This document shows positions 1 to 64,000 of a stretch of 64,000 nucleotides of DNA, piece after piece. The stretch comes from Muribaculaceae bacterium. Lineage in GTDB: Bacteria; Bacteroidota; Bacteroidia; Bacteroidales; Muribaculaceae. The position numbers and the translations under genes were made by a program. The stretch is from assembly GCA_017557625.1 (NCBI GenBank), contig JAFYYG010000042.1:114461-178460 (forward strand), in the 5' to 3' direction. Numbering within the stretch: position 1 is the first letter of the stretch; every line of letters begins with the position of its first letter. A model generated the notes under the pieces. The model saw only the letters and a list, made by a program, of their open reading frames with translations. It was not told the DNA's origin and did not search any database.

Positions 1-1046
1 GTCACTTCTTCATTGCGTAACAAGTCGTCGGATGACGCTATCATGAAGAATCCCGCCTCGGATGTACCAAAGAGGTTGAAAAGGACTTTTCCGAGGTGCT
101 TGTTGGTTGTATCTACCCATTTCTTGTCGAGCCTGTCTCCGCCGCAAATGATACACTTCACCGTCTTCATCAACGATGGTGCCTCTTCATTTTGCCACAA
201 TCGTGCCAATATTGCAGGTACTACAGGCAACACTTCTATTTTCTCGTCAGCAACCATGTTCAATGCCTGGTCAGCTTCAAAATGGCTCATGAGGCAGACT
301 TTTTTTCCAATAAGAAATGACATGACAAGGACTGAGAGTCCAAACCCGTGATACATAGGCAACGACAATAACACACTATCATATTCATCAATACGAAGTT
401 TTTCAAGTAGCGCATAGAATGGCAGCAAAAGTTGGTTTATCGACATTTTCCTGGGCACCTCCTTGCTTTTTCCACTTGTGCCACCTGTAAAAACTGATAT
501 CTCACCGCCTCGTTTTATGTGCGGTATCTTTAAGTCAAAATCATTTCCTCTTGCAACTATCTCATTGTATAAATCCTCGCTCTCTTTGTATTTGCATGGT
601 AAGTCACAGGGTATTAGTTTGTCTCTCAACTCTGAGTCATAAATAAGCAAACTGATGTTATAGTCCTTCACCAAATCATCAACCATGCAAGATGCGACGT
701 CGGTATTTATCATTTTAACTTTTACTCCAAGACGTGACAATGCTGGTAGCAATAATGCCACCATAAAGTGATTCCTGCACAGTAATGACACACTCATTCC
801 TGCCTTGAGTGCATAATCGCTATATAGCAACTTTGCAAGTTGAGAGGAATAATCATACATCTCTTTGTAAGTAAAACGTTTCCCCAACGATACCAGAGCG
901 CACTTATCAGGATAATATATAGATGCGAACCTAATCAACGCCATCAGCGAGATGCCGTCTTTATAGATGCTCCTGAGCAGGTTGTAGATTCCTCTTGGAG
1001 TAATGAAATGTAACTTCGCTAACTTCGAGATTATCGTCCTGTTCAT
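1..1046 (-). CDS. AMP-binding acyl-CoA ligase-like enzyme, 3' end beyond window
   Basis: About 348 codons are open from an ATG at 1046 to the window edge, so the C-terminal part is missing. The adenylate-forming signature is present: a phosphate-binding loop reading FTGGTSGKSKE near residue 184 and an aromatic/acceptor motif FGTSEAGFF near residue 323. Enzymes of this family activate a carboxylic acid as acyl-AMP and usually pass it to CoA or a carrier protein. The P-loop is a variant (GGTSGKSK, not SGTTGxPK), so the substrate cannot be named. The start overlaps the stop of the upstream short-chain dehydrogenase in an ATGA, which implies translational coupling and a shared pathway, possibly lipid or ketoacyl chemistry (inference). 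The protein was translated directly from the minus strand. The family is secure; the role is not. Confidence 0.85.
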   Translation of the reverse strand, partial: MNRTIISKLAKLHFITPRGIYNLLRSIYKDGISLMALIRFASIYYPDKCALVSLGKRFTYKEMYDYSSQLAKLLYSDYALKAGMSVSLLCRNHFMVALLLPALSRLGVKVKMINTDVASCMVDDLVKDYNISLLIYDSELRDKLIPCDLPCKYKESEDLYNEIVARGNDFDLKIPHIKRGGEISVFTGGTSGKSKEVPRKMSINQLLLPFYALLEKLRIDEYDSVLLSLPMYHGFGLSVLVMSFLIGKKVCLMSHFEADQALNMVADEKIEVLPVVPAILARLWQNEEAPSLMKTVKCIICGGDRLDKKWVDTTNKHLGKVLFNLFGTSEAGFFMIASSDDLLRNEEV

Positions 1047-1807
1047 AGTGACCACCACGGCTTATAACGAAATTTTTTGCTCATTGCCAACTTCAATAAA
1101 ATACAAGACCCTTCATCGGCAGTATAAGCTGGCATGTTTTTATAGGTCTCATTCACTTCCGACATGGGTGTGTGCACCAGCGGCATATATGCCACTTGAA
1201 TTTTCACCCCGAGTTTTTTATGCTCTCGACGTGCGGTGCGGCACCATGCGTTTGCGGCGCATTTAGATGCGTGGTAAGCCGACCAACCTGGAACAAAAGG
1301 ATAACGGCTACTCACCGTAGATGTATAAACTATGCGTCCCTCTGCTCGCCTTAGAGAAGGCACCAAAGCTAGTGACAATGCAACCATTGACCGATAATTC
1401 AAATCCATAGTGCGGTCAAAATCATGCATCCTGTCGATAGAGTCACTTATATTACGATTGATTGATTTTCCTGCATTGCAAAAGAGAAAAGAAACCTCCG
1501 GCAGTTCTTCCCTCAGCGTTTCGCACCAAGCATCCAGTACTTTGCGTTGCCTGAGGTCGATGGCTTTATACCGTGCTTCGGTGCCATTCTCAAGAGCCTT
1601 GTGGCACAAGAGTTTCAATTTCTCCTCATTGCGGGCTAAGAGAAAAAGTTTGGCCTTAGCTGTTATCAGCCTATGCGTTAACGCCTCACCAATTCCCGAT
1701 GTCGCTCCTGTGATGACAACCCACTTGCCACCAAAGACTTCACTCAACTTGTTGTCGCTTATAGTTTTTTGGGGATATACTATATGCTTCCAAAGACTAG
1801 TCAACAT
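1043..1807 (-). CDS. short-chain dehydrogenase/reductase (SDR)
   Basis: This 254-residue protein is a classical-length SDR with a Rossmann fold. The cofactor motif TGATSGIG lies at residues 33-40, NAGKS near residue 112, a serine in the TSTVSSRYP stretch, and the catalytic YxxxK as YHASK near residue 178. SDRs reduce or oxidise carbonyl/alcohol groups with NAD(P)H. The stop codon overlaps the start of the AMP-binding enzyme in an ATGA, so the two are very likely co-translated and may act on one acyl substrate, as in ketoacyl or fatty-aldehyde reduction (inference). No signal peptide is seen, so it is cytoplasmic. The substrate cannot be read from the sequence. Confidence 0.9.
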   Translation of the reverse strand: MLTSLWKHIVYPQKTISDNKLSEVFGGKWVVITGATSGIGEALTHRLITAKAKLFLLARNEEKLKLLCHKALENGTEARYKAIDLRQRKVLDAWCETLREELPEVSFLFCNAGKSINRNISDSIDRMHDFDRTMDLNYRSMVALSLALVPSLRRAEGRIVYTSTVSSRYPFVPGWSAYHASKCAANAWCRTARREHKKLGVKIQVAYMPLVHTPMSEVNETYKNMPAYTADEGSCILLKLAMSKKFRYKPWWSL

Positions 1808-1873
1808 AACAACATTTTTCTCGCTGCAAAATTACAAAAAAATCTTTGAAAACAGATAGCAAAGTTACCTATA

Positions 1874-1896
1874 TTTAACCCAAATCGGCCATTAGA
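1874..1896. repeat. 23-base dispersed repeat, copy 1
   Basis: The bases here match 61062-61084 at 21 of 23 positions; both begin TTTAACCCAAATC and end CATTAGA. The second copy forms one arm of a hairpin; this copy lacks the matching arm. It is intergenic, upstream of the SDR gene. Function unknown. Confidence 0.55.
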
Positions 1897-1965
1897 CAAC
1901 GGAAGGCAGTGAAAGTACCTCAGAATTAGCAACATTTCATAAAGCAGACAAATTTAGTGTCCTAA

Positions 1966-2010
1966 AATGTCCTCAAAGGGTCGATTCCTTTGAGGACATT
2001 AGTGCTTTTT
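1966..2010. terminator. hairpin terminator below the SUMF1-like gene
   Basis: A 14-base perfect inverted repeat (1966-1979 with 1987-2000, arm AATGTCCTCAAAGG) encloses a 7-base loop. A run of five T follows on the plus side at 2006-2010, and a short T run follows on the minus side. The minus-strand gene at 2049 is the only transcript expected to end here. Confidence 0.7.
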
Positions 2011-2048
2011 CTTGAGACGACAACTGAGAAGTCCAACAGAGACTTGAA

Positions 2049-2951
2049 TTACTTTTTGATTCTCTTTTGCCCGTCTTCGATGACGATGCCTTTGTAATCT
2101 TCGGAAGCAGGCTGGCCTATCAAGTTATAGCGAGTGTTGCTTTGGGGGGCTATCGTCTCTGGAATGTTATTGATGCCTGTAGGCTCGTCAATACTTATGG
2201 TGGTTGCTGCAAGGCGCATTCCGATATAGTTCCAACGGATATTGGGAAGCTCATAGTTGCGGTACGATACTCGAGAGCCTTTTAGAGAGCCGCCCCAACT
2301 GCCTCCTCGTCTGACACGATTCTCACCGTCTTCAGGACCTGTGGGATTCTCTGCGGGCATCATATCATAGTCGCTATGCCAGTCCTGACACCATTCAAAC
2401 ACGTTGCCACTCATGTCATAAAGTCCTAATTCGTTGGGCGCCTTTTGAGCTACCACATGGGTGCAGTCTCCATCATGCCATGCTACTTCGTCGATGTCGT
2501 TGCTGCCACTATAAACATAATAGTGGTTGTAGATGCCACCTCGTGCTGCATATTCCCATTCCGACTCAGTGGGCAAACGGAAATCTATGCCGGTAAGCTG
2601 CGATAGTCTTGAGACAAAATCTTGACACTCAATCCACATGACACGTTCCACGGGCAAATCCAAGTCGCCAGTGAAACCGCTGGGGTTGTTGTCCATGACG
2701 GCGCTCCACAGGCGCTGCGTCACCTCGGTCTGACCAATGTAAAAATCATCGAGAGCGACCACATGGATAGGGTACTCATCATCTTCGGCGAGCAGCTGCT
2801 CGGCCGTTCCACCCATGTTGAAACGACCGCCCTTCACTTCCACCATTTTGAAAGACACCCCGTTTACAGTAATTTCTCTAACAATAGGCTCCTGACCCCA
2901 AGCCGTAATGCCTGCCAACAGAGCCAAAACAAACAAAATAACATTTTTCAT
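2049..2951 (-). CDS. secreted SUMF1/formylglycine-generating-enzyme-like protein
   Basis: This exported protein of about 300 residues carries a formylglycine-generating-enzyme-like (SUMF1) domain. I start it at the ATG at 2951 because a signal peptide (MKNVILFVLALLAGITAWG) begins there and a promoter sits in the longer frame upstream. The domain shows GGRFNMGG, YIGQTEVTQRLW, RLPTESEWEYAARGG, YDMSGNVFEWCQDW and RRGGSWGG. The paired cysteines of true sulfatase activators are not seen, so it is more likely a binding or structural member than an enzyme. The last 26 residues (from YNLIGQ to RIKK, with KGIVIEDG) resemble a short T9SS C-terminal sorting end. The kinase at 42046-43944 carries a close relative of the same domain, and GldK has the same fold. 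Confidence 0.85.
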   Translation of the reverse strand: MKNVILFVLALLAGITAWGQEPIVREITVNGVSFKMVEVKGGRFNMGGTAEQLLAEDDEYPIHVVALDDFYIGQTEVTQRLWSAVMDNNPSGFTGDLDLPVERVMWIECQDFVSRLSQLTGIDFRLPTESEWEYAARGGIYNHYYVYSGSNDIDEVAWHDGDCTHVVAQKAPNELGLYDMSGNVFEWCQDWHSDYDMMPAENPTGPEDGENRVRRGGSWGGSLKGSRVSYRNYELPNIRWNYIGMRLAATTISIDEPTGINNIPETIAPQSNTRYNLIGQPASEDYKGIVIEDGQKRIKK

Positions 2952-2973
2952 AATAAGCGTTTTAAATGTTATG

Positions 2974-3003
2974 CAAATATACAACAATAATTTGATTATC
3001 AAA
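2974..3003 (-). promoter_or_regulatory. Bacteroides-type promoter of the SUMF1-like gene
   Basis: Read on the minus strand, TTTG (3003-3000) and TATATTTG (2981-2974) are separated by 18 bases, matching the Bacteroidetes -33/-7 consensus. The start codon at 2951 lies about 23 bases below. The promoter supports the shorter start. Confidence 0.6.
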
Positions 3004-3014
3004 CAATAACATAA

Positions 3015-4100
3015 CTAATTAATCGTCGCGACGATGTATTCTGAGCGAGTGCCAATGCGATATTTTCCGCCCCAGATGCCAATGCCGGAAGATATGTAAT
3101 AGCGGGTATCGCCTTTTTGTAATGGTCCCCAGGCTTTTTCGTACATACCATTTACCAAAAGGCTTATGGGCCAAACTTGTCCCTCGTGGGTGTGACCGCT
3201 AAACTGGAAATCCACACCGGCCTTCTGTGCTTCCTCGAGTTTGTAGGGTTGGTGATCAAGCAGGATGATGTATTTTGTAGTATCTACCCCTTCGAGCAAG
3301 TGTTTCAATGGCTTGCGCTTGCGGCTGAATCGGTCGTCACGGCCCACAATCACCAGGTCGCCCATCGTGATGGTGGAGTCGCGAAGCAGCGTGATGCCAG
3401 CCCGCTCGTAGAAGTCGAGCGACTTGTCGATGCCACTGATATATTCATGGTTGCCCAAGCACGCCACAACTGGCGCGTTGAGTTGGTGAAAGTCGGCGGC
3501 CATATCCTCCTCAATCAGTGGCCGCAAGTGTCCGTCAATGATATCACCAGCCACAAGAATCAGATCGGGGTTTTCGTCGTTTATCATCTTCACCCACCGC
3601 TGCCATTCAGCTTTGCGGTTGTGGTAGCCAAGATGTAAATCGCTTATCATCACCACCCTTACAGGTTTTGACAATTGCTTGTCGGTAGTCAATGTCAACG
3701 GCTCCCGCACCTTGTTATTATAATGGATATTACCATACACAAGCAGCCCAGCTATCAATGCCGTGATGGAACCCGCTGTCCAAGCATTGCAGCAAATCCA
3801 CTCCTTAGGCACAAGATGGCACAATCGCCCCAAATCGAGCAAAACGAAAGCGAGGAGAAGGTAAAGAAACACAATTAGCCACGAGGTGCTGATGTTATAG
3901 CACAACGAAGCCAACCACAGTGGCATACGGTCATAAAGACCAGAAAATCCCACAAACAGCATCGCCAGTGCCGCCATCATCAGCCCCACCACAGTCCATT
4001 TAGCCCATACTGGAAATGGAAGCACCTGATACACATGCCATAACACATAGACATGCACGAGCACAGCAAGTAGTATAATAATGACAAAACCTATCTTCAT
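3015..4100 (-). CDS. membrane-anchored metallophosphoesterase (calcineurin-like)
   Basis: A 361-residue protein with about four N-terminal transmembrane helices (residues 1-140) followed by a calcineurin-like phosphoesterase domain. The metal-binding blocks are all present: SDLHLGYH near residue 153, AGDIIDG, LGNHEY and GHTHEGQ. Proteins of this layout (YaeI/YkuE-like) hydrolyse phosphoesters at the membrane, in some bacteria of lipid intermediates such as UDP-diacylglucosamine; which substrate applies here is not visible. It follows the SUMF1-like gene in orientation but has its own upstream region, shared divergently with the nitroreductase-like lipoprotein. Minus-strand TATTTTTG at 4136-4129 is a plausible -7 box. 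Confidence 0.88.
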   Translation of the reverse strand: MKIGFVIIILLAVLVHVYVLWHVYQVLPFPVWAKWTVVGLMMAALAMLFVGFSGLYDRMPLWLASLCYNISTSWLIVFLYLLLAFVLLDLGRLCHLVPKEWICCNAWTAGSITALIAGLLVYGNIHYNNKVREPLTLTTDKQLSKPVRVVMISDLHLGYHNRKAEWQRWVKMINDENPDLILVAGDIIDGHLRPLIEEDMAADFHQLNAPVVACLGNHEYISGIDKSLDFYERAGITLLRDSTITMGDLVIVGRDDRFSRKRKPLKHLLEGVDTTKYIILLDHQPYKLEEAQKAGVDFQFSGHTHEGQVWPISLLVNGMYEKAWGPLQKGDTRYYISSGIGIWGGKYRIGTRSEYIVATIN

Positions 4101-4189
4101 AAGTTGATAGAAAAGTGAATTTTTGGTACAAAAATAGTCATTTTAATTTTTATTCACGCGGGCAAAGCGATTTTTTCAAATAAATTCAG

Positions 4190-4197
4190 TATTTTTG
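4190..4197 (+). promoter_or_regulatory. putative -7 box of the nitroreductase-like gene
   Basis: TATTTTTG fits the Bacteroidetes -7 consensus TAnnTTTG and lies 20 bases before the ATG at 4218. No clear -33 TTTG is seen. A matching box for the divergent phosphoesterase gene lies at 4129-4136 on the minus strand. Confidence 0.4.
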
Positions 4198-4217
4198 TCA
4201 AAAAATTTTTATTCACC

Positions 4218-4820
4218 ATGACATATTACAAGATTTTTATTCTAGGGATTATTTCGCTTATGGCAAGTTGTAGTATTGAAGCTGAGGTACTTCCAACCCC
4301 TCAGACCACAGGCGGCAAGCCTCTCATGCAAGTGATGAGTGAACGCAAGTCAAGCCGCGACTATCAAGAAAACCAGACAGTTACCAAACAAGACCTGAGC
4401 AATATGCTCTGGGCCGCATGGGGCATCACCCACGATAGCAAGCGCACCATTGCCACTGCCATGAACCGCCAGGAACTGGTGCTCTACGTTATTACTCCCA
4501 CCGAGGTGAGCCGTTACAACCCCGAGGCCAACACCCTCACAGTAGTTAACACTGGTGACTTCCGCAAATATTGCACCATGCAGGACTTCGCCGCCATAGC
4601 ACCCATCAACATAGTATTGGCTGTGGATATCACCAAGCAGAATAAACCCGAATTCCAAGCCTATACCGCTGGAGCGGCATCACAGAATATCTACCTCTAC
4701 TGCGCCCAGGCAGGGCTGAAGACTGTGGTAAGAGCAGGGTTCGACCAGGAGAACCTGCCCAAAGCACTCAAACTCAGTGACAACGAGCGCATAATGTTTG
4801 TACAAACTGTAGGTAAATAA
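4218..4820 (+). CDS. nitroreductase-family lipoprotein (SagB/ThcOx-like)
   Basis: This 200-residue protein starts with a lipoprotein signal (lipobox MASC, Cys near residue 18), followed by a nitroreductase-like fold: ERKSSRDYQ near residue 43, LSNMLWAAWGI, and AYTAGAASQNIYLYCAQAGL near residue 150. Family members bind FMN and reduce or oxidise small molecules. An envelope-anchored, short version is common in Bacteroidales and seems to use the SagB/ThcOx branch of the family. The FMN-contacting Arg/Ser stretch is present. It precedes the M15-like lipoprotein by 8 bases and probably shares its transcript. The physiological substrate is unknown. Confidence 0.8.
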   Translation: MTYYKIFILGIISLMASCSIEAEVLPTPQTTGGKPLMQVMSERKSSRDYQENQTVTKQDLSNMLWAAWGITHDSKRTIATAMNRQELVLYVITPTEVSRYNPEANTLTVVNTGDFRKYCTMQDFAAIAPINIVLAVDITKQNKPEFQAYTAGAASQNIYLYCAQAGLKTVVRAGFDQENLPKALKLSDNERIMFVQTVGK

Positions 4821-4828
4821 GTCTAGCT

Positions 4829-5614
4829 TTGACAACTAAATCATATAAACAACTTGTTATATTTTTGGCAGCCATCTCAATGGTCGTCACTGTGTCACTG
4901 TCGTCGTGTAAGAAAGAGAAAAAGCACGAGAAGACTTTTCACGAATATTTCGACAAGTCGCAGCTGAAATACATTGACCAACTAGGCAAGAAACCACAGC
5001 TCGAAGACCGTCACGACAGTATCGACACACTAAGGGTAGATAAAGACGGCTTTCACCGCATTTATGCCAATCCACCAAAGGGGAAGTTCATCGAAATTTT
5101 TAACGACTACAACCCAGTGCAGATTCCCTATGCCGAGAAAAACGGAATAGAACCTATCAACAATCTGCACGATGCCTACAGGCTAAGGCAGCCGTTGGTG
5201 AGAATAGGCACTTGCGAGGCCTACTATCTTGACAGTCTCACCCACTCAATGCCATATTTGGTACCAAAAGCGGCAGTACTGCTCGAGGACATTGGCTGTG
5301 CCTTTGCCGACACTATCAAAGCACGTGGAGGCAGTGCTTATCGCATTGTGGTCACTAGCTGCACCCGCTCCCAATTCACGGTAGATAAACTCACTAAAGT
5401 CAACAACAATGCCTCTCCACGTTCATGCCACATGAACGGCACTACCTTCGACATTAGCTGGATGCACTACGAGCCCTACAATAACAACTTCCTCCTCAAC
5501 CGAGAAGACCTCACCAACGTGCTGGGAGAAATTCTTTACAAATTCCGACAACAGAAACGCTGTACTGTCCTATTCGAACAAGGACAATGCTGTTTCCATA
5601 TTACTGTAATGTAA
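4829..5614 (+). CDS. DUF5715/peptidase M15-like lipoprotein
   Basis: A 261-residue lipoprotein. I accept the TTG start at 4829 because it gives a complete lipoprotein signal ending LSSC at about residue 27; the next ATG (codon 18) would cut the hydrophobic core. The C-terminal half has the layout of DUF5715 and of M15 D,D-carboxypeptidases: a conserved stretch YRIVVTSCTRS, then SCHMNGTTFDISW, which matches the SxHxxGxxxD zinc motif of that group. This suggests peptidoglycan peptide cleavage or binding in the periplasm (inference). The gene begins 8 bases after the nitroreductase-like gene. The function of DUF5715 itself is not known to me. Confidence 0.72.
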   Translation: MTTKSYKQLVIFLAAISMVVTVSLSSCKKEKKHEKTFHEYFDKSQLKYIDQLGKKPQLEDRHDSIDTLRVDKDGFHRIYANPPKGKFIEIFNDYNPVQIPYAEKNGIEPINNLHDAYRLRQPLVRIGTCEAYYLDSLTHSMPYLVPKAAVLLEDIGCAFADTIKARGGSAYRIVVTSCTRSQFTVDKLTKVNNNASPRSCHMNGTTFDISWMHYEPYNNNFLLNREDLTNVLGEILYKFRQQKRCTVLFEQGQCCFHITVM

Positions 5615-5645
5615 AACTCAATATTTTTATAACCATCAAACAAAA

Positions 5646-6380
5646 ATGACTGAACAAAATGCAATTGCCAACTATCTGAAATACACTGGCAAGAAATCGT
5701 TCAACTTTACCACGGCACTCATCGACATGGACGGAGTGCTATTTGACTCAATGAAGAATCACACCCGCGCTTGGGTAAAACTGATGAAAAAGAACGGAAT
5801 CAAGTGCACACGCGATGAGTTCTACATGTATGAAGGTATGACAGGACGCGACATCATCAAGATGAAATTCAAGAATGGTGCCGGGAAGAATGTCACTGAC
5901 GATGAGGCACAAGCCCTCTACAAAGTAAAAACTCGCTATTTCACCGAACTCGGCGATGTGGAGACTGTGCCAGGAACGCTAGAAGTGCTTAAAGCCCTTA
6001 AGGAGGCTGGCATCAAATGCGTACTGGTAACTGGATCGGGAACTCAAGCCATGCTTGACCGCATCGACACTGAATATCCCGAAATCTTTGACGAGCAACG
6101 CATCACAGCTGCCGATGTGAAACGCGGCAAACCCAATCCTGAACCTTACCTCAAGGCGATGGCAAAGATAAACGCACAGCCCAACGAATGCCTCGTTCTT
6201 GAGAACGCGCCGCTGGGCGTTCAAGCAGGCCACACAGCTGGATGCTTCACGGTGGGAGTCACTACTGGCCCTATCCCTGAGAAAGACATCTACAAAGCTG
6301 GTGCCGACATGGTGTATAAAGATATGGAAACCATGCTCAATGCTTTGCCACAACTCATGGAAGCGTTTAAAAATGCATAA
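5646..6380 (+). CDS. HAD-superfamily phosphatase (beta-phosphoglucomutase-like)
   Basis: A 244-residue cytoplasmic HAD hydrolase. Motif I is DMDGVLFDS near residue 28, with a helical cap inserted after it. Motif II is VTGSGTQ near residue 126, motif III is the lysine in RGKPNPEPY, and motif IV sits in LVLENAPLG. The cap and motif I resemble beta-phosphoglucomutase and 2-deoxyglucose-6-phosphatase-like enzymes, which act on sugar phosphates. The second acidic residue of motif I (DMDGV) is present, so it should be catalytic. The substrate cannot be read. It is followed by a short-word repeat block and then aroB. Confidence 0.88.
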   Translation: MTEQNAIANYLKYTGKKSFNFTTALIDMDGVLFDSMKNHTRAWVKLMKKNGIKCTRDEFYMYEGMTGRDIIKMKFKNGAGKNVTDDEAQALYKVKTRYFTELGDVETVPGTLEVLKALKEAGIKCVLVTGSGTQAMLDRIDTEYPEIFDEQRITAADVKRGKPNPEPYLKAMAKINAQPNECLVLENAPLGVQAGHTAGCFTVGVTTGPIPEKDIYKAGADMVYKDMETMLNALPQLMEAFKNA

Positions 6381-6424
6381 TTCATAATGCACAATGCATA
6401 ATCTTTTAGTAATGCATTATGCGG
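6377..6424. repeat. short-word intergenic repeat (AATGCATAAT family)
   Basis: Imperfect copies of words such as AATGCATAAT, TTCATAATGCAC and GCATTATGCGGAAT run from the stop codon of the HAD gene. The same words recur at 21063-21096, 46607-46645 and 32574-32586. The block has self-complementary parts but no T tract. Confidence 0.65.
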
Positions 6425-6506
6425 AATATAGAATTGGGCTGCGCCACTTGTTTTTTTTTTAGACATAAGAACAAAAGATTATCTTTTTAATGCATATTCT
6501 TCTTTT

Positions 6507-7565
6507 ATGCACCGTAATAAGACAATGACCCTCCACATTACTAACGATGTAGATGCCACCCTCAACTCTATCATTGAGGGTGGCAATTACAATGTCGTGA
6601 TAGTGCTGGTTGACACCAACACCCGACGGTTGGTGCTGCCACTGCTGCCATGCCTAAGCAACGCTCACATCATAGAAATCACACCTGGAGACGATAACAA
6701 GAATCTCGTCACACTATCTCACGTCTGGAGTGAGATGGTACAATGTGGCGCTACACGACACTCGCTGCTTGTGAATCTGGGTGGTGGCATGGTGACCGAC
6801 TTGGGAGGCTTTGCGGCCGCTACGTTCAAACGCGGCATCGACTTTGTGAATGTTCCAACAACATTACTCGGAGCGATAGATGCCGCTGTGGGTGGCAAAA
6901 CAGGCATCAACTTCAATGGTCTGAAAAACGAGATTGGTGTCTTTGCTCCCGCCAAAGCGGTGATTGTTAGCACAATCTTCTTCCCTACCCTGCCCGAGAA
7001 GGAATTTAAATCAGGCTTTGCTGAGATGCTCAAGCACGCCATGCTGCACTCGCACGACAGTTTTGACCAGATGTTAAGTTTTAATTTTCAGAGTATTGAT
7101 TACGACCTTTTGCTCACTCTGATGAAAGAGTCACTGCTGGTTAAGCAAAACATCGTGGAGCAAGACCCCACAGAGCAGAACATGCGCAAAGCCCTCAACT
7201 TAGGGCACACTGTGGGACACGCATTCGAGAGCAAGGCTCTTGATGACGGCAAACCAGTGCCGCACGGCTATGCCGTGGCTTGGGGACTGGTTGTGGAGAG
7301 CGTGCTCTCACACATCATGCTGCAATTCCCAAGCGCTGATCTCTACACACTCGCGCGTTTTGTGAAAGAAAACTATGGCGTATTCCACATAACCTGCGAC
7401 CACTACGACCAGTTGCTCGACCTAATGCGCCACGACAAGAAAAGCCAAAACGGTGAGATAAACTGCACACTGCTTAAGGAATGTGGGAAACCAGTAATCA
7501 ACAACACAATAAAAGAGGACGACCTAAAAACCGCCCTCGATATCTACAGAGACCTAATCTGTTAA
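6507..7565 (+). CDS. aroB: 3-dehydroquinate synthase
   Basis: AroB converts DAHP to 3-dehydroquinate, the second step of the shikimate pathway, in the cytoplasm with NAD and a divalent metal. The 352 residues match the usual length. Diagnostic stretches are LGGGMVTDLGGFAAATFKRG near residue 91, VPTTLLGAIDAAVGGKTGIN near residue 117, the metal-ligand histidine region LNLGHTVGHAFE near residue 231, and PHGYAVAWG. Translation may start at 6507 or at the in-frame ATG at 6525; the family does not decide between them. It is a single gene between two repeat-rich intergenic stretches, convergent with the DUF4595 lipoprotein gene. Confidence 0.95.
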   Translation: MHRNKTMTLHITNDVDATLNSIIEGGNYNVVIVLVDTNTRRLVLPLLPCLSNAHIIEITPGDDNKNLVTLSHVWSEMVQCGATRHSLLVNLGGGMVTDLGGFAAATFKRGIDFVNVPTTLLGAIDAAVGGKTGINFNGLKNEIGVFAPAKAVIVSTIFFPTLPEKEFKSGFAEMLKHAMLHSHDSFDQMLSFNFQSIDYDLLLTLMKESLLVKQNIVEQDPTEQNMRKALNLGHTVGHAFESKALDDGKPVPHGYAVAWGLVVESVLSHIMLQFPSADLYTLARFVKENYGVFHITCDHYDQLLDLMRHDKKSQNGEINCTLLKECGKPVINNTIKEDDLKTALDIYRDLIC

Positions 7566-7582
7566 TTGTTATATTAAGTCAC

Positions 7583-7620
7583 AAGTGTTAAGCATACCAA
7601 ACGCATCACACTTAACACTT
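7583..7620. terminator. shared hairpin between convergent aroB and lipoprotein gene
   Basis: A perfect 10-base inverted repeat, AAGTGTTAAG (7583-7592) with CTTAACACTT (7611-7620), encloses 18 bases and reaches into the stop codon of the minus-strand gene. Its position suggests a two-way terminator. The arm uses the same ACACTTA word as the repeats at 20422 and 21106. Confidence 0.5.
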
Positions 7621-8467
7621 ACCTATACGTGATTCTCACCGTATATTTCGGTGTCTCGTTGGTTGTGTAGCTCTTTACATATCCGTCACTGTCAAGCTCG
7701 TAGGTGATATCGTAGCGCTTGAGTTGGAGAGGCTCATCAGAATCAGCCTCTACAGTCTGACTGTAGTCATAACCCTTTTTCATTACTGTGGGCAAATAAG
7801 CGCTTGTTGCACCAAAGAGACCTGCGTTGCGCATGATGGCGCACACATATTTGGTGAACGTGAACGACTCATTGCCTTCCACGTCAATGCAACCTTTGTT
7901 GATAGGCGCGCCAGTGCCATATTCATAAACCACACTGTCTTTCTTGTTCACTCCAGTACTCTCCCACTGCATGAGTTTGCCGTTGAGCCATGCCACCTTT
8001 GTCACGTCGGTAGATGATGGAGAAACTATCTGTGCCAATTCCAGCTCGTTGCTATAGCTATACTGCAACGCGGCGGCAGTGCGACTTGTTGACACGTTTT
8101 TGAGTTGGGTGATAGCGCCCTGAGCATTGACCTCAAACGAATAAGTCACGTCCTGGATGCTCTTGTCACAAATTATGGCACCATTGTCATAGTCGAAGTA
8201 GATAGTTTCCTCATTACTTCCGCCAGTGCCGTAATTGGTCACCACGTGAACGCTTTTTAAGTGGTCTCCATCGTAACTTGCAGTAGCAACAATCTTTGTG
8301 CCTTTAGCATCTTCCTTCTCAATCTTGCTGATAAACTTGTGACCAACAGGGAGTTGGGGATAAATCATATTGAACTCGCGGGTAAATGTGTTCTTGGGTT
8401 CATTATCACCGCAAGAAACCATCATAATTGCAAATAATGCTATTGCTAAATATTTCAAACTCTTCAT
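7619..8467 (-). CDS. DUF4595-type lipoprotein
   Basis: A 282-residue lipoprotein with a clear signal (lipobox MVSCG, Cys near residue 19). The body is a run of beta-strand units, alternating short charged turns with aromatic strands (for example YDGDHLKSV, IYFDYDNGA, YSYSNELELA), like the DUF4595 proteins of Bacteroidetes, which resemble shortened YD/RHS repeats. No catalytic motif is seen. Such proteins sit at the periplasmic or outer face of the outer membrane; their job is unknown. A -7 box TACCTTTG lies at 8504-8497 on the minus strand. Confidence 0.75.
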   Translation of the reverse strand: MKSLKYLAIALFAIMMVSCGDNEPKNTFTREFNMIYPQLPVGHKFISKIEKEDAKGTKIVATASYDGDHLKSVHVVTNYGTGGSNEETIYFDYDNGAIICDKSIQDVTYSFEVNAQGAITQLKNVSTSRTAAALQYSYSNELELAQIVSPSSTDVTKVAWLNGKLMQWESTGVNKKDSVVYEYGTGAPINKGCIDVEGNESFTFTKYVCAIMRNAGLFGATSAYLPTVMKKGYDYSQTVEADSDEPLQLKRYDITYELDSDGYVKSYTTNETPKYTVRITYR

Positions 8468-8577
8468 AATTTCTCGTGTTTTTATATTATCGACCGCAAA
8501 GGTAGATAAAAGTTTTCATTTGTCAGTTATCACTTGTCAGGTTTTTTTCGTTATTTTGCAACGTTTTTGAGAAAACG

Positions 8578-9897
8578 ATGAGACTTTCGAAAATAAATAG
8601 GGAAATAATGGCGATTTCGCTGCCGGCGATTATTGCCAATATAGCAGAACCGCTGCTGGGACTACTCGACACGGGAATCGCCGGACATCTTGGCGCACCG
8701 CAGTTTATCGGAGCGGTAGCGGTGGGAGCCATGATGATGAACGTGCTGTACTGGAACTTCGGTTTCCTGCGCATGGGCACATCGGGACTCACCGCCCAGG
8801 CCTACGGCAGCAACTCGCACCACGATCAAGTTGACACGCTGCAGCGCTCAGGGGCAATAGCTCTTGTCGTTGGCATAGCGATGGTGGTGTTGCAGGTACC
8901 CATCCTGTGGCTCCTGTTGTGGATTATGGGGCCTGGTCCCGAAGTCTCGGCTCTTGCCTCCACCTATTTTACCATAGTGGTGTGGGGTGCGCCGGCGGTG
9001 TTGCTCACCATGACGATAAAAGGCTGGCTACTCGGCATGCAAGACTCGGTCAGCCCCATGCTCATCTCCATCGGTGTGAATGTGCTCAACATGGTGATTA
9101 GTCTCGGGGCGGTATATTGGCTCGACATGGGCTTTAAGGGCATCGCCGTAGGAACGCTGGTTTCGGTATGGGTTGGGGTGATTTATGCCTGCTGGTGCGT
9201 GCGTTACCGCTTTAAAACCATCACCCGCGACATTAGCCTCACGAGCGCCTTCAACTTCAAGGGCAGCGGCCGCTTTTTCAAGGTGAACACCGACATCTTT
9301 GTGCGCTGCATCTTCATGCTTGCCGTGAATCTGTTCTTCATCCGCGCTGGTGCTATAAACGGAGACATGGTACTTGCGGTGAACACGATGATGCAGCAGT
9401 TGTTCCATCTCTTCAGTTATTTCATGGACGGCATAGCCTTTGCTGGCGAGGCTGTGGCAGGCAAATATTACGGAGCCCGAGACCTCAGCAATATGCACCG
9501 CTGCGTGCGATGGCTATTTGTGTGGGGCGCGGTGACAACGGCAGTCTTTGTACTGGCCTACTCCCTTTTCCCTCACGCCATCTTCTCAATGTTCACGAGC
9601 CAGAGCGAGGTAGTTGACGAGGCGATGCGCTACCGATGGTGGTGTGCCATAGTGCCGGCAGTGAGCATGGCAGCTTTCGTGTGGGACGGCGTGTTCATAG
9701 GCGTCACCGCCACACGAGGAATGCTCATCGCGGTTGCCACCGCCTGCGCCCTGTTCTTCCTCCTCTACTTCTCCCTCCCCGCCTCCTTAGGCAACCACTC
9801 CCTCTGGATCGCCTTCGTGGCCTTCCTCACCACCCGCAGCGCAGTCCAGACCGCCATCCGGCATAAGCATTTCAGCTCTAGGCTCAGGTTAGCATAA
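8578..9897 (+). CDS. MATE-family multidrug/cation exporter (DinF-like)
   Basis: A 439-residue integral inner-membrane protein with about 12 hydrophobic helices in two related halves. Typical MATE features include the first-helix stretch ISLPAIIANIAEPLLGLLD near residue 13, the GTSGLTAQAYG loop, and a matching region FMDGIAFAGEAVAGKYYGA in the second half. MATE proteins export drugs, flavins or metabolites against sodium or proton gradients; the DinF-like branch fits best. It is divergent from the DUF4595 lipoprotein gene; the intergenic stretch carries a short CAGTTATCACTTGTCAG-type repeat. Substrate unknown. Confidence 0.92.
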   Translation: MRLSKINREIMAISLPAIIANIAEPLLGLLDTGIAGHLGAPQFIGAVAVGAMMMNVLYWNFGFLRMGTSGLTAQAYGSNSHHDQVDTLQRSGAIALVVGIAMVVLQVPILWLLLWIMGPGPEVSALASTYFTIVVWGAPAVLLTMTIKGWLLGMQDSVSPMLISIGVNVLNMVISLGAVYWLDMGFKGIAVGTLVSVWVGVIYACWCVRYRFKTITRDISLTSAFNFKGSGRFFKVNTDIFVRCIFMLAVNLFFIRAGAINGDMVLAVNTMMQQLFHLFSYFMDGIAFAGEAVAGKYYGARDLSNMHRCVRWLFVWGAVTTAVFVLAYSLFPHAIFSMFTSQSEVVDEAMRYRWWCAIVPAVSMAAFVWDGVFIGVTATRGMLIAVATACALFFLLYFSLPASLGNHSLWIAFVAFLTTRSAVQTAIRHKHFSSRLRLA

Positions 9898-9912
9898 ATA
9901 AGATTTTTGTTG

Positions 9913-9920
9913 TAACTTTG
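9913..9920 (+). promoter_or_regulatory. -7 box before the tRNA-dihydrouridine synthase gene
   Basis: TAACTTTG matches TAnnTTTG and lies 20 bases before the ATG at 9941. A convincing -33 TTTG is not seen. Confidence 0.4.
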
Positions 9921-9940
9921 CGGACAAAATATTACACAAA

Positions 9941-10930
9941 ATGAAAATAGGAAACATAGACTTAGGCCCTCGTCCAGTGATGCTGGCGCCCATGGAGGAT
10001 GTGACAGACGTGTCGTTCCGACAGATTTGCCGTGAACAGGGTGCCGACATGGTTTATACCGAGTTTGTTAGTGCCGACGCGGTGATTCGCAACATCGACA
10101 GCACTTTGCGCAAGATGGTCATCAACCCAGGCGAGCGACCTGCCGCAATCCAAATTTACGGCCGCGAGGTAGATCCCATGGTCGAGGCCGCCAAAATAGC
10201 GCAAGAGGCCAAGCCCGAAGTCTTGGACATAAACTTCGGCTGCCCGGTGAAGAAGGTGGCGCACAAAGGCGCAGGAGCAGGTATGCTTCGCAACATCCCG
10301 CTCATGCTTGAAATCACCCGCGAGGTGGTGAGGGCTGTTGACTTGCCTGTAACCGTCAAAACGCGACTCGGCTGGGACTGCAACAACAAAATAATAGTGG
10401 AGCTCGCCGAGCAACTGCAAGACTGTGGCATACAGGCCCTCACGATTCATGGGCGTACACGTTCGCAGATGTATAACGGCGAAGCCGACTGGACTCTAAT
10501 TGGCGAGGTAAAGAACAACCCTCGCATGACAATCCCCATCATTGGCAACGGCGACATCACCACTCCACAAAAGCTTGCTGAATACTACGACCGCTATGGC
10601 GTTGACGGCATAATGGTGGGACGCGCCTCAATTGGAGCGCCCTGGATTTTCCGTGAGATGAAGCAGTATTTGACCCACGGTACCCTGCCTGAGATAAGCC
10701 GCCACGAGAAAATGGCGCTGCTGCGCCGCCAGATTGACGAGAGCATCGACCGCATCGACGAGTACCGCGGCATCCTCCACATCCGCCGCCATCTCGCCGC
10801 CACACCACTGCTGAAGGGCATCAAGAACTTCCGCGAGACACGCATCGCCATGCTCCGCGCTAACACCAAGGCTGAGCTCACTGCTATCCTTGACTATATT
10901 GAGAATGAAATCTTTACTAATATAGATTAG
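9941..10930 (+). CDS. dusB: tRNA-dihydrouridine synthase (DusB type)
   Basis: Dus enzymes reduce uridines in the tRNA D-loop to dihydrouridine using FMN and NADPH. The 329-residue protein has the TIM-barrel signature: LAPMEDVTDVSFRQIC near residue 16, the catalytic cysteine in DINFGCPVKKV near residue 96, HGRTRSQMYNGEADW near residue 170, NGDITTP and VGRASIGAPWIF. The pattern and length fit the DusB group, the single Dus of many Bacteroidetes; assignment of the exact uridine position is by family only. It has its own upstream region and is followed by rpoN about 160 bases later. Confidence 0.93.
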   Translation: MKIGNIDLGPRPVMLAPMEDVTDVSFRQICREQGADMVYTEFVSADAVIRNIDSTLRKMVINPGERPAAIQIYGREVDPMVEAAKIAQEAKPEVLDINFGCPVKKVAHKGAGAGMLRNIPLMLEITREVVRAVDLPVTVKTRLGWDCNNKIIVELAEQLQDCGIQALTIHGRTRSQMYNGEADWTLIGEVKNNPRMTIPIIGNGDITTPQKLAEYYDRYGVDGIMVGRASIGAPWIFREMKQYLTHGTLPEISRHEKMALLRRQIDESIDRIDEYRGILHIRRHLAATPLLKGIKNFRETRIAMLRANTKAELTAILDYIENEIFTNID

Positions 10931-11035
10931 TTGAGAGGACAAGAAAACTAGCCTGGGCGTTGTTGATGTACTGCGCCGTAAGCACGGCGTTCACACTATC
11001 AACCATAAAGTATCACCAAAAAATAATACTTTTTT

Positions 11036-11067
11036 CTTGCAAATATAACCCAGGTTCTTTAATTTTG
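11036..11067 (+). promoter_or_regulatory. putative promoter of rpoN
   Basis: CTTG at 11036-11039 and TAATTTTG at 11060-11067 are 20 bases apart. The -7 half matches the Bacteroidetes consensus; the -33 half has one mismatch. The ATG follows at 11092. Confidence 0.5.
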
Positions 11068-11091
11068 TAATCTCAATCAACAATATGCACT

Positions 11092-12564
11092 ATGAGCGAG
11101 ACTAACGATTTTCAACAGATTCAGAAGCTGAGCCAGGAGATGGCTCTCAAGCAAAAGGCGTCGCAGATGCAAGTGATGCTCGGTCAACTCATTGAGATGA
11201 ATGACGATGAGATAAAAGACCGCATTGAAATGGAGCTTGATGATAACCCAGCACTTGAAGAGGCCGAAAGCAATGACAACGACTACGACAACGATAATGA
11301 AGGAAGCCTGAATGACGACAACCCTTTTGACTCTGCATTTTCTCAAAACGATGATGATGAATCTGACCGCTACGATGACGGACTAAGCTATATTCAAACC
11401 AAGCGCCGCCAAAACATCGATACCGATGTCTATCGACCACCAGTTGTCAACGAGGTCTCAATGTTTGAGGTTCTGATGAGCCAAATAAGGGAACGTGACC
11501 TCGACGAGCGTCAGCTGCTGATTGCTGAGTACATCATCGGTGAGATTGAAGACGACGGATTGCTGCGAAGCCCCATCACCTCAATATGCGGCAATATCAT
11601 ATCCAAAGAAAACGTGTTTGTCACACCACAAGAGGTGGAAGAAGTGCTAGAGGTTATTCAAGACCTTGAACCAGCAGGCATTGGTGCCACAAGCACCCGC
11701 GAGTGCATCTTGCTGCAAATAGAGGACATGAAAGGCGAGAACATCGAAATAGCACAAGTTGCCCACGCCATCGTTGACAAGTACTTTGAAGAATATGAGC
11801 GTCATCACTACGACAAGATTCTCAATGCTTTAAACATCGATAAGGGAACGTTTCTCAAAGCCGACAAAATCATAAAAAGGACGAATCCGCGTCCAGGAAA
11901 CATATTCAATTCGGGAGAACGCATGAGCAACGCACAACACATCACCCCCGATTTTGTAATCAGTAACGAGGATGGCAAACTCACCCTAACCCTAGTCAAC
12001 GACATTCCCGAGCTTCAAATCTCTGAAAGTTACGAAACTGAGTTTCAGCGCATAGCCAAACGCAATGCCGCCAATGAAAGTGACAACGATGTCCTTATAA
12101 AGAGGCAGTATGAGCAGGCAACCAGTTTTATCGAGCTGCTCAAAATGAGACAAGAGAAACTCTACAACATCATGAAAGCCATCATGATAAAGCAGCAGGA
12201 ATTCTTCATCTCTGGCGACACCATGACCATCAAACCACTGGTACTCAATGATATCGCTGAAATGACAGGATATGACGTATCTACCATATCAAGAGCGAGA
12301 CAAAACAAGTATGTTGATACCAACTGGGGAATCTTCGACCTGAAATACTTCTTTGGCAACGCTCTCGATGACGACACCTCGGCAACTGCAATCAAGGAAA
12401 TTATAAAGGAACTCGTCGAGAACGAGGACAAGAAAAAGCCGTTCAGCGACGAGAAGCTCTGCGAAATCCTGCAAGAACGAGGCTATAGCATCAAGCGTCG
12501 TACAGTGGCAAAATATCGTGAGAACCTTCTAATACCAGTCGCACGACAGAGAAAAACCTTGTAA
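11092..12564 (+). CDS. rpoN: RNA polymerase sigma-54 factor
   Basis: Sigma-54 directs RNA polymerase to -24/-12 promoters that need an enhancer-binding ATPase. The 490-residue protein has the three regions in order: an N-terminal Gln/Leu-rich activator-contacting segment (residues 1-50), an acidic linker (about 50-105), the core-binding region, a helix-turn-helix DVSTISRARQNKYV near residue 392, and the RpoN box RRTVAKYRE near residue 470. No enhancer-binding protein is encoded in the window. The gene is followed after 9 bases by a PAP2-like membrane protein gene, likely on the same transcript. Confidence 0.95.
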   Translation: MSETNDFQQIQKLSQEMALKQKASQMQVMLGQLIEMNDDEIKDRIEMELDDNPALEEAESNDNDYDNDNEGSLNDDNPFDSAFSQNDDDESDRYDDGLSYIQTKRRQNIDTDVYRPPVVNEVSMFEVLMSQIRERDLDERQLLIAEYIIGEIEDDGLLRSPITSICGNIISKENVFVTPQEVEEVLEVIQDLEPAGIGATSTRECILLQIEDMKGENIEIAQVAHAIVDKYFEEYERHHYDKILNALNIDKGTFLKADKIIKRTNPRPGNIFNSGERMSNAQHITPDFVISNEDGKLTLTLVNDIPELQISESYETEFQRIAKRNAANESDNDVLIKRQYEQATSFIELLKMRQEKLYNIMKAIMIKQQEFFISGDTMTIKPLVLNDIAEMTGYDVSTISRARQNKYVDTNWGIFDLKYFFGNALDDDTSATAIKEIIKELVENEDKKKPFSDEKLCEILQERGYSIKRRTVAKYRENLLIPVARQRKTL

Positions 12565-12573
12565 CACTAATCT

Positions 12574-13227
12574 ATGATGCTTTCTAGAATAACGAAAATA
12601 AGAATCCTTGACGAGATTGCGAAGTTCATCTCCACAATACTCAGCCCGCTGCTTACGCCAACCTACAGCACCGTGATGATACTGAGCATCACGCCTAAAC
12701 TCCTTGACATTACTGGAGCACGTTTTAAACTGCTGCTCATCGTCTTTGCCCTCACCTGTATCTTCCCAATGGTCACCATTGCGTTGCTACACAACTTCAA
12801 GATCATCAAAGACAAACGCATGATTAGCCGCAAAGAGAGACTAATACCCTACATCACTGGCACAATATTTTATGCCGTCGCTGTATATCATGTCATATAC
12901 ACACATGAGCAAATGTGGCTGGTGATGTTCTTTGCTGGTGGCACGTTGGCCTGTTTGATTTCTACAATAGTCAACTTCTGGTGGAAAATAAGTGCACACA
13001 TGGCTGGCATAGGAGGCCTGCTGGCGCTGCTGTGGCAAATCGACGCTATGGAACTTGAGATTATCAGTAAGCCCTTTATGGCGCTATATATTCTCATAGC
13101 CATTCTTCTGTCAGGAATGCTGGGCAGTGCCCGCTTGATTCTAAAGCGTCACACCCTGCCACAAGTGCTCGCTGGATTCCTCAATGGACTAATCTGCGTT
13201 TCACTGATGATGAGACTATTTGGATAA
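12574..13227 (+). CDS. PAP2-like integral membrane protein, catalytic residues degenerate
   Basis: A 217-residue protein with about six membrane helices. Helix spacing and two stretches recall the PAP2 phosphatase superfamily: KISAHMAGIGG near residue 133 where active members have the SGH block, and SARLILKRHTLPQVLAG near residue 179, which keeps the Arg and His of the third motif but has Gln where the catalytic Asp should be. It may bind lipid or polyprenyl phosphates without hydrolysing them, or be active by another arrangement (inference). It lies 9 bases after rpoN; the start may be 12574 or the adjacent ATG at 12577. Confidence 0.65.
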   Translation: MMLSRITKIRILDEIAKFISTILSPLLTPTYSTVMILSITPKLLDITGARFKLLLIVFALTCIFPMVTIALLHNFKIIKDKRMISRKERLIPYITGTIFYAVAVYHVIYTHEQMWLVMFFAGGTLACLISTIVNFWWKISAHMAGIGGLLALLWQIDAMELEIISKPFMALYILIAILLSGMLGSARLILKRHTLPQVLAGFLNGLICVSLMMRLFG

Positions 13228-13261
13228 GTGTTAAGCTGGGAAACTATAAGCTCTAGAACCT

Positions 13262-13322
13262 ATAGGTAATCTTGCAACTCAAAAAACTGATGACTCATAA
13301 CTAAGAACTCAAAACTAAGAAC
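13262..13322. repeat. short-word intergenic repeat (AACTGATGACT / AAGAACTCA family)
   Basis: About 60 bases of imperfect AACTCA, AACTGATGACTCATAACT and AAGAACT words run straight up to the ispG start codon. They leave no room for a separate ribosome-binding site or -7 box next to the ATG. Confidence 0.6.
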
Positions 13323-13323
13323 T

Positions 13324-15135
13324 ATGTTCAACTATCACCGCCGCAAGACTGTTTCAGTAAATATAGGCAACACACCTTTAGGCAGCGACTTCCCCATCAG
13401 GGTGCAGTCAATGACTAACACCTCAACCAACGACATCGATGCCAGCGTGGAGCAATGCCAGCGCATTGCCGACGCCGGGGCACACTACGTGAGGCTCACG
13501 ACGCAAGGAGTGCGAGAGGCAAAAAACTTAGGAATAATTCGCCAAAAGTTGCGTGAGAGTGGTTGTAAAGTACCTCTTGTAGCCGACATCCACTTCAATC
13601 CGCGTGCGGCACTCGAAGCGGCTCAGGTCACCGACAAGGTGCGCATCAACCCAGGCAACTTCGTTGACCCGGCACGGCAGTTTAAGAGTTTAACTTATAC
13701 CGATGAAGAGTACCAAGCCGAACTCCAGCGCATCCACGACTCATTGGTGCCGTTCATCGACCTATGCCGCAAGCACGGCACTGCAGTGCGGCTTGGCGTG
13801 AACCACGGTTCGCTGAGCGACCGCATCATGAGCCGCTATGGCAACACCGCACCTGGCATGGTGGAGAGCGTGATGGAATATTTGCGCGTCTTCGTGGAGC
13901 AGAAGTTCATGGATGTGGTGATTTCGATGAAAGCCTCCAACGTGGTAGTCATGGTCGAGGCGGTGCGACGCTTAGTAGCAGCGATGGATGCCGAAGACAT
14001 GCATTTCCCGCTTCACTTAGGCGTTACCGAGGCGGGATTTGGCGAGGACGGACGCATCAAGAGCGCAGTGGGTATTGGTGCACTCTTGAGTCAAGGACTT
14101 GGCGACACCATCCGCGTGTCGTTGAGTGAAGACCCAGAACTCGAAGTGCCTGTAGCTAACAAACTCGTTGATTACATAACAGGCCGCGAAGGCCATCCAC
14201 ACATCGAGGGACATTACAGCAAGGGCTATAACCCATTGATGCCTGAGCGACGCTTAGGCAACAGCATCAACGGATTAGTGGGCGGCAAAACACCTATCGT
14301 CATTGCCTCGTGCCATCCTGATGATGTTACTGGCAATCGACGTCCCGACTTATTCTTCAGTCCAACTGGTGTCCTCAACGACACCGACCGTTTCATTGTT
14401 CCCGCAGCCATTTATCACGGCAAGGACAACACCTCTCCCCTATTCTCCCTAGACAACTGGAACGATAGCGTTGATGCACCTCTCAAGTGGCTAGAGGTGC
14501 CTGCAAGCACACCTGTAGAAAAACTGCTTTTCCTCAAGAACTGCGACAATGTGGCGATAATCATCACACCCGACAACATAAATGTGAGTGGATGCCAACA
14601 GGCTCTCATTCATTCCCTTATCGATGAGGGCATCAACTGCCCCGTCATTCTCCATAATGGCTACCTCGACACCGATACTGAGTGGCTGCAGGTGAAAGCC
14701 GGGGCCGACCTCGGAGCTGTGATACTCAACGGCTTGGGCGACGGAGTGTGGCTTGAAGACTCTGATTATGAGAATCAGAACGAAGTCGTGGGCTACGCCT
14801 TCGCCATACTGCAAGCGGCACGATTGCGCACCACTAAAACGGAGTTCATATCGTGTCCAAGTTGCGGACGCACAATGTTTGACCTGCAAACCACCGTACA
14901 CCGTGTGCAGGAAGCCACTTCTCATCTCACCCACCTCAAGATTGGCGTGATGGGCTGCGTGGTAAATGGCCCAGGCGAGATGGCCGATGCCGACTATGGA
15001 TATGTGGGTGCTGCCGTGGGACGAATAAGCCTCTACAAGGGAAAAGAGTGTATCGAGAAAAACATCCCCGAAGCCGATGCCATCCCTCGTCTCATCGCCC
15101 TTATCAAAGAAAACGGCGACTGGGTGGAACCTTAA
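13324..15135 (+). CDS. ispG: 4-hydroxy-3-methylbut-2-enyl diphosphate synthase
   Basis: IspG (GcpE) makes HMBPP in the MEP pathway of isoprenoid synthesis with a 4Fe-4S cluster and a reductant. This 603-residue form is much longer than the roughly 370 residues of Proteobacteria: the TIM barrel (residues 1-280, with VQSMTNTSTND near residue 29) is separated from the cluster-binding C-terminal domain by an insert of about 200 residues (roughly 285-495), as is usual in Bacteroidetes, chlamydiae and plants. Cluster cysteines lie in SCPSCGRT near residue 515 and GVMGCVVNGPGEM near residue 545. It supplies precursors used by MenA and by lipid-carrier synthesis. Confidence 0.95.
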   Translation: MFNYHRRKTVSVNIGNTPLGSDFPIRVQSMTNTSTNDIDASVEQCQRIADAGAHYVRLTTQGVREAKNLGIIRQKLRESGCKVPLVADIHFNPRAALEAAQVTDKVRINPGNFVDPARQFKSLTYTDEEYQAELQRIHDSLVPFIDLCRKHGTAVRLGVNHGSLSDRIMSRYGNTAPGMVESVMEYLRVFVEQKFMDVVISMKASNVVVMVEAVRRLVAAMDAEDMHFPLHLGVTEAGFGEDGRIKSAVGIGALLSQGLGDTIRVSLSEDPELEVPVANKLVDYITGREGHPHIEGHYSKGYNPLMPERRLGNSINGLVGGKTPIVIASCHPDDVTGNRRPDLFFSPTGVLNDTDRFIVPAAIYHGKDNTSPLFSLDNWNDSVDAPLKWLEVPASTPVEKLLFLKNCDNVAIIITPDNINVSGCQQALIHSLIDEGINCPVILHNGYLDTDTEWLQVKAGADLGAVILNGLGDGVWLEDSDYENQNEVVGYAFAILQAARLRTTKTEFISCPSCGRTMFDLQTTVHRVQEATSHLTHLKIGVMGCVVNGPGEMADADYGYVGAAVGRISLYKGKECIEKNIPEADAIPRLIALIKENGDWVEP

Positions 15136-15170
15136 TATCTCTGTTCAATCATTATATTTATTTTTACGTT

Positions 15171-15908
15171 ATGAAACAACAATCTTCTGAACATCATGAT
15201 GAAACAAAGCAGAATGAAACATTCTGCTATATTGACGATTCTATTCCTAACGAACCTACTGACACTAACAGTATGCGTCAAAACTTAGAATACGGAAGAC
15301 AATTCCCCAAAAGCGAGAAATCCAGTCAAAATGATGAAAATCTCGTGACCACATCAAATGATGAAGGCTACCACAACGTTTATGACAATGAGACATTACC
15401 ACAAAAGGCAAGATATCAACAAAATAATGATTACAGTAAAAACAAGCCATATACTACTTTATTAACCTTTGTGGCAATATTTGTGACATGTGTTTTAATA
15501 GAACGAACTATATATTACTTTCATAATCAAAAAGTCTATATAATCTTTCGTATTTTAGATATTATTAGGATAATATCGCTTCTCTTAATTCCAATAGCAA
15601 TTATAAATAAAACAAAGTATCAACAAAATAATGATTACAGTAAAAACAAACCATATACTATTTTATTAACCTTTGTGGCAATATTTGTGACATGTGTTTT
15701 AATAGAACAAACTATACAATACAATATACATTATAATCAAAAAGTCTATATAATCTTTTATATTTTAGATATTATTGGGACTTCATCGCTTCTCTTAATT
15801 CCAAAAGCAATTATAAATCTAAAATGGAAGATAAAAATATTATTTTTATTATTACCATTCGTCGTCATTTATGTTTATTCAGACATCTTAAGGTTAATCA
15901 ATCCTTAA
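15171..15908 (+). CDS. multi-pass membrane protein with an in-frame internal duplication
   Basis: I do not recognise this 245-residue protein. I start it at the ATG at 15171; a longer frame exists but overlaps ispG. The N-terminal 80 residues are hydrophilic and rich in Glu, Asn and Gln. Two tandem copies of a 68-residue unit follow, each starting YQQNNDYSKNKPYT and containing two membrane helices (for example LLTFVAIFVTCVLI), then one more helix. The DNA repeat is 204 bases long (15414-15617 against 15618 to about 15823), nearly identical, so the duplication is recent. Base use is much more A/T-rich than in ispG and the CotH gene on either side, which hints at transfer. Confidence 0.7.
   Translation: MKQQSSEHHDETKQNETFCYIDDSIPNEPTDTNSMRQNLEYGRQFPKSEKSSQNDENLVTTSNDEGYHNVYDNETLPQKARYQQNNDYSKNKPYTTLLTFVAIFVTCVLIERTIYYFHNQKVYIIFRILDIIRIISLLLIPIAIINKTKYQQNNDYSKNKPYTILLTFVAIFVTCVLIEQTIQYNIHYNQKVYIIFYILDIIGTSSLLLIPKAIINLKWKIKILFLLLPFVVIYVYSDILRLINP
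15414..15823 (+). repeat. 204-base tandem duplication inside the membrane-protein gene
   Basis: The copies begin TATCAACAAAATAATGATT at 15414 and 15618. Both keep the reading frame. The first 95 bases differ at only a few positions; the middle diverges, with a short insertion in copy 2. Confidence 0.85.
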
Positions 15909-15939
15909 TATTATTAACAATTAAATAATACTACCCGCA

Positions 15940-17553
15940 ATGAAACGACTTCTACTTATTTTAATGACAGTTTTGGCTGTGCAGGCTATGCAGGCACAGG
16001 ACAGGTGGAGTTGGAACCCCAACTATCCACCCGACAACGAGAATGTTCAACTCACGCAGACCAACCTCCCCATCGTGTGGATGGAGGTGGACGGTGCTAC
16101 AATTGACCGGGAAGAGCGCATCACAGCACGCATGAAGATTATTCACAACGGTGATGGCAACCTCAACTATGCCGACACAGTGGCGCATCCTGGACAGAAG
16201 ATTGACTATCAGGGATATGTCGCCCTGAAGTATCGCGGCAACTCATCATTCACCGCCAGCGACAAGAAACCTTACTCGTTCCGTCCGCTAAACGCTCCTC
16301 TCGAGGAAGGCGGCACTAAGCAGAAGGTAAAAATCCTGGGTATGGGCAAGGACAACAACTGGGCTTTGCTCGCACCCTACAGCGACAAGAGCATGATGCG
16401 CGACCTGCTCATTTTTGAGCTTGAGCGACCCTGGATGGAATACACGCCTACAGGAAAGTATTGCGAGCTCTACCTCGACGGCATCTACTATGGCATTTAC
16501 ATCCTGAGCGAATTGCCCACCAAAGGCAAGCAGCGCCTGAATCTTGACGACCCAGGCGACGAGGGTGACGAGCTGACTGGCGGCTACCTGCTTGAGGTGG
16601 ACCGCACAGATGAGCCCACCTACACCTCGAAGTACCACCCCATGACAAAAAACGGCCAGTGGATTAACAACCGCTACATCAATTATCAGTTCAAAGAGCC
16701 TGAATATGAGGATTTGACCGATGCCCAATACAACTACATCACTGGACAGGTAGACTTGATGGAGGACGCCCTCGCTTCGTCAAATTACACCGACCCCGAA
16801 ACCGGCTACCGCCAATATATGGACGTGATGTCGTTTGTCGATTTCCAGATTGCACAGGAAATCTCGCACAACGTGGACGGATATCGACTCAGCTCTAAGA
16901 TATTTAAACGGCGCGACAGCACAGACCCAAGATTCAAGATGGTGCTTTGGGACTTTAACATCGCCTTTGGCAACAGCGACTATTACAACGGCTGGTACAC
17001 CAACAACTGGGTTTATGAGGGCAATAACACCCTAAATGCGGCTGGAGACACACAGCTCATTCCATTCTGGTGGTACAAGCTCAATAAAGACCCCTATTAC
17101 CAAGACCTGCTCAAGAGCCGCTGGGCACAGTGCCGACGCGCCAATATGCGTGAAGACCGCATCATGGCGACCATCGACTCAATGGCGACTCAGCTTACTG
17201 AGCAAGGTGCCATGGCACGCAACAGCCAGGCTTGGCCACGCTGGGGACAGTATGTATGGCCTAACTATTACATCGCTCAGAACTATGACGATGAGGTAAA
17301 CCACCTCAAGGAGTGGATACATGACCGTCTGACATGGATGGACCAGCAGCTCGGCTTCGACCCAACCGCTGTGGTATATGGTGACGTTGACGGTGACGGA
17401 TATGTAACTACTGCTGACATCACAGCCATTTACAACTACTTGCTCGAAGGCAACGAGACCTACATTGACACCAGCGACGTCGATGGCGACGGATTTATCA
17501 CCACAACTGATATTACCGTAATTTACAATATACTGCTAGGAAACAAAAAATAG
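15940..17553 (+). CDS. secreted CotH-kinase-family protein with C-terminal dockerin-like repeats
   Basis: A 537-residue exported protein with a signal peptide (MKRLLLILMTVLAVQAMQAQ). Residues about 30-440 form a CotH domain: KYRGNSSF near residue 95, DNNWALLAPYSDKSMMRD near residue 140, and WDFNIAFGNSDYYNGW near residue 340. Spore CotH proteins are atypical kinases that phosphorylate secreted proteins; the role of the Bacteroidetes versions is unknown. The last 60 residues are two calcium-loop dockerin-like repeats (DVDGDGYVTTADITAIYNYL and DVDGDGFITTTDITVIYNIL) that end at the C-terminus. No cohesin is visible. Export through the T9SS encoded nearby is likely but inferred. A strong terminator follows. 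Confidence 0.87.
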   Translation: MKRLLLILMTVLAVQAMQAQDRWSWNPNYPPDNENVQLTQTNLPIVWMEVDGATIDREERITARMKIIHNGDGNLNYADTVAHPGQKIDYQGYVALKYRGNSSFTASDKKPYSFRPLNAPLEEGGTKQKVKILGMGKDNNWALLAPYSDKSMMRDLLIFELERPWMEYTPTGKYCELYLDGIYYGIYILSELPTKGKQRLNLDDPGDEGDELTGGYLLEVDRTDEPTYTSKYHPMTKNGQWINNRYINYQFKEPEYEDLTDAQYNYITGQVDLMEDALASSNYTDPETGYRQYMDVMSFVDFQIAQEISHNVDGYRLSSKIFKRRDSTDPRFKMVLWDFNIAFGNSDYYNGWYTNNWVYEGNNTLNAAGDTQLIPFWWYKLNKDPYYQDLLKSRWAQCRRANMREDRIMATIDSMATQLTEQGAMARNSQAWPRWGQYVWPNYYIAQNYDDEVNHLKEWIHDRLTWMDQQLGFDPTAVVYGDVDGDGYVTTADITAIYNYLLEGNETYIDTSDVDGDGFITTTDITVIYNILLGNKK

Positions 17554-17583
17554 TTCATAGTTTATAGTTCACAGTTCATAGTA
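17550..17583. repeat. short-word repeat (TAGTTTATAG family)
   Basis: Imperfect TAGTTCA/TAGTTTA words start at the CotH stop codon. The same word family occurs at 26318-26400 between gldM and gldN. Confidence 0.6.
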
Positions 17584-17634
17584 GGGCTGTGCCTGGTGGT
17601 TAAGATGATATATGACTATAAATATTTAAGCTAC

Positions 17635-17675
17635 GCGTGGAGGGATTACTGACGATTCCTCCACGCTGGTTTTTT
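17635..17675 (+). terminator. intrinsic terminator of the CotH gene
   Basis: GCGTGGAGG (17635-17643) pairs perfectly with CCTCCACGC (17658-17666) around a 14-base loop, followed by a T run at 17670-17675. Confidence 0.85.
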
Positions 17676-17800
17676 CGCGTTTGGCTTAGATGATGTTGCA
17701 AAACTCCCGCATAATAAAAACTACTGATTAATCTTGTTATTTGCAATTTTTCAAAAAACCTTCACACACAATCGTGATTAATTGTCGGATAGAAACGGCT

Positions 17801-17847
17801 AATTGGACGAATTAGACGAATTGGTCAAATTGGACGAATTGGACGGA
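17801..17847. repeat. short-word repeat (AATTGGACG)
   Basis: About five imperfect copies of AATTGGACG/AATTAGACG/AATTGGTCA lie upstream of the PorE-like gene. Confidence 0.7.
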
Positions 17848-17935
17848 TCTAATCTCTAACCTTCAAAATACCGCGCGCGTGCAATAAAGGGTAAGATACT
17901 TTCGTTTTTAATATAATAGTTATATATCATCTATT

Positions 17936-20404
17936 ATGAAAAAATTTTTCTATATAATCATAGCAGCTTTCATGTTGGCAACTGGGGTTCAGGTTACCTC
18001 ATGCAAGACCGCCAAGATGAAGGATGCCGACGAGAAATATGAACGTGGCGAGTATTTTGCCGCCGCCGAGACTTACCGCAAAATCTATAACAAACTGCGC
18101 CGCAAGGAAGATAGATACCTTCGTGGCGAAGTGGCGTTTATGCTCGGCGAGTGCTACCGTCACCTGAACCAGAGTGCGCGTGCCGCAGCATCTTATCAGA
18201 ATGCTCAGCGCTATGAGTGGGAAGACAGCCTCATTTCATTCTATCTGGCACAGGCTCAGCAGATGGAAGGTCAATACTCTCTTGCAGAGAAAAGCTATAA
18301 GGTCTATCTCGATACCGCCCCAAACAACTGGCAGGCCAAAGAAGGCATCCGTGGCTGCCAGATGGCTCCCAAAATTCGTGATGACGCAGCACGGTCTCGC
18401 TACATCGTGAAGAATGCCCGACTGTTTAACTCTCGCCGTGCCGACTTCTGTCCCATGTTCCTCGACAGCAAGTGTGATGTGCTGTATTTCACTTCGTCGC
18501 GCGAGAAAGCCACAGGCACTGTCAAGAGCGAGATTACCGGCGCCAAGAACTGCGACGTATTCTTCTCGAAGAAAGACGACAAAGGCAAATGGAGCAACCC
18601 TGAGCCCGTAGAAGGCGACCTCAACACCGAGTTTGACGAGGGCATCACCGCCTTCACCCCCGATGGCCAGACGATGTTCTTTGCAAAAGCACTTCGCAAA
18701 ACCGACTCAGGAACTAGCGTAGAGATTTACAAAGCGAGCCGTAGCGAGGCAAGATGGACTGGCGCGGCGAAGTTTGAGATTACCGCCGACACCCTGTCGG
18801 CTTACGACGACCCCGCTGTGAGCCCCGACGGCAAGTGGCTATACTTCTCAAGCGACATGCCTGGCGGACAGGGAGGAAAAGACCTGTGGCGAGTGATGAT
18901 CAGCGACGGTCACGGCACCCTCGAGAACCTAGGCGACCAAATCAACACCCCTGGCGATGAGCGCTTCCCCTATGTGCGCAACGACAGCACGCTCTACTTC
19001 TCGAGCAACGGCCACGCTGGCTTAGGCGGTCTTGACCTGTTCAAGGCAAAGCTCCAGCCATCGGGAAAGTGGTTCATCGAGAACCTGGGAGCGCCCATGA
19101 ACAGCAGCGGCGATGACTTTGGCATCACCTTCGAGGCCGAGGGTGAGAGAGGCTTCTTCTCGAGCAACCGCAAGGACGCACGTGGCTACGACCATATCTT
19201 CAGTTTTGAGAAACCCGACCTCAAGGTGTGGATTTCGGGATATGTCCTCGACAAGGACGAGGAACCGGTACCTAACGCCATTATCCGCATTGTGGGTAAC
19301 GACGGCAGCAACCAGAAGGCTGTTGCCAAGCCCGACGGCACATTCCGCTTTGACCTGCAACGCGGCGTTAGTTATGTGATGCTTGCAGGCGCCAATGGCT
19401 ACCTCAACGGCCGTCAGCAGTTCACCAGCGACATCGAGGAAGAAGATGCTGAGTATAACGTCGATTTCATCCTTGCCGCAATGGACAAGCCGCAGGTCAT
19501 CGAGAATATTTTCTACGACTACAACAAAGCCACCCTGCGTCCCGAGTCGAAGACAGCCCTCGACTCGATGGTTCAGGTGCTCAACGACAACCCCTACATC
19601 ACCATCGAGATGGGAGCGCACACCGACCGCGTGGGTGGCGATGAATATAACCTCAAACTCAGCGACCGCCGTGCAAAGAGCGTGGTAGATTATCTCATTG
19701 CCGCTGGTATTGACAGCGCGCGATTGCAGTATCACGGATATGGCAGGTCAATGCCAAAGATTGTCACCAAACGAATCGCCCGCCTCTACCCACAGTTCAA
19801 CGAGGGCGACACGCTACATGAGGCATTTGTCATGGCACTTTCTAAAGAAGACCGTGCCGCCGCCGACCAAATCAACCGTCGAACCGAGTTCCAAGTGCTC
19901 ACCACCAACTATTACCGCACCTTCGACAGTGCATTACAACAGCCTGGCGAGGAAGGCGAAGAAGGACAGGAGAAGAAAGACCGAAAAGACGGTCTTGAAG
20001 GGATAGACCTAAAGGACAAGTCGCCCGAGGAAATCGCCAGGTTAAAGCAACAGAAGGAGGAAGAAATGAAAATGGAGGATCAAAAAGAGCGTGAAAAAGC
20101 CATCGCCGAAGGCAAAGATCTTGACCCAGAAGGAAAATATAACGGAGACAATCCTAATGCCAGAAAACCGAAACTTGAAGGCGGCAATGGACTGGGCGGC
20201 TCTAAACTTGACAACGGCGGAATAGGTGGAATCGGCTCCGGATCAAGGGGTGGCTCTGGCTCAAGAGGCGGAAGCGGTACTGGCAGCGGCTCACAAGGCG
20301 GCAGCGGCACTGGCAGCGGGTCAAGAGGCGGTAGTGGCTCTAGTGGCGGTTCCAACTCCAATTCCAAGAACTCTGGCTCTGGCGCAGCCACCAGGAAGAA
20401 ATAG
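17936..20404 (+). CDS. porE: PorE-like T9SS outer-membrane lipoprotein (TPR, beta-propeller, CRD, OmpA)
   Basis: The domain order is that of the T9SS protein PorE: lipoprotein signal (lipobox VTSC, Cys 23), TPR-like helices (about 30-135), PD40/WD40-like propeller blades (about 165-423, e.g. AVSPDGKWLYFSSD), a carboxypeptidase-regulatory-like fold (about 428-495), and an OmpA peptidoglycan-binding domain (about 521-640, with GAHTDRVGGDEYN and LSDRRA). PorE is thought to tether the secretion machine to peptidoglycan. Unusual is a tail of about 155 residues: a Glu/Lys-rich segment followed by a Gly/Ser/Arg run built from GSGSRGGSG-type repeats. The gld/por locus lies about 5 kb away on the other strand. 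Other OmpA-propeller lipoproteins exist, so the symbol is by architecture. Confidence 0.78.
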   Translation: MKKFFYIIIAAFMLATGVQVTSCKTAKMKDADEKYERGEYFAAAETYRKIYNKLRRKEDRYLRGEVAFMLGECYRHLNQSARAAASYQNAQRYEWEDSLISFYLAQAQQMEGQYSLAEKSYKVYLDTAPNNWQAKEGIRGCQMAPKIRDDAARSRYIVKNARLFNSRRADFCPMFLDSKCDVLYFTSSREKATGTVKSEITGAKNCDVFFSKKDDKGKWSNPEPVEGDLNTEFDEGITAFTPDGQTMFFAKALRKTDSGTSVEIYKASRSEARWTGAAKFEITADTLSAYDDPAVSPDGKWLYFSSDMPGGQGGKDLWRVMISDGHGTLENLGDQINTPGDERFPYVRNDSTLYFSSNGHAGLGGLDLFKAKLQPSGKWFIENLGAPMNSSGDDFGITFEAEGERGFFSSNRKDARGYDHIFSFEKPDLKVWISGYVLDKDEEPVPNAIIRIVGNDGSNQKAVAKPDGTFRFDLQRGVSYVMLAGANGYLNGRQQFTSDIEEEDAEYNVDFILAAMDKPQVIENIFYDYNKATLRPESKTALDSMVQVLNDNPYITIEMGAHTDRVGGDEYNLKLSDRRAKSVVDYLIAAGIDSARLQYHGYGRSMPKIVTKRIARLYPQFNEGDTLHEAFVMALSKEDRAAADQINRRTEFQVLTTNYYRTFDSALQQPGEEGEEGQEKKDRKDGLEGIDLKDKSPEEIARLKQQKEEEMKMEDQKEREKAIAEGKDLDPEGKYNGDNPNARKPKLEGGNGLGGSKLDNGGIGGIGSGSRGGSGSRGGSGTGSGSQGGSGTGSGSRGGSGSSGGSNSNSKNSGSGAATRKK

Positions 20405-20421
20405 ATTCACAGCCACGAAAC

Positions 20422-20454
20422 CTAACAGTTAACACTTTATACTTAACACTTAGA
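20422..20454. repeat. short-word repeat (AACACTTA family)
   Basis: Imperfect AGTTAACACTT and ATACTTAACACTTAG words end 6 bases before the ribE start codon. The same family recurs at 21106-21142 and forms the hairpin at 7583-7620. Confidence 0.6.
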
Positions 20455-20459
20455 AACAG

Positions 20460-21065
20460 ATGTTTTCAGGCATAGTAGAAGAGGCTGCCCGCGTGGTGGC
20501 ACTCGAGAAAGAAGAAGGTAATCTCCACATCACGCTCAAGTGCAGCTTTGTGGATGAGTTGAAAATAGATCAGAGCGTATCGCACAACGGTGTGTGCCTC
20601 ACAGTGGTGAAACTCCCAGGCAACGGCACCTACACTGTCACCGCCATTCAGGAGACGCTCGACCGCAGCAACCTCGGGCTGCTCAAAGTAGGCGATGAGG
20701 TGAACGTGGAGCGCAGTATGCTCATGAACGGCCGCCTTGACGGACACATCGTGCAGGGTCATGTGGACCAAACCGCTACCTGTACCAGTGTGCGCGAGGC
20801 CAACGGCAGCTGGTATTACACCTTCCACTACGACGTTGACCCAGCGATGGCACGCAAAGGCTATGTCACCGTGGAGAAGGGCAGCATCACCGTCAACGGC
20901 ACCAGCCTTACTGTATGCAACAGCGAGCGCGACAGCTTCGAGGTCGCCATCATCCCCTACACCCACGAACTCACCAACTTCCACAACATCGTTGAAGGCA
21001 CCGTGGTGAACCTTGAGTTTGACATCATAGGGAAGTACCTCGCACGACTCATGGAGTTTAATTAA
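20460..21065 (+). CDS. ribE: riboflavin synthase, alpha chain
   Basis: Riboflavin synthase turns two molecules of 6,7-dimethyl-8-ribityllumazine into riboflavin plus a pyrimidinedione. The 201-residue protein has the expected two internally related lumazine-binding domains: MFSGIVEE at the very N-terminus, SVSHNGVCLTVV near residue 38, and the second-domain equivalent GSITVNGTSLTVC near residue 141; DGHIVQGHVDQT lies between. No FMN riboswitch was seen upstream; the 55 bases before the gene are mostly a short-word repeat. No other riboflavin gene is in the window. Confidence 0.95.
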   Translation: MFSGIVEEAARVVALEKEEGNLHITLKCSFVDELKIDQSVSHNGVCLTVVKLPGNGTYTVTAIQETLDRSNLGLLKVGDEVNVERSMLMNGRLDGHIVQGHVDQTATCTSVREANGSWYYTFHYDVDPAMARKGYVTVEKGSITVNGTSLTVCNSERDSFEVAIIPYTHELTNFHNIVEGTVVNLEFDIIGKYLARLMEFN

Positions 21066-21142
21066 TGCACAATGCATAATTCACAATGCATAATGGCGAA
21101 GCCACTAACTTTACACTTAACACTTAAAACTTTACACTTACA
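21063..21142. repeat. two adjoining short-word repeats between ribE and the phosphodiesterase gene
   Basis: The first part (21063-21096) repeats AATGCATAATTCAC words; the second (21106-21142) repeats ACTTTACACTTAACACTTAA words up to the GTG start. The first is the reverse complement of the family at 46607-46645. Confidence 0.7.
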
Positions 21143-21670
21143 GTGAAGACCATTGGTATCATAAGCGACACTCACTGCTACTGGGATGACCGGTATGCAG
21201 AGCATTTTGCCGACTGCGACGAGATATGGCATGCTGGCGACATCGGCAACGAAGCGCTCATCGACATGATTGCGGCAATAGGGCCGCAAGTGCGTGCCGT
21301 CTATGGCAATGCCGATGGTCAAGACCTTCGACGTCGCTTCAAGGAGACCGAAATCTTCACCACCGAGGGAGTGAAAGTGATGATGACACACATAGGCGGC
21401 TATCCCGGACGCTATGCCCCTGGCATCAAGTCGAGGCTCGACCTCGTGCAACCTAAAATCTTCGTGTGCGGACACAGCCACATCCTAAAAGTCATCCCCG
21501 ACCGCAGCCTCGGCGTGCTCACTATCAACCCTGGCGCAGCAGGCCGTCAAGGCTGGCAAAAAGTGCGCACTCTCATCAAACTGACACTCGACAACGAAGC
21601 CATCACTGGATGCCAAATAATAGAACTTGCCGACGACCGCGATAACCCACAAGGTCGCGTTGTGGAATAA
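21143..21670 (+). CDS. YfcE-type metallophosphoesterase
   Basis: A 175-residue cytoplasmic phosphodiesterase of the YfcE/MJ0936 group. Metal-binding residues are in ISDTHCYW near residue 7, HAGDIGN near residue 31, VYGNAD near residue 53, MTHIGGYP near residue 78 and CGHSHILK near residue 112, followed by NPGAAGRQG typical of the family. The start is GTG at 21143, because the conserved first strand (KTIGIISDTH) begins right after it and no ATG lies nearby. The physiological substrate of this family is unsettled. Confidence 0.9.
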   Translation: MKTIGIISDTHCYWDDRYAEHFADCDEIWHAGDIGNEALIDMIAAIGPQVRAVYGNADGQDLRRRFKETEIFTTEGVKVMMTHIGGYPGRYAPGIKSRLDLVQPKIFVCGHSHILKVIPDRSLGVLTINPGAAGRQGWQKVRTLIKLTLDNEAITGCQIIELADDRDNPQGRVVE

Positions 21671-21691
21671 AAACTGTTAATCATATAAGTG

Positions 21692-22087
21692 ATGAGAATA
21701 AAATTAATTTTTTTATTAATGGCTGTCATCATAATGGCTCAAGCATGCACAGTGATTAGTGGCACTACTCAGGCGAAGAGTGATGCTGAATACAAGAAAA
21801 TATCCACGGCACATCTTTCACATTCATATTATTCTATCCCCAAAAAAATATTGTGGGTTGTGGATGGTGAAGTCTACGACAGTATTGAATCCATCAGTGA
21901 AGATGAATTCAAAAAATGTAAGACTGCCAAAGATCTTATTGAAAAGGTGTTGACAAAAAATGGTGTAATATTCAACAAAGTTAAGAGATTCAATATTCTT
22001 AATAATAGTGACATCGCAAGATCGGTTTATCCTAATTATCAAGATATAGATGGGGCCATCATAATCACAACTGATAAAAAAGAATAA
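21692..22087 (+). CDS. small lipoprotein resembling a TonB-receptor plug fragment
   Basis: A 131-residue lipoprotein (lipobox MAQAC, Cys about 19). I start it at the ATG at 21692; a GTG lies one codon before. The mature part reads like a shortened plug domain of TonB-dependent receptors: ILWVVDGEVYDSIESI near residue 53 corresponds to the LYVIDGV element, and the C-terminal DIDGAIIITTDKK to the GANGVILITTK element, with SVYPNYQD in the place of the YG(S)RGA turn. No barrel follows. The SPOR-domain lipoprotein gene begins 5 bases downstream. Function unknown. Confidence 0.65.
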   Translation: MRIKLIFLLMAVIIMAQACTVISGTTQAKSDAEYKKISTAHLSHSYYSIPKKILWVVDGEVYDSIESISEDEFKKCKTAKDLIEKVLTKNGVIFNKVKRFNILNNSDIARSVYPNYQDIDGAIIITTDKKE

Positions 22088-22092
22088 TTTAC

Positions 22093-22614
22093 ATGAAAAA
22101 GATTTACAACATATTATTTATAGCTGCAGTGGCTGTAGCATTGTGGTCTTGCCACACGAGTGAGAAAAACTACCGTGAAAGTTACGAGAAAGCTATTGAG
22201 CTGAACCGCACAGGCGAACGTGGCGAGATATATCAGATGGAGCTTGCTGAACGCATGCACAACAACTATGTGGTTGACGGAGATAGCATACGATTAAAGT
22301 ATCTTCATTTCAACGTAGTAGAAGACAAACCCGAGGTTGCTAAGAATTATGGTGTCGTGGTTGCTGAGTTTGGGCAGAAGTTCAACGCAATAAGCTGCAG
22401 GGACCGTCTGCGCCAGCAAGAAGGATTGCCAGCTTACGTAGTCTATAAAGGATCAGAAAACGATATGACTTATTATGTCATAGCCCAGGGATTTGACGAC
22501 ATCTCGGCAGCAGCAGAATTTGTCAAGAATCCCGAAAAATACATGAAAATGAAGGTGCTAGTACCTAAAGCATGGGTGCTTGCCAATCCAATAGCATTGA
22601 ACAAAGACAAATGA
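22093..22614 (+). CDS. SPOR-domain-like lipoprotein
   Basis: A 173-residue lipoprotein (signal ending LWSC, Cys about 20). The C-terminal part (about 75-160) fits a SPOR fold, which binds denuded glycan strands of peptidoglycan: YGVVVAEFGQKFNAISCRDRLRQQEG then PAYVVYKG and YYVIAQGFDDISAAAEFV. SPOR proteins often mark division sites. Its stop overlaps the start region of menA (ATGATGA), so the two genes are probably co-translated although functionally unrelated. Confidence 0.65.
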   Translation: MKKIYNILFIAAVAVALWSCHTSEKNYRESYEKAIELNRTGERGEIYQMELAERMHNNYVVDGDSIRLKYLHFNVVEDKPEVAKNYGVVVAEFGQKFNAISCRDRLRQQEGLPAYVVYKGSENDMTYYVIAQGFDDISAAAEFVKNPEKYMKMKVLVPKAWVLANPIALNKDK

Positions 22615-23513
22615 TGAAACAAGTGAATATTTGGCTTGAGGCAATGCGACTGCGAACATTGCCGGTATCGATTAGTGGCGTGCTAATGGCAATAGGCATC
22701 ACGGCATGGCAAGGACACTTTGAATGGCAACCTGCAATGATATGCCTCGCCTTCGCTTTGCTGGCACAAATTGCGTCAAACTTCGCTAACGAATACTACG
22801 ACTACAAGAAAGGCTCCGACAAGAAAGGCCGCGTGGGACCTCGTCGCGGTGTCACCGAGGGCGACATCAAGCCCGCTACCCTACGCAATGTCACCTACCT
22901 AACTCTTGCCGCAGCTTGCGCAGTAGGCTGCTGCCTGATACCATACGGTGGATGGAAAATCATTCCTGTGGGTATATTGATAGCCATTTTTGTGCTTGCC
23001 TATAGCGCCGGGCCCTATCCCCTATCCTATCATGGCCTAGGCGAACTCACTGTATTCATCTTCTACGGCTTGGTGCCTGTCATTGCAAGCTACTATGTCA
23101 TTGCCGACAGAAGCATCGATGCCCTTGCGGTACTCGCCTCAATGACCATAGGATTTATGGGAGTGAATGTGCTGCTTGTGAACAACTACCGCGACATGGA
23201 CGACGACAAGGAGGCGGGCAAGAACACTGCCGTGGTGATTTTTGGACGACAGCTGGCTTCAAGTGCCTATCTTTTCAATGGTTTTATGGCGATTGCCATG
23301 CTCTCGCCATTATGGGTGATTGTATATTTTGGTGACAAAATCATTCTGCCAAAGTGGACGTTTATAGCTCCAGCCCTTTATCTTATCCTGCATCTAGTAA
23401 TATGGGCAATGCTTAATCAGCGTAAAGGAGCCAAACTTAATCCTCTGCTCGGCCTCACAGCCCTCAACATGCTCATATTCACAATCATCATGCTACTGGC
23501 ATTTACTATATAA
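22614..23513 (+). CDS. menA: 1,4-dihydroxy-2-naphthoate polyprenyltransferase
   Basis: MenA attaches the polyprenyl tail to DHNA in menaquinone synthesis at the inner membrane. The 299-residue UbiA-superfamily protein has about nine helices and the two Asp-rich, magnesium-binding loops: NEYYDYKKGSD near residue 58 and NNYRDMDDDKEAGKNT near residue 190. The start is one of two adjacent ATGs (22611 or 22614) overlapping the upstream stop. It makes the quinone used in anaerobic respiration of Bacteroidales; the other men genes are elsewhere. Confidence 0.93.
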   Translation: MKQVNIWLEAMRLRTLPVSISGVLMAIGITAWQGHFEWQPAMICLAFALLAQIASNFANEYYDYKKGSDKKGRVGPRRGVTEGDIKPATLRNVTYLTLAAACAVGCCLIPYGGWKIIPVGILIAIFVLAYSAGPYPLSYHGLGELTVFIFYGLVPVIASYYVIADRSIDALAVLASMTIGFMGVNVLLVNNYRDMDDDKEAGKNTAVVIFGRQLASSAYLFNGFMAIAMLSPLWVIVYFGDKIILPKWTFIAPALYLILHLVIWAMLNQRKGAKLNPLLGLTALNMLIFTIIMLLAFTI

Positions 23514-23518
23514 TCGTT

Positions 23519-23600
23519 GTAGAGGACAAGAGAACAAGAGAACAAGAGAACAAGAAAACAAGAAAACAAGAAAACGAGAAAACGAGAGAACAAGAGGAGT
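23519..23600. repeat. short-word repeat (GAACAAGA array)
   Basis: About ten copies of an 8-9-base word (AGAACAAG, then AGAAAACAAG and AGAAAACGAG) lie between the convergent menA and BspA-type genes. The array is the clearest of the intergenic word repeats. The frames across it are low-complexity and not genes. Confidence 0.85.
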
Positions 23601-23623
23601 AGAGTTAATACATTCCGCATTAA

Positions 23624-24976
23624 CTAACGCTCCATGAAGTATTTCTTCATGTCGGGAATTTCATCGTGGGTCAGGGTCTTGGTAGTGCCGTCGGGCATAC
23701 GGATGATAAATCGTAAATCGCTGGAGTTGAAATTGAACGACAGATTGTTGAAGTCACGCTCACGCTTGCTCAGTTCCTCGCTCACACTCACAGTCTTAAG
23801 TTTGTGGCAAAAATCAAAGTTAATCATCTCCATGTGCTTGAAAGAGTCGGGCAAGACTATGCTCTCTATCATTGAGTTGCTGTAGAAAGCGCCTTTGCCT
23901 AAAGTCTCAAGCTTAGTGCCAAAATCCACCTTGGCAAGGTGGTTACAGCCATAAAACGCGCTTGAGCCAATATCCGTGACATTGGTCATCGTGATGCCCG
24001 TGAGCAAATTGCAGCAATAGAAAGCCTTAGAGGCAATACTCTTGACAGTTGCTGGCACTGTATAGTCGCCCACATTATTGCTTGGAGGACACGCAATAAG
24101 CTGTGTCATGTCTTTTGAGAAGAGTATGCCATCTTTAACAGTAAAGTACTCGCTGTCTTCTGCCACCCTATACTCCTTCAAAGCAACACACGACGAGAAC
24201 GGGTTACTTCTGAGCGAAGTAAGCGATGCTGGCAAGGTCACCTTCTCCAGAACGCGGCATCCGTTGAAAACATTATCACCTATCTCGGTAAGTGTCTCGG
24301 GCAACTCAATTTCAACTAGTGAACTGCAGCAAGAGAAAACTTCGCTCCCCATTTTCTGCAGTCCCTTGGGCAGGTTAATGTGCTTCAGGTTCTTGCAATG
24401 GGCAAAGGCATAGCTGTCTAGAACCTTCACCGACTGTGGCAGCGTGATGCTCTCAAGCGACTTGCAATCGCTGAAAGCGCTAGTGTTTATTATAGTGATA
24501 CCCTCTGGCAAGTTCACCTGCTTGAGATTGTAGCACTCTTGAAAGAGGCGATCGGGCACCAGTTCTATGCCCTCAGGAAATGTGAAAGACGTGAAACTCT
24601 CGCAGTTTTCAAAGGCGCTGTACCCAATCTTCTTTACACTGGCTGGAATATTGACATTCTTGAGTTTCTTGCAGTTGCAGAAAGCCCAGATGCCAATATT
24701 GGTCAAAGTGTTTGGCAATTTCACCTCAGTGATGCCCTCGCATCCGAAAAACGCCCAGCCACCCAATTTGGTGACAGTGTAAGTGACACCATTGTTAGTA
24801 ACCTGGGTAGGAATCACCAGTTTTCCCTTTGGCTGATGCTTGTCGTCGATTTTTGTAACCATCACGCTATTGTCATCAAGAGCGGTGTACTTCAACCCCT
24901 TCTGTATAAACTCCACCTGCGCCATCGTCACAAGAGAGACTATTGCCATTATTGTTGTCAGAATTGTTCGTCTCAT
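23624..24976 (-). CDS. secreted BspA-type leucine-rich repeat protein
   Basis: A 450-residue exported protein. I start it at 24976, where a signal peptide begins (MRRTILTTIMAIVSLVTMAQ); the longer frame would run into the -7 box. From about residue 60 to 400 it is built of LRR_5 units of about 23 residues with the pattern F.GC..L..V.LP..L..IG..AF, e.g. SFENCESFTSFTFPEG-like and AFSDCKSLESITLPQS. BspA-type proteins of Bacteroidetes bind host matrix proteins or other bacteria. No standard T9SS sorting domain is recognised; the last 60 residues form a separate small domain. Confidence 0.85.
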   Translation of the reverse strand: MRRTILTTIMAIVSLVTMAQVEFIQKGLKYTALDDNSVMVTKIDDKHQPKGKLVIPTQVTNNGVTYTVTKLGGWAFFGCEGITEVKLPNTLTNIGIWAFCNCKKLKNVNIPASVKKIGYSAFENCESFTSFTFPEGIELVPDRLFQECYNLKQVNLPEGITIINTSAFSDCKSLESITLPQSVKVLDSYAFAHCKNLKHINLPKGLQKMGSEVFSCCSSLVEIELPETLTEIGDNVFNGCRVLEKVTLPASLTSLRSNPFSSCVALKEYRVAEDSEYFTVKDGILFSKDMTQLIACPPSNNVGDYTVPATVKSIASKAFYCCNLLTGITMTNVTDIGSSAFYGCNHLAKVDFGTKLETLGKGAFYSNSMIESIVLPDSFKHMEMINFDFCHKLKTVSVSEELSKRERDFNNLSFNFNSSDLRFIIRMPDGTTKTLTHDEIPDMKKYFMER

Positions 24977-25000
24977 AATGCAAAAGTTATAATTTTTGCG

Positions 25001-25008
25001 CAAATATA
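25001..25008 (-). promoter_or_regulatory. -7 box of the BspA-type gene
   Basis: TATATTTG on the minus strand matches the consensus and lies 25 bases above the ATG at 24976. No clear -33 TTTG. Confidence 0.45.
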
Positions 25009-25098
25009 CCAAAAACTTTTTGATTTACATACTATTTCGGGTAATTTTTGACATTTCTAATTCATTACCCAAAAATGGGAATAGTCTCAACAAAATAA

Positions 25099-25136
25099 AA
25101 TGCACACAATCCTGGATTTGCAGAATTGTGTGCATT
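25099..25136 (-). terminator. terminator of the gld operon
   Basis: A perfect 12-base stem (AATGCACACAAT with ATTGTGTGCATT) with a 14-base loop lies 31 bases below the gldN stop. On the minus strand a T-rich stretch (TTTATTTTGTT) follows. Confidence 0.8.
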
Positions 25137-25167
25137 ATGATGTTATCAGTTTGATTAACAGCTATAG

Positions 25168-26304
25168 CTATCGCTTGCGGTTGCGCACCGAGCGTCCTCC
25201 GCCTTGACTGCTCTTGTTTTCTTTGGGTTTTTGAACTTTCTTCTTATTGTTCTTTTTCTTGTTGTCTTTGTTGTCGCTGTTGCTGCCGCGCTTGGTCTTA
25301 ACGCTCTTGCCAGAGTCTTTCTTCTCTTCCTGAACGGCCGTTTCTCCTTCACCTTCCTCAAGGGTCTCACCGCTCTGCTCTGCCTCGAGTTTACGCTTGG
25401 CCTCTACTTGCGCTTGAAGTTCTTCGCGCGAAGGAGCCCATAGGTTCTTGTCAAAGCGGTGCAGACGCTCCTCAATGGAGTCACGGGCGTGCTGGAGCGC
25501 TACCGAGTCGGGATAGAGTTCCATCAACGTCTTGTTACGCAGACTTTTCACCTTGTATATGTCGCCAGTGTACATATTGAGCTTAAAGAAGTCGTCAAGG
25601 TTGTAACGTGTGAGGTTGTTGTCATCATCGGTAAAGATGTACTGTTGTGCAATATAAGGCCTTATGTCGTTGAGCTTTACCCAAAACATAGGGAACGGGA
25701 TCACATTGCCGTAGCCGTCATCACGGTGGAGCACAGGACACAAGGCATCTACACGCGAGCGCATAGCATTGGTGCGGGTATCAAACTCCCATTTCTCGAT
25801 GATAAAGTAGCTTAGTATCTCGCTGCCTGGAATGTCGGCATCTTCGATAGCATATTTGGGATTCTTCTCAGTACTACCCTTTGCCTCGCTAAAAAGCACA
25901 TGGAAACGATCAAGCATCTCGGAGACCTTGATTTTGTACTCATCGGTGAACATCTCACGTCCGTCAAGGTACTCGTAGGCACTGATTTGGTTGTTGGCGA
26001 GCAGTCGCATGATGATGAAAAACATGCTCTGACCATCCTCGTTGGGTTCCTCGGGATAGTAGAGTGCTGGATTTTTGCCTTTGGTGAGGTCGAGAATGCG
26101 ATACACCACTTTTGTCCATTGCAGGTCGGCCTCGCTGGGCTCCCGCTGCTCATAGAAAGCCTGCTGGCGGTCAGAGACCTTCACGCTGCCATCATCTTTC
26201 TTGTCGCGACGGTCACCATCGTTCTTCTTCACTACCTGAGCTGTGGCTCCGGCAGCCGCGAAAGCGACTATCAGTCCCAGTACTATATATTTAAGATACT
26301 TCAT
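25168..26304 (-). CDS. gldN: gliding motility/T9SS protein GldN (PorN)
   Basis: GldN/PorN is the periplasmic partner of GldK in the T9SS ring under the outer membrane. The 378-residue protein has a signal peptide ending GATAQ near residue 23 and the family core: YRILDLTKGKNPALYYPEE near residue 68, LNDIRPYIAQQYIFTDDDNN near residue 210, and DIYKVKSLRNKTLMELYPDS near residue 250. The C-terminal 90 residues are a Lys/Asn/Gln-rich charged tail. It is the last gene of the porT-porP-gldK-gldL-gldM-gldN order and is separated from gldM by a repeat-filled gap of 123 bases. Confidence 0.93.
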   Translation of the reverse strand: MKYLKYIVLGLIVAFAAAGATAQVVKKNDGDRRDKKDDGSVKVSDRQQAFYEQREPSEADLQWTKVVYRILDLTKGKNPALYYPEEPNEDGQSMFFIIMRLLANNQISAYEYLDGREMFTDEYKIKVSEMLDRFHVLFSEAKGSTEKNPKYAIEDADIPGSEILSYFIIEKWEFDTRTNAMRSRVDALCPVLHRDDGYGNVIPFPMFWVKLNDIRPYIAQQYIFTDDDNNLTRYNLDDFFKLNMYTGDIYKVKSLRNKTLMELYPDSVALQHARDSIEERLHRFDKNLWAPSREELQAQVEAKRKLEAEQSGETLEEGEGETAVQEEKKDSGKSVKTKRGSNSDNKDNKKKNNKKKVQKPKENKSSQGGGRSVRNRKR

Positions 26305-26317
26305 TGTGATATGAATT

Positions 26318-26408
26318 TATAGTTCTTAGTTTTTAGTTTATAGTTCTAAGTTTATAGTTTTTGAATTCTTGGTTTGAGTCTCTAAACTCTAAACACTAAA
26401 CTCTAAAC
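26318..26408. repeat. short-word repeats between gldM and gldN
   Basis: Imperfect TAGTTTATAGTTC words at 26318-26358 are followed by CTCTAAACTCTAAACACTAAA words at 26380-26408. They fill almost the whole spacer inside the operon. Confidence 0.75.
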
Positions 26409-26427
26409 ATCAAGCGAAGCTTGAACA

Positions 26428-28005
26428 TTAGTTCACAACCACCTCCATTGGCGATATTTCTCTTGTCACTCCATCAGGGCCTGTGGCTTTGATGCGAGTG
26501 ATAAAGAATCGTGTGCCTCGCTTCATGCGGCGGAAGCTGGTTTTTTGTCTCTCAGAAAATGCATTGCCCTGCGAAATTTCGGGAATTGCTTCACCCATAG
26601 AGCCAAATGTGAGGGTCTCAAAGCTTACAACAGTAAACTCTATATCGAGCAGACCATCATCAATGGCAGCATGCAGGTTGTTAACACCAAGCAGAGTTCC
26701 TTTTGCAATGGGTTTGCCGCCCTTGTAACGGGTATCTCCGCCCAAGTTGATATATGCCGTTGGATCAGGAAGCTTGCGCGCTTTGAATGTAAATGTTCCT
26801 ACATTTGACCTCACCCCATCGACTTCAACTGATACTGAGATGTCGCAATTCACTCCAACTTGTGATGGTCGCGCTATCCATCCGTCGCCACTCTTGGTGA
26901 GAGTTCCGTTGGTCATCGTGGCGCTCACCGTGCCATTATCAATACCTGGGACTGAGATAGAAACAGGGTTGTCGATACCAGTGTAGAACACATTCATCAT
27001 AGTTGCGCTCACCGTAGCAACGGGGTCGATAACGGTGTAACTCGACTTAAAATCACGCTTTATGAGTTGGCCGTCTTGTCCAATCACCTCGATATAACCC
27101 GAGTAGTCGAATGTTCCCGACTGACTAGTGGAAACCTCATAGAGGCCCTTGTTGTTGCTCAGTCGCGAGCCGTTGATATACACCACTGGTCGCTGTGTTG
27201 AGTCGATGGCGGCGAGCACAATCTGCGACTGGTATTTAGAGCCACGCATCACTACTCTTGACTGTGGAATGACAAATGCATTGACCCAGTTGACTTTGAG
27301 TTCACTCAAGTCTTCCACATTAGTGAGCGTGAGCAGGTGGTTAAGTACCTCACCCTCGGCATAGCGCACATCGTTCTGCAATTTGCTCAGCAGCGAGATG
27401 GCTGCCACAGTGGGCATATTCTCAAACATCGATTCTTCCCAACTCTTCTTGTTGCTGATGTCGGCGTTAACCTTGAAAGGCTCGGTAGAGAGTGCCTGCT
27501 CAATGTTGCGCAACTTTTCGGGATCATCTACAAATTTAGAGATGTAGTTCTTGAAGCGGTTGATGCGATTGCGCAAATCTTCCCCCCGCTTAGTGTCGGG
27601 AGAGAGCATCACAATAGTGGCGGCATCGAGGTTGTCTCGGTTCTTGATGTGATCCACGTCACCTGTTGGACCATCAGCCTCCTTGACAATCATCATTTTC
27701 AGCTCATCAATGTAGTCATAAAGGCTGTCGGTGACATTCCTCACCTCGTTACCAGAGTTGATCAGAGGCAGACCGTGTTCTGGGTCTTCATTATAAAAAG
27801 CCTGGAGTTGAGCCATTATCTGCATGTTGCGCGCGGTGATGGTGCGGTTAGAGCGCTTCAAGCCTTCTTCCACTTGGCTGAAGCCATTGAGCACATCGTT
27901 AGACACATTGAGCGCAAGCATGGCCGTCAAGACGATATACATAAGGTTTATCATCTTTTGGCGTGGCGACATTTTCGCCAGTGACTGATTTTTTCCAGTA
28001 GCCAT
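26428..28005 (-). CDS. gldM: gliding motility/T9SS motor protein GldM (PorM)
   Basis: GldM forms the periplasmic shaft of the T9SS rotary motor. The 525-residue protein has the expected short cytoplasmic N-terminus (NQSLAKMSPRQKMINLMY), one transmembrane helix (about 20-40, VLTAMLALNVSNDVL), and a long periplasmic part of several beta-rich domains that reaches GldK/GldN. The C-terminal domain keeps KARKLPDPTAYINLGGDTRY near residue 408 and the end EISPMEVVV. The helix of GldM packs with the GldL helices in the proton-driven motor. It starts 15 bases after the gldL stop. Confidence 0.95.
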   Translation of the reverse strand: MATGKNQSLAKMSPRQKMINLMYIVLTAMLALNVSNDVLNGFSQVEEGLKRSNRTITARNMQIMAQLQAFYNEDPEHGLPLINSGNEVRNVTDSLYDYIDELKMMIVKEADGPTGDVDHIKNRDNLDAATIVMLSPDTKRGEDLRNRINRFKNYISKFVDDPEKLRNIEQALSTEPFKVNADISNKKSWEESMFENMPTVAAISLLSKLQNDVRYAEGEVLNHLLTLTNVEDLSELKVNWVNAFVIPQSRVVMRGSKYQSQIVLAAIDSTQRPVVYINGSRLSNNKGLYEVSTSQSGTFDYSGYIEVIGQDGQLIKRDFKSSYTVIDPVATVSATMMNVFYTGIDNPVSISVPGIDNGTVSATMTNGTLTKSGDGWIARPSQVGVNCDISVSVEVDGVRSNVGTFTFKARKLPDPTAYINLGGDTRYKGGKPIAKGTLLGVNNLHAAIDDGLLDIEFTVVSFETLTFGSMGEAIPEISQGNAFSERQKTSFRRMKRGTRFFITRIKATGPDGVTREISPMEVVVN

Positions 28006-28020
28006 TTGCTAAAAACTATA

Positions 28021-29187
28021 TTATTCTACATTATTGTTGGCATACAAGCCGTTAGTGTCGTCGGGTTGAGACATTTGAGGCAAATTGCCAGGCATAGGAG
28101 GCATGGCACCTGGCATAGGCTGGTACATATTAACCGTCATGGCCTTAATCATCTTCTCATATACCGAGTTGAGCTGCTTCATGTAGTGTGCCATCTTCTC
28201 GGTCTCATCGCAATAGCGTGCGCTCTCGGCTGCCGACTTCTCATACATATCGCGAATATCCTTCAGACCAGTGTTCACACGGTCGATGCTGTCGAGCTGT
28301 GACGAGATGCTCTTGAGCTGTATCTCATAGATAGTATTTAGCCCGGTAACATTGCGGTTGAGGGCTTCCATCTGCTCAACATAACCAGTGGTGTTCTCCG
28401 ATATATTCTGGCTGTTGCTGGTGATAGCCTCATAGCTGCCAAGAAGTTGCTGCTGCACCTCATTGAGGGCGGTAGTGGTCTCGCCCAGGCGTTGCATCTG
28501 CTCACTGATAGTTGCCATCTGGCTCAAGTATTGCTGAGTGGCCTCGGTGAGCTCTGCCATCTTCGAGAGTTGGTCGCTGGCAGCGTTCATGCGGGCGATG
28601 CTCTCGCTCAACGACTGTGTCTCTTCCTCGGTGAGTTGAATACCTTGTGGTAATCCCATCACGGCTTTCACATCTTCCTGAGTCATAGAGGCGATAGCAT
28701 CGGCGACCTCAGGACTTGCCACAACTGCAGGAGCGCCATCACTTGGCAACTCATTCACACTGATAGCTGTGCCTGGCGCGGGTACAGAGACTTGAGTGCC
28801 ACTTCCCGCGGCACTGATTTTTATCTCAGCTCCCTCAGAGTCACCTGCTGCACCGCTAATGTCGCCAGTTATGGTGACGTTTCCACCTGTTCCACCAGCA
28901 AATGCTGGACGGTCTTCTGGGTCACCAGTGTCGAGTATTGGGAATACATCCTCCCAATGATACTCTTTTTCGGGGCGTTCAAATGCTGTGATGATAAACA
29001 TAAGCACCTCTGTACCCATACCGATTGTCAAGAGAAAGTTACCCCACGGCATGTGCAAGATTTTGAAAAGCGCACCCCAGATTACGATAGCTGCACCGAT
29101 ACTATAAGCGAAGTTGAAAAAGCGCTGGGTTATCATCTGCCTTTTCCTCTTGCGCTGTAATTTTAAAGTTTTCTTGTCAGTAGCCAT
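28021..29187 (-). CDS. gldL: gliding motility/T9SS motor protein GldL (PorL)
   Basis: GldL is the inner-membrane stator of the T9SS motor. Two membrane helices (about 25-75) carry the features of the family: FAYSIGAAIVIWGALFKILH and a second helix with a buried glutamate, GMGTEVLMFIITAFE, thought to take part in proton flow. The cytoplasmic part (about 80-388) contains an Ala/Gly/Pro-rich linker (residues 90-170) and then a long coiled-coil region rich in Met, Gln and Ser. At 388 residues it is long for the family, mostly because of the linker. Confidence 0.94.
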   Translation of the reverse strand: MATDKKTLKLQRKRKRQMITQRFFNFAYSIGAAIVIWGALFKILHMPWGNFLLTIGMGTEVLMFIITAFERPEKEYHWEDVFPILDTGDPEDRPAFAGGTGGNVTITGDISGAAGDSEGAEIKISAAGSGTQVSVPAPGTAISVNELPSDGAPAVVASPEVADAIASMTQEDVKAVMGLPQGIQLTEEETQSLSESIARMNAASDQLSKMAELTEATQQYLSQMATISEQMQRLGETTTALNEVQQQLLGSYEAITSNSQNISENTTGYVEQMEALNRNVTGLNTIYEIQLKSISSQLDSIDRVNTGLKDIRDMYEKSAAESARYCDETEKMAHYMKQLNSVYEKMIKAMTVNMYQPMPGAMPPMPGNLPQMSQPDDTNGLYANNNVE

Positions 29188-29220
29188 ATATTTGCTATTA
29201 TGAGTTATTGTCGTTGAGTT

Positions 29221-30666
29221 TTAGTCGCAGCAGTTATTTTTACGTTTCGACTTCACATATCCTACCTTTGTCCTCACGCAGCGGAAGCCAATGTAGGAGC
29301 GTTGCTCGTTCTGGTATTCCCACATGCGGATATCGCTTCGTATGTTGTGCGCCACGTCTTTCCACGATCCACCACGCACAATTTTGCGCGACATCTTGTA
29401 GGGGTCTTCCTTCGCCACGTTGTAGCGGTATTCAGGGTTGAGGTCGTTGGTCATGCGGTCGATACTCTCGGTGTAGCTCGTTGAGGTCCATTCGCTCACA
29501 TTACCTGCCATGTCAAATAGTCCGTTGTCGTTGGGCTCATAAGTCCCAACGGGCGACGTTATGATGCTACCGTCCCGCACATAGTTGCCTTCGTTAGGTT
29601 TAAAGTTCGCATAGAAGCACCCCTCATCCTCAGTGAGCGGTATGTTGCCGTCCCACGGGTATATGTTCTCATTCTTACCGGCACGAGCGGCAAACTCCCA
29701 TTCAGCCTCGGTGGGCAGGCGGAAAGGCTCGATATATACGCCCTCCTTACCTAGAGACTTCTTCAAGAACTCAGTGCGCCAGTGGCAGAACGCGTTGGCC
29801 TGTTCCCAGCTCACACCCACTACGGGATGATTATTGAAGTTGCCGTTGGCGAAATACATGCGCACATAAGGTTCATTGTAGCTGTTCTCAAAATCGTTAA
29901 TCCAGCAAGTGGTATCGGGGAAGATATTTACAATATATGTGTTTACGAAATCATACTCACTCTGCAACGGACGGGTGATGGTCTGACGGATGATGCGGCC
30001 ATCGTCATCGACAAAAGCGGTGTCTTTGCTGATAGTGGGGTTGGTAGTGGGCACTGCATGATCAGTGTTGTAGTCGCGGGTAGTCGGGTCAAAGCGGTTG
30101 CGGCGCTTGGCGGCCTCGGTAAGATTATACACCTCATATCGGTAGTTCATCTGACGAGGATCAAGTTCCTTCTTTCCAGTAATGGGGTTGGTGCGGTAAA
30201 CGCTCTCAATGGCTCGCTCTTCATCCTCACTGGGGTTCTTCCAGGGGATGTTGCGGTTCCAGTTGAGGTGGGGCTTGATAGGATTGCCCTCTTTGTCCTC
30301 CTCAATCTTAAACTCCTCGTTGCCTCCGAAAGCGGGGTCGGCAAGACGCTCGCGGATGATAGAGTCGCGCACCCAATACACAAACTGCTTGTATTTGCTG
30401 TTGGTGACCTCATTCTCGTCCATCCAGAAGGCATCAACGCTCACGCCTCTTGCTGTGGAATCAATGCCCCACAGAGAGTCGCGCATAGCAGGACCTTCTT
30501 TCATTGAGCCACAGTCGATGAGCACCATGCCATAAGGTGTGGGCTCATTGAAGGTAATGGCTCCCACACCGGTCACCTCACCTCCACCGCTGTTGATAGA
30601 CTTACGAACTCCGCTGCAAGATGCCAGCACTACTATCGTAAAGAAAAAAATCAATAACTTTTTCAT
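29221..30666 (-). CDS. gldK: gliding motility/T9SS lipoprotein GldK (PorK)
   Basis: GldK/PorK is an outer-membrane lipoprotein that forms the large periplasmic T9SS ring with GldN. The 481-residue protein has a lipobox VLASC (Cys near 17) and a formylglycine-generating-enzyme-like fold: MVLIDCGSMKEGP near residue 47, WMDENEVTNSKYKQFVYWVR near residue 80, FRLPTEAEWEFAARAG near residue 320, MAGNVSEWTS near residue 385, and RGGSWKD near residue 435. It shares this fold with the SUMF1 proteins at 2049 and 42046 in this window but carries the long insert typical of GldK. It starts the gld part of the operon, 60 bases after porP. Confidence 0.95.
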   Translation of the reverse strand: MKKLLIFFFTIVVLASCSGVRKSINSGGGEVTGVGAITFNEPTPYGMVLIDCGSMKEGPAMRDSLWGIDSTARGVSVDAFWMDENEVTNSKYKQFVYWVRDSIIRERLADPAFGGNEEFKIEEDKEGNPIKPHLNWNRNIPWKNPSEDEERAIESVYRTNPITGKKELDPRQMNYRYEVYNLTEAAKRRNRFDPTTRDYNTDHAVPTTNPTISKDTAFVDDDGRIIRQTITRPLQSEYDFVNTYIVNIFPDTTCWINDFENSYNEPYVRMYFANGNFNNHPVVGVSWEQANAFCHWRTEFLKKSLGKEGVYIEPFRLPTEAEWEFAARAGKNENIYPWDGNIPLTEDEGCFYANFKPNEGNYVRDGSIITSPVGTYEPNDNGLFDMAGNVSEWTSTSYTESIDRMTNDLNPEYRYNVAKEDPYKMSRKIVRGGSWKDVAHNIRSDIRMWEYQNEQRSYIGFRCVRTKVGYVKSKRKNNCCD

Positions 30667-30725
30667 ATATACTAAAAGAATATGTTAGCTCTTTATCTGT
30701 TGTTTATCAATTTCACACTTGAACA

Positions 30726-31706
30726 TCACATAATGCGTATGCTCTTGTGCTTGTTTTTGTTCACCTCGCCCAGGTTAAGCTTCACATTGTAGTTCAAAAA
30801 CAGCTCATGGCTGCCATGAGTGGCCTTGTTCATCGCCGAAATGGGGAAATCGTAGGCATAACCCACAAACACATTCTTGAACTCGGCTCCAAACATAGCG
30901 CACACAGCATCTTTATGCCTATAGGCAACACCCGCCGAAATGAACTTGTTGTAGCGAAAACGCGCCGTAGCCTCATATTGCCAGAACTTCGTGTCGGTCT
31001 TCACCATTATCGAGGGCTGTATTTCAATTAACGTATTTTTAATAGGAATATTGCTACCTGCCATCAAATAAAAGTTGCGGCCCGTCTCGAACTGATATAA
31101 ATCCTCCTCGTTTTCGCCGGCTTTCATATTGATTGTTGGAGCGGTGAGGTGAGTGCCCGACAGGGCTACCCAGAACCACTTGTGGGTGAATGTAACACCA
31201 GCTGCCACGTCGAGCGCCTTGCCGTTGACCACACCCTTAGGGACAGCATCGTCGGCACTGGTATGATATTGGTCGGCCTCGGGGATTCTAATACTGTCGC
31301 CCTTGAAGGTCTGGTTTATAAGCCCCACTTGGGCTCCCACACTGAGTGTGCCGCCCATCATCTTCTTTTTCCAGGCAATCTGGGCTGCAACGGTCTGCGA
31401 GCTGAAGAGTCCCACGTTCTCCTGCTGAGCCACCAATCCTGTGGCCCAACGTTTATTGAGGAACTTAAACGGCATGTCGGCCATCGCCATGAAGTCCATC
31501 GGGGCGTGCTTCACGCCTATCCACTGCAACTTGCTGCCAGCAGTGATGTGAATGTAATCGACATTGCCTATCGAACTGGGATTGTAATACGACGGCAAAG
31601 CCCAGTATTGGGTGAGCTGCGCATCAATCTGCGCCGCAGCCTTGAAGCCGTTGGCAGCAATCACCAGCGAAACCGTGAGAAGCAATGTCTTGATATATCT
31701 TCGCAT
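30726..31706 (-). CDS. porP: PorP/SprF-family outer-membrane protein
   Basis: PorP/SprF proteins are 14-strand-type outer-membrane barrels that work with the T9SS, anchoring cargo or the GldK/GldN ring. The 326-residue protein has a signal peptide ending GFKAAAQ, then the family opening LTQYWALPSYYNPSSIGN near residue 34 and alternating aromatic strands to the end. It lies directly upstream of gldK, as in P. gingivalis porP-porK-porL-porM-porN. The start of porT's neighbour is 8 bases away, so porT, porP and gldK-N are probably one transcript. Confidence 0.92.
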   Translation of the reverse strand: MRRYIKTLLLTVSLVIAANGFKAAAQIDAQLTQYWALPSYYNPSSIGNVDYIHITAGSKLQWIGVKHAPMDFMAMADMPFKFLNKRWATGLVAQQENVGLFSSQTVAAQIAWKKKMMGGTLSVGAQVGLINQTFKGDSIRIPEADQYHTSADDAVPKGVVNGKALDVAAGVTFTHKWFWVALSGTHLTAPTINMKAGENEEDLYQFETGRNFYLMAGSNIPIKNTLIEIQPSIMVKTDTKFWQYEATARFRYNKFISAGVAYRHKDAVCAMFGAEFKNVFVGYAYDFPISAMNKATHGSHELFLNYNVKLNLGEVNKNKHKSIRIM

Positions 31707-31714
31707 AAACTTTT

Positions 31715-32458
31715 TTATTCAAAATAAAACGTCACAACCACCATGTTGTTCTTGATTTTGCTAACGCTCTTGGTGAAGACCTCCATGGCGGGGTTGTCCT
31801 GAAGATCGGGACGGTTTGTCTCAAGCAGGTTCCTCAAGCCGAAACAGAACTTCACTTCGGGACACAGCTTGAAGAACGGAAGGTAGATGTCGCACCCCAT
31901 ACCCACGGTGAGCATAACGTCAAAGTCCTTGAGACGCAGCTGCTCAGGACGTTCCTTACTCAAATCGTAGAGACCTGTCACACCGGTAGTGACGTAGGGG
32001 CGGACGTTGTGATAACGCTTTGATGAAATTTTCAGGTCGAGAGGCACCACAATGTAAGTGGCCTTAACATTCTGACTCTGCTTGAAAATGGAAGGCTCTA
32101 AGGCATCTTCGGGAGGAGTGGCGTTGTAATACTTCACCACCTTGTTGCCAAAGTACATGCCAGGCGAAAGCCTCACGTTGAAATGCTCCGACAAACGCAA
32201 GTCGGCAAGCACATTTACGCAAAAGCCTGGAGAGTGGTTAGGAATATCGGCAAACCACGACTGCCCGTCCTCGCTGACGTAGCCATTGTTGGTGATTAGC
32301 AGATCCTGAAAATTGCATCCCACCGAGAAGCCGTAGTGTATGCGCTTCATGTCGGCATACTGACGGTTCAAGATTTTGTCATTATCTTGCGCCACAGCTG
32401 CTAAAGACATCAGTAGCAGAGCAAAAAAAGCGATATGTCGGTAGTTGTGAATACTCAT
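31715..32458 (-). CDS. porT: PorT-like outer-membrane beta-barrel protein
   Basis: A 247-residue barrel of the PorT family, required for T9SS secretion in P. gingivalis. It has a signal peptide ending AAVAQ near residue 23, then DNDKILNRQYADMKRIHYGF, a Gly/aromatic-rich first strand with SVGCNFQDLLI, and about eight strands ending in the C-terminal aromatic VVTFYFE. Short porin-like proteins are hard to tell apart by eye; the position 8 bases before porP is the strongest support. In P. gingivalis porT is not next to porP, so this joined layout is worth noting. Confidence 0.8.
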   Translation of the reverse strand: MSIHNYRHIAFFALLLMSLAAVAQDNDKILNRQYADMKRIHYGFSVGCNFQDLLITNNGYVSEDGQSWFADIPNHSPGFCVNVLADLRLSEHFNVRLSPGMYFGNKVVKYYNATPPEDALEPSIFKQSQNVKATYIVVPLDLKISSKRYHNVRPYVTTGVTGLYDLSKERPEQLRLKDFDVMLTVGMGCDIYLPFFKLCPEVKFCFGLRNLLETNRPDLQDNPAMEVFTKSVSKIKNNMVVVTFYFE

Positions 32459-32580
32459 TTACCTTATAATAACGCAGTTTTTGCACTCTTATTGCAAATT
32501 ATGCGGTTTTTGAGCACCATCTGCATTTCTTTTAAGGAAAAATACACTTCACAAAACACAAAACAATCAGCAATTCCGCA

Positions 32581-33594
32581 TTATGCAGTGGGAATTAAGC
32601 ATTTCATAAGCCTATTCACCAACCAAGCAGTGAGGATAAGCAACGGCAGGGTGCAGATGAAGCTGTAGCCGTAAATGAGAATGCCGAAATGTCCGAAAAA
32701 CGGTGCCACAACATAGCAGAACGCATTGTTGACAAACTTCTGCAAAAGATAAACCTCAAAACTGATGCCTCCGAGCCACAGCAGAGGCTTAATGCTTAGA
32801 AACTTGCCCACCAAGCCTTCTTTGCCGTTAAGTATGGTACACGTCACAAGCAGCAACGACACGGGAAGCCACCACAGCACCGAATGTTCTAACTGCTCTG
32901 AAACAACACTGCCATTAGAATGGATTATGATAAAAGCGGCAAGCACCATAAGCGGCACCACCTCATGTGCTGTGGCTTGGGCAGCAGAAATGCGGCGAGG
33001 CATGATTCTATCCCTCAGCGTGATGCCAAGCAACATTCCCAGTGTATAATCCACCAAGCGAGTAACAGGACACACATATAGGTAACTGTGCCAATGCTCA
33101 TCGGCGACAAGATTAACGACAATTACTGCCACACAGGCGGCAATTACCACTTGAAATGCTATCTTAAGGCCCATACGGTTGAAGAACTTTAGCATCAGCG
33201 GTGTGGCGATGACACAAAACATCAGCGAACTCAAGAACCACGAGTGGATGCTGTAGTTATAAAAAACCGCTTCACTTGGCACCCACGACTGCAGCAACAG
33301 CACGTGGAGCGGCAAATCCCAACCATAGTGGAACTTATGCATCAGTGCCATATCAAATACAATCATTGCTGCAAGCACAAACCAATGAAGAGGGAAAATG
33401 CGACTCAACCGACGCCAATAGAACTGCTTGCACGATTTTATCTCGCTGTGCCTATAAGCAACCAAGAATCCGCTAAGCATGAAAAAGAACGTCACTCCAG
33501 CATAGGTCATCTGGTCAAACTCATGCATTGCAAAGTGGTAACACACGATGCAAACGGCAAAAATGCCACGCCATGAGGTGAGTGTCTTAATCAT
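32581..33594 (-). CDS. acyltransferase-3-family membrane protein
   Basis: A 337-residue, about ten-helix inner-membrane protein of the acyltransferase 3 (OafA/NodX-like) family. It shows LTSWRGIFAVCIVCYHF at residues 5-21 with the conserved R and H, GFLVAYRH near residue 43, and RRLSRIFPLHW near residue 62. These enzymes O-acetylate surface sugars. It lies just after a glycosyltransferase gene on the same strand, which fits surface-polysaccharide or glycolipid decoration (inference). The stop codon lies inside a short CATAATGCGGAAT word shared with 6408-6424 and 23608-23618. Confidence 0.87.
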   Translation of the reverse strand: MIKTLTSWRGIFAVCIVCYHFAMHEFDQMTYAGVTFFFMLSGFLVAYRHSEIKSCKQFYWRRLSRIFPLHWFVLAAMIVFDMALMHKFHYGWDLPLHVLLLQSWVPSEAVFYNYSIHSWFLSSLMFCVIATPLMLKFFNRMGLKIAFQVVIAACVAVIVVNLVADEHWHSYLYVCPVTRLVDYTLGMLLGITLRDRIMPRRISAAQATAHEVVPLMVLAAFIIIHSNGSVVSEQLEHSVLWWLPVSLLLVTCTILNGKEGLVGKFLSIKPLLWLGGISFEVYLLQKFVNNAFCYVVAPFFGHFGILIYGYSFICTLPLLILTAWLVNRLMKCLIPTA

Positions 33595-33597
33595 GAA

Positions 33598-33645
33598 TCT
33601 GATAGAGTTTTCGAGCAGTCGAGTTTTCGAATAATCGAAGCGCTA
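33598..33645. repeat. short-word repeat (TCGAGTTTTCGA)
   Basis: Imperfect GAGTTTTCGAGCAGTCGAGTTTTCGAATAATCGAAG words fill the 48-base gap between the glycosyltransferase stop and the acyltransferase start. Confidence 0.5.
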
Positions 33646-34827
33646 CATAATAGACGTGTAATTGTTCTTCCTCGTGAATAATCCCTTTATCTTGTAGTAG
33701 CAGTTGACGAGCGGCCGCACCAGCACCAGTGCTGGAGTGGAGAAGAACAGCAGCGGCAGGTGCAGAAGATAGCAGTTGCGGAACGTAACGAGCATCGACG
33801 GCAACCAAGTCAACAACAAAATCAGCACAACCATTGCTATAACAGCTATGTTAGTGTAGGCCAAAGCAACAGCCCCAGCAATAGCAGCAAGCCTCAAGTA
33901 ATAGAGCAGCGACATGAACGCCTGAATGTTGAACTGCGACTTGAATTTCACAAAATGTGAAGTGAAGTCACGACGCGACTTTAAAGTACTGAAAGCGTGA
34001 GGCAAATCATCATAGTGCGATGACATAAAACTCGCAGGAAGAATCTCCAGACGCGTGTTATGGGAGCTGGCAATCTCGCTGACGAAAATGTCGTCATCAC
34101 CCCATTTCATGTCGAGGGAGTTAGAGAATCCCTTTTTCTGATAGAACAGTTCCTTGCGGTAGGCAAGATTGTCGCTAGTGCCACGGTAAGGCTTGCCGTT
34201 TATAGCGCTAAGCAACCATTGCATTGATGTTGTCATCTCGTCGAAGATGCGGTAGCTCTTTCCCAAACGATGATCCTCGTTATGAGCAAAATGCGAATAT
34301 CCCAGCACTACATCTATGCCGGGCCCGAAGTTGCGCATCATCGCCATCAGCCAGCGGTCACTATGAACCTGACAGTTGGCATTGGTAGTAAGCACCACCT
34401 CGTGCTGGGCGGCCTTGATGCCTAGCATCACAGCGAGCTTCTTGCGCGAGAGGGAACGTGTCTGGTCGGGGACGGTGACAATCTTCAGGTGGTCGTAATA
34501 GGCCATCATCTCGCCGATCAGGTCTTTTGTGCCATCTACCGAAGCATCATCAAGCACTATCACCTCAAAAGGGGATGAATATTTTTGCTTCATCAGCGTG
34601 GGCAAAAAATTGTTGAGCCACTTCTCGTCATCATTGGCAAACACCAATATCGACACCGACGGCAAGTCCTCGGGAAAGAGGTAGCGGCGAGTGCGCTCAT
34701 CCACCTTCATAAATTTTAATAGTCTCATGCTGCGACGGTTATACCACACCACCCACACCAGTGACAGCAGCAGCGCCACCCCAAGCAGCAACCATATAAT
34801 ATTAGGTATTTCTAGCGAAAAAAACAT
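33643..34827 (-). CDS. family-2 glycosyltransferase with membrane helices
   Basis: A 394-residue protein with an N-terminal helix (about 8-28), a GT-A glycosyltransferase domain, and three C-terminal helices (about 305-375). GT2 signs are VSILVFANDDEKWLNNFLP near residue 54, the nucleotide-binding VLDDASVDGTKD near residue 90, TTNANCQV near residue 147 where most members have DxD, and the acid pair in KWGDDDIFV near residue 240. The variant NAN in place of DxD is odd and could affect metal binding. It probably adds a sugar to a lipid-linked substrate. A -7 box TAACTTTG lies at 34880-34873 on the minus strand. Confidence 0.85.
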   Translation of the reverse strand: MFFSLEIPNIIWLLLGVALLLSLVWVVWYNRRSMRLLKFMKVDERTRRYLFPEDLPSVSILVFANDDEKWLNNFLPTLMKQKYSSPFEVIVLDDASVDGTKDLIGEMMAYYDHLKIVTVPDQTRSLSRKKLAVMLGIKAAQHEVVLTTNANCQVHSDRWLMAMMRNFGPGIDVVLGYSHFAHNEDHRLGKSYRIFDEMTTSMQWLLSAINGKPYRGTSDNLAYRKELFYQKKGFSNSLDMKWGDDDIFVSEIASSHNTRLEILPASFMSSHYDDLPHAFSTLKSRRDFTSHFVKFKSQFNIQAFMSLLYYLRLAAIAGAVALAYTNIAVIAMVVLILLLTWLPSMLVTFRNCYLLHLPLLFFSTPALVLVRPLVNCYYKIKGLFTRKNNYTSIM

Positions 34828-34872
34828 ATCCTAAGTGTATCCTAATTGCAATAGCTTCACAAAAAATTTCTG

Positions 34873-34880
34873 CAAAGTTA
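34873..34880 (-). promoter_or_regulatory. -7 box of the glycosyltransferase gene
   Basis: TAACTTTG on the minus strand lies 46 bases above the start. A CAGTTAACAGGTATCACTCGTTAG repeat (34894-34921) occupies the -33 position. Confidence 0.4.
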
Positions 34881-35054
34881 CATAATAGTTTTCAGTTAAC
34901 AGGTATCACTCGTTAGTTTTTTATTTTTCGCGACAAAACTATATAAAACTTGCGCATGGTCAAGTCCTTGCCAAAATTTATCCTGGCAGGGAAACTTGCC
35001 ACTTTTGTTTTTTGCCATTGCGAATTCTTTGCAATTAATACCAAAGAAACCAAA

Positions 35055-35088
35055 TAATGCCCTCATAGACATAGTTTTGAGGGCATTA
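35055..35088 (-). terminator. terminator of the TlpA-DUF6029-Omp28 operon
   Basis: TAATGCCCTCA (35055-35065) pairs with TGAGGGCATTA (35078-35088) around a 12-base loop; on the minus strand a T-rich stretch (TTTGGTTTCTTTGG) follows. The stem resembles those at 1966 and 25099. Confidence 0.75.
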
Positions 35089-35115
35089 GTTGAAATTAGT
35101 TTAATTCGTGTGCTT

Positions 35116-35907
35116 TTATTCCAGCAAAGGTCTTTGCACCTTCGCTTTTGTCACTTGCAGCACTCCGTTGTCATTATATACGAAGGCCACTACTGAGAGT
35201 TTATTGGGGTTCCAGTCGTTGTTGATGATTATGTAATTGTCTTGTTCAACAATGTAACCCTCATTGACGGTGATGTCGTCGCCCCATTGTCCGTTTACTG
35301 CTATGCGGAACACGTGGCGGTGGGTGTAGTTGTCGTTGCGTGTGCCGTCGCTCAACATCTGGAAAGCGGTGATGCTGTCTTCCACTACCCATAGTTGGAG
35401 CTTGCCCAGTGTGTTGCCATCAACGCCCTTTACCGAAGTATGGATTGACAGTTCGAGGCTGTCGGAGACCGCAGCTTCAAGTTCTATCTCCACAGGCGCG
35501 GTCTTCTGCAACTCTTCCCTGACGAGCGTTCCCCAAGCGGTATATTCGGCAGGAGCGCTACGGTCAATCATACCCACTGGCTGAAACTCCAAGTTCCAAT
35601 GGTTGTAATAGTCATCGCCAATGCTTGTAGCGAGACCGTAGAAGCGGCTGTTGGTGTGGAACCCTAATGGTCCAGAATGTATGCTCACGGCAATGATGGC
35701 ATCGCCATATTGCCCTATCAGTTTCTCGATTTCCTCGGCCGCGTCAGGACAATTAGGGCATCGCTGGCCAGTGAAATCCTCTATCAAGACACAGCGCTCC
35801 ACTGGTGCAGGTTTCACATATATCAGTCGCTCATCCTCGTCGATGTTGCTGCACGCCGTCATCAGCACTGCCGCAAACAAGAATGCTATATAAACCTTGA
35901 TTTTCAT
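35116..35907 (-). CDS. Omp28-related thioredoxin-like lipoprotein
   Basis: A 263-residue lipoprotein (lipobox MTACS, Cys near 19). After about 35 residues comes ERCVLIEDFTGQRCPNCPDA with a CPNC motif near residue 50, in the thioredoxin-like position of Omp28-family proteins. The rest is beta-rich. In P. gingivalis Omp28 is a surface antigen; redox activity of the CxxC is plausible but not shown. Its start overlaps the stop of the DUF6029 gene by ATGA, and that gene overlaps the TlpA-like gene in the same way, so the three are a tightly coupled envelope unit. Confidence 0.85.
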   Translation of the reverse strand: MKIKVYIAFLFAAVLMTACSNIDEDERLIYVKPAPVERCVLIEDFTGQRCPNCPDAAEEIEKLIGQYGDAIIAVSIHSGPLGFHTNSRFYGLATSIGDDYYNHWNLEFQPVGMIDRSAPAEYTAWGTLVREELQKTAPVEIELEAAVSDSLELSIHTSVKGVDGNTLGKLQLWVVEDSITAFQMLSDGTRNDNYTHRHVFRIAVNGQWGDDITVNEGYIVEQDNYIIINNDWNPNKLSVVAFVYNDNGVLQVTKAKVQRPLLE

Positions 35908-37484
35908 AAGATGCTAAAGTTATAGTTGTAAGACAATGTGAAACCTCTACTTGCGGGCACATATCGGCAAACGCCACCCGAACAGTTGTAGCCTGCGCGT
36001 GTGCGACCGAATCCTAATGAGACTCGATGTCCCGAGCGACTGAAGGTGACGTCGCCATGATAATAGTGAATGTTGGTCTCGCCCACATTATACAAGTCGC
36101 TAACCGAGAACATCCAGTTAGGAGCCAACGAGAACTCCAGCAGTCCATAAAGCCAGTCGCCCTTGTCGTCGGGAGTTGAGAGATATTGCAGCTCGGTACG
36201 CAGGGTGGTTTTCTTCGACAACTGGAACTTAGCGTCGGCGATGAAGATATTGGAACGTACCATGCCGCCGTGCCCCTCAACCACTGTCATGTTGTAACGC
36301 TGGTTCATATACATGAGAGCAAGCTTCACGCTGCTCGAGAGTTTGCGTGTCAAGGTAACGTCAATATCCTGATAGAATGTCTCGCCTTCCCAGCGCACAT
36401 GCGAGAAATTGAGTTTAAGGTTCATACCGTACTTGCCGCCCAACTTCGACTTGCGCTTGAAGTTGTAGCCCACCTCGGCCTGATAAGCCCACTCGCCTCC
36501 CGCCAGCTGTGTGGCGTAAGGATAGAGAGCAGCTAAGGCGTAGGTCTGCTCCTGCGTGAATGCTGGCAGATGGTTTATAAACGACGAGGTGCCTATCATG
36601 CTGCGACGGCTGCGGAACGCCATGTTCTCGCTGCGCTTGGCTTGCAGCAACACGCTAAGGCCATTATTGGAATATGAGCCCGAGAGCACTGCCGCAGTGC
36701 CTTTCTCATAATTATATCCATTGTCGAACGACGGATCTTGCGTCTTTTGCGCATACTCGGCATTGATGCTCCATGGTCCGGTGTTGAGCGAGGCTCTCAC
36801 ATCCCAAGCGTTGACAAACTCGGGCAGGTTGAGCATGTGGGTTGGGTCAACGAAGATATCTTCCTTTTTCTCATATTTGTTAACCCACGAGCCGCCAATC
36901 ATCAATTCGGTGCTGTGATTGCGCATCGCGGGAATCCACTCGTTGATGTTGAGTTCAGCATCGGCTCCGCTCACAAGGCCCTTGTTCCAACTCCAATAGC
37001 GACGCTGGCGGCCCGAGAGGGCTTTGATGGTGACGCCTCTGGTGGGTCTCACCACCAGTCGCGCGCCAAGCAGCGAGTTGTCGATGCCTAAGGAGCGCTC
37101 CTCGTAGGTGCGTAACACGAGTCCCATACCAAATTGCTCGTAGAATGTTCCCACTGTCAATTCAGCGCCCTTGTAGCGGCCTCTTACCCAAAAGTTTGGC
37201 ACGCCCCACCCCTTGAAGTCTTTCTCAAAGCCTGGCAAAGGATGGTCGAGATACTCAAACCTGAACCCCGCATCCACATATTTGCTTTGCAGCATGATGT
37301 CACCATAGGTGTTGGTCTGGAAATCTTCTGATTTCTCGGCACCGATGGCCTCATCGCGCATGGGAACGAGCATATCGCTCTGTATGCTTCCCGTGATTTT
37401 CACCTTCTGCTTATTATCCTGATTATCTTCGGCAGAAGCACAAAGGCAGCAGAGCAATGCAATATAGAGCAAGCTTCGTTTCAT
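35904..37484 (-). CDS. DUF6029-type outer-membrane beta-barrel protein
   Basis: A 526-residue protein with a signal peptide ending CASAED near residue 19 and a long series of amphipathic, aromatic-rich strands ending in SYNYNFSIL, as expected of an outer-membrane barrel. The N-terminal part has SIQSDMLVP and WVRGRYKGAELTVGTFYEQFGMG. It matches my memory of DUF6029 proteins of Bacteroidales. It is joined by ATGA overlaps to the TlpA-like gene before it and the Omp28-like gene after it. A role in exporting or displaying redox-active cargo is a guess from the neighbours. Confidence 0.75.
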   Translation of the reverse strand: MKRSLLYIALLCCLCASAEDNQDNKQKVKITGSIQSDMLVPMRDEAIGAEKSEDFQTNTYGDIMLQSKYVDAGFRFEYLDHPLPGFEKDFKGWGVPNFWVRGRYKGAELTVGTFYEQFGMGLVLRTYEERSLGIDNSLLGARLVVRPTRGVTIKALSGRQRRYWSWNKGLVSGADAELNINEWIPAMRNHSTELMIGGSWVNKYEKKEDIFVDPTHMLNLPEFVNAWDVRASLNTGPWSINAEYAQKTQDPSFDNGYNYEKGTAAVLSGSYSNNGLSVLLQAKRSENMAFRSRRSMIGTSSFINHLPAFTQEQTYALAALYPYATQLAGGEWAYQAEVGYNFKRKSKLGGKYGMNLKLNFSHVRWEGETFYQDIDVTLTRKLSSSVKLALMYMNQRYNMTVVEGHGGMVRSNIFIADAKFQLSKKTTLRTELQYLSTPDDKGDWLYGLLEFSLAPNWMFSVSDLYNVGETNIHYYHGDVTFSRSGHRVSLGFGRTRAGYNCSGGVCRYVPASRGFTLSYNYNFSIL

Positions 37485-37972
37485 TGAGCGACGAGTTCTC
37501 TTACTTTTTCTATAAGTTCCTCCTCAGCGCCGTCGGTGTAGCCAGTGTGCTTGTAAACGATGTTTCCCTCACCGTCAACAATCATTGTGAAAGGAATCAT
37601 CTGCACGCCAAGCGCGCGTTTCAGGTCCTCGTTGGGGTCGAGCAGCACTTCATACTCCCATCCATGATTGCTCACTAATGGCTTCACCTTATGGATATTT
37701 TGCGCCTGGTCAGTACTCACGGCGATAATCTTCACGCCGGTCTCTTCCTGCCACTCATCATACACCTCGGCAATGGCATCAAGCTCACGCAGGCATGGCT
37801 TGCACCAAGTTGCAAAGAGATCGATGATAAATGGCTTACCATCGTTAGAGAGCTCGTTGATTTTCACCTCCTGGCCATCAATAGTCTTCAGTGTAATAGC
37901 AGGCAGCTGGGCAAACACATCGCTCGAAGCCACAAGTGCAAATAAGCATGTTAGCAAAACTAATTTCTTCAT
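37481..37972 (-). CDS. TlpA-like periplasmic thiol-disulfide oxidoreductase
   Basis: A 163-residue exported thioredoxin-fold protein. After a signal peptide (ending SSDVFAQ near residue 22) comes LKTIDGQEVKINELSNDGKP and the active site FATWCKPCLRELDA near residue 56, with the cis-proline region MIPFTMIVDGEGN near residue 125. Proteins of this type reduce or isomerise disulfides in the periplasm. Two further exported CxxC proteins lie next to it (CPNC in the Omp28-like lipoprotein, WCGWC in the 874-residue protein), which suggests a redox relay for secreted proteins. Confidence 0.9.
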   Translation of the reverse strand: MKKLVLLTCLFALVASSDVFAQLPAITLKTIDGQEVKINELSNDGKPFIIDLFATWCKPCLRELDAIAEVYDEWQEETGVKIIAVSTDQAQNIHKVKPLVSNHGWEYEVLLDPNEDLKRALGVQMIPFTMIVDGEGNIVYKHTGYTDGAEEELIEKVRELVAQ

Positions 37973-37996
37973 ATTCTTTATCTTGTTTTAAAATGA

Positions 37997-38046
37997 TGGG
38001 CTCTATAAACCCCATAAATCATTATTTCAAGAATTTATAGAACCCA
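37997..38046 (-). terminator. terminator of the large Omp28/dockerin gene
   Basis: TGGGCTCTATAAA (37997-38009) pairs with TTTATAGAACCCA (38034-38046), one mismatch, 24-base loop; a T-rich run follows on the minus strand. Confidence 0.6.
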
Positions 38047-38068
38047 CCAATTAGACTATATTATCTGT

Positions 38069-40693
38069 TTAAGGATTAACCTTGGTGATGACAATAGTCA
38101 TGTGTTCAAGATCTACAGTGAGATTATAAACAGTACCTGTTGGAGCCTCAAAAGCCCTCCAGTCGGTAGTCACAAGAGGAATCTGTTGACCTAGAACATC
38201 GTCAGAAATGACAAAATTGGTAAACTCATCGGCGGTTGTTGGACCGAAACGCTTGTCTTGAATCTCGTCCCAATTGTCATTAGAGCTAGCAAGAGCCTTA
38301 GTCAACGCAAAGTAACTTGTGGCATATCCTTCCCCAATTGAAGTTGTGGTCACCTGTACAGTAAAGACTTTACCATTTGTGGTGTTCATCTTCACACCAG
38401 TGGCAGCACCCCAGGTATTGCCATTGACCTCACCGAGGACATAAACGTTCTCTTGGATTGATGGCACCCCAGTGCCAAGCAGGATGTTGTAGATTGATGT
38501 AATGTCGGCTGCTGTAATAACACCATCACCATCTTGATCGGCGTTGACAACACCATCATAGTCATCATTGAGCAAGATGTTGTAGAGCAGAGTAATGTCA
38601 GTGCTGGTAACCACTCCGTCGCCATTCACGTCGCCAGGAACAACAGGTCCACCCATTGGAATAACAGTAAGGGACAGGTCGTTAGCGTTAACTCGGAAGG
38701 TGTACTCACCACCTTGCTCAATACGGAAGTTGGCACCATCAACCATAGCCAATGGAGCATTAAGCAGGTCGCTGTTGATCAAGAAGTAGCCAACACCGTT
38801 GTCATCTTGACCACCATACCATGTCCAACCGTCAGCAGCGGGAGTAATAACCTTGAACTCAGCGCCAGCCGCGAGGGTGCCATTTGTCTCATAAACGCCT
38901 TCCTCTTCGGTAGCGGTAAATACTAAACGGCCGCCATTCTCTGTCTGATTCCAGTCATTGAAGGTACCAACCAAATAGAACTCGCTAGGAGTCTCAACTG
39001 TTCCATAAGGCTTGATGGCAGTTTGAGCGGCATTGATAATCTTGCCTGTGCTGCGGTCGATGAGCAAAGCTGCGACAGTAAGTTGTGTCTTGTCTTGGAT
39101 AAGAGACTTACCAGTGATGTCGGCAACATAGTTGAATGGCAAGGCCTCACCAGCGCTAAATGATGTGGGAACCGAACCGTTAAAGCCATTTAGAATGTTC
39201 CAAGCTGCCACTGCCACATGGTTGTAGTACACGCCACTTACCGATGAACCTTGACTACACCACCATGACATATAAGAGGGAGCGCCACTTTGGCCACTAA
39301 AGTAGTTAGCTTGTGCCCAGCTTGAGCCTGTACCGTGAAGCCCGTCTTCAATAAGCACGAGAGCCACACCATAGTTGGCGTTTTGTTCATTATAGGCAAA
39401 CATTGAGCTTGTGTTGATGTTAATCTTGCTCATGGCTTCATCATCCCATTGAGCAGTAATATCAACCTTGCCGTCGGGGAACGTTTCAAGCAGAGGATTT
39501 AGAGCATTCTGCAAATATTCCGGATTAGGATCCAGATCTGAGCCACGGTCAATACGCGAGTTGGGGAAACCACTAACAGTGTTCATAATGGGATTATAGT
39601 CCGAAGTCACCATTGGGTCACCATTGTGAGCAGCAATGAGCACCACCCTGTCGCCATAGAGTTCATGAGCCATCTCCATTCCCACAAATCCTCTTGGGCA
39701 CCATCCGCACCAAGTACCAGTAAATTCCTCAACTACAGGAACTTTGGCAAACATGAATTCTTTAATGTAGAATTCACCATTAGCGGTAGCCTCTTCGGTA
39801 GTCGCCTCGTTAGCTTCACCATTCACCTTAGTAATAATCACATTTTTAGTGCCCTTCATTGGCACGCTGGTATCGAACGAAACGTTTATTGATTGTGAAC
39901 TGGCGTATAAAAGATTATCTACAGGCACAGTCACCTCGGGAGTAGCAGTAGAAGCGTCGCCATTGTCGGTGATAATGTATGAAACCGAAGTAATGGGGTT
40001 TTTGCCCTTATTCTGGATTTTCACTGGCAGAATTGCCTCATCGTCTTTCTGGAAATAGTGAGTTCCGAAATCAAAAGCTACAGCACAGTTGTTAGGCATT
40101 TGAACACCCTCGGCAAGAACTTGCAACGCCAGCTTGCCGTGGTCTAAAACAGAACCCCAGCTAGTCTGCCCAACTGAAGATCTAAAGTAGAAAGAATTAG
40201 TCTCATACTCTCCTCCACACATGATTGGGTAGTCCTGACCATTAAGAGTCATGGTGAATCCCACGTAGTTGTTATAATTATTGATTGCATAGGGAGTAGT
40301 GAGCGCAATATCATTGGCGCCAGCTGTTAATGTTGAGAGGTCCACCTCTTGAACATAAGTCACATTCTGAGCATTGTTCCTTAAAATCCTGCTAACCCAG
40401 ATTTTAAGACTAGTAATCTTGGGAACAGTGGTTGCATTTAACCACAGGCGCACTGCTTTAATAGTGGCACCTCCCATAATTGGATCATTCTTTACGATGC
40501 GAATTGCCGCCTCATAGTCGGCCTGTTGGCTTACACCGTAGCCCCCATAATTGTCGGCATTGACATCATTGTCACCAAAGAATCCCCACCACATCTCGCC
40601 ATCGGCTGGAGTGATGGTTGTCGCAGACACATTCTGCAACTGACTTGACATTGCCAAAAACATGGCAAACAGGAGTAGTACTGTTTTTTTCAT
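38069..40693 (-). CDS. large secreted Omp28-like protein with SusE/F-like and dockerin-like domains
   Basis: An 874-residue exported protein with a signal peptide (about 1-24). Order of parts: a beta-rich N-terminal region (25-200), an Ig-like segment (200-310), an Omp28/thioredoxin-like region opening EEFTGTWCGWCPRGFVGME near residue 326, a SusE/SusF-like starch-binding-type domain (about 573-684, FYLVGTFNDW), two dockerin-like calcium repeats (about 683-743, VNGDGVVTSTDITLLYNIL and QDGDGVITAADITSIYNIL), and a further beta domain to the end. The dockerins are internal here, unlike in the two other dockerin proteins. It is a probable T9SS cargo. Function unknown; peptide- or glycan-binding is possible. 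Confidence 0.82.
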   Translation of the reverse strand: MKKTVLLLFAMFLAMSSQLQNVSATTITPADGEMWWGFFGDNDVNADNYGGYGVSQQADYEAAIRIVKNDPIMGGATIKAVRLWLNATTVPKITSLKIWVSRILRNNAQNVTYVQEVDLSTLTAGANDIALTTPYAINNYNNYVGFTMTLNGQDYPIMCGGEYETNSFYFRSSVGQTSWGSVLDHGKLALQVLAEGVQMPNNCAVAFDFGTHYFQKDDEAILPVKIQNKGKNPITSVSYIITDNGDASTATPEVTVPVDNLLYASSQSINVSFDTSVPMKGTKNVIITKVNGEANEATTEEATANGEFYIKEFMFAKVPVVEEFTGTWCGWCPRGFVGMEMAHELYGDRVVLIAAHNGDPMVTSDYNPIMNTVSGFPNSRIDRGSDLDPNPEYLQNALNPLLETFPDGKVDITAQWDDEAMSKININTSSMFAYNEQNANYGVALVLIEDGLHGTGSSWAQANYFSGQSGAPSYMSWWCSQGSSVSGVYYNHVAVAAWNILNGFNGSVPTSFSAGEALPFNYVADITGKSLIQDKTQLTVAALLIDRSTGKIINAAQTAIKPYGTVETPSEFYLVGTFNDWNQTENGGRLVFTATEEEGVYETNGTLAAGAEFKVITPAADGWTWYGGQDDNGVGYFLINSDLLNAPLAMVDGANFRIEQGGEYTFRVNANDLSLTVIPMGGPVVPGDVNGDGVVTSTDITLLYNILLNDDYDGVVNADQDGDGVITAADITSIYNILLGTGVPSIQENVYVLGEVNGNTWGAATGVKMNTTNGKVFTVQVTTTSIGEGYATSYFALTKALASSNDNWDEIQDKRFGPTTADEFTNFVISDDVLGQQIPLVTTDWRAFEAPTGTVYNLTVDLEHMTIVITKVNP

Positions 40694-40718
40694 TGTCGTA
40701 GTTTATTTAAAATGTTAA

Positions 40719-41807
40719 TTAACTTCCTAAAAGAATGTCATAAACAGCAGTAACATCGCTTGATGTGATGTTTCCATCGCCGTTTTGGTCCGCATTTACA
40801 ACACCAGTATAGTCATCACTTAGCAAAATGTTGTAAAGTAATGTCACATCGGCTGCTGTCACTTCGCCGTCACCGTCCACGTCGCCAGGCACAGGATCAC
40901 CTTGTTCTCCATTTGTGAATTTTATCTTTACCGTGCGAGTCACGCCGCCAATAGCTGCTGTGAGAGTGGCAAGCAGATGGCCATCGCTCTGGATGTCAAG
41001 GGCATCGAACTGCACTTGGCAAATGCCGTTTTTAAACGAGAACTGTTTGGTTAGCGAAGTGTTGCTGCCAAAAGAAGAACATAGACCACCCATGCACCAA
41101 TTTATCCCATCACAGATAAAGGTATTCTCATTAATTGTCATTATAGCAGTGCCTTGAGTAGAATTGCCTGAGAGCAATTGCAAAATAAGTCCATTATTAG
41201 GATTGGAGCTAGGATTGGTCTCACACGCTATTTCTCCAAAATCGTTCTCCTCAGCAGGAATTGTCACGGTAGCGCCATCGGCAAGAGACTTGCCTTGGTA
41301 ACGGAACTCAAAATTAGCCCCATCACCCTGCTCGCCATTGACAAATTTAATATTCACCGTGCGGGTAACACCGTCGATAGTGGCAGAGAGCACAGCAAGC
41401 AGATAGCCATCGCTCTGAATGTCTGTGGCATCAAATTGTGCTAAACAGATGCCATTATTAAACGAAAATATTTTGGTGAGCGAAGTGTTGTTACCAAAAG
41501 AAGTACATGTACCACCCATACACCAAGTTATTGTTTCGCAAATAAAGGAATTCCCAATAATAGTCATTGTTGCAGTACCTTGAGTGTAATTGCCCGACAG
41601 TACTTGCAAAATAAGTCCATTATTGGGATTGGAGCTAGGATTGGTCTCACACGCTATTTCTCCAAAATCGTTCTCCTCGGCGGCTATAGTCACCGTTGCG
41701 CCATCAGCGAGCGACTGACCCTGGTAGCGGAACTCAAAATTCTGCGCCACCACCGCTGGAATCGACAAAAGCAACATCACTGTTATTGATAGTAAATGTT
41801 TTATCAT
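40719..41807 (-). CDS. secreted protein with two 142-residue cysteine-rich repeats and dockerin end
   Basis: I do not recognise the main domain. The 362-residue protein has a signal peptide (1-22), then two copies of a 142-residue unit (23-164 and 165-304) that each begin NFEFRYQGxSLADGATVTI and each hold five cysteines, including the WCMGG(T/L)C stretch. Two dockerin-like repeats (VDGDGEVTAADVTLLYNIL, QNGDGNITSSDVTAVYDIL) end at the C-terminus. The DNA of the two units is also closely similar (offset 426 bases), so the duplication is fairly recent. It lies 26 bases above the Omp28/dockerin gene, with which it probably shares a transcript. It is probably exported by the T9SS and disulfide-stabilised (inference). 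Confidence 0.8.
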   Translation of the reverse strand: MIKHLLSITVMLLLSIPAVVAQNFEFRYQGQSLADGATVTIAAEENDFGEIACETNPSSNPNNGLILQVLSGNYTQGTATMTIIGNSFICETITWCMGGTCTSFGNNTSLTKIFSFNNGICLAQFDATDIQSDGYLLAVLSATIDGVTRTVNIKFVNGEQGDGANFEFRYQGKSLADGATVTIPAEENDFGEIACETNPSSNPNNGLILQLLSGNSTQGTAIMTINENTFICDGINWCMGGLCSSFGSNTSLTKQFSFKNGICQVQFDALDIQSDGHLLATLTAAIGGVTRTVKIKFTNGEQGDPVPGDVDGDGEVTAADVTLLYNILLSDDYTGVVNADQNGDGNITSSDVTAVYDILLGS

Positions 41808-41899
41808 AAGCTATTCTTTAAGGCGGGTTCTTAAGGATATTTTCAAGCCACAAAAGGGCAGAACCCTTTAACCACTATTATGACTCTTTTTTATCGTCA

Positions 41900-41930
41900 C
41901 AAAGTTACAATTTTTATACAAAAAAACAAC
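41900..41930 (-). promoter_or_regulatory. putative promoter of the dockerin gene pair
   Basis: On the minus strand GTTG (41930-41927) and TAACTTTG (41907-41900) are 19 bases apart. The leader to the ATG at 41807 is about 90 bases and contains a GGGTTCT/AGAACCC inverted repeat (41825-41866). Confidence 0.5.
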
Positions 41931-42045
41931 TTATCTGCTAATCATTTAACTATTATTTGCTTTTTGGCAAGCAATACCTTAGCGTTTTTTGTAAAGACCT
42001 CTATTTTTCCGCTGGTTTAGAGGGTTGAGCAGCAGGGTCAGAAGG

Positions 42046-43944
42046 TTATTTAGCAGCATCTACAGCAGAAGGTGGCGGCGCAATATATGGAAGGTTCTGG
42101 GAATCATCATCATTCTGAAGGACAAGACGAAGACCAACTGCACTGCAGGAATCATCCCTGCCAATGACGCGCACCGACACACGACAACCTTTGGCAGGAT
42201 TAAACCAACTACCTCCACGTAGCACGTGATATGAAGCATCACCTGTAAAACTTCCATTATAATTATACCAGTTGTCCTGACACCACTCCCACACGTTGCC
42301 GCTCATATCGTAGATACCTAACTGATTTGCACGCTTACTGGCGACAGGGTGGGTGCCATAATCAGGGCTACTGCTGCCTTTGTCTCTGCTGTTCACGGTG
42401 TAGCAAGCCACATCATCTATATTGTTGCTGCCACTGTATTTATAGCCCTGGCTGCTACCGCCGCGAGCTGCGTATTCCCACTCCGCCTCGGTAGGAAGGC
42501 GAAAATTCTTGCCAGTTTCTTCATTCAACTTGCGGATAAACTCTTGGCAATCTTTCCAACTGACTTGCTCCACTGGACGATGGAGGTTAGTGCCGTAATT
42601 CTCACTATGAGTTGAGCCATACTTTGAATTTCCATAACCGTTGAACCAACTCGGATTCTCACCCATCACAGCCTCCCACAGTTCCTGCGTCACCTCGGTC
42701 TGACCGATGTAGTAAGGCGACAGTGTGACGCTATGCGTAGGCGTTTCATTACTATAAAAGTCGCTTCCCTGCTCGGATGTGGCACCCATTGTGAAAGTTC
42801 CTCCTTCGACAAGCACCATATCAAATTCCACACCGTTGACTTTAAATGTCAGGACAGAATCCTCTTCTATTGTGTCTTTTGTATTTTTCGCGCCTTTGCA
42901 TGCTTTCATTCCCCAAATTGCAAGGCTGGCACACAGTACTCCTAATAAGAACATGCCAAAATATGAAAGAAACTTTTTGAATGGCGAAGACTTGGAGGAA
43001 GGTGGAGGGGGAGGAGGGAGTTTTACAGTCTTCATCCTATCGAGCAGTTGTTTCATCGTTCCTGTGCGTTGGTCCTTGTCTTTACTCATTCCATTCACTA
43101 TGGCATCGGCAACCCTTGATTCCAAATCTTTAGGCAGCATTTTTCTTATCAAAGCTGGTGACATATTCTGCGCCTCCTCTGGATCCTTTCCAGTGAGCAG
43201 ATACAGACAAGTGGCACAGAAAGCATAGACATCATATCTCGGGTCATAAACGCGAGACATAAAATACTGCTCAACAGGAGAATAACCTGGACTTACACCT
43301 TGTGAAGGATTCTTGCTGGTGGGCGTACCATTGTTTTTAAAGTGCACAGCGATGCCAAAGTCGATGAGCACTGGTTCCTCGCTGCCATCTTCGTTGCGGC
43401 GCATCACAATGTTATCGGGCTTGATGTCGAGATGGAGAATCTTGTGTTCATGAAGGCACTGCACCGCCTCACCAATGGGGCGCATAATGTCGAGCATCTG
43501 CTGCCCACTCAAGGGCATGCCGTTATCGCGAACCCTCTTACGCAAATCACCTCCCTCAAGGTATTCCATTACATAGTAGGCAGTGCCGTTAGCCTCAAAC
43601 ACCTCATTCACATTCACGATATTCGGGTTCAGGTCACACACTTCATGCAGCCTTCTTCCCTCAATGATGAAATCCTTGATGCCATCACGCACCTCCTTTT
43701 GTTTCGTCTCAGGGATTATGATAGTGGCATTATCCGCCTCACGGCTGCAGATGTCAGGGAAATACTCCTTGACAGCAAAAAAGACATCGACAGGAATTTT
43801 ACCGTGAATGACTCGAGACTTTACCTTGTAGGTCACTCCAAAGCCGCCCTTGCCAAGCACCTTGACTATCGTATAATTATTCTCGCCGCCTTTTAGCACG
43901 TAACCTAATGGAAGCGGATATTTATGTTCCATATTATTCTCCAT
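42046..43944 (-). CDS. Ser/Thr protein kinase fused to SUMF1-like extracytoplasmic domain
   Basis: A one-pass membrane kinase of about 632 residues. The N-terminal kinase domain has the Gly-rich loop VLGKGGFGVTYKV, the lysine in FFAVKEYFP, the catalytic loop HLDIKPDNIVM, DFG in LIDFGIAVHF and SPGYSPVEQY in the activation segment. A Pro-rich stretch and one helix (FGMFLLGVLCASLAIWGM) lead to a formylglycine-generating-enzyme-like domain (GGTFTMGA, YYIGQTEVTQELWEAVMGE, RLPTEAEWEYAARGG, VLRGGSWF). Such fusions are read as sensors, the outer domain controlling the kinase (inference). Several Met codons lie close together; I chose 43944. A -7-like TAACTTTG (43964-43957, minus) overlaps the longer start. 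Confidence 0.88.
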   Translation of the reverse strand: MENNMEHKYPLPLGYVLKGGENNYTIVKVLGKGGFGVTYKVKSRVIHGKIPVDVFFAVKEYFPDICSREADNATIIIPETKQKEVRDGIKDFIIEGRRLHEVCDLNPNIVNVNEVFEANGTAYYVMEYLEGGDLRKRVRDNGMPLSGQQMLDIMRPIGEAVQCLHEHKILHLDIKPDNIVMRRNEDGSEEPVLIDFGIAVHFKNNGTPTSKNPSQGVSPGYSPVEQYFMSRVYDPRYDVYAFCATCLYLLTGKDPEEAQNMSPALIRKMLPKDLESRVADAIVNGMSKDKDQRTGTMKQLLDRMKTVKLPPPPPPSSKSSPFKKFLSYFGMFLLGVLCASLAIWGMKACKGAKNTKDTIEEDSVLTFKVNGVEFDMVLVEGGTFTMGATSEQGSDFYSNETPTHSVTLSPYYIGQTEVTQELWEAVMGENPSWFNGYGNSKYGSTHSENYGTNLHRPVEQVSWKDCQEFIRKLNEETGKNFRLPTEAEWEYAARGGSSQGYKYSGSNNIDDVACYTVNSRDKGSSSPDYGTHPVASKRANQLGIYDMSGNVWEWCQDNWYNYNGSFTGDASYHVLRGGSWFNPAKGCRVSVRVIGRDDSCSAVGLRLVLQNDDDSQNLPYIAPPPSAVDAAK

Positions 43945-43973
43945 AAAATAATACCCCAAAGTTAGACTATTAA

Positions 43974-44753
43974 CTATTTAATGTGTGTGCCAGCTTGGAG
44001 GTCGCTGAAGCGGGCGGCATTGACGAGCACCACTTCGTTCACGCCGTGGTCGATAGCCGAAAAGGCGTTGTCGATGTCGGGATAGGCCGACGGATTAATG
44101 ATGCCCTTCTCGCGCATCGACCTGTACTGGGCGCGACGCAACAGAGAAACGACGCTGTCGGGGTTGTCCTCACTGGTAAGTACGCCGTTTTCCTCGCCCA
44201 TCACGTTAATGACAGTCACATCATAGGTGCTGGTGAGAGTGCGCGCTATCTCGTAGGCAAACATCTTCACGTCGCCGTTGAGCAGGTTGCCTTTACCGTC
44301 GTGGGTAAGCGGCGCAATCACTGGTACAACGTTCTCTTCGAGCAGTTTGATAAGCATTGACGTGTTCACACGCCTCACGGTGCCCACACGCCCCACATTC
44401 ACAGGTTTGACAGGCACTTTGGCACTCTGCACGAGGTTCAGGTCCACGCCTGTGAGCCCCACAGCGTTGAGACCACGCCACTGCATGATGGCTACGAGGC
44501 GCTTGTTGACAAGTCCGCCATAGACCATTGTCACGAGGTCCATCACTCGGTCGTCGATGATGTCGCGACCATCACCAGTCTGACGAATGGTGATACCCAT
44601 TTTCTCGGCAACCATCGACGCCATGGTGCCCTCGCCATGCACAAAGAGCTTAAGCCCCTTAATAGCGGCGAAGTCCCGAATCAGCGCCCTAAGGTTCTGA
44701 GGATCCTCCACCACCACGCCATCCACGTTAACTATAGTAAGCTTCTTCCGCAT
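43974..44753 (-). CDS. argB: acetylglutamate kinase (N-acyl-glutamate kinase)
   Basis: ArgB phosphorylates N-acetylglutamate in arginine synthesis; in Bacteroidetes the natural substrate is often N-succinylglutamate. The 259-residue protein fits the amino-acid-kinase fold: KLTIVNVDGVVVEDP at the N-terminus, FVHGEGTMASMVAEKMGI near residue 37, NAVGLTGVDLNL near residue 97 and PVIAPLTHDGKGNLLNGD near residue 143. The usual KxGG N-terminal lysine motif is replaced by NVDG, as in the Bacteroides forms. It stands alone here; other arg genes are not in the window. The kinase gene follows about 30 bases downstream. Confidence 0.88.
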   Translation of the reverse strand: MRKKLTIVNVDGVVVEDPQNLRALIRDFAAIKGLKLFVHGEGTMASMVAEKMGITIRQTGDGRDIIDDRVMDLVTMVYGGLVNKRLVAIMQWRGLNAVGLTGVDLNLVQSAKVPVKPVNVGRVGTVRRVNTSMLIKLLEENVVPVIAPLTHDGKGNLLNGDVKMFAYEIARTLTSTYDVTVINVMGEENGVLTSEDNPDSVVSLLRRAQYRSMREKGIINPSAYPDIDNAFSAIDHGVNEVVLVNAARFSDLQAGTHIK

Positions 44754-44849
44754 AAGTTAAAGACTATTAAAGACAATTATTTTTTATTTTCTATTTTTAT
44801 TAAGGACAATTGAATTACATTATGTGCACACGTCATCGACGCTAATTCT

Positions 44850-45293
44850 TTATCTCTTTCTATTGTAACTATAAATCACATGACCATCGGTGGCAATGAT
44901 TTGATTTGTTTCTTTATCATAAAAAAACCTTTCAACATCAGCTGAGAATGGATAAAAATTGACTAATATACCACATTGCTTTTGTAAAAGTCGCATATAG
45001 TTAAACAGTTGAGCACGATGATTTCCTATCAAATCAGAAACAGCCTTGCATTCAACCACAATATCATCTTTGCAAATGAAATCTACACGGAAAGTAGACT
45101 CCATAGGAACACCATGATAGTGTGGATGGAATATCATCTCACGAACAAAAGGAATCTTTTTTTCCTTCAACTCAAGTTGTAAACCTTCTTGATAGCAAGA
45201 TTCATTAAGTCCTGGACCCATTTCGTTGTGGACATCATAAATGGCCCTAACCACATCATAGACTTTTTGTTTTAATACATTTATATCTACCAT
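44850..45293 (-). CDS. GxxExxY protein
   Basis: A 147-residue protein of the GxxExxY family: HNEMGPGLNESCYQEGL near residue 21 holds the name-giving motif, followed by FICKDDIVVECKAV near residue 70, where D-(x)n-ExK resembles a PD-(D/E)xK nuclease core, and QLFNYMRLLQ near residue 95. The family is widespread in gut Bacteroidetes, often as single genes or near mobile elements, and its biochemical role is not settled; a nuclease or DNA-repair role has been suggested by fold. The gene is A/T-richer than argB and prfB on either side, consistent with transfer. Confidence 0.85.
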   Translation of the reverse strand: MVDINVLKQKVYDVVRAIYDVHNEMGPGLNESCYQEGLQLELKEKKIPFVREMIFHPHYHGVPMESTFRVDFICKDDIVVECKAVSDLIGNHRAQLFNYMRLLQKQCGILVNFYPFSADVERFFYDKETNQIIATDGHVIYSYNRKR

Positions 45294-45413
45294 TATAATT
45301 CAACTAACTTTGAAATGAACATATTAATCGACTAGAGACATAAGAATGCAACCATTTTGTCCTTAATAAAAAGCACACATAAATTATTGTCATTAATTGT
45401 CTTAAACAAGAGT

Positions 45414-46527
45414 CTACTCGTCGGTGGAGAATTCCATAAGGTAGGCTTTGATGAAGTTGTCTATATCACCGTCCATGACGGCTCCCACGTTGCTGGTCTG
45501 GTAGTTGGTGCGGTGGTCTTTCACGCGGCGGTCGTCGAAGACGTAGCTCCTGATTTGGCTGCCCCACTCTATCTTTTTCTTGCTATCCTCGATTTTGCGC
45601 TGCTCTTCGCGGCGGTGCTCGAGTTCCTTGTTGTAGAGGATAGACTTGAGGTTTCGCAGGGCGTTCTCGCGGTTCTTGGGCTGGTCGCGCGTCTCGGTGT
45701 TCTCAACGAGGATTTCCTCCTCCTCGCCTGTGTATGGGTCCTTGAACTGGTAGCGCACGCGCACACCGCTCTCTACCTTGTTCACGTTCTGGCCGCCAGC
45801 ACCGCTGCTTCGGAAGGTGTCCCACGAGATGCGTGCCGGGTCGAGGACTATCTCTATGGTGTCGTCAACCATAGGACTGACAAACACTGAGGCGAACGAG
45901 GTCATGCGCTTGCCTTGAGCGTTGTAGGGCGACACTCTCACGAGGCGATGCACGCCGTTCTCGCTTTTGAGGTAGCCGTAGGCGAAATCGCCTTCAATGC
46001 CAATCGTCACACTCTTGATTCCTGCTTCGTCTCCGTCAACAAGATGCTGGATAGCGGTCTTGTAGCCGTGCTTCTCGCACCAACGCAGATACATGCGCAT
46101 GAGCATCGATGCCCAGTCCTGACTCTCGGTGCCGCCAGCACCCGAGTTAATCTTCATAATGGCGCTTAGCTTGTCTTCCTCACGCCGAAGCATGTTGCGA
46201 AGCTCGAGTCTCTCTACTTTGTCGAGAGCCTCGGCATAGAGAGCGTCGAGTTCTTCCTCGGTGAGCAGGCCTTCCTTAACAAAGTCGAAGCCCACTTCTA
46301 CTTCTCCTACCGCAGCCTCCACTTCTTCGCATTTCTCAATCCACATCTTCAGTGTCTTGATTTTGCGCATCTGTTGTTCGGCTTTCTTTTGGTCACTCCA
46401 GAAATCGGGCACATGTGTGCGCAATTCCTCTTCTTCTACTTGGATTTTCTTGTTGTCGATGTCAAAGATACCTCCTCAACGCATCCTTGCGTTCTTGTAT
46501 CTCTTTTAGTTGGTCGGTGGTAATCAT
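45414..46527 (-). CDS. prfB: peptide chain release factor 2, made by programmed +1 frameshift
   Basis: RF2 ends translation at UGA and UAA. Here, as in many bacteria, it controls its own level: a 21-codon first frame begins at ATG 46527 (MITTDQLKEIQERKDALRRY then L) and stops at an in-frame TGA at 46464-46462. The site reads AGGAGG TAT CTT TGA C, the classic internal Shine-Dalgarno plus CTTTGA slippery stop. Reading +1 at GAC (46463) opens the main frame to 45416. The joined product is 370 residues, close to the usual 365. The main frame has the peptidyl-hydrolase motif GAGGQNVNKVES and the domain-2 SPF-type stretch in place. The feature spans both frames, with one base skipped. Confidence 0.96.
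46457..46475 (-). promoter_or_regulatory. prfB programmed frameshift site
   Basis: On the minus strand the bases AGGAGG, then TAT, CTT, TGA and C match the RF2 autoregulatory signal. Low RF2 lets the ribosome pause at UGA and shift +1. Confidence 0.95.
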
Positions 46528-46559
46528 CTGAGCTCAATGATTTAGGGGTTAATACTTTA

Positions 46560-46645
46560 GTTTAGAGTGAAGAGTGAAGAGTGGAGAGTGGAGAGTAAAG
46601 AAGGCACATTATGCATTGTGAATTGTGCATTGTGAATTGTGCATT
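46560..46645. repeat. two adjoining short-word repeats between prfB and the acyl-CoA ligase
   Basis: GAGTGAAGAGTGGAGAG words (46560-46600) are followed by CATTGTGAATTGTGCATT words (46607-46645). The second part is the reverse complement of the 21063 family. Confidence 0.75.
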
Positions 46646-46650
46646 ATGCA

Positions 46651-48513
46651 TTAAATAAACTCTACTTCTAGTTTTTCTTCTTTCTTGCCCTTGGGGCGGT
46701 AGTCAACGGCATACATGGCGTCAATCAACTTGGCATAGCGCTTATTGACTACAGCGCGCTTGATTTTCATCGTATTGGTGAGTTCGCCGTTCTCCATCGA
46801 GAAAGGTCGTGGCAACAGCACAAAGCGCTTTATCTGCTCATAGCTGGCGAGATTCTTCTGATACTCATTTATGAGTTTCTCGAGCATATCGTGCACTTTG
46901 GGGTTGTTGACCAGTTCCTCGTTGTTCTTAAACTTGATTTTGTGCTTTGCGGCCCATATTCCCAACTCGTCGAAGTCGGGGACGATGAGCGCACTCACAT
47001 ATTTGCGACCGTCGCCAATCACCGCCACCTGTGCCATATATTTGTCTTGTGCAAGCAGGGTCTCAAGCATCTGCGGGGCGATGTACTTGCCGTTGCTGGT
47101 CTTGTAGAGGTCCTTAAGCCGCTCGGTCATTACCAGGTGGCCATTCTCGGTGATTTCGCCGCAGTCGCCAGTGTGGAACCACCCGTCTTCGTCTATCGCC
47201 TGGGCGGTCTCCTCAGGTTTGTTGTAATAGCCACGCATCACAGTGGGACCTTTCACCAATATCTCGTTCTGGTCGCCAATCTTCACCTTCACACCTGGAA
47301 TCGGCTCGCCTATGGTTCCAAGCTCCCAGCCCTGATTTGGATAGAAACATACCGAAGCGTTGGTCTCGCTCAGGCCGTAGCCTATCACTATGTTAATGCC
47401 CACGGCGTGAAGCAGCGCGGTGATATTATCGCTGAGCATGGCGCCGGCGGTAGGGAAGAGTTTGCCGTTCTCCACACCAATCGCCTTGCGCAGACGCGAA
47501 TACACCTTCTTCTCAAAGTATTGATACTGCTTCTCAACGAGATATGGCACCTTCTTGCCGTTGCGCACATACTTGATGTTACGAGTCTTACCAATGCGTA
47601 TTGCGGTCTTAAACAGCGTCTTCACCACTGGCTTGGCACCATTCACATTGTCCATGATAGCGGTATATACCTTCTCCCAGAATCGTGGCACGCTGCACAT
47701 GCAGTTGGGGCGAATCTCCTTCACTGCACGCTGTATCTCATGAGGATTGTAGTTGATAGCGACCACAAGACCATGTATAAGGCAGAACATCGTCCAGCCA
47801 AGCTCGAAGATATGGCTCAATGGCAGGAAGCTGAGTGACACGTCATTGTCGTCAACGTAAGTCAAACGCATGCCGTGAGCAAGCATCGCCGCGTTGAAGT
47901 TGCTGTGGGTGAGCATCACGCCCTTGGGCTGGCCCGTGGTTCCCGAAGTGTAAATGAGATACATCAAGTCGTCGGGGCGACCCTCGTCCATGCGTTTTTC
48001 AAGTGCGCTGCGCACCAACTCGCCGGCCTGCCCGCCATCGCTCAAAAAGCGACGCCATGTAGTGATGCGTTTATCCTTTTTGTCGATTTCGACAGAGGTA
48101 TTCATCACCACAACGAGATTTAGGCATGGGCATTCGTCAAAGAGCTGAATGGCAATGTCGTACTGCTCCTGCCCTCCCACCATGATTACTGTGGCCCCCG
48201 AGTCGTTGATGATATAGGCCGCCTCGTCCTTGCTGCTGGTGGCATAGATGGGCACAGGAATGGCGCGGTTATAGAACGACGCAAAGTGCGTTATCAATAT
48301 CTCAGGGCAATTCTGCGAGAACACCGCCACCTTGCCCTGCGGCTCCAAGCCAGCTTGCAGCAAAGCGTTGGCGCAACGCTCTATGTCCTGCTTGAAACTC
48401 TTCCACGACATTGATGTCCACTGGTCGGTAAGGTAGTCACGGTATCGCAACGCCTCGCGGTTGCCATATTTCTTTGCCTGGTTGATGATCAGGCTAACAA
48501 ATTCGTTTTGCAT
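46651..48513 (-). CDS. long-chain acyl-CoA synthetase (AMP-forming)
   Basis: The enzyme activates long-chain fatty acids to acyl-CoA. The 620-residue protein starts at 48513 (MQNEFVSLIINQAKKYGNRE), as a promoter lies just above and the longer frame has no family match. Motifs: YTSGTTGQPKGVMLTHSNF near residue 197, LSHIFELGWTM near residue 238, YGLSETNASVCF near residue 382, TGDCGEITENGHLVM near residue 450 and LYKTSNGKYIAPQ near residue 475. The FadD/ACSL-type architecture is complete, unlike the AMP-binding enzyme at the left edge of the window, which belongs to another branch. Confidence 0.93.
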   Translation of the reverse strand: MQNEFVSLIINQAKKYGNREALRYRDYLTDQWTSMSWKSFKQDIERCANALLQAGLEPQGKVAVFSQNCPEILITHFASFYNRAIPVPIYATSSKDEAAYIINDSGATVIMVGGQEQYDIAIQLFDECPCLNLVVVMNTSVEIDKKDKRITTWRRFLSDGGQAGELVRSALEKRMDEGRPDDLMYLIYTSGTTGQPKGVMLTHSNFNAAMLAHGMRLTYVDDNDVSLSFLPLSHIFELGWTMFCLIHGLVVAINYNPHEIQRAVKEIRPNCMCSVPRFWEKVYTAIMDNVNGAKPVVKTLFKTAIRIGKTRNIKYVRNGKKVPYLVEKQYQYFEKKVYSRLRKAIGVENGKLFPTAGAMLSDNITALLHAVGINIVIGYGLSETNASVCFYPNQGWELGTIGEPIPGVKVKIGDQNEILVKGPTVMRGYYNKPEETAQAIDEDGWFHTGDCGEITENGHLVMTERLKDLYKTSNGKYIAPQMLETLLAQDKYMAQVAVIGDGRKYVSALIVPDFDELGIWAAKHKIKFKNNEELVNNPKVHDMLEKLINEYQKNLASYEQIKRFVLLPRPFSMENGELTNTMKIKRAVVNKRYAKLIDAMYAVDYRPKGKKEEKLEVEFI

Positions 48514-48534
48514 AGTTGTTTTATTTTTATCGTG

Positions 48535-48566
48535 CAAATGTAGTGAAAATCTTGCGACTTTACAAC
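48535..48566 (-). promoter_or_regulatory. promoter of the acyl-CoA synthetase gene
   Basis: On the minus strand GTTG (48566-48563) and TACATTTG (48542-48535) are 20 bases apart, 21 bases above the ATG at 48513. Confidence 0.55.
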
Positions 48567-48645
48567 CTTGCCAGCACATTTTTGACACATAATATAATTT
48601 CCCGAGGCTTTAATACGTTATAAGATAAAAACATAAGCGCGAAGA

Positions 48646-48772
48646 GCGTCAATTGTAAGCAATAAAAATAATTGTTAATAATTGTTTGTAATTGTATGAC
48701 AAATTTATGAAGACGCGCGTCAATTGTTTGCAATAAAATTAATTGTTTGTAATGGTATGATATATTTATGAC
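48646..48772 (+). repeat. tandem duplication of the msrA leader, including its start codon
   Basis: The segment from 48646 (GCGTCAATTGT..AATAAAA..ATTGT..TTTATGA) is repeated from 48717 with about ten bases fewer. The ATG in the first copy (48707) opens only nine codons before TAA; the ATG in the second copy (48768) starts msrA. Confidence 0.75.
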
Positions 48773-49274
48773 ACGAGAAATTTATTTGGCAGGAGGATGC
48801 TTTTGGGGCACCGAACATTTTTTCAAACTGATTGACGGCGTGGTGGACACGCAAGTGGGATATGCCAACGGCACAGTAGAGAACCCAACCTACGAACAGG
48901 TGTGCACCCACAAGACAGGGCACGCCGAGACCGTAAAGGTGGTCTATGACCCCGAGAAGATTGGGCTGGAGTTTCTGCTTGATATGTTCTTCACCGCCAT
49001 CGACCCGACGGTTGAAGACCAACAAGGACCCGACATCGGACCGCAATACCGCACAGGTATCTACTATACCGACCCCGCCGACTTGCCCGTTATTGAAAAG
49101 CGCGTGGCTGTCGAGGCCGAGCGTTACTACAAACCCATCGTCACCGAAGTCCTTCCGCTCAACTGCTTCTACCCCGCCGAGGAATACCACCAGGACTACC
49201 TCGACAAGAACCCCGACGGCTACTGCCATCTGCCCCTCGGCCTCTTTGAGTTGGCACGTAGAGCTAAGCCGTGA
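48768..49274 (+). CDS. msrA: peptide-methionine (S)-S-oxide reductase
   Basis: MsrA repairs oxidised methionine. The 168-residue protein has the catalytic cysteine in [12 protein letters not shown] at residue 12 or so, followed by [36 protein letters not shown] and, near the C-terminus, [16 protein letters not shown], all diagnostic of the family. There is no signal peptide, so it is cytoplasmic. No msrB domain is fused. The gene lies after a duplicated leader that contains a nine-codon decoy frame. Confidence 0.95.
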
Positions 49275-49318
49275 CGATTGAGAAACGGCCTCTCTATTGA
49301 CATTTTATGAGAACAAGC

Positions 49319-51154
49319 ATGAAACAGCTCTTAATCTCCATATCGCTACTACTCACGGCAATAACTGCCGATGCAATAATTCCGCCAAGAGACACAATCT
49401 ATATTGACGGCAATAAGTGGACACTTTTTAAGAGACCTTTAGAACAAAATTCAAAAATACTCAACAGTATTGTTAGCGTTCTCCCTAAACACAGACATTC
49501 CTCAAATGATAATCGATATGGCTATACCGCCACATGGAGCATCAATGACAACAACCTTGTGCTTGATAATATCACTTATTACATTATTGGCAAGAATGGG
49601 AGACCCACTTACCATACCCTTACAGAAGAGAAACTAAAAAGCGCTTTTATCACAGCTGGACTAACACCATTTGTGGCATCATGGTATACCGACTCATTAA
49701 TTGCCGCAAAAGGCTTTCAAAGATCATGCCATCCTAAAGACAATTATAACTATTATGTAAGTTGGTTTCCAGTAGAGATGCATTGCAACATAAAAAATGG
49801 TATTGTTGTTCATAAGGATTTGTTTTATAACAAAATGGTTATTGATGAAAACAAAGCGATAATTGGCAGCGACAATTTTCCAATAAATATAAGCAATTAC
49901 CCCTTCTTAATAGATGACCAAGCCGTTATTTCAGTAAACCCAATTAACCTTGACATTAAATTCCTATTGTTACCTAAGTGCTCAGAGCAACAAAAGCAAT
50001 CATTGATTCAAGACATAAAGGATCGAATAATAAGTAATGCCAAAGACAGCATTCCGTTCCTTCATTACGGTCATCTCTACCTTGATGCGGCCGTAAATGA
50101 CACAATCCAATGCCAAGTGATTTTTGACACAGGAGGCGCCGATATGTTTGGCATTGACAGCGTGTTTCTTGCCCATTCAAAATGGAAACCAAAACACATA
50201 AGCACTGCAATTGCTGGAGGTGGATCAGGTACCACTAAGGTGCAAGTGATTAGCGAGCCAGCAAGAGTAAAATCCTTCAACTATTATGAAGACTTTGATT
50301 TTGTACCCATCTTCAAACTACGCGACGTGCTAGATTGTCATGTCGATGGCATCATCGGCATTAAAGACATAATGCTGCATCCATTTGAGATAAACTTTGA
50401 ACACAGCTACATCAAGCAGCACATTGATGACATTCCAGAAATCGATGGATACATGAAAGTTCCTATCACTTACAAGGACAAACGTATCTTGCTCCAGGCC
50501 GAAACTATGATTGCCGGAAAGAGCATAAAAGGTACATACTTGATGGATACTGGCGGTGGTGGCACAATTGATTTCACAGCAGCAACAACCCGTCAAAACT
50601 CACTTGAAACTATCGAGGGAAAGAGAATTGTCACTGACTACACCCAATTCGGCCTAGGCGACAAGGAACAAGAAACGATAGTCACAATGAAGTCACAGCT
50701 GTTCATCATTGGCAACGACACCATTACCAACGAAGAAATTGACTATCTCCCAAATGGTGCAGGGGCATTTAGCGACCGAGAATACCTAGGAACAATTGGC
50801 AACAACATCTGGTCAAAATACAACATCATAATTGACGCCAACGCTGGATTCATGTACCTCAAGCGATTCAAGCCAAGCAAAGAATACAGTGAATCTTACG
50901 GCTATAATTTCCGCAACCGTACCGACATTGGGAAGGGATGGATTATTAGTAGCCTTGAGCGTGAAGGAGCTGCAGCAATAGCAGGGCTACGGCTCAATGA
51001 CATAATCCTTTCGGTCAACGGCAAAGACGTGGAAGACTACACTTGGGAAGAAGAAAGGGAAATCGATGACCTACCATCACAAGACCTAGTAATAAAAGAT
51101 AATGACGGCAACACTAAAAACATCCATATTGAACCTCAAGACCCCTGGAAATAA
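49319..51154 (+). CDS. exported two-lobed aspartyl protease with PDZ domain
   Basis: A protein of about 611 residues; I start it at 49319 (MKQLLISISLLLTAITADA), a signal peptide; an upstream ATG at 49307 is possible. Residues about 25-230 are homologous to the protein at 52256 (shared IYIDG..W, GYTA.WSI.DN.LVL, VASWY). Two retropepsin-like lobes follow, each with an Asp-Thr-Gly active-site loop: IFDTGGADMFGID near residue 265 and LMDTGGGGTIDF near residue 410. A PDZ domain lies at about 535-595 (LEREGAAAIAGLRLNDIILS). With both DTG loops in one chain it could be active without dimerising. Substrate unknown. It begins a set with a beta-lactamase gene 7 bases downstream. Confidence 0.85.
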   Translation: MKQLLISISLLLTAITADAIIPPRDTIYIDGNKWTLFKRPLEQNSKILNSIVSVLPKHRHSSNDNRYGYTATWSINDNNLVLDNITYYIIGKNGRPTYHTLTEEKLKSAFITAGLTPFVASWYTDSLIAAKGFQRSCHPKDNYNYYVSWFPVEMHCNIKNGIVVHKDLFYNKMVIDENKAIIGSDNFPINISNYPFLIDDQAVISVNPINLDIKFLLLPKCSEQQKQSLIQDIKDRIISNAKDSIPFLHYGHLYLDAAVNDTIQCQVIFDTGGADMFGIDSVFLAHSKWKPKHISTAIAGGGSGTTKVQVISEPARVKSFNYYEDFDFVPIFKLRDVLDCHVDGIIGIKDIMLHPFEINFEHSYIKQHIDDIPEIDGYMKVPITYKDKRILLQAETMIAGKSIKGTYLMDTGGGGTIDFTAATTRQNSLETIEGKRIVTDYTQFGLGDKEQETIVTMKSQLFIIGNDTITNEEIDYLPNGAGAFSDREYLGTIGNNIWSKYNIIIDANAGFMYLKRFKPSKEYSESYGYNFRNRTDIGKGWIISSLEREGAAAIAGLRLNDIILSVNGKDVEDYTWEEEREIDDLPSQDLVIKDNDGNTKNIHIEPQDPWK

Positions 51155-51160
51155 CAAATC

Positions 51161-52003
51161 ATGACACACAAAAGTTTGAAATATCATCTTCTATTACTGT
51201 TATTCTCAGTGGCAAATTTTGCTATGGCTGATGTTCTTGAAGATAATTTGAGCTATAGCATTAGAAAAGGTGACTCTATATTATCGCATAATGGCGATAA
51301 GAAATTTGCCTTGCACAGTGTCATGAAATTCCCTCAGGCGCTGTATGTCGCTCATTATCTTGCCGAGAAAGAAATAAGCATAGACCAGCGCGTAATGGTC
51401 GAGAAGAAGGATTTGATGACCGACACTTGGTCGCCTATGCTCGACACATTTGATGATAAGAAAGAATTCACCTATCGTGAATTATTGGCCCTCTCCTTGC
51501 AGCAGAGTGACAATAACGCCTGTGATATCCTGTTCAGGCAATGTGGTGAACCCGAGAAGGTGGAGGAGCATATCAAAAGTCTGGAAATCAACGACATTTC
51601 CATAAAGAAAACCGAAAAAGAGATGCACGACAACCCAGTGGTTGCCGATGAGAACTGCTGCACGTCATCGAGTATGGTGATGTTGCTTGAATGGTTCTAC
51701 GACCACCACAACGACAACGAATATCTGCAATACATCTGGGACCTGATGCTCAACTGCAAAACTGGACAAGATCGCATTCGTGCCGCTTTACCGCCAGGGG
51801 CACAGCTCGTTAACAAGACTGGAACAGGCCCCAAATACTATGAATCATACTGTGAAACCAATGACGTGGGAATAGTGCAGATGCCCGATGGCACTCATAT
51901 CCCTATCGCAATATTCATTGGAAAAGGAACATATACCATTAATATTGCAACTATAGCAAGCCAATTGTTGAAATTAATAATGACGAATGAATTAATATTA
52001 TAA
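51161..52003 (+). CDS. class A beta-lactamase (serine hydrolase)
   Basis: A 280-residue exported protein with the full class A set: signal peptide ending NFAMA near residue 24, SVMK (serine nucleophile and lysine) near residue 49, the SDN loop in QQSDNNACD near residue 111, the omega-loop Glu and Asn in KEMHDNP near residue 143, and KTG in VNKTGTG near residue 219. The layout fits the Bacteroidetes A2 subclass (CfxA/CepA/PER-like), which may hydrolyse cephalosporins; activity cannot be judged from sequence. No mobile element is near it. Its tight link (7 bases) to the aspartyl protease gene is unusual and may mean a shared cell-wall role, not resistance. Confidence 0.88.
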   Translation: MTHKSLKYHLLLLLFSVANFAMADVLEDNLSYSIRKGDSILSHNGDKKFALHSVMKFPQALYVAHYLAEKEISIDQRVMVEKKDLMTDTWSPMLDTFDDKKEFTYRELLALSLQQSDNNACDILFRQCGEPEKVEEHIKSLEINDISIKKTEKEMHDNPVVADENCCTSSSMVMLLEWFYDHHNDNEYLQYIWDLMLNCKTGQDRIRAALPPGAQLVNKTGTGPKYYESYCETNDVGIVQMPDGTHIPIAIFIGKGTYTINIATIASQLLKLIMTNELIL

Positions 52004-52030
52004 AAGTAAAAAATCGAACAGAAAATTAGT

Positions 52031-52083
52031 GCAAGGTGAGAGCAGCGCCAAGCTTGCTTGAGCATTGCCGAACCGCAGCCTAA
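52031..52083. repeat. palindromic REP-like element
   Basis: The stretch GCAAGGTGAGAGCAGCGCC / AAGCTTGCTT / GAGCATTGCCGAACCGCAGCC contains the palindrome CAAGCTTG flanked by partly complementary arms. I recall similar elements in Prevotella and Bacteroides intergenic regions, but this is memory, not a search. Confidence 0.45.
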
Positions 52084-52188
52084 TTTATCCAAAATTCCCA
52101 AAAAGATAATTTAGTGTTCAAAATTTTACTATTCTTGAGTCATATTTTCCAATAATCTCAAAACAGTAAGTATTTTCTTACTAAAAAC

Positions 52189-52219
52189 TTTGTTTTAACA
52201 AAGTTATTTCATATCTTTG
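52189..52219 (+). promoter_or_regulatory. promoter of the TonB-C-like protein gene
   Basis: TTTG (52189-52192) and TATCTTTG (52212-52219) are separated by exactly 19 bases, an ideal Bacteroidetes promoter. The ATG follows at 52256. Confidence 0.7.
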
Positions 52220-52255
52220 CGGCATAATAATCAACCACTTAATCCCCTATCAATT

Positions 52256-53056
52256 ATGAAAAAGACCATTATGTTTGCATTACTTTTAATCTCTACTCTC
52301 TCGGCTGGTGCGACAGGGCAAGATGGCGATATCATTTATATTGATGGCGTGGAATGGCAACTGCTGGGCAAACCGCTTTGCCAGGATTCAGTAATCTACA
52401 AACAAGTCCTTGCCGCATTGCCACAAGACCGCAACTGGACAACCGCCAATTGGGACGGCTATACCGCAGTGTGGAGCATTAAAGACAATAAACTTGTGCT
52501 TGAAAGCGTAAGCAACTTGTCGCAAGATAAACTGATAAGTATTTTCCAAAATACAGGATACGAGCCTCTCGTCGCGTCTTGGTACAACGGCACCATAAGA
52601 GTTGCAAAAGGCAAATGTATCTACTATGTGCACTCAGGTTTCATGCGCAATTATGAGGCCGAACTCCATCTAGAAATTGTAAATGGAGAAGTTGTTGACA
52701 AAACTTTGTATAACAACAAAATACTTGCCGATGGATTCGCAATCACCGGAAGAACTAACAATAACGACTTAACAAAAAAGCTTTTTCCTGTGGATCCTAA
52801 CAAGTACCCCGAATTGAAAGGGGTAAAAATAGTAGTATCAATAGAAGACATAAAGGTTGATGCCGAGGGCAATCTGATTGACTGCAATTTGGGGGTACAT
52901 GGTGTTGACAAGTCTTATGCTAAATATCAACAACTCGAGGACGAAATCAACAATATGGCAAAAGCCATAAAACCCTGGAGGACACTTCTGATAAATGGAG
53001 AAATTAGACCAGAGAATAAGAATATCATTTTCAAAATAGATTTCGACGAAAAATAA
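52256..53056 (+). CDS. exported TonB C-terminal-like protein, paralogue of the protease N-terminal region
   Basis: A 266-residue exported protein, started at 52256 (MKKTIMFALLLISTLSAGATG). Its first 170 residues are related to the N-terminal 230 residues of the aspartyl protease at 49319 (DGDIIYIDGVEWQLLGKP, WDGYTAVWSIKDNKLVLES, LVASWYNGT). The C-terminal third (about 185-266: KVDAEGNLIDCNLGV .. AKAIKPWRTLLINGE .. KIDF) has the strand and turn pattern of TonB C-terminal domains, but without the membrane anchor or Pro-rich spacer of TonB. It could bind a receptor or a partner protein (inference). The common N-terminal domain suggests a shared binding partner for the two proteins. Confidence 0.65.
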   Translation: MKKTIMFALLLISTLSAGATGQDGDIIYIDGVEWQLLGKPLCQDSVIYKQVLAALPQDRNWTTANWDGYTAVWSIKDNKLVLESVSNLSQDKLISIFQNTGYEPLVASWYNGTIRVAKGKCIYYVHSGFMRNYEAELHLEIVNGEVVDKTLYNNKILADGFAITGRTNNNDLTKKLFPVDPNKYPELKGVKIVVSIEDIKVDAEGNLIDCNLGVHGVDKSYAKYQQLEDEINNMAKAIKPWRTLLINGEIRPENKNIIFKIDFDEK

Positions 53057-53106
53057 AAACACACATTTATTTCTCATCAATGAGAATATACTTGTATCCA
53101 ACATAA

Positions 53107-53120
53107 AAGCGGTTGGTTTA
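53107..53120. repeat. 14-base direct repeat, left of the P-loop kinase gene
   Basis: AAGCGGTTGGTTTA occurs here and again at 53862-53875, flanking the gene at 53305-53829. A weak -7 box (TACCTTTG) overlaps its end at 53119-53126. Confidence 0.5.
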
Positions 53121-53304
53121 CCTTTGCGTATGTTGACAAAAGTATAATAAGTGAACATTTGTCACCGTGACAGGTGATTTCGGCATCATTCAGGCGCAGG
53201 ACGATTACCAGCGATTAATGAATAACAAATCCCCCGAAAAATAAACGCAGGTAGCGATAAAACCACTACCTTTGCAGTGCAATTAGAACGACAAATCGGA
53301 ATTT

Positions 53305-53829
53305 ATGGTTATACTGATAACAGGTGCATCACATACGGGTAAAACTCTTTTAGCCCAGCGGTTGCTTGAAAAGTACAAGTATCCGTATTTGTCTATTGAT
53401 CATTTGAAAATGGGCTTGATTCGAAGCGGCAAGACTAACCTCACCCCAGAAGACGATGCTGCACTCATGGTTGAACTTTGGCCTATTGTACGTGAGATTA
53501 TAAAGACAGCTATAGAGAATCAACAGAACCTGATAGTCGAGGGCTGTTATATCCCTTCAGATTGGCGACAGGATTTCAGCGAGCAGTATTTGCAATCAAT
53601 CCAGTTCATTTGTCTGGCCATGACTGATGCTTATATAGATGCTCACATTGATGACATCAAGAAACATGGTTCAGATATAGAAACTAGATTGTTTGACACG
53701 GACAACACGATCGATTCGCTAAAAGCAGACAATCATCAATGCATCAATGAATTCACCCAGAGAGGTGAACCTGTAACGTTGATAGACGAAGATTACGAGA
53801 AAGCTATACAAAATCTTTTAGAACTATAA
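53305..53829 (+). CDS. P-loop nucleotide kinase-like protein
   Basis: A 174-residue cytoplasmic protein with a Walker A loop at the start (ITGASHTGKTLLAQRLLEK, residues 4-22), then LSIDHLKMGLIRSG near residue 31 and a Walker-B-like strand NLIVEGCYIP near residue 70. The pattern fits small kinases of the adenylate-kinase/AAA_33 type, which phosphorylate nucleotides, sugars, antibiotics or polynucleotide ends; the substrate is unknown. The gene stands alone and is flanked by a 14-base direct repeat (53107-53120 and 53862-53875). It may have arrived as a unit. Confidence 0.75.
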   Translation: MVILITGASHTGKTLLAQRLLEKYKYPYLSIDHLKMGLIRSGKTNLTPEDDAALMVELWPIVREIIKTAIENQQNLIVEGCYIPSDWRQDFSEQYLQSIQFICLAMTDAYIDAHIDDIKKHGSDIETRLFDTDNTIDSLKADNHQCINEFTQRGEPVTLIDEDYEKAIQNLLEL

Positions 53830-53861
53830 ATTCTAATTTATCAGTATCATCTTACGGCATC

Positions 53862-53875
53862 AAGCGGTTGGTTTA
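53862..53875. repeat. 14-base direct repeat, right of the P-loop kinase gene
   Basis: AAGCGGTTGGTTTA, identical to 53107-53120. It is followed by an AAACGATAAACCATAAACG word repeat at 53905-53940. Confidence 0.5.
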
Positions 53876-54038
53876 GAAATCAATCGCTCTTCATTCCGAA
53901 CCATCCCTAAACGATAAACCATAAACGAAAAACAAAACTGTTGAAAAGTTTTTCTTAATTTAAAGATGTGTAACAGCACGCTATTTCGAGGATATTTTGT
54001 ATATTTGCAAATTATTTTAGAGCATTTATACATAAGTT

Positions 54039-54566
54039 ATGGACTATCAATTAATTACCAGTATTTCTCTTGTAGTGGCGAGCTTAATTGCTCTCGCTGT
54101 GATGCTAAGATATGACATGGTAATGCTGCAGCAACAAGACTACAGCAACAAGAAGTTCATGAAATGGCTTCAGGACAGTGACGAGACTTACAGCAGCAAG
54201 CGCATCGCGCCTATGGCGGCACTCGTGGCTTGCGCCTCAAACTACGCCCGCGAGTCGTGGATGGTTGTGGCACTTATCGCCATAGCTATTCTTGCACTCC
54301 CCATAACAATGTTGATGTCGAAGAAAAACAAGTCAACGACAGTAACCAAGCGAGCAATTCTAAGCATCATCATTGCGCTTGTGGTGGCAGCTGCTTGCGC
54401 CACATCGCTTATCAATGCCAAATTCTCGCTCGAAGCAGGCATGTTTGTGCTTCTGCTAACATCCTTCTCCTATGCGCTGACGCTTGGAGCGAACTGGATC
54501 GTAGGACTTTTTTCAAAGAAAAACAATAACAACACACAATCTATAAATCAAGATGAAGAAATTTAA
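54039..54566 (+). CDS. inner-membrane protein resembling the N-terminal region of a Bacteroidetes Mur ligase
   Basis: A 175-residue protein with four to five membrane helices. The loop MVMLQQQDYSNKKFMKWLQDSDE near residue 27 recalls the N-terminal membrane part of a group of Bacteroidetes MurF-like ligases, but no ligase domain follows, because ileS starts 14 bases before this gene's stop. It could be a stand-alone version or a remnant. It is intact as a frame. The overlap with ileS makes co-translation likely. Function unknown. Confidence 0.6.
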   Translation: MDYQLITSISLVVASLIALAVMLRYDMVMLQQQDYSNKKFMKWLQDSDETYSSKRIAPMAALVACASNYARESWMVVALIAIAILALPITMLMSKKNKSTTVTKRAILSIIIALVVAAACATSLINAKFSLEAGMFVLLLTSFSYALTLGANWIVGLFSKKNNNNTQSINQDEEI

Positions 54567-57500
54567 CGAATACAACAAGTTCAATCTTTCGGACATCAAC
54601 AAGGAAGTCCTGAAGAAATGGGACGAAGAAAACGTGTTCAGCAAGAGTATTGAGGAACGCGAGGGCGCTCCAGCTTTTGTCTTTTATGAAGGACCGCCAA
54701 GTGCCAATGGAATGCCCGGCATCCATCATGTTATGGCACGCACCATCAAGGATGTGGTGTGCCGATTCAAGACCATGCAGGGACACCAAGTGCTGCGCAA
54801 AGCAGGTTGGGACACTCACGGTCTGCCTGTGGAACTCGCCGTTGAGAAAGCCCTGGGCATCACCAAGGAGGACATTGGCAAGAAGGTCAGCGTTGACGAA
54901 TATAACGCCACCTGCCGCAAGGAGGTGATGAAATATACCAAAGAGTGGGAAGACCTTACCCACAAGATGGGCTACTGGGTTGACATGAAGAACCCCTATA
55001 TCACCTACAAGAACAGCTACATTGAGTCGCTGTGGTATCTCTTGAAGCAGCTCTACAACAAGGGGCTGCTCTACAAGGGCTACACCATCCAACCTTACTC
55101 TCCCGCCGCTGGCACCGGACTTAGCTCCCACGAGCTCAACCAGCCTGGCTGCTACCGCGACGTGAAGGACCAGACTGTGACCGCCGAGTTCACCGTAGTT
55201 GACAACGGCCACAAGGTGATAGAGACCGTCAAGGCTGCCGCCGACGAGATGTTCCGCGACAACCTGCGCATCCTCGCATGGACCACTACCCCTTGGACCC
55301 TGCCAAGCAACACAGCGTTGTGCGTGGGACAGAAAATCGACTATGTGGCAATCGAGAGCTACAACCCATACAACGGCAATCCTGCCATCTACCTGATGGC
55401 AAAAGCCCGTGTTGACGCATATTTCAAGCCTGAAGGTGCTGAGAAGCCTCTAGACGAGTACACCGTGGGCGACAAGGTTGTTCCATATAAGGTTATCGCT
55501 GAGTTCAAGGGCAGTGACCTGCTCGACATCAAGTACAAGCAGCTCTTCCCCTGGGTGAAACCCGTTGACAAGAGTGGCGACAAGATTGTGGGCAACGACA
55601 ACGGTTTCCGCGTAATCCCTGGCGACTATGTCACCACCGACGACGGTACCGGTATCGTGCACATCGCACCTACCTTTGGTGCCGATGACGCCTTCGTGGC
55701 TCATGCTGCCGGCGTTCCTGCACTCTACATGATTAACAAGAAGCTTGAGACCCGCCCGATGGTGGACCTCACTGGCAAGTACTACAATATCGAAGATCTC
55801 GACGAGGACTTCGTCAAGAACTTTGTTAATGTAGAGCTTTACAAAGAATATGCAGGTGCATGGGTGAAGAACGCCTATGACCCGAAGTTCACCGTAGATG
55901 GCAAGTACGACGAGGCAGCCGCCAACAAAGCCGAAGACCTCAACATCTACATGTGCATCCGCATGAAGCAGGAAGGCACCGCCTTCAAGATTGAGAAGCA
56001 CGTGCATAACTATCCCCACTGCTGGCGCACCGACAAACCCGTGCTCTACTACCCTCTCGACAGCTGGTTCATCCGCTCTACCGCATGCAAAGACCGCATG
56101 GTGGAGCTCAATAAGACCATAAAGTGGAAACCCGAGCACACTGGTACAGGCCGTTTCGGCAAGTGGCTTGAGAACCTCAACGACTGGAACCTGAGCCGCA
56201 GCCGCTACTGGGGCACACCGTTACCCATCTGGCGCAGCGAGGATGGCGAGGAGAAATGCATTGGCAGTATCGAGGAACTTTACAATGAGATTGAGAAAGC
56301 CGTTGCCGCTGGCATTATGGGTGGCAACCCATTCAAAGACAAAGGCTTCGTGCCTGGCGACTACAGCGAGGAAAATTACGACAAGATTGACATCCATCGC
56401 CCCTACGTCGATTACATCACCCTCGTGAGCGACACAGGCAAGCCCATGAAGCGCGAACTCGACCTCATAGATGTGTGGTTCGATAGCGGCGCTATGCCCT
56501 ACGCACAGCTGCATTACCCCTTTGAGAACAAAGACCTCGTTGACGAGCGCAAGTTCTACCCTGCCGACTTCATCGCCGAAGGCGTGGACCAGACCCGCGG
56601 ATGGTTCTTCACTCTGCACGCCATAGCCACTATGGTGTTTGACAGCGTGGCGTTCAAAGGACTTATCTCCAACGGCCTCGTGCTCGACAAGAACGGCAAC
56701 AAGATGAGTAAACGTATGGGCAACGCTGTTGACCCATTCTCCACCATTGAGAAATATGGCTCCGACCCCTTGCGCTGGTACATGATCAGCAACTCGTCGC
56801 CCTGGGAGAACCTCAAGTTCGACCACGCTGGCGTTGAGGAGGTGAGCCGCAAGTTCTTCGGCACTCTCTACAACACATACTCGTTCTTTGCCCAATATGC
56901 CAACGTTGACAACTTCGACCCAGCAGCGCCTCAGGTGCCGCTGGAGAAGCGTCCCGAGATTGACCGATGGATTATCTCGCTGCTTAACACTCTCATCAAA
57001 GAGGTAACCGAGCAGTTCAACGACTATGAGCCCACACGCGCCGCTCGTGCCATCAGCGACTTTGTGGGAGAGAACCTCAGCAACTGGTACGTGCGACTTA
57101 ACCGTCCACGTTTCTGGGCTGGTGAGATGACTGAGAACAAACTCGCAGCTTATCAAACTCTCTACCAGTGTCTTGAGACTGTAGCACGACTCATGGCTCC
57201 AGTATCACCATTCTACAGCGATATGCTCTACCGCGATCTCACAGGCAGCATTAAGTCAGTACACCTGATGCCATACCCCACTGCCGACGAAAGCGTTACC
57301 GACCTTGAGCGCCGCATGGCAATTGCACAAAAAGTCACTTCGATGGTGCTCGCTCTGCGCCGCAAGAAGAATCTAAAAGTGCGACAACCGCTCACCGAAA
57401 TCATGATTCCGGTCACCGATGATGAGCAGCGTGCCGATATTGAGGCAGTGAGCGACCTCATCACCAGTGAGGTCAACGTCAAGGGCATCAAGTTTGTGGG

Positions 57501-58041
57501 CAACGACGAGGGCATCCTTGTCAAGAAAGTGAAACCCGACTTCAAGAAGCTCGGTCCCAAATATGGCAAGATAATGAAGGCTCTCGCAGCTCAACTCACC
57601 GCGCTGCCACAAGCCGACATCATCAAGTTTGAGCAGGATGGTTACATCAAACTTATGGTAGATAACCAAGAGGCAGTTGTTGATTTGGCCGATGTGGAAA
57701 TCATCAGCGAAGACATCCCCGGATGGCTCGTGACCAACGAAGGAAACCTCACCGTGGCGCTCGACATCACTGTCACCGACGAGCTGCGTCGTGAAGGTAT
57801 GGCACGCGAACTGGTGAACCGCATCCAAAACGTGCGCAAGAACTCCGGATTTGAGATTACCGACAAAATCAACGTGGTAATAGCTCCCGATGAGCGCACC
57901 AACAAGACAATAGCCGAGTTCCATGACTACATCGCAGGGCAAGTGCAGGCATTATCGCTCACCGTGGGCGAAGTGCCAACCGATGCCATAGAGCTCGACA
58001 TGGACGGATGGACACTTAAAATCAAAGTTGACAAAGCATAA
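54553..58041 (+). CDS. ileS: isoleucyl-tRNA synthetase
   Basis: IleS charges tRNA-Ile. The 1162-residue protein has the class I signatures: the HIGH-type motif as PSANGMPGIHHVMA near residue 50 and KMSKR in NGNKMSKRMGN near residue 715, plus the editing (CP1) domain in between with TTPWTLPSNTALCV and GTGIVHIAPTFGADD. The C-terminal anticodon-binding region is long and lacks the CxxC zinc finger seen in E. coli IleS. This pattern fits the eukaryote-like (type 2) form, often less sensitive to mupirocin; that inference needs an alignment. The sequence ileS, DksA-like gene, lspA, DUF4296 gene is a standard Bacteroidales order. Confidence 0.95.
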   Translation: MKKFNEYNKFNLSDINKEVLKKWDEENVFSKSIEEREGAPAFVFYEGPPSANGMPGIHHVMARTIKDVVCRFKTMQGHQVLRKAGWDTHGLPVELAVEKALGITKEDIGKKVSVDEYNATCRKEVMKYTKEWEDLTHKMGYWVDMKNPYITYKNSYIESLWYLLKQLYNKGLLYKGYTIQPYSPAAGTGLSSHELNQPGCYRDVKDQTVTAEFTVVDNGHKVIETVKAAADEMFRDNLRILAWTTTPWTLPSNTALCVGQKIDYVAIESYNPYNGNPAIYLMAKARVDAYFKPEGAEKPLDEYTVGDKVVPYKVIAEFKGSDLLDIKYKQLFPWVKPVDKSGDKIVGNDNGFRVIPGDYVTTDDGTGIVHIAPTFGADDAFVAHAAGVPALYMINKKLETRPMVDLTGKYYNIEDLDEDFVKNFVNVELYKEYAGAWVKNAYDPKFTVDGKYDEAAANKAEDLNIYMCIRMKQEGTAFKIEKHVHNYPHCWRTDKPVLYYPLDSWFIRSTACKDRMVELNKTIKWKPEHTGTGRFGKWLENLNDWNLSRSRYWGTPLPIWRSEDGEEKCIGSIEELYNEIEKAVAAGIMGGNPFKDKGFVPGDYSEENYDKIDIHRPYVDYITLVSDTGKPMKRELDLIDVWFDSGAMPYAQLHYPFENKDLVDERKFYPADFIAEGVDQTRGWFFTLHAIATMVFDSVAFKGLISNGLVLDKNGNKMSKRMGNAVDPFSTIEKYGSDPLRWYMISNSSPWENLKFDHAGVEEVSRKFFGTLYNTYSFFAQYANVDNFDPAAPQVPLEKRPEIDRWIISLLNTLIKEVTEQFNDYEPTRAARAISDFVGENLSNWYVRLNRPRFWAGEMTENKLAAYQTLYQCLETVARLMAPVSPFYSDMLYRDLTGSIKSVHLMPYPTADESVTDLERRMAIAQKVTSMVLALRRKKNLKVRQPLTEIMIPVTDDEQRADIEAVSDLITSEVNVKGIKFVGNDEGILVKKVKPDFKKLGPKYGKIMKALAAQLTALPQADIIKFEQDGYIKLMVDNQEAVVDLADVEIISEDIPGWLVTNEGNLTVALDITVTDELRREGMARELVNRIQNVRKNSGFEITDKINVVIAPDERTNKTIAEFHDYIAGQVQALSLTVGEVPTDAIELDMDGWTLKIKVDKA

Positions 58042-58051
58042 ATTCACGTAA

Positions 58052-58084
58052 GGTTGGCGCGGATTTTGCTCCGAGCCAACCTTT
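58052..58084 (+). terminator. hairpin after ileS
   Basis: GGTTGGC (58052-58058) and GCCAACC (58075-58081) pair, extended inward by CGGA/TCCG, with a short loop and a brief T run. It may weaken, not block, transcription into the DksA-like gene. Confidence 0.7.
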
Positions 58085-58116
58085 GTAATATCGAAATAAA
58101 AAAAAACTCCAATATT

Positions 58117-58503
58117 ATGGCTACAGAACAAGAAAAAAATCGTTACAGCGACGAGGAGCTACAAGAGTTCAAAGCAATAATTCTTGAAAAATTAGAGGTC
58201 GCAAAGTCTAACTACGACCAGTTGATGGCAAGGATTCAGGCCGATGAGTCTAAAAACAGTTTCAACATGCTCGAAGAGGGCGCCAGCACTATGGTGCAGG
58301 AGGAGGCAAGCCAGCGCGCTGCTCGTCAGCAGGACTTCATCAACAAGCTGCAGGCAGCTCTCGTGCGCATCGAGAACAAAACCTACGGCGTGTGCCGTGT
58401 GACAGGCAAACTCATCCCCAAGGGCCGCCTTATGGCAGTGCCACACGCCACACTCTCGGTAGAGGGCAAAGAAATTGAACAACAGCAGAAGAAAAAGCGT
58501 TAA
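58117..58503 (+). CDS. TraR/DksA-like transcription regulator
   Basis: A 128-residue coiled-coil protein that binds the RNA-polymerase secondary channel. I start it at 58117 (MATEQEKNRYSDEELQEF). The coiled coil covers about residues 10-80; it is followed by YGVCRVTGKLIPKGRLMAVPH near residue 88. The four-cysteine zinc finger of E. coli DksA is reduced to one cysteine, as is common in Bacteroidetes. The coiled-coil tip, which carries DxxDxA in DksA, reads differently, so ppGpp-dependent action cannot be assumed. It lies between ileS and lspA. Confidence 0.88.
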   Translation: MATEQEKNRYSDEELQEFKAIILEKLEVAKSNYDQLMARIQADESKNSFNMLEEGASTMVQEEASQRAARQQDFINKLQAALVRIENKTYGVCRVTGKLIPKGRLMAVPHATLSVEGKEIEQQQKKKR

Positions 58504-58546
58504 TTAAGGTGGGGCATAAAACCCACATCTTTACTTTCGTCACATA

Positions 58547-59227
58547 ATGAAAAGAATATCTAATGGATGGCTGGCGACAATACTCATCGCTGCCGTCATA
58601 ATTCTTGACCAGGCATCAAAGATTTACGTCAAGACGCACTTCTTCCTCGGTGAGCAAGTCGATGTGGCCTCATGGTTCAAGATTATATTCATCGAGAACA
58701 ATGGCATGGCCTACGGCATGGAGCTTGGCAGCAAGATGGTGCTTACCTGGTTAAGGATTATCTTCTCGGGACTGTTTATCTACTACCTCGTCAAAATAAG
58801 GAATCGCACTGACCTGCCACGAGGGTTTGTGGTGTGCGTGTCGCTGATTACAGCTGGCGCTATTGGTAACGTAATCGACTGCATCGCCTATGGACAGTTG
58901 TTCAACGACCCTGCAGCACCCCAGGTGGCTCAGTTCTTTCCCAGCGAGGGAGGATATGCGTCACTCTTCAACGGCAAGGTGGTGGACATGCTGCAATTCC
59001 CACTCGCCGAATGGGACTGGCCCGGATGGCTGCCATTTATAGGCGGCAAGCACTACCTGTTCTTCCAGCCTGTGTTCAACGTTGCCGATGCCTGCCTCAC
59101 CACAAGCATTATTGCTATCATCATCTTCTACAACAAGTATCTTCTTTCTGACAAGAAGGACAAAGAGAAAAAAGTTGATGACAAGAAGGAAGAAGACAAG
59201 AAGGAAGGAGAAGATAAGAAAGCCTAA
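58547..59227 (+). CDS. lspA: lipoprotein signal peptidase
   Basis: LspA cleaves the signal peptide of prolipoproteins after diacylglyceryl transfer; many lipoproteins in this window are its likely substrates (GldK, PorE-like, Omp28-like, DUF4296, DUF5715). The 226-residue protein has four membrane helices and both catalytic aspartates in context: GKVVDMLQFP near residue 145 and FNVADACLTTSI near residue 177, preceded by NNGMAYGMELG and GAIGNVIDCIAYG. An insert of about 25 residues lies between helix 3 and the first aspartate, normal for Bacteroidetes. The last 30 residues are a Lys/Glu-rich cytoplasmic tail of unknown use. Confidence 0.95.
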   Translation: MKRISNGWLATILIAAVIILDQASKIYVKTHFFLGEQVDVASWFKIIFIENNGMAYGMELGSKMVLTWLRIIFSGLFIYYLVKIRNRTDLPRGFVVCVSLITAGAIGNVIDCIAYGQLFNDPAAPQVAQFFPSEGGYASLFNGKVVDMLQFPLAEWDWPGWLPFIGGKHYLFFQPVFNVADACLTTSIIAIIIFYNKYLLSDKKDKEKKVDDKKEEDKKEGEDKKA

Positions 59228-59232
59228 AGTGT

Positions 59233-60348
59233 ATGCACAAGCCACTAACCATTATTGTCTTGATGATGATTGTTGTAGCCACCTTTATTGGCTGCAGCAA
59301 GACTCCTGACGGGGTAATCAATGAAGACGATATGGCACATGTGCTCGCCGACTTTGCCAAAGCCGAACAGCTGATAGCACAAAACCCTGAACTCTTTCCT
59401 AACGACTCGTCAAAGCTGCTACTCAAGCAGTCGATTCTCAAGAAATACAACGCCGACCTGGCAAAGTACGACTCCTCGCTCGTATGGTATGCCCATAACC
59501 TCAAGGTCTATTCTCAGGTGCATGACAAAGCCATTGAGATTCTTGAGAAAGAGAGCAATAACGGCAAACCAGTTCACACTAGCACTACTGGTGGCAATTA
59601 TGCCGTTAACGGTCAGGGTTCCAAAGCAAAACGCTCTTTCCCCACATCGGGCGATAGTGCCAACGTATGGCAAGAGCCACAGCAATGGATTCTCACCAAT
59701 GCAATGCGCGACGGGTACATCAAGTTTGACTACAAGCCCGACAACGACAGCCGCAAGGGTGACAAATATGCCCTGTGCTTTAAGATGGCGAACTCTGGTA
59801 ATGCCATCTCGATGCTTATGGCCATTGACTATCAGGATGGTTGCACTTCATACGTTAACAGAACGGCGCAAGCCAACGGATGGGTGGAAAATGCCATACA
59901 AGGTGACTCCTCAAAAGTCATCAAGCGCATTTATGGCTTCATAAAATACAAAACGCGACCTCACGGCATCACATTCATCGACAGCACCTATTTGCTGCGC
60001 ACCCATTTTGACCGAGGCAGTTACAGCACCATCTCTCAACGAATCGTGGGGCCAAAAGCTATTATTGAGCAACAGAATCAAAATGCGGCAGAAAGCGAAA
60101 ACGCCACCACTCCCCCACTCAGCAATCAACCGCAAAACAACATTTCCACCTCTGGACAGCCACAGCGGGGCAACCAACCACCAAACAATTATCCCGGACG
60201 GCCAGCTGGCTCTAATCCCGAACGGACGGCACCTAACGAACAAGGCTCCTACAAGCCCAAGCCCGGACTCAACAAATCGTCACCACAACGGCGAGGAGTA
60301 GTTCCAAACCCAAACGGCGACCACCTGCCACGGCCCACTGAGAAATAA
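59233..60348 (+). CDS. DUF4296 lipoprotein with Pro/Asn-rich tail
   Basis: A 371-residue lipoprotein (lipobox FIGC, Cys near 21). Residues 22-110 match DUF4296: PDGVINEDDMAHVLADFAKAEQL then LLLKQSILKKYNADLAKYDSSLVWYA. A beta-rich middle section follows (about 140-265), then a low-complexity tail rich in Pro, Asn, Gln and Gly (about 280-371). The gene lies 5 bases after lspA, the usual Bacteroidales position. Function unknown; the DUF occurs only in this phylum as far as I know. Confidence 0.85.
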   Translation: MHKPLTIIVLMMIVVATFIGCSKTPDGVINEDDMAHVLADFAKAEQLIAQNPELFPNDSSKLLLKQSILKKYNADLAKYDSSLVWYAHNLKVYSQVHDKAIEILEKESNNGKPVHTSTTGGNYAVNGQGSKAKRSFPTSGDSANVWQEPQQWILTNAMRDGYIKFDYKPDNDSRKGDKYALCFKMANSGNAISMLMAIDYQDGCTSYVNRTAQANGWVENAIQGDSSKVIKRIYGFIKYKTRPHGITFIDSTYLLRTHFDRGSYSTISQRIVGPKAIIEQQNQNAAESENATTPPLSNQPQNNISTSGQPQRGNQPPNNYPGRPAGSNPERTAPNEQGSYKPKPGLNKSSPQRRGVVPNPNGDHLPRPTEK

Positions 60349-60378
60349 TGCCACCCTAAACATGCACAATTTTGCGAT

Positions 60379-60702
60379 ATGAAGCGATATATTTCTAACT
60401 ATACGATACTTGGCAATGGCGAGGAGGTTATCAACCACATAACAACGGTGGGCGATGACGGTGCGCTAATATCGATTGAGCCTTTTGACCGCGAACTCGG
60501 AAACACCGTCTATGTACCTCAGCCTTTGTGCGTTGCTGCCTCTGGCGAAATTGAACTTGTAAAAAAGACCTTCAAGGAATGTGCCTCGCGCCAGCAGTTA
60601 AAACAACGACTTGCTGCGCTCAACACTTCACGTCCACAACAAGGAAACACCGTGCTTGTGCTGCGGCTTGACTTCGCCCACAACATCATCAACATGATTT
60701 AG
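60379..60702 (+). CDS. conserved hypothetical protein
   Basis: A 107-residue protein, no signal peptide or membrane helix. It begins MKRYISNYTILGNGEEVINH and has two conserved-looking stretches, SIEPFDRELGNTVYVPQPL and VLVLRLDFAHNIINMI. I do not recognise a fold. It lies 30 bases after the DUF4296 gene and 5 bases before the DUF4298 gene, so the three are likely one transcript. Confidence 0.7.
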   Translation: MKRYISNYTILGNGEEVINHITTVGDDGALISIEPFDRELGNTVYVPQPLCVAASGEIELVKKTFKECASRQQLKQRLAALNTSRPQQGNTVLVLRLDFAHNIINMI

Positions 60703-60707
60703 CTATT

Positions 60708-61013
60708 ATGGACCAAATTGAGAGAATAAAATCAATGGAGGAGCACCTCAACAAGGCTTCTCAAGCAGTAAAGGCGATGAGCGACGCACTCGACCTCTAC
60801 ACCGAAGCAATGGAATCGATAGAAACCATCGACGACTATCTCGTAAGCGATGAATGGCAGCAGGACTTCAACGACAGCGAGGCAGGACGGCTGCCTAAAG
60901 ACCTAAAATGCGGTGTCCTTAGCGAAGACGGCATCTGGAACGTCATCGACACAAACCGCGAACTCCAAGCACAAATGCTGGAAATCATCGCCACCCATCT
61001 CCGAAACGAATAA
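60708..61013 (+). CDS. DUF4298 protein
   Basis: A 101-residue, acidic, mostly helical cytoplasmic protein that matches DUF4298 from start to end: RIKSMEEHLNKASQAV, then IETIDDYLVSDEWQQDFNDSEAGRLPKDLKCGVLSEDGIW. The family is small and its role is unknown. It is the last gene of the ileS-DUF4298 run; a hairpin with a dispersed-repeat arm follows. Confidence 0.85.
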   Translation: MDQIERIKSMEEHLNKASQAVKAMSDALDLYTEAMESIETIDDYLVSDEWQQDFNDSEAGRLPKDLKCGVLSEDGIWNVIDTNRELQAQMLEIIATHLRNE

Positions 61014-61061
61014 ACAGCACCTCTCTCAAGCTACAATTAAAGACAAAGTCTTTGCCCTCTT

Positions 61062-61094
61062 TTTAACCCAAATCTGTCATTAGATTCGGGTTAA
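61062..61094 (+). terminator. hairpin carrying dispersed repeat copy 2
   Basis: TTAACCCAAATCT (61063-61075) pairs with AGATTCGGGTTAA (61082-61094), one mismatch, six-base loop. The left arm and loop are copy 2 of the 23-base repeat seen at 1874-1896. There is only a weak T run after it. Confidence 0.6.
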
Positions 61095-61176
61095 TTATGT
61101 CTTTTTACATCATTCTAATTAGACTTCTTTGACAAATCTAGTTAATGGATAAGAAACGATCTGAGGCAGCATTATA

Positions 61177-61252
61177 TATAATAATGAAGTCATTGAAGTC
61201 ATTGAAATCACTTACACATGAAAATACTGACAACTGATAACTAATAACTGAA
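61177..61252. repeat. two adjoining short-word repeats before the YitT-like gene
   Basis: TCATTGAAG words (61183-61210) are followed by CTGACAACTGATAACTAATAACTG words (61227-61250), which reach to within a few bases of the -7 box at 61263-61270. Confidence 0.65.
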
Positions 61253-61262
61253 AACTATTTCC

Positions 61263-61270
61263 TACCTTTG
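61263..61270 (+). promoter_or_regulatory. -7 box of the YitT-like gene
   Basis: TACCTTTG matches TAnnTTTG and lies 40 bases before the ATG at 61310. The -33 region is occupied by a short-word repeat with no TTTG. Confidence 0.5.
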
Positions 61271-61309
61271 CGCCCGATTTTACACAACAACAAATAATAA
61301 ACAATTCCT

Positions 61310-62260
61310 ATGTTAGCACTAGACAACAAGAAAAAGCTTAAGCGTGAGATACTTGCCTATACGTTGCTCATTGTGGGCAGCGCACTGTTTGCCATTGGCG
61401 ACGTGATGTTTGTCAATCCCTATCTGATGGCGCCTGGAGGCACATACGGCCTCAGTAACGTGTTCAACACCCTGTGGCCGTGGAAAATTTCGTTCTATGC
61501 CATCTGTATGGACATTCCGCTGCTCATTATAGGGACATGGATCTTAGGACCGAAGTTTGGCGTGAAGACGATAATCTCCACTGCACTGATATTTGTCTTC
61601 ACCTTCATCCTTGAGAGTTGGTGGGGTTATAACCCCGTAATCCACGACGGAGAGATAGTGAAACAGACAGGCGCGTCGATGGTGGAGATTCCACACAACG
61701 GCGGTTGGTTCAGCCCCGACTATTTTCTAAACACCGTGGTTGCCGGCATCATCTATGGCTTGGCGATAGGACTCATATTCCGCTCTGGAGCAACTAGCGG
61801 CGGCAGCGACATCATCTCGATGATCCTGCACAAATACACCAAAATCTCGCTCGGAACACTCGTGATGATTGTTGACGGCATCATCACTCTGAGCACCCTC
61901 GTGGCGTTTGGCGACATCCGTCTTCCCATTTACTCGGTAATTATCATCTTCATCGAGGGCAAAGTCATCGACCTCGTGGTTGACGGCATGAAGAGCTACA
62001 AGACCATGTTCATCATCACCGACAATCCCGAGCCCGTGCGCGACTTCATCATCAACAACCTAAAGCGCGGAGGCACATGCATCACAGGTAGCGGACTCTA
62101 CAAAGGCAACGAGCGCAAGATGGTGTATGTCACCCTCGACCGCCACGACATGATAAAACTCCGCTCGGTGCTCTACCGCATCGACCCCAAAGCCTTCGTC
62201 AACATCATGGAAAGCTCCGAAATCCTGGGACAAGGCTTCCGCCGCCTCCCGCAAGAGTGA
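61310..62260 (+). CDS. YitT-family membrane protein
   Basis: A 316-residue protein with about six N-terminal membrane helices (residues 14-225) and a C-terminal DUF2179-type domain (about 235-316) with MFIITDNPEPVRDFIINNL, RGGTCITGSGLYKGNERKMVYVTL and DPKAFVNIMESSEILGQGF. The membrane part has FAIGDVMFVNPYLMAPGG and RSGATSGGSDIISMIL. The family is widespread; transport is presumed but no substrate is agreed. A loop of about 40 residues between helices 3 and 4 is longer than in Bacillus YitT. Confidence 0.88.
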   Translation: MLALDNKKKLKREILAYTLLIVGSALFAIGDVMFVNPYLMAPGGTYGLSNVFNTLWPWKISFYAICMDIPLLIIGTWILGPKFGVKTIISTALIFVFTFILESWWGYNPVIHDGEIVKQTGASMVEIPHNGGWFSPDYFLNTVVAGIIYGLAIGLIFRSGATSGGSDIISMILHKYTKISLGTLVMIVDGIITLSTLVAFGDIRLPIYSVIIIFIEGKVIDLVVDGMKSYKTMFIITDNPEPVRDFIINNLKRGGTCITGSGLYKGNERKMVYVTLDRHDMIKLRSVLYRIDPKAFVNIMESSEILGQGFRRLPQE

Positions 62261-62566
62261 GGCTGCATGAGGCTGCGCAAGATTTCTTTTAAGGTGAGTG
62301 AAAGCAAAGAACAGAAACGATGACATTCTCTTGATTGTTGTCGTTTCTTTTAATCTTGCTTTCCCTTGCAGTCGCGTCGTTCTTCGTCATAGTACTACGA
62401 GACGACAGTCTCGTATGAATCCCGCGATTTTGCGCATCACCATCACAGATAAATAATCATTTTTTCAAAAAAACACAGGTAATCTCTTGCTTTTTGGAAT
62501 AATTATGTTTAAATTTGCCACAAATTATTCAAAAGCATTTATTAACTATTTAAACTTTCTATCATT
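62261..62566. other. 306-base gene-free stretch with two hairpins and a promoter
   Basis: It holds an interrupted inverted repeat (GAAAGCAA 62300-62307 and AGAAACGA 62313-62320, paired with TCGTTTCT 62341-62348 and TTGCTTTC 62356-62363), probably the YitT terminator; a perfect 8-base hairpin TACGAGAC/GTCTCGTA with a 4-base loop (62396-62415); and a promoter-like CTTG (62486-62489), 20 bases, TAAATTTG (62510-62517) for the next gene. No open frame was accepted. Confidence 0.6.
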
Positions 62567-62974
62567 ATGACTTACAAGATTATCGACATCGAGGGTGTGG
62601 GCGAAGTATATGCTCCTAAACTGATTGCAGCAGGCATCAAAGACACCGACGCACTGCTCGAGAAATGCGCAAAACCCGCTGGACGCAAAGCACTTGAGGA
62701 AGAAACCGGCATAAGCGGCAAACTCATCCTAAAATGGACCAATCATGCTGACTTGATGCGAATCAACGGCGTGGGACCACAGTTCAGCGAACTCCTCGAG
62801 GCCGCTGGCGTTGATACAGTGAAAGAGCTACGCAACCGCGTGCCTGCAAACCTCCAGCCAAAACTCGAAGAAGTGAACGCAGCCAAAAACCTCGTTAATC
62901 GTGTGCCAGCACTCGTTGAGGTGGAGAAAATGGTGGCGCAAGCCAAAGAACTGCCCCCAATGATGGAGTATTAA
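62567..62974 (+). CDS. DUF4332 helix-hairpin-helix protein
   Basis: A 135-residue cytoplasmic protein built of helix-hairpin-helix units, matching DUF4332: DIEGVGEVYAPKLIAAGI near residue 8, ADLMRINGVGPQFSELLEAAGV near residue 63, and TVKELRNRVPANLQPKLEEVN near residue 88. Such units bind DNA non-specifically or mediate nucleic-acid contacts. It stands alone with its own promoter and terminator. Role unknown. Confidence 0.88.
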   Translation: MTYKIIDIEGVGEVYAPKLIAAGIKDTDALLEKCAKPAGRKALEEETGISGKLILKWTNHADLMRINGVGPQFSELLEAAGVDTVKELRNRVPANLQPKLEEVNAAKNLVNRVPALVEVEKMVAQAKELPPMMEY

Positions 62975-63000
62975 TCAATATTCACCACCAAAAATAAAGA

Positions 63001-63036
63001 GAGGAAGGACATTTTGCCCTTCCCCTTCTTTTTTAT
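63001..63036 (+). terminator. terminator of the DUF4332 gene
   Basis: GAGGAAGG pairs with CCTTCC (63018-63023) around a short loop, followed by CCTTCTTTTTTATT. Confidence 0.75.
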
Positions 63037-63068
63037 TGTTCTCCAATATAGGCATAAGAAAATATTAT

Positions 63069-63557
63069 TTAGAACATCATGTCGTCGCAGCAAGACTCGC
63101 AATCATAAATCATCTCATCTTGCTCGAGCATCACATCGAGTTCTACCACCTTACTGTCGGGCATGAAATCACTGATGCTAACGTCCTCGTTAATCTCAGT
63201 CTGACTATCGTCAATAAATCCGACAAAAGCACGTTCAAAGCCATACTCAAGCAACTCGAGTGGGTCATCAATAAGTTGCGCAGCCATAAAAGGCACATCA
63301 TTAATGCCCATATCTGAAATATCAGCAACAACTTTCATGTTGAAGATTCCGTCACCGTCATAGTCAGCGAAAGCAATGTCAAACGTGCCGTCGCGGTCAA
63401 TGTCAACTATCTTTACATCTACGTCTCCAATGTTCATGTAACCGGTGATCTCAGTCTGGCCGTCACCGTTGAGGTCGGTTATCTCAATGTCCTGAGAGTA
63501 GAATTCTTCTCTCTCGTTGTCATTCTCATAATTCGATGTTTGATTGTAAGTATCCAT
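63069..63557 (-). CDS. acidic protein with calcium-loop-like repeats and Cys-rich end
   Basis: A 162-residue, very acidic protein without a signal peptide. Three loops resemble the calcium sites of EF-hand or FG-GAP repeats: DLNGDGQTE near residue 28, DIDRDGTFD near residue 52 and DYDGDGIFN near residue 65. The C-terminus is CESCCDDMMF, a possible metal site. The absence of a signal for export is odd for a calcium-repeat protein. I do not recognise the family by name. It has its own promoter (TTTG 63631-63628 and TAAATTTG 63606-63599 on the minus strand, 21 bases apart). Confidence 0.75.
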   Translation of the reverse strand: MDTYNQTSNYENDNEREEFYSQDIEITDLNGDGQTEITGYMNIGDVDVKIVDIDRDGTFDIAFADYDGDGIFNMKVVADISDMGINDVPFMAAQLIDDPLELLEYGFERAFVGFIDDSQTEINEDVSISDFMPDSKVVELDVMLEQDEMIYDCESCCDDMMF

Positions 63558-63598
63558 AACGTTTGTTTTTTATGCGTTAATAATTTATGTTTCTGTTG

Positions 63599-63631
63599 CA
63601 AATTTAATGGAAGCATGCACCGAAATGCAAA
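63599..63631 (-). promoter_or_regulatory. promoter of the acidic calcium-repeat protein gene
   Basis: On the minus strand TTTG (63631-63628), a 21-base spacer and TAAATTTG (63606-63599) match the Bacteroidetes consensus; the ATG is at 63557. Confidence 0.6.
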
Positions 63632-63792
63632 TTTTCATTGCCTTCTATGACAAACTATACCGATTAACTGACGAAATACACCACTTTTTGCAACAAAATG
63701 AAAACAACATTTTTACCACTTTTTTCATAAAAAACAAAAAACACAGCAATACAACTCATTACAAAAATTATTATTGAAAAATACTTAAAAAA

Positions 63793-63824
63793 TTTGCACA
63801 ATTCAAACCAAAGAAGTAATTTTG
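63793..63824 (+). promoter_or_regulatory. promoter of tRNA-Pro
   Basis: TTTG (63793-63796), a 20-base spacer and TAATTTTG (63817-63824) match the Bacteroidetes consensus, 49 bases before the tRNA. Confidence 0.7.
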
Positions 63825-63873
63825 CATCGCTTTTCGAAAAAAGGCACCCTCGTGCCACCTCGAAACAGCAGTT

Positions 63874-63951
63874 CGGGATGTAGCTCAGTCCGGTTAGAGT
63901 ACGCGTCTGGGGGGCGTGGGGTCGCTAGTTCGAATCTAGTCATCCCGACCA
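63874..63951 (+). tRNA. tRNA-Pro, anticodon GGG
   Basis: The full cloverleaf can be drawn: acceptor CGGGATG with CATCCCG (all seven pairs), D-arm GCTC/GAGT, anticodon stem CGCGT/GCGTG with two G-U pairs around the loop CTGGGGG (anticodon GGG at 63909-63911), variable loop GGGTC, T-arm GCTAG/CTAGT with loop TTCGAAT. The discriminator A and an encoded CCA end follow. GGG reads proline codons CCC and CCU. Confidence 0.95.
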
Positions 63952-63955
63952 CTGA

Positions 63956-63990
63956 AAGCCCAAGTGGTTGCACAGCAATCACTTGGGTTT
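63956..63990 (+). terminator. hairpin after tRNA-Pro
   Basis: AAGCCCAAGTG (63956-63966) pairs with CACTTGGGTTT (63980-63990), 13-base loop; only three T close the stem, then A-rich sequence to the window end. Confidence 0.65.
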
Positions 63991-64000
63991 AAAAATAAAG

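Follow-up and report, generated by a model that had tools for sequence, protein, structure and literature searches.

The repeat blocks found between genes in the window (the whole 64,000-nucleotide stretch of DNA that was analysed, from a rumen Muribaculaceae metagenome-assembled genome) are two things built on the same 7-base unit, namely arrays of heptads in the spacers and a class of promoters in which five direct heptads precede a -7 box. The spacer arrays are of an already known kind; the five-heptad promoter element is newly noticed. We consider it probable that these represent two layers, promoter heptads and spacer heptads, sharing one unit length.

Repeat blocks in the window

A preliminary description had listed sixteen blocks of tandem 6-14-base words, and both their coordinates and their repetition hold on rechecking. 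When the best period between 4 and 15 was scored at each site, with shuffles of the same segment as the null, the unit proved to be mainly 7 bases, with minorities of 8, 9 and 10. Period 7 or 14 scored highest, or roughly level with the highest, at 12 of the 16 sites (6377, 7583, 8518, 13262, 17550, 20422, 21063, 26318, 34894, 46560, 53905 and 61177), the other four having period 9 (17801), period 8 (23519 and, weakly, 33598) and period 10 within a tandem duplication of about 60 bp (48646). At 14 sites the score was reached by the shuffles no more than 0.08 times on average over periods 4-15. Site 33598 was matched 0.2 times by its own shuffles and site 34894 3.3 times; the latter is therefore not periodic above chance, and it was picked up as a promoter element by the weight matrix (41 bits, leave-one-out). 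The sites do not form the single family originally proposed, in which promoter elements, spacer arrays, arrays of period 8 or 9 and a tandem duplication had been pooled. The remark that blocks lie next to a -7 box or at an ATG was correct, and this feature separates the promoters (class 1) from the spacer arrays (class 2) in the following list.

6372-6402, +: class 2 spacer array of AATGCAT words that overlaps the stop codon of gene 5646-6380
7583-7620, no strand: short inverted pair AAGTGTTAAG ... CTTAACACTT with weak period 7, between convergent genes
8496-8546, -: class 1 promoter, -7 box TACCTTTGC, before gene 8467-7619
13286-13323, +: class 2 spacer array, C-type AACTNNN, running to the ATG of the ispG-type gene 13324-15135
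17550-17582, +: G-type class 2 spacer array of TAGTTCA words, at the stop codon that ends gene 15964-17553
17801-17845, +: period-9 array AATTGGACG, not heptad
20423-20452, +: class 2 spacer array, C-type TTAACAC words; gene 20460 starts 7 bp on
21063-21095, +: class 2 composite spacer, left arm, AATGCAT/AATGCAC
21094-21104, +: small hairpin TGGC-GAA-GCCA separating the two arms
21108-21140, +: right arm of the class 2 composite spacer, with C-type ACACTTA words; the GTG start at 21143 follows
23521-23596, +: period-8 array AGAGAACA, not heptad, between convergent genes
26316-26375, +: left arm of a class 2 composite spacer, G-type TAGTTTA
26380-26408, +: right arm of that class 2 composite spacer, C-type CTCTAAA
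33605-33638, +: weak period-8/16 repeat in a 48-bp spacer
34872-34922, -: class 1 promoter with degenerate upstream heptads, -7 box TAACTTTGC, before glycosyltransferase gene 34827-33643
46564-46601, +: class 2 spacer array, G-type AGAGTGA
46607-46652, +: class 2 spacer array of CATTGTG words reaching the stop codon of gene 46651-48588
48646-48766, +: tandem duplication of about 60 bp with a period-10 stretch, not heptad, before gene 48768
53908-53937, +: AAACGAT/AAACCAT array resembling class 2, within a longer spacer
61185-61210, +: period-9 array TGAAGTCAT, directly upstream of the class 1 promoter 61221-61271
61221-61271, +: class 1 five-heptad promoter, -7 box TACCTTTGC, before YitT-family gene 61310-62260

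A five-heptad promoter class

The class 1 element, a predicted promoter, consists of five direct heptads (consensus AAAAAACTGACAACTGATAACTGATAACTGAAAACTTTTTAC) placed in a fixed register directly upstream of a -7 box TAnnTTTGC, the last AACT ending 6 nt before the box. Copies in the window lie at 8518, 34894 and 61226. The promoter at 61221-61271 contains an exact match to the search pattern (61246-61271), scores 54.8 bits (leave-one-out) and has a counterpart of the same kind at the orthologue in a sister species (G001), while that at 34872-34922 also matches exactly (34872-34897; 41.2 bits, leave-one-out). The third, at 8496-8546, matches with one mismatch (8496-8521), scores 43.5 bits with a matrix outside whose training set it falls, and has similar sequence at the same place in both relatives found (L009 and L031). 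By eye, the product of gene 8467-7619 has a lipoprotein-like N-terminus.

Among the gene-facing -7 boxes of the genome from which the window comes (hereafter the own genome), AACTN3AACT occurs within 45 nt upstream in 12 of 157 and downstream in none. The strict pattern has 29 copies in this whole genome, 29 in G001 and 25 in G082, and the reversed control pattern has none in all 101 genomes. The search pattern took in the -7 box by design and left out three further heptads and an A-tract, which nevertheless score above 5 bits in 26 of the 29 own copies (leave-one-out) and 24 of 27 from G001, against 2% of shuffles. Of 28 own copies, 18, 15 and 17 have ACT at these three additional heptad positions but only 4, 1 and 1 at the next three positions upstream, giving the element a sharp upstream border. 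By period alone, the class is at shuffle level in genomes G009 (1 of 117, against 0.6) and G002 (0 of 24).

The promoter of the Bacteroidota sigma factor sigma-ABfr is given, in the available parts of two accounts, as TTTG at -33 and TAnnTTTG at -7 (PMC7366714, PMC9723704). Class 1 promoters have the same -7 box, a form of which (TAnnTTTG) is also seen at thrS across species, but in them the five heptads replace the -33 TTTG element, since TTTG at a distance of 23-24 nt is present in none of 8 heptad promoters as against 33 of 138 others.

Comparison of the 29 own copies with 27 of the 29 copies in G001 yielded eleven genes whose orthologues both carry the element by the strict pattern; in these pairs the element is 82% identical, as compared with 47% for the adjacent upstream 25 nt. 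Aminoacyl-tRNA synthetase genes account for 6 of the 29 own copies (P between 4e-8 and 2e-7, depending on the gene numbers assumed), these being valS, gltX, tyrS, metG, thrS and pheS, of which the valS piece is a fragment just below the family cut-offs. The element also lies upstream of argS and glnS in G001 and of trpS and lysS in G033, so that ten kinds of synthetase gene are found downstream of it across one genus. At thrS the upstream heptads read AACTGAT in the own genome, AAAGCCT in G006 and AATTCTC/CATTCAC in G026 and G084. Close thrS orthologues (96-97% identical) in G064, G062, G010, G011 and G029 lack the five heptads, and the element is therefore readily acquired, lost or exchanged for another. 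Among 294 genomes from outside the genus, 21 contain 1-3 matches. The element is common to many housekeeping genes, those charging transfer RNAs in particular.

Contiguous 7-bp repeats at promoters are also the sites of Omega2, a ribbon-helix-helix regulator of plasmid pSM19035 that, according to the part of the account available, forms ordered helical structures on heptad operators (PMC4498918). There, 7-10 heptads are found on a Firmicutes plasmid, whereas here five are found at housekeeping promoters and protein binding is putative; RHH_1 (PF01402) has no match in the own genome (88% complete) or in G001, and matches in 2 of 21 genomes. A regulator binding the tandem heptads would, we infer, recruit or gate the housekeeping RNA polymerase, so that housekeeping genes would be set together. 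If this is true, a five-heptad promoter before ten kinds of synthetase gene would amount to a coordinated expression system for translation, and the element offers a direct route to the putative binding protein. To our knowledge, and in the literature searched, no such system has been described in these bacteria. Because the thrS element is written in different words in different species, we also raise, tentatively and as something we think rather doubtful, the idea that the promoter machinery reads the 7-bp period and the five units, not a fixed word, and that the process making spacer heptads feeds a lineage-specific promoter class coordinating the aminoacyl-tRNA synthetases and other housekeeping genes.

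Heptad arrays in the spacers

In 810 kb of the own genome (516 spacers) we counted 102 intergenic period-7 arrays, compared with 0.7 in shuffles; periods 4, 5, 6, 8, 9 and 10 gave 0, 0, 1, 12, 12 and 7 arrays, and 7 period-7 arrays lie within coding DNA. The proximity to start and stop codons noted in the preliminary description is borne out, the median distance to the nearest gene edge being 7 bp, whereas arrays placed at random within their own spacers would give 19. The refuting condition set in that description, words at chance frequency elsewhere, does not hold, since counting words genome-wide places them far above chance (230 overlapping matches to AACTN3AACTN3AACTN3AACT, 1 to the reversed pattern). 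The arrays are found mostly between co-directional genes (in 50/223, 25/94 and 8/35 of the ++ spacers in three genomes) and are depleted between divergent ones (-+; 10/65, 3/70 and 0/16).

The strand of the arrays, formerly described as either, obeys a polarity rule. In three genomes taken together, C outnumbers G on the sense strand in 82 of 93 arrays before start codons and G outnumbers C in 74 of 103 after stop codons, the stop-side bias being the weaker (74:29; 34:20 in the own genome alone). Whichever way the gene runs, the G strand leads outward from the nearer gene (81:28, 55:9 and 20:3 in the three genomes). The classical G4 motif occurs in none of 212 arrays, and arrays without any GG keep the polarity (50:20, 31:7 and 18:3). 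This orientation relative to start and stop codons, together with the fixed register of class 1 to the -7 box, favours the earlier suggestion of a cause linked to transcript ends.

The same polarity was described by Rehm et al. (2015) for the G-rich heptamers that lie between genes in Xanthomonas and Nostoc (PMC4692102), and the spacer arrays are therefore members of this known kind, which has long been a puzzle. A preference for four units is a feature of the repeats described there. As far as the available part of that account goes, both have a 7-nt unit, are intergenic, lie mostly less than 50 bp from genes, vary among close relatives, lead the G strand away from the gene at both ends and are rare between divergent genes. 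In contrast, the words here are mostly A/T-rich (AACTNNN, ACACTTA), with many per genome, and the accessible text on Xanthomonas and Nostoc reports neither a function for the length and polarity nor a promoter class. Direct repeats of TAACTGA are known from Beggiatoaceae, Cyanobacteria and some Bacteroidetes (MacGregor 2015; PMC4679880, in part), where 147 of 170 sets are forward, towards start codons. The own promoter consensus contains TAACTGA repeats, and the start-side arrays, counting all words, have a corresponding C-type orientation. There, however, a single word prevails, in most cases ending close to the start codon, whereas here the TAACTGA-like promoter form lies upstream of a -7 box and the words are many; TAACTGA doublets occupy 22 positions among them in the own genome and none in the G009 and G002 samples. 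The view that the repeats have no known name was thus half right, since heptamers with this polarity and start-facing TAACTGA heptamers are on record (PMC4692102, PMC4679880), and no description of the five-heptad promoter class was found in the literature searched.

The arrays are hypervariable, and at the same locus in different species the words of an array are replaced. For example, at 13286-13323 four of six relatives (L009, L031, L010 and L015) have other heptad words and two (L020 and L012) no clear array; at 46564-46601, among ten relatives, G010 has a short version with the same words and the others have other words or no clear array. The duplication at 48646-48766 was not seen by eye in the corresponding spacers of ten relatives.

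Origin of the arrays

Word families are shared between unlinked loci, as first noted: in the own genome 515 locus pairs have a common 11-mer, against 55 when array columns are permuted. Independent slippage of random local seeds fails to explain these shared words, as had been anticipated, and slippage by itself gives no shared words. Word order across loci is close to the word-permuted null at most lengths. We propose that arrays grow and shrink in untranslated spacers, drawing on a shared stock of words; slippage by 7 nt and exchange between arrays would generate them, and selection on the transcript or the neighbouring gene would purge the wrong orientation near gene ends.

An alternative, which we regard as unlikely, sees the arrays as the tails of a REP- or MITE-like hairpin element, small and either mobile or dispersed, with a core hairpin or cap flanked by heptads. 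Spacers with several arrays (n = 42 in three genomes) have G-type then C-type in 29 cases and C then G in none. A conserved cap (AGTANNATTACTATCGCC) is present in 14 of the 101 genus genomes, looser matches to it follow heptads in 9 of 10 intergenic copies in G009 and 3 of 4 in G002, and the spacer 26305-26427 measures 123 bp as against 39-57 bp in the seven relatives compared (of eight found), which lack the left arm 26316-26375. Perfect hairpins of at least 8 pairs lie within 36 nt after 8 of 77 own G-type arrays as compared with 1.5% of random intergenic windows, although six of the eight are three hairpins counted from both arms; they are equally frequent on the other side of own arrays (4/40) and are not enriched in G009 (1/47) or G002 (0/17). 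Moreover, the G-then-C pair is found in 20 of 98 own, 18 of 52 G009 and 8 of 20 G002 array spacers, and arms of the same spacer show no excess of complementarity over swapped arms. Replacement can affect a single arm and spare both its partner and the hairpin, as in L009, where GATTAGT words take the place of the left arm 21063-21095 and both the hairpin 21094-21104 and the right arm 21108-21140 are kept. Nor do Y1 transposase counts, compared by eye, track the arrays as they would for REP elements mobilised by RAYT, Y1_Tnp being found in 12 of 13 genomes, including G003, which has no AACT-array match.

Less probable still is that polymerase slippage accounts for everything, both classes being heptanucleotide simple-sequence repeats of the ordinary sort and the promoter copies chance neighbours of -7 boxes. 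Heptanucleotides are the commonest class in most repeat-rich genomes surveyed (PMC4679880, in the part available, citing Mrazek 2007), a given locus varies in length and words with near-random word order, and array and promoter counts correlate over all 101 genomes (0.67). The promoter copies, however, keep to a single register and to five units, break off sharply at the upstream edge and show a cross-species footprint, the vocabulary is shared between loci at about ten times the null, and the counts dissociate: 7 genomes have at least 10 array matches with no promoter match, and 8 have at least 4 promoters with no more than 20 array matches.

It is very unlikely that the C-type arrays are Rho loading sites halting untranslated transcription into a gene from either side. 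RNA transcribed outward from mid-spacer does tend to be richer in C than in G immediately ahead of a gene, but Rho prefers YC dinucleotides, which the common words AACTGAT, AACACTT and AACTTAC lack, and start-side arrays sit on the sense strand of translated genes. We give slightly less credence again to a telomerase-like or other templated enzyme adding G-type heptads to 3' DNA ends at spacer breaks, so that gene blocks would end in outward telomere-like repeats. G-type strands do tend outward from both gene ends, as in the available account of Xanthomonas and Nostoc (PMC4692102), whichever way the gene runs, and in G002 and G009 there are arrays that lead into an invariant cap sequence resembling a possible template end; yet caps are on a minority of arrays, the arrays on the promoter side number five units, the bias after stop codons is moderate and neither enzyme nor template was found. 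The templated or terminal-transferase-like process proposed at the outset is called for by no finding, no enzyme being linked to the arrays and word order being close to the permuted null.

Placement by selection for G-quadruplex or similar structure, as proposed for GGGAATC repeats, is the least probable explanation. The polarity and the depletion between divergent genes are the same as for GGGAATC and GGGGA(C/T)T repeats (PMC4692102), but the classical motif is absent and GG-free arrays are still polar. The quadruplex idea there concerns that paper's own words, not heptamers at large; the same polarity in Bacteroidales, in words without the classical motif, takes away the main structural proposal for these arrays, and a broader cause has to be sought. 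In G009 and G002, spacers that carry arrays form more stable folds than the rest, with no such excess in the own genome, and the arrays may therefore have a role in RNA structure.

Period-7 arrays between genes

The genome that carries the window (at G000:C29:114461-178460, where G000 is this genome) is a 3.05-Mb MAG in 76 contigs, and the T9SS proteins PorE, GldK and GldM encoded in the window are consistent with Bacteroidota. Relatives of this PorE are mostly from rumen MAGs labelled Muribaculaceae, Prevotellaceae or Bacteroidales, and some of them (~70% identity) are named Candidatus Sodaliphilus. Genes were called with our own hexamer-score caller. An NCBIfam search with three window genes gave no match at 1e-20, and the sole match to Rfam was a tRNA at 63874.

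The repeat blocks listed in the preliminary description, at least sixteen intergenic sites, were borne out by Tandem Repeats Finder and lag statistics. Their words had been put at 6-14 bases; 12 of the 16 sites have a 7-base unit, and one of these (34894) is not above chance on its own. Intergenic autocorrelation in a first 410-kb sample including the window is raised at lags 7, 14, 21 and 28 (z 18.5, 11.0, 9.3 and 6.9); lags 2, 3 and 9 are raised too. Across 810 kb of the own genome (516 spacers, 82.8 kb) we observed 102 period-7 arrays, against 0.7 in dinucleotide shuffles, while periods 4, 5, 6, 8, 9 and 10 gave 0, 0, 1, 12, 12 and 7 arrays and the coding DNA of the same 810 kb contained 7 of period 7. 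Congeners are similar, with 64 period-7 arrays in G009 (0.0 shuffled) and 27 in G002 (0.1 shuffled).

The recurrence of word families far apart, also part of that description, extends genome-wide: in the own genome, overlapping matches number 230 for the pattern AACTN3AACTN3AACTN3AACT and 1 for its reversed form. Counted in the same way across the genus (101 genomes, the own among them), this pattern has 0 to 443 matches per genome and occurs at least once in 83. Most of these genomes have 0 matches to the reversed control, which reaches 43 (G028; for example 40 in G096 and 35 in G030), probably owing to arrays in other words. Among genomes free of AACT-array matches, 20-33 kb samples of G012, G023, G040 and G058 contained no period-7 array, and those of G003 and G107 one each; samples of this size from G080 and G096 held three and five arrays written in other words. 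Bacteroidaceae-like loci, counted over 79 of 80 PorE-relative loci (L064 left out), yielded 46 period-7 and 21 period-8 arrays, against 0.2 shuffled in each case.

Polarity, vocabulary and turnover of the spacer arrays

Arrays were termed G-type where G exceeds C on the + strand and C-type where C exceeds G; those with equal G and C, or equidistant from both genes, were omitted from polarity counts. Arrays near the left gene are mostly G-type and those near the right gene mostly C-type, irrespective of gene direction (p 4e-7, 4e-9 and 5e-4 in three genomes), and in spacers with several arrays the order is G-then-C in 29 of 42 and C-then-G in none. When the three genomes are pooled and arrays assigned to the nearer gene end, 82 of 93 arrays before start codons are C-type on the sense strand (p 1e-14) and 74 of 103 after stop codons are G-type (p 1e-5), the latter figure being 34 of 54 in the own genome alone. 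Spacer halves without arrays show little skew (-0.06 to 0.03). The polarity is also present in Bacteroidaceae-like loci at period 7 (32/49, p 0.04) and period 8 (17/21, p 0.007), and is not significant in a small Muribaculaceae set (19/29, p 0.14; period 8, 3/8). Period-8 arrays are frequent in the Bacteroidaceae-like genomes (loci L054-L088), with the same polarity as period 7. Arrays are found in 18-27% of spacers between co-directional genes, 6-18% of those between convergent genes and 0-15% of those between divergent genes, at a median distance to the nearest gene edge of 7, 5 and 4 bp in the three genomes, against 19, 15 and 13 bp for random placement.

Word sharing links 515 locus pairs in the own genome, about ten times the 55 found after column permutation per array, and despite this common vocabulary the order of words within arrays is approximately random. 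Vocabularies overlap between genomes: own-own pairs share 11-mers in 8.0% of cases, near own-G009 (6.2%) and below own-G002 (9.4%). Species-specific dialects hold only for G002, the one genome whose arrays clearly resemble each other more than those of other genomes (an 11-mer is common to 54% of its array pairs). Copying of arrays as whole blocks is not supported: up to 24 nt, sharing equals the word-permuted null. In the own genome long sharing slightly exceeds this null at 26-28 nt (8 against 3.7, 6 against 1.5), and in G009 sharing at 26 nt (29 against 20) reaches the maximum of the null.

Orthologous spacers differ in their arrays. For example, among the relatives listed, at most seven per spacer, the heptads before an ispG-type gene differ between the window and the loci L009, L031, L010 and L015, and at site 21063 L009 keeps the right arm and hairpin with a different left arm (arms being the two arrays of one spacer). 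At site 46560, with a near-identical flank, the window's words recur in short form in G010, and in the other nine relatives there are either different words or no clear array. A tandem duplication of ~60 bp directly before gene 48768 (window 48646-48766) was not seen by eye in ten relatives. Unit, place, polarity, vocabulary and turnover are established from the sequence; the arrays themselves may be made by slippage and exchange, and their orientation would be set by selection.

Other origins or functions of the arrays fared less well. A long RNA stem between the arms of one spacer is not supported, own pairs being no better than swapped pairs: in the own genome they are worse (-0.31 against -0.51 kcal per nt swapped), in G009 they stand at -0.64 against -0.60 and in G002 they are equal. 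The quadruplex reading fails, since none of 212 arrays has a classical motif and the polarity persists in arrays without GG. An origin of the arms as target-site duplications is contradicted by their inverted, not direct, arrangement, and a RAYT/Y1 transposase as the source of the arrays is not supported.

A conserved cap (adjoining sequence) or hairpin flanks some arrays. In the own genome, hairpins lie just as often on the opposite side of arrays, and G009 and G002 show no enrichment. A cap motif, AGTANNATTACTATCGCC, lies next to G-type arrays in the G009 sample (e.g. L180:19630). G009 has it in 14 exact copies, and 14 of the 101 genomes contain matches.

A proposed heptad promoter element

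A further class, termed class 1 (the spacer arrays being class 2), consists of five direct heptads immediately upstream of a -7 box, TAnnTTTGC; the sigma-ABfr consensus is given in PMC7366714, and its -7 box also in PMC9723704. Of the 157 -7 boxes in the own genome that face a gene, 12 are preceded by AACTN3AACT at a distance of up to 45 nt, nearly all in one register, and none has it downstream. With a matrix built from ten of these, 15 own promoters scored more than 20 bits, including five that had not gone into the matrix (shuffle maximum 2.1). Of the three window promoters, two had contributed to this first matrix and were rescored leave-one-out.

Putative class 1 promoters of the window, found by pattern and matrix
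8496-8546, minus strand, class 1 promoter
34872-34922, minus strand, class 1 promoter
61221-61271, plus strand, class 1 promoter

The strict pattern AACTN3AACTNTTN3TAN2TTTGC has 29 copies in the own genome, 29 in the sister species G001 and 25 in G082. Across the genus it is present in 67 of 101 genomes, counting the own, and the reversed control is 0 in all 101. Only 21 of 294 other Bacteroidales have matches, 1-3 each, so the class is essentially confined to the genus. In the consensus of 28 of 29 own and 27 of 29 G001 copies, an A-tract, five heptads and the box stand out, and the sequence immediately upstream carries little information. The three upstream heptads, which lie outside the search pattern, score in 26 of 29 own copies (leave-one-out) and 24 of 27 in G001, against 2% of shuffles. 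A -33 TTTG at 23-24 nt is found in 33 of 138 ordinary boxes and 0 of 8 heptad promoters.

Genes downstream of class 1 copies (for G008, G033 and G036, 20 of 23 promoters were read, 19 with a readable gene)
Own genome: valS (fragment, just below cut-offs), gltX, tyrS, metG, thrS, pheS, release factor 1, RuvB, RNase PH-type 3' exonuclease, pyruvate:ferredoxin oxidoreductase, pantoate ligase, MlaE, YitT, YbeY, GH31 and others; RecR
G001, additional: argS, Obg, glnS, YbaK-type deacylase
G008: Der; tyrS (by similarity)
G033: trpS, lysS, TsaB
G036: HolA; metG (by similarity)

Aminoacyl-tRNA synthetases account for 6 of the 29 own genes, an unlikely number for a genome taken to have 2590 genes, 20-25 of them for synthetases (P 4e-8 to 2e-7). 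Eleven genes are common to the own genome and G001, and identity in these pairs is 82% over the 42-nt element, 47% over the adjoining 25 nt upstream and 70% over the 20 nt downstream; elements of non-orthologous genes are 73% identical. Register, footprint and gene set are likewise plain from the sequence, and the element would be an active, protein-bound promoter. The pSM19035 protein Omega2 binds promoters at runs of 7-10 contiguous heptads (PMC4498918); a family search found no RHH_1 protein in the own genome.

The word itself changes. In 28 of 30 thrS loci compared by eye (two lack the 5' end), the -7 box and downstream sequence are kept in most and the upstream module varies: the five heptads read AACTGAT in the own genome, AACTAAA-type in G067, AAAGCCT in G006 and AATTCTC/CATTCAC in G026 and G084, while in G097, G103, G033 and G032 a dispersed repeat with CTCGACTTGCAC lies directly upstream of the box. 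Some thrS promoters have neither, and those of the close relatives G064, G062, G010, G011 and G029 lack the five heptads. Period-7 DNA of any word precedes 10 of 145 own -7 boxes (shuffles 1.2); for other congeners the figure is 5 of 144 (0.3). Three word families are represented, and between word families the register relative to the box differs by up to ~2 nt (by eye). G009 and G002 gave 1 of 117 (0.6) and 0 of 24 (0.1). These word families and the changing thrS words suggest, on few cases, that period and place may count more than word at the promoter.

A dispersed repeat ending in a -7 box was observed at L095:3096, L097:16562, L161:3769 and window 52022, and related sequence forms the four-species thrS promoter just described; its word AAAATTAGTGCA occurs in 7 own regions, making it a candidate promoter-carrying repeat.

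Relation of the two classes and other repeats

Across the 101 genomes, array and promoter counts are correlated (Spearman 0.67), which is mostly due to genomes that lack both classes; among the 71 genomes with at least 5 array matches rho is 0.29 (p 0.016). In seven genomes at least 10 array matches are found without any promoter match, and in eight at least 4 promoters accompany at most 20 array matches. It is best to regard the two as separate layers that share a unit.

Among open-licence papers, which leave out most subscription journals, no account of the promoter class was found. According to Rehm et al. (PMC4692102), heptamers of Xanthomonas and Nostoc are outward-polar, near genes, scarce between divergent genes and variable, and our arrays resemble them in all four respects. 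They connect the heptamers to quadruplexes, whereas array words of the own genome, G009 and G002 lack the classical motif. MacGregor describes repeats of TAACTGA that are oriented towards start codons in Beggiatoaceae and other organisms (PMC4679880).

Further dispersed intergenic families (L107:6115, L100:9851, L093:2395) include GGTGTGTCAAAA in 11 regions and AATCGGTCATTA in 7. A dispersed hairpin, GTTGCGTTGACAACGCAAC, occurs at L157:15155, L156:4592 and L175:1541, some copies being followed by 9-base AACAAACGG-like repeats. Within the window, gene 40719-41807 contains a 426-bp repeat in 1.8 copies (82% matches) at 40969-41741.
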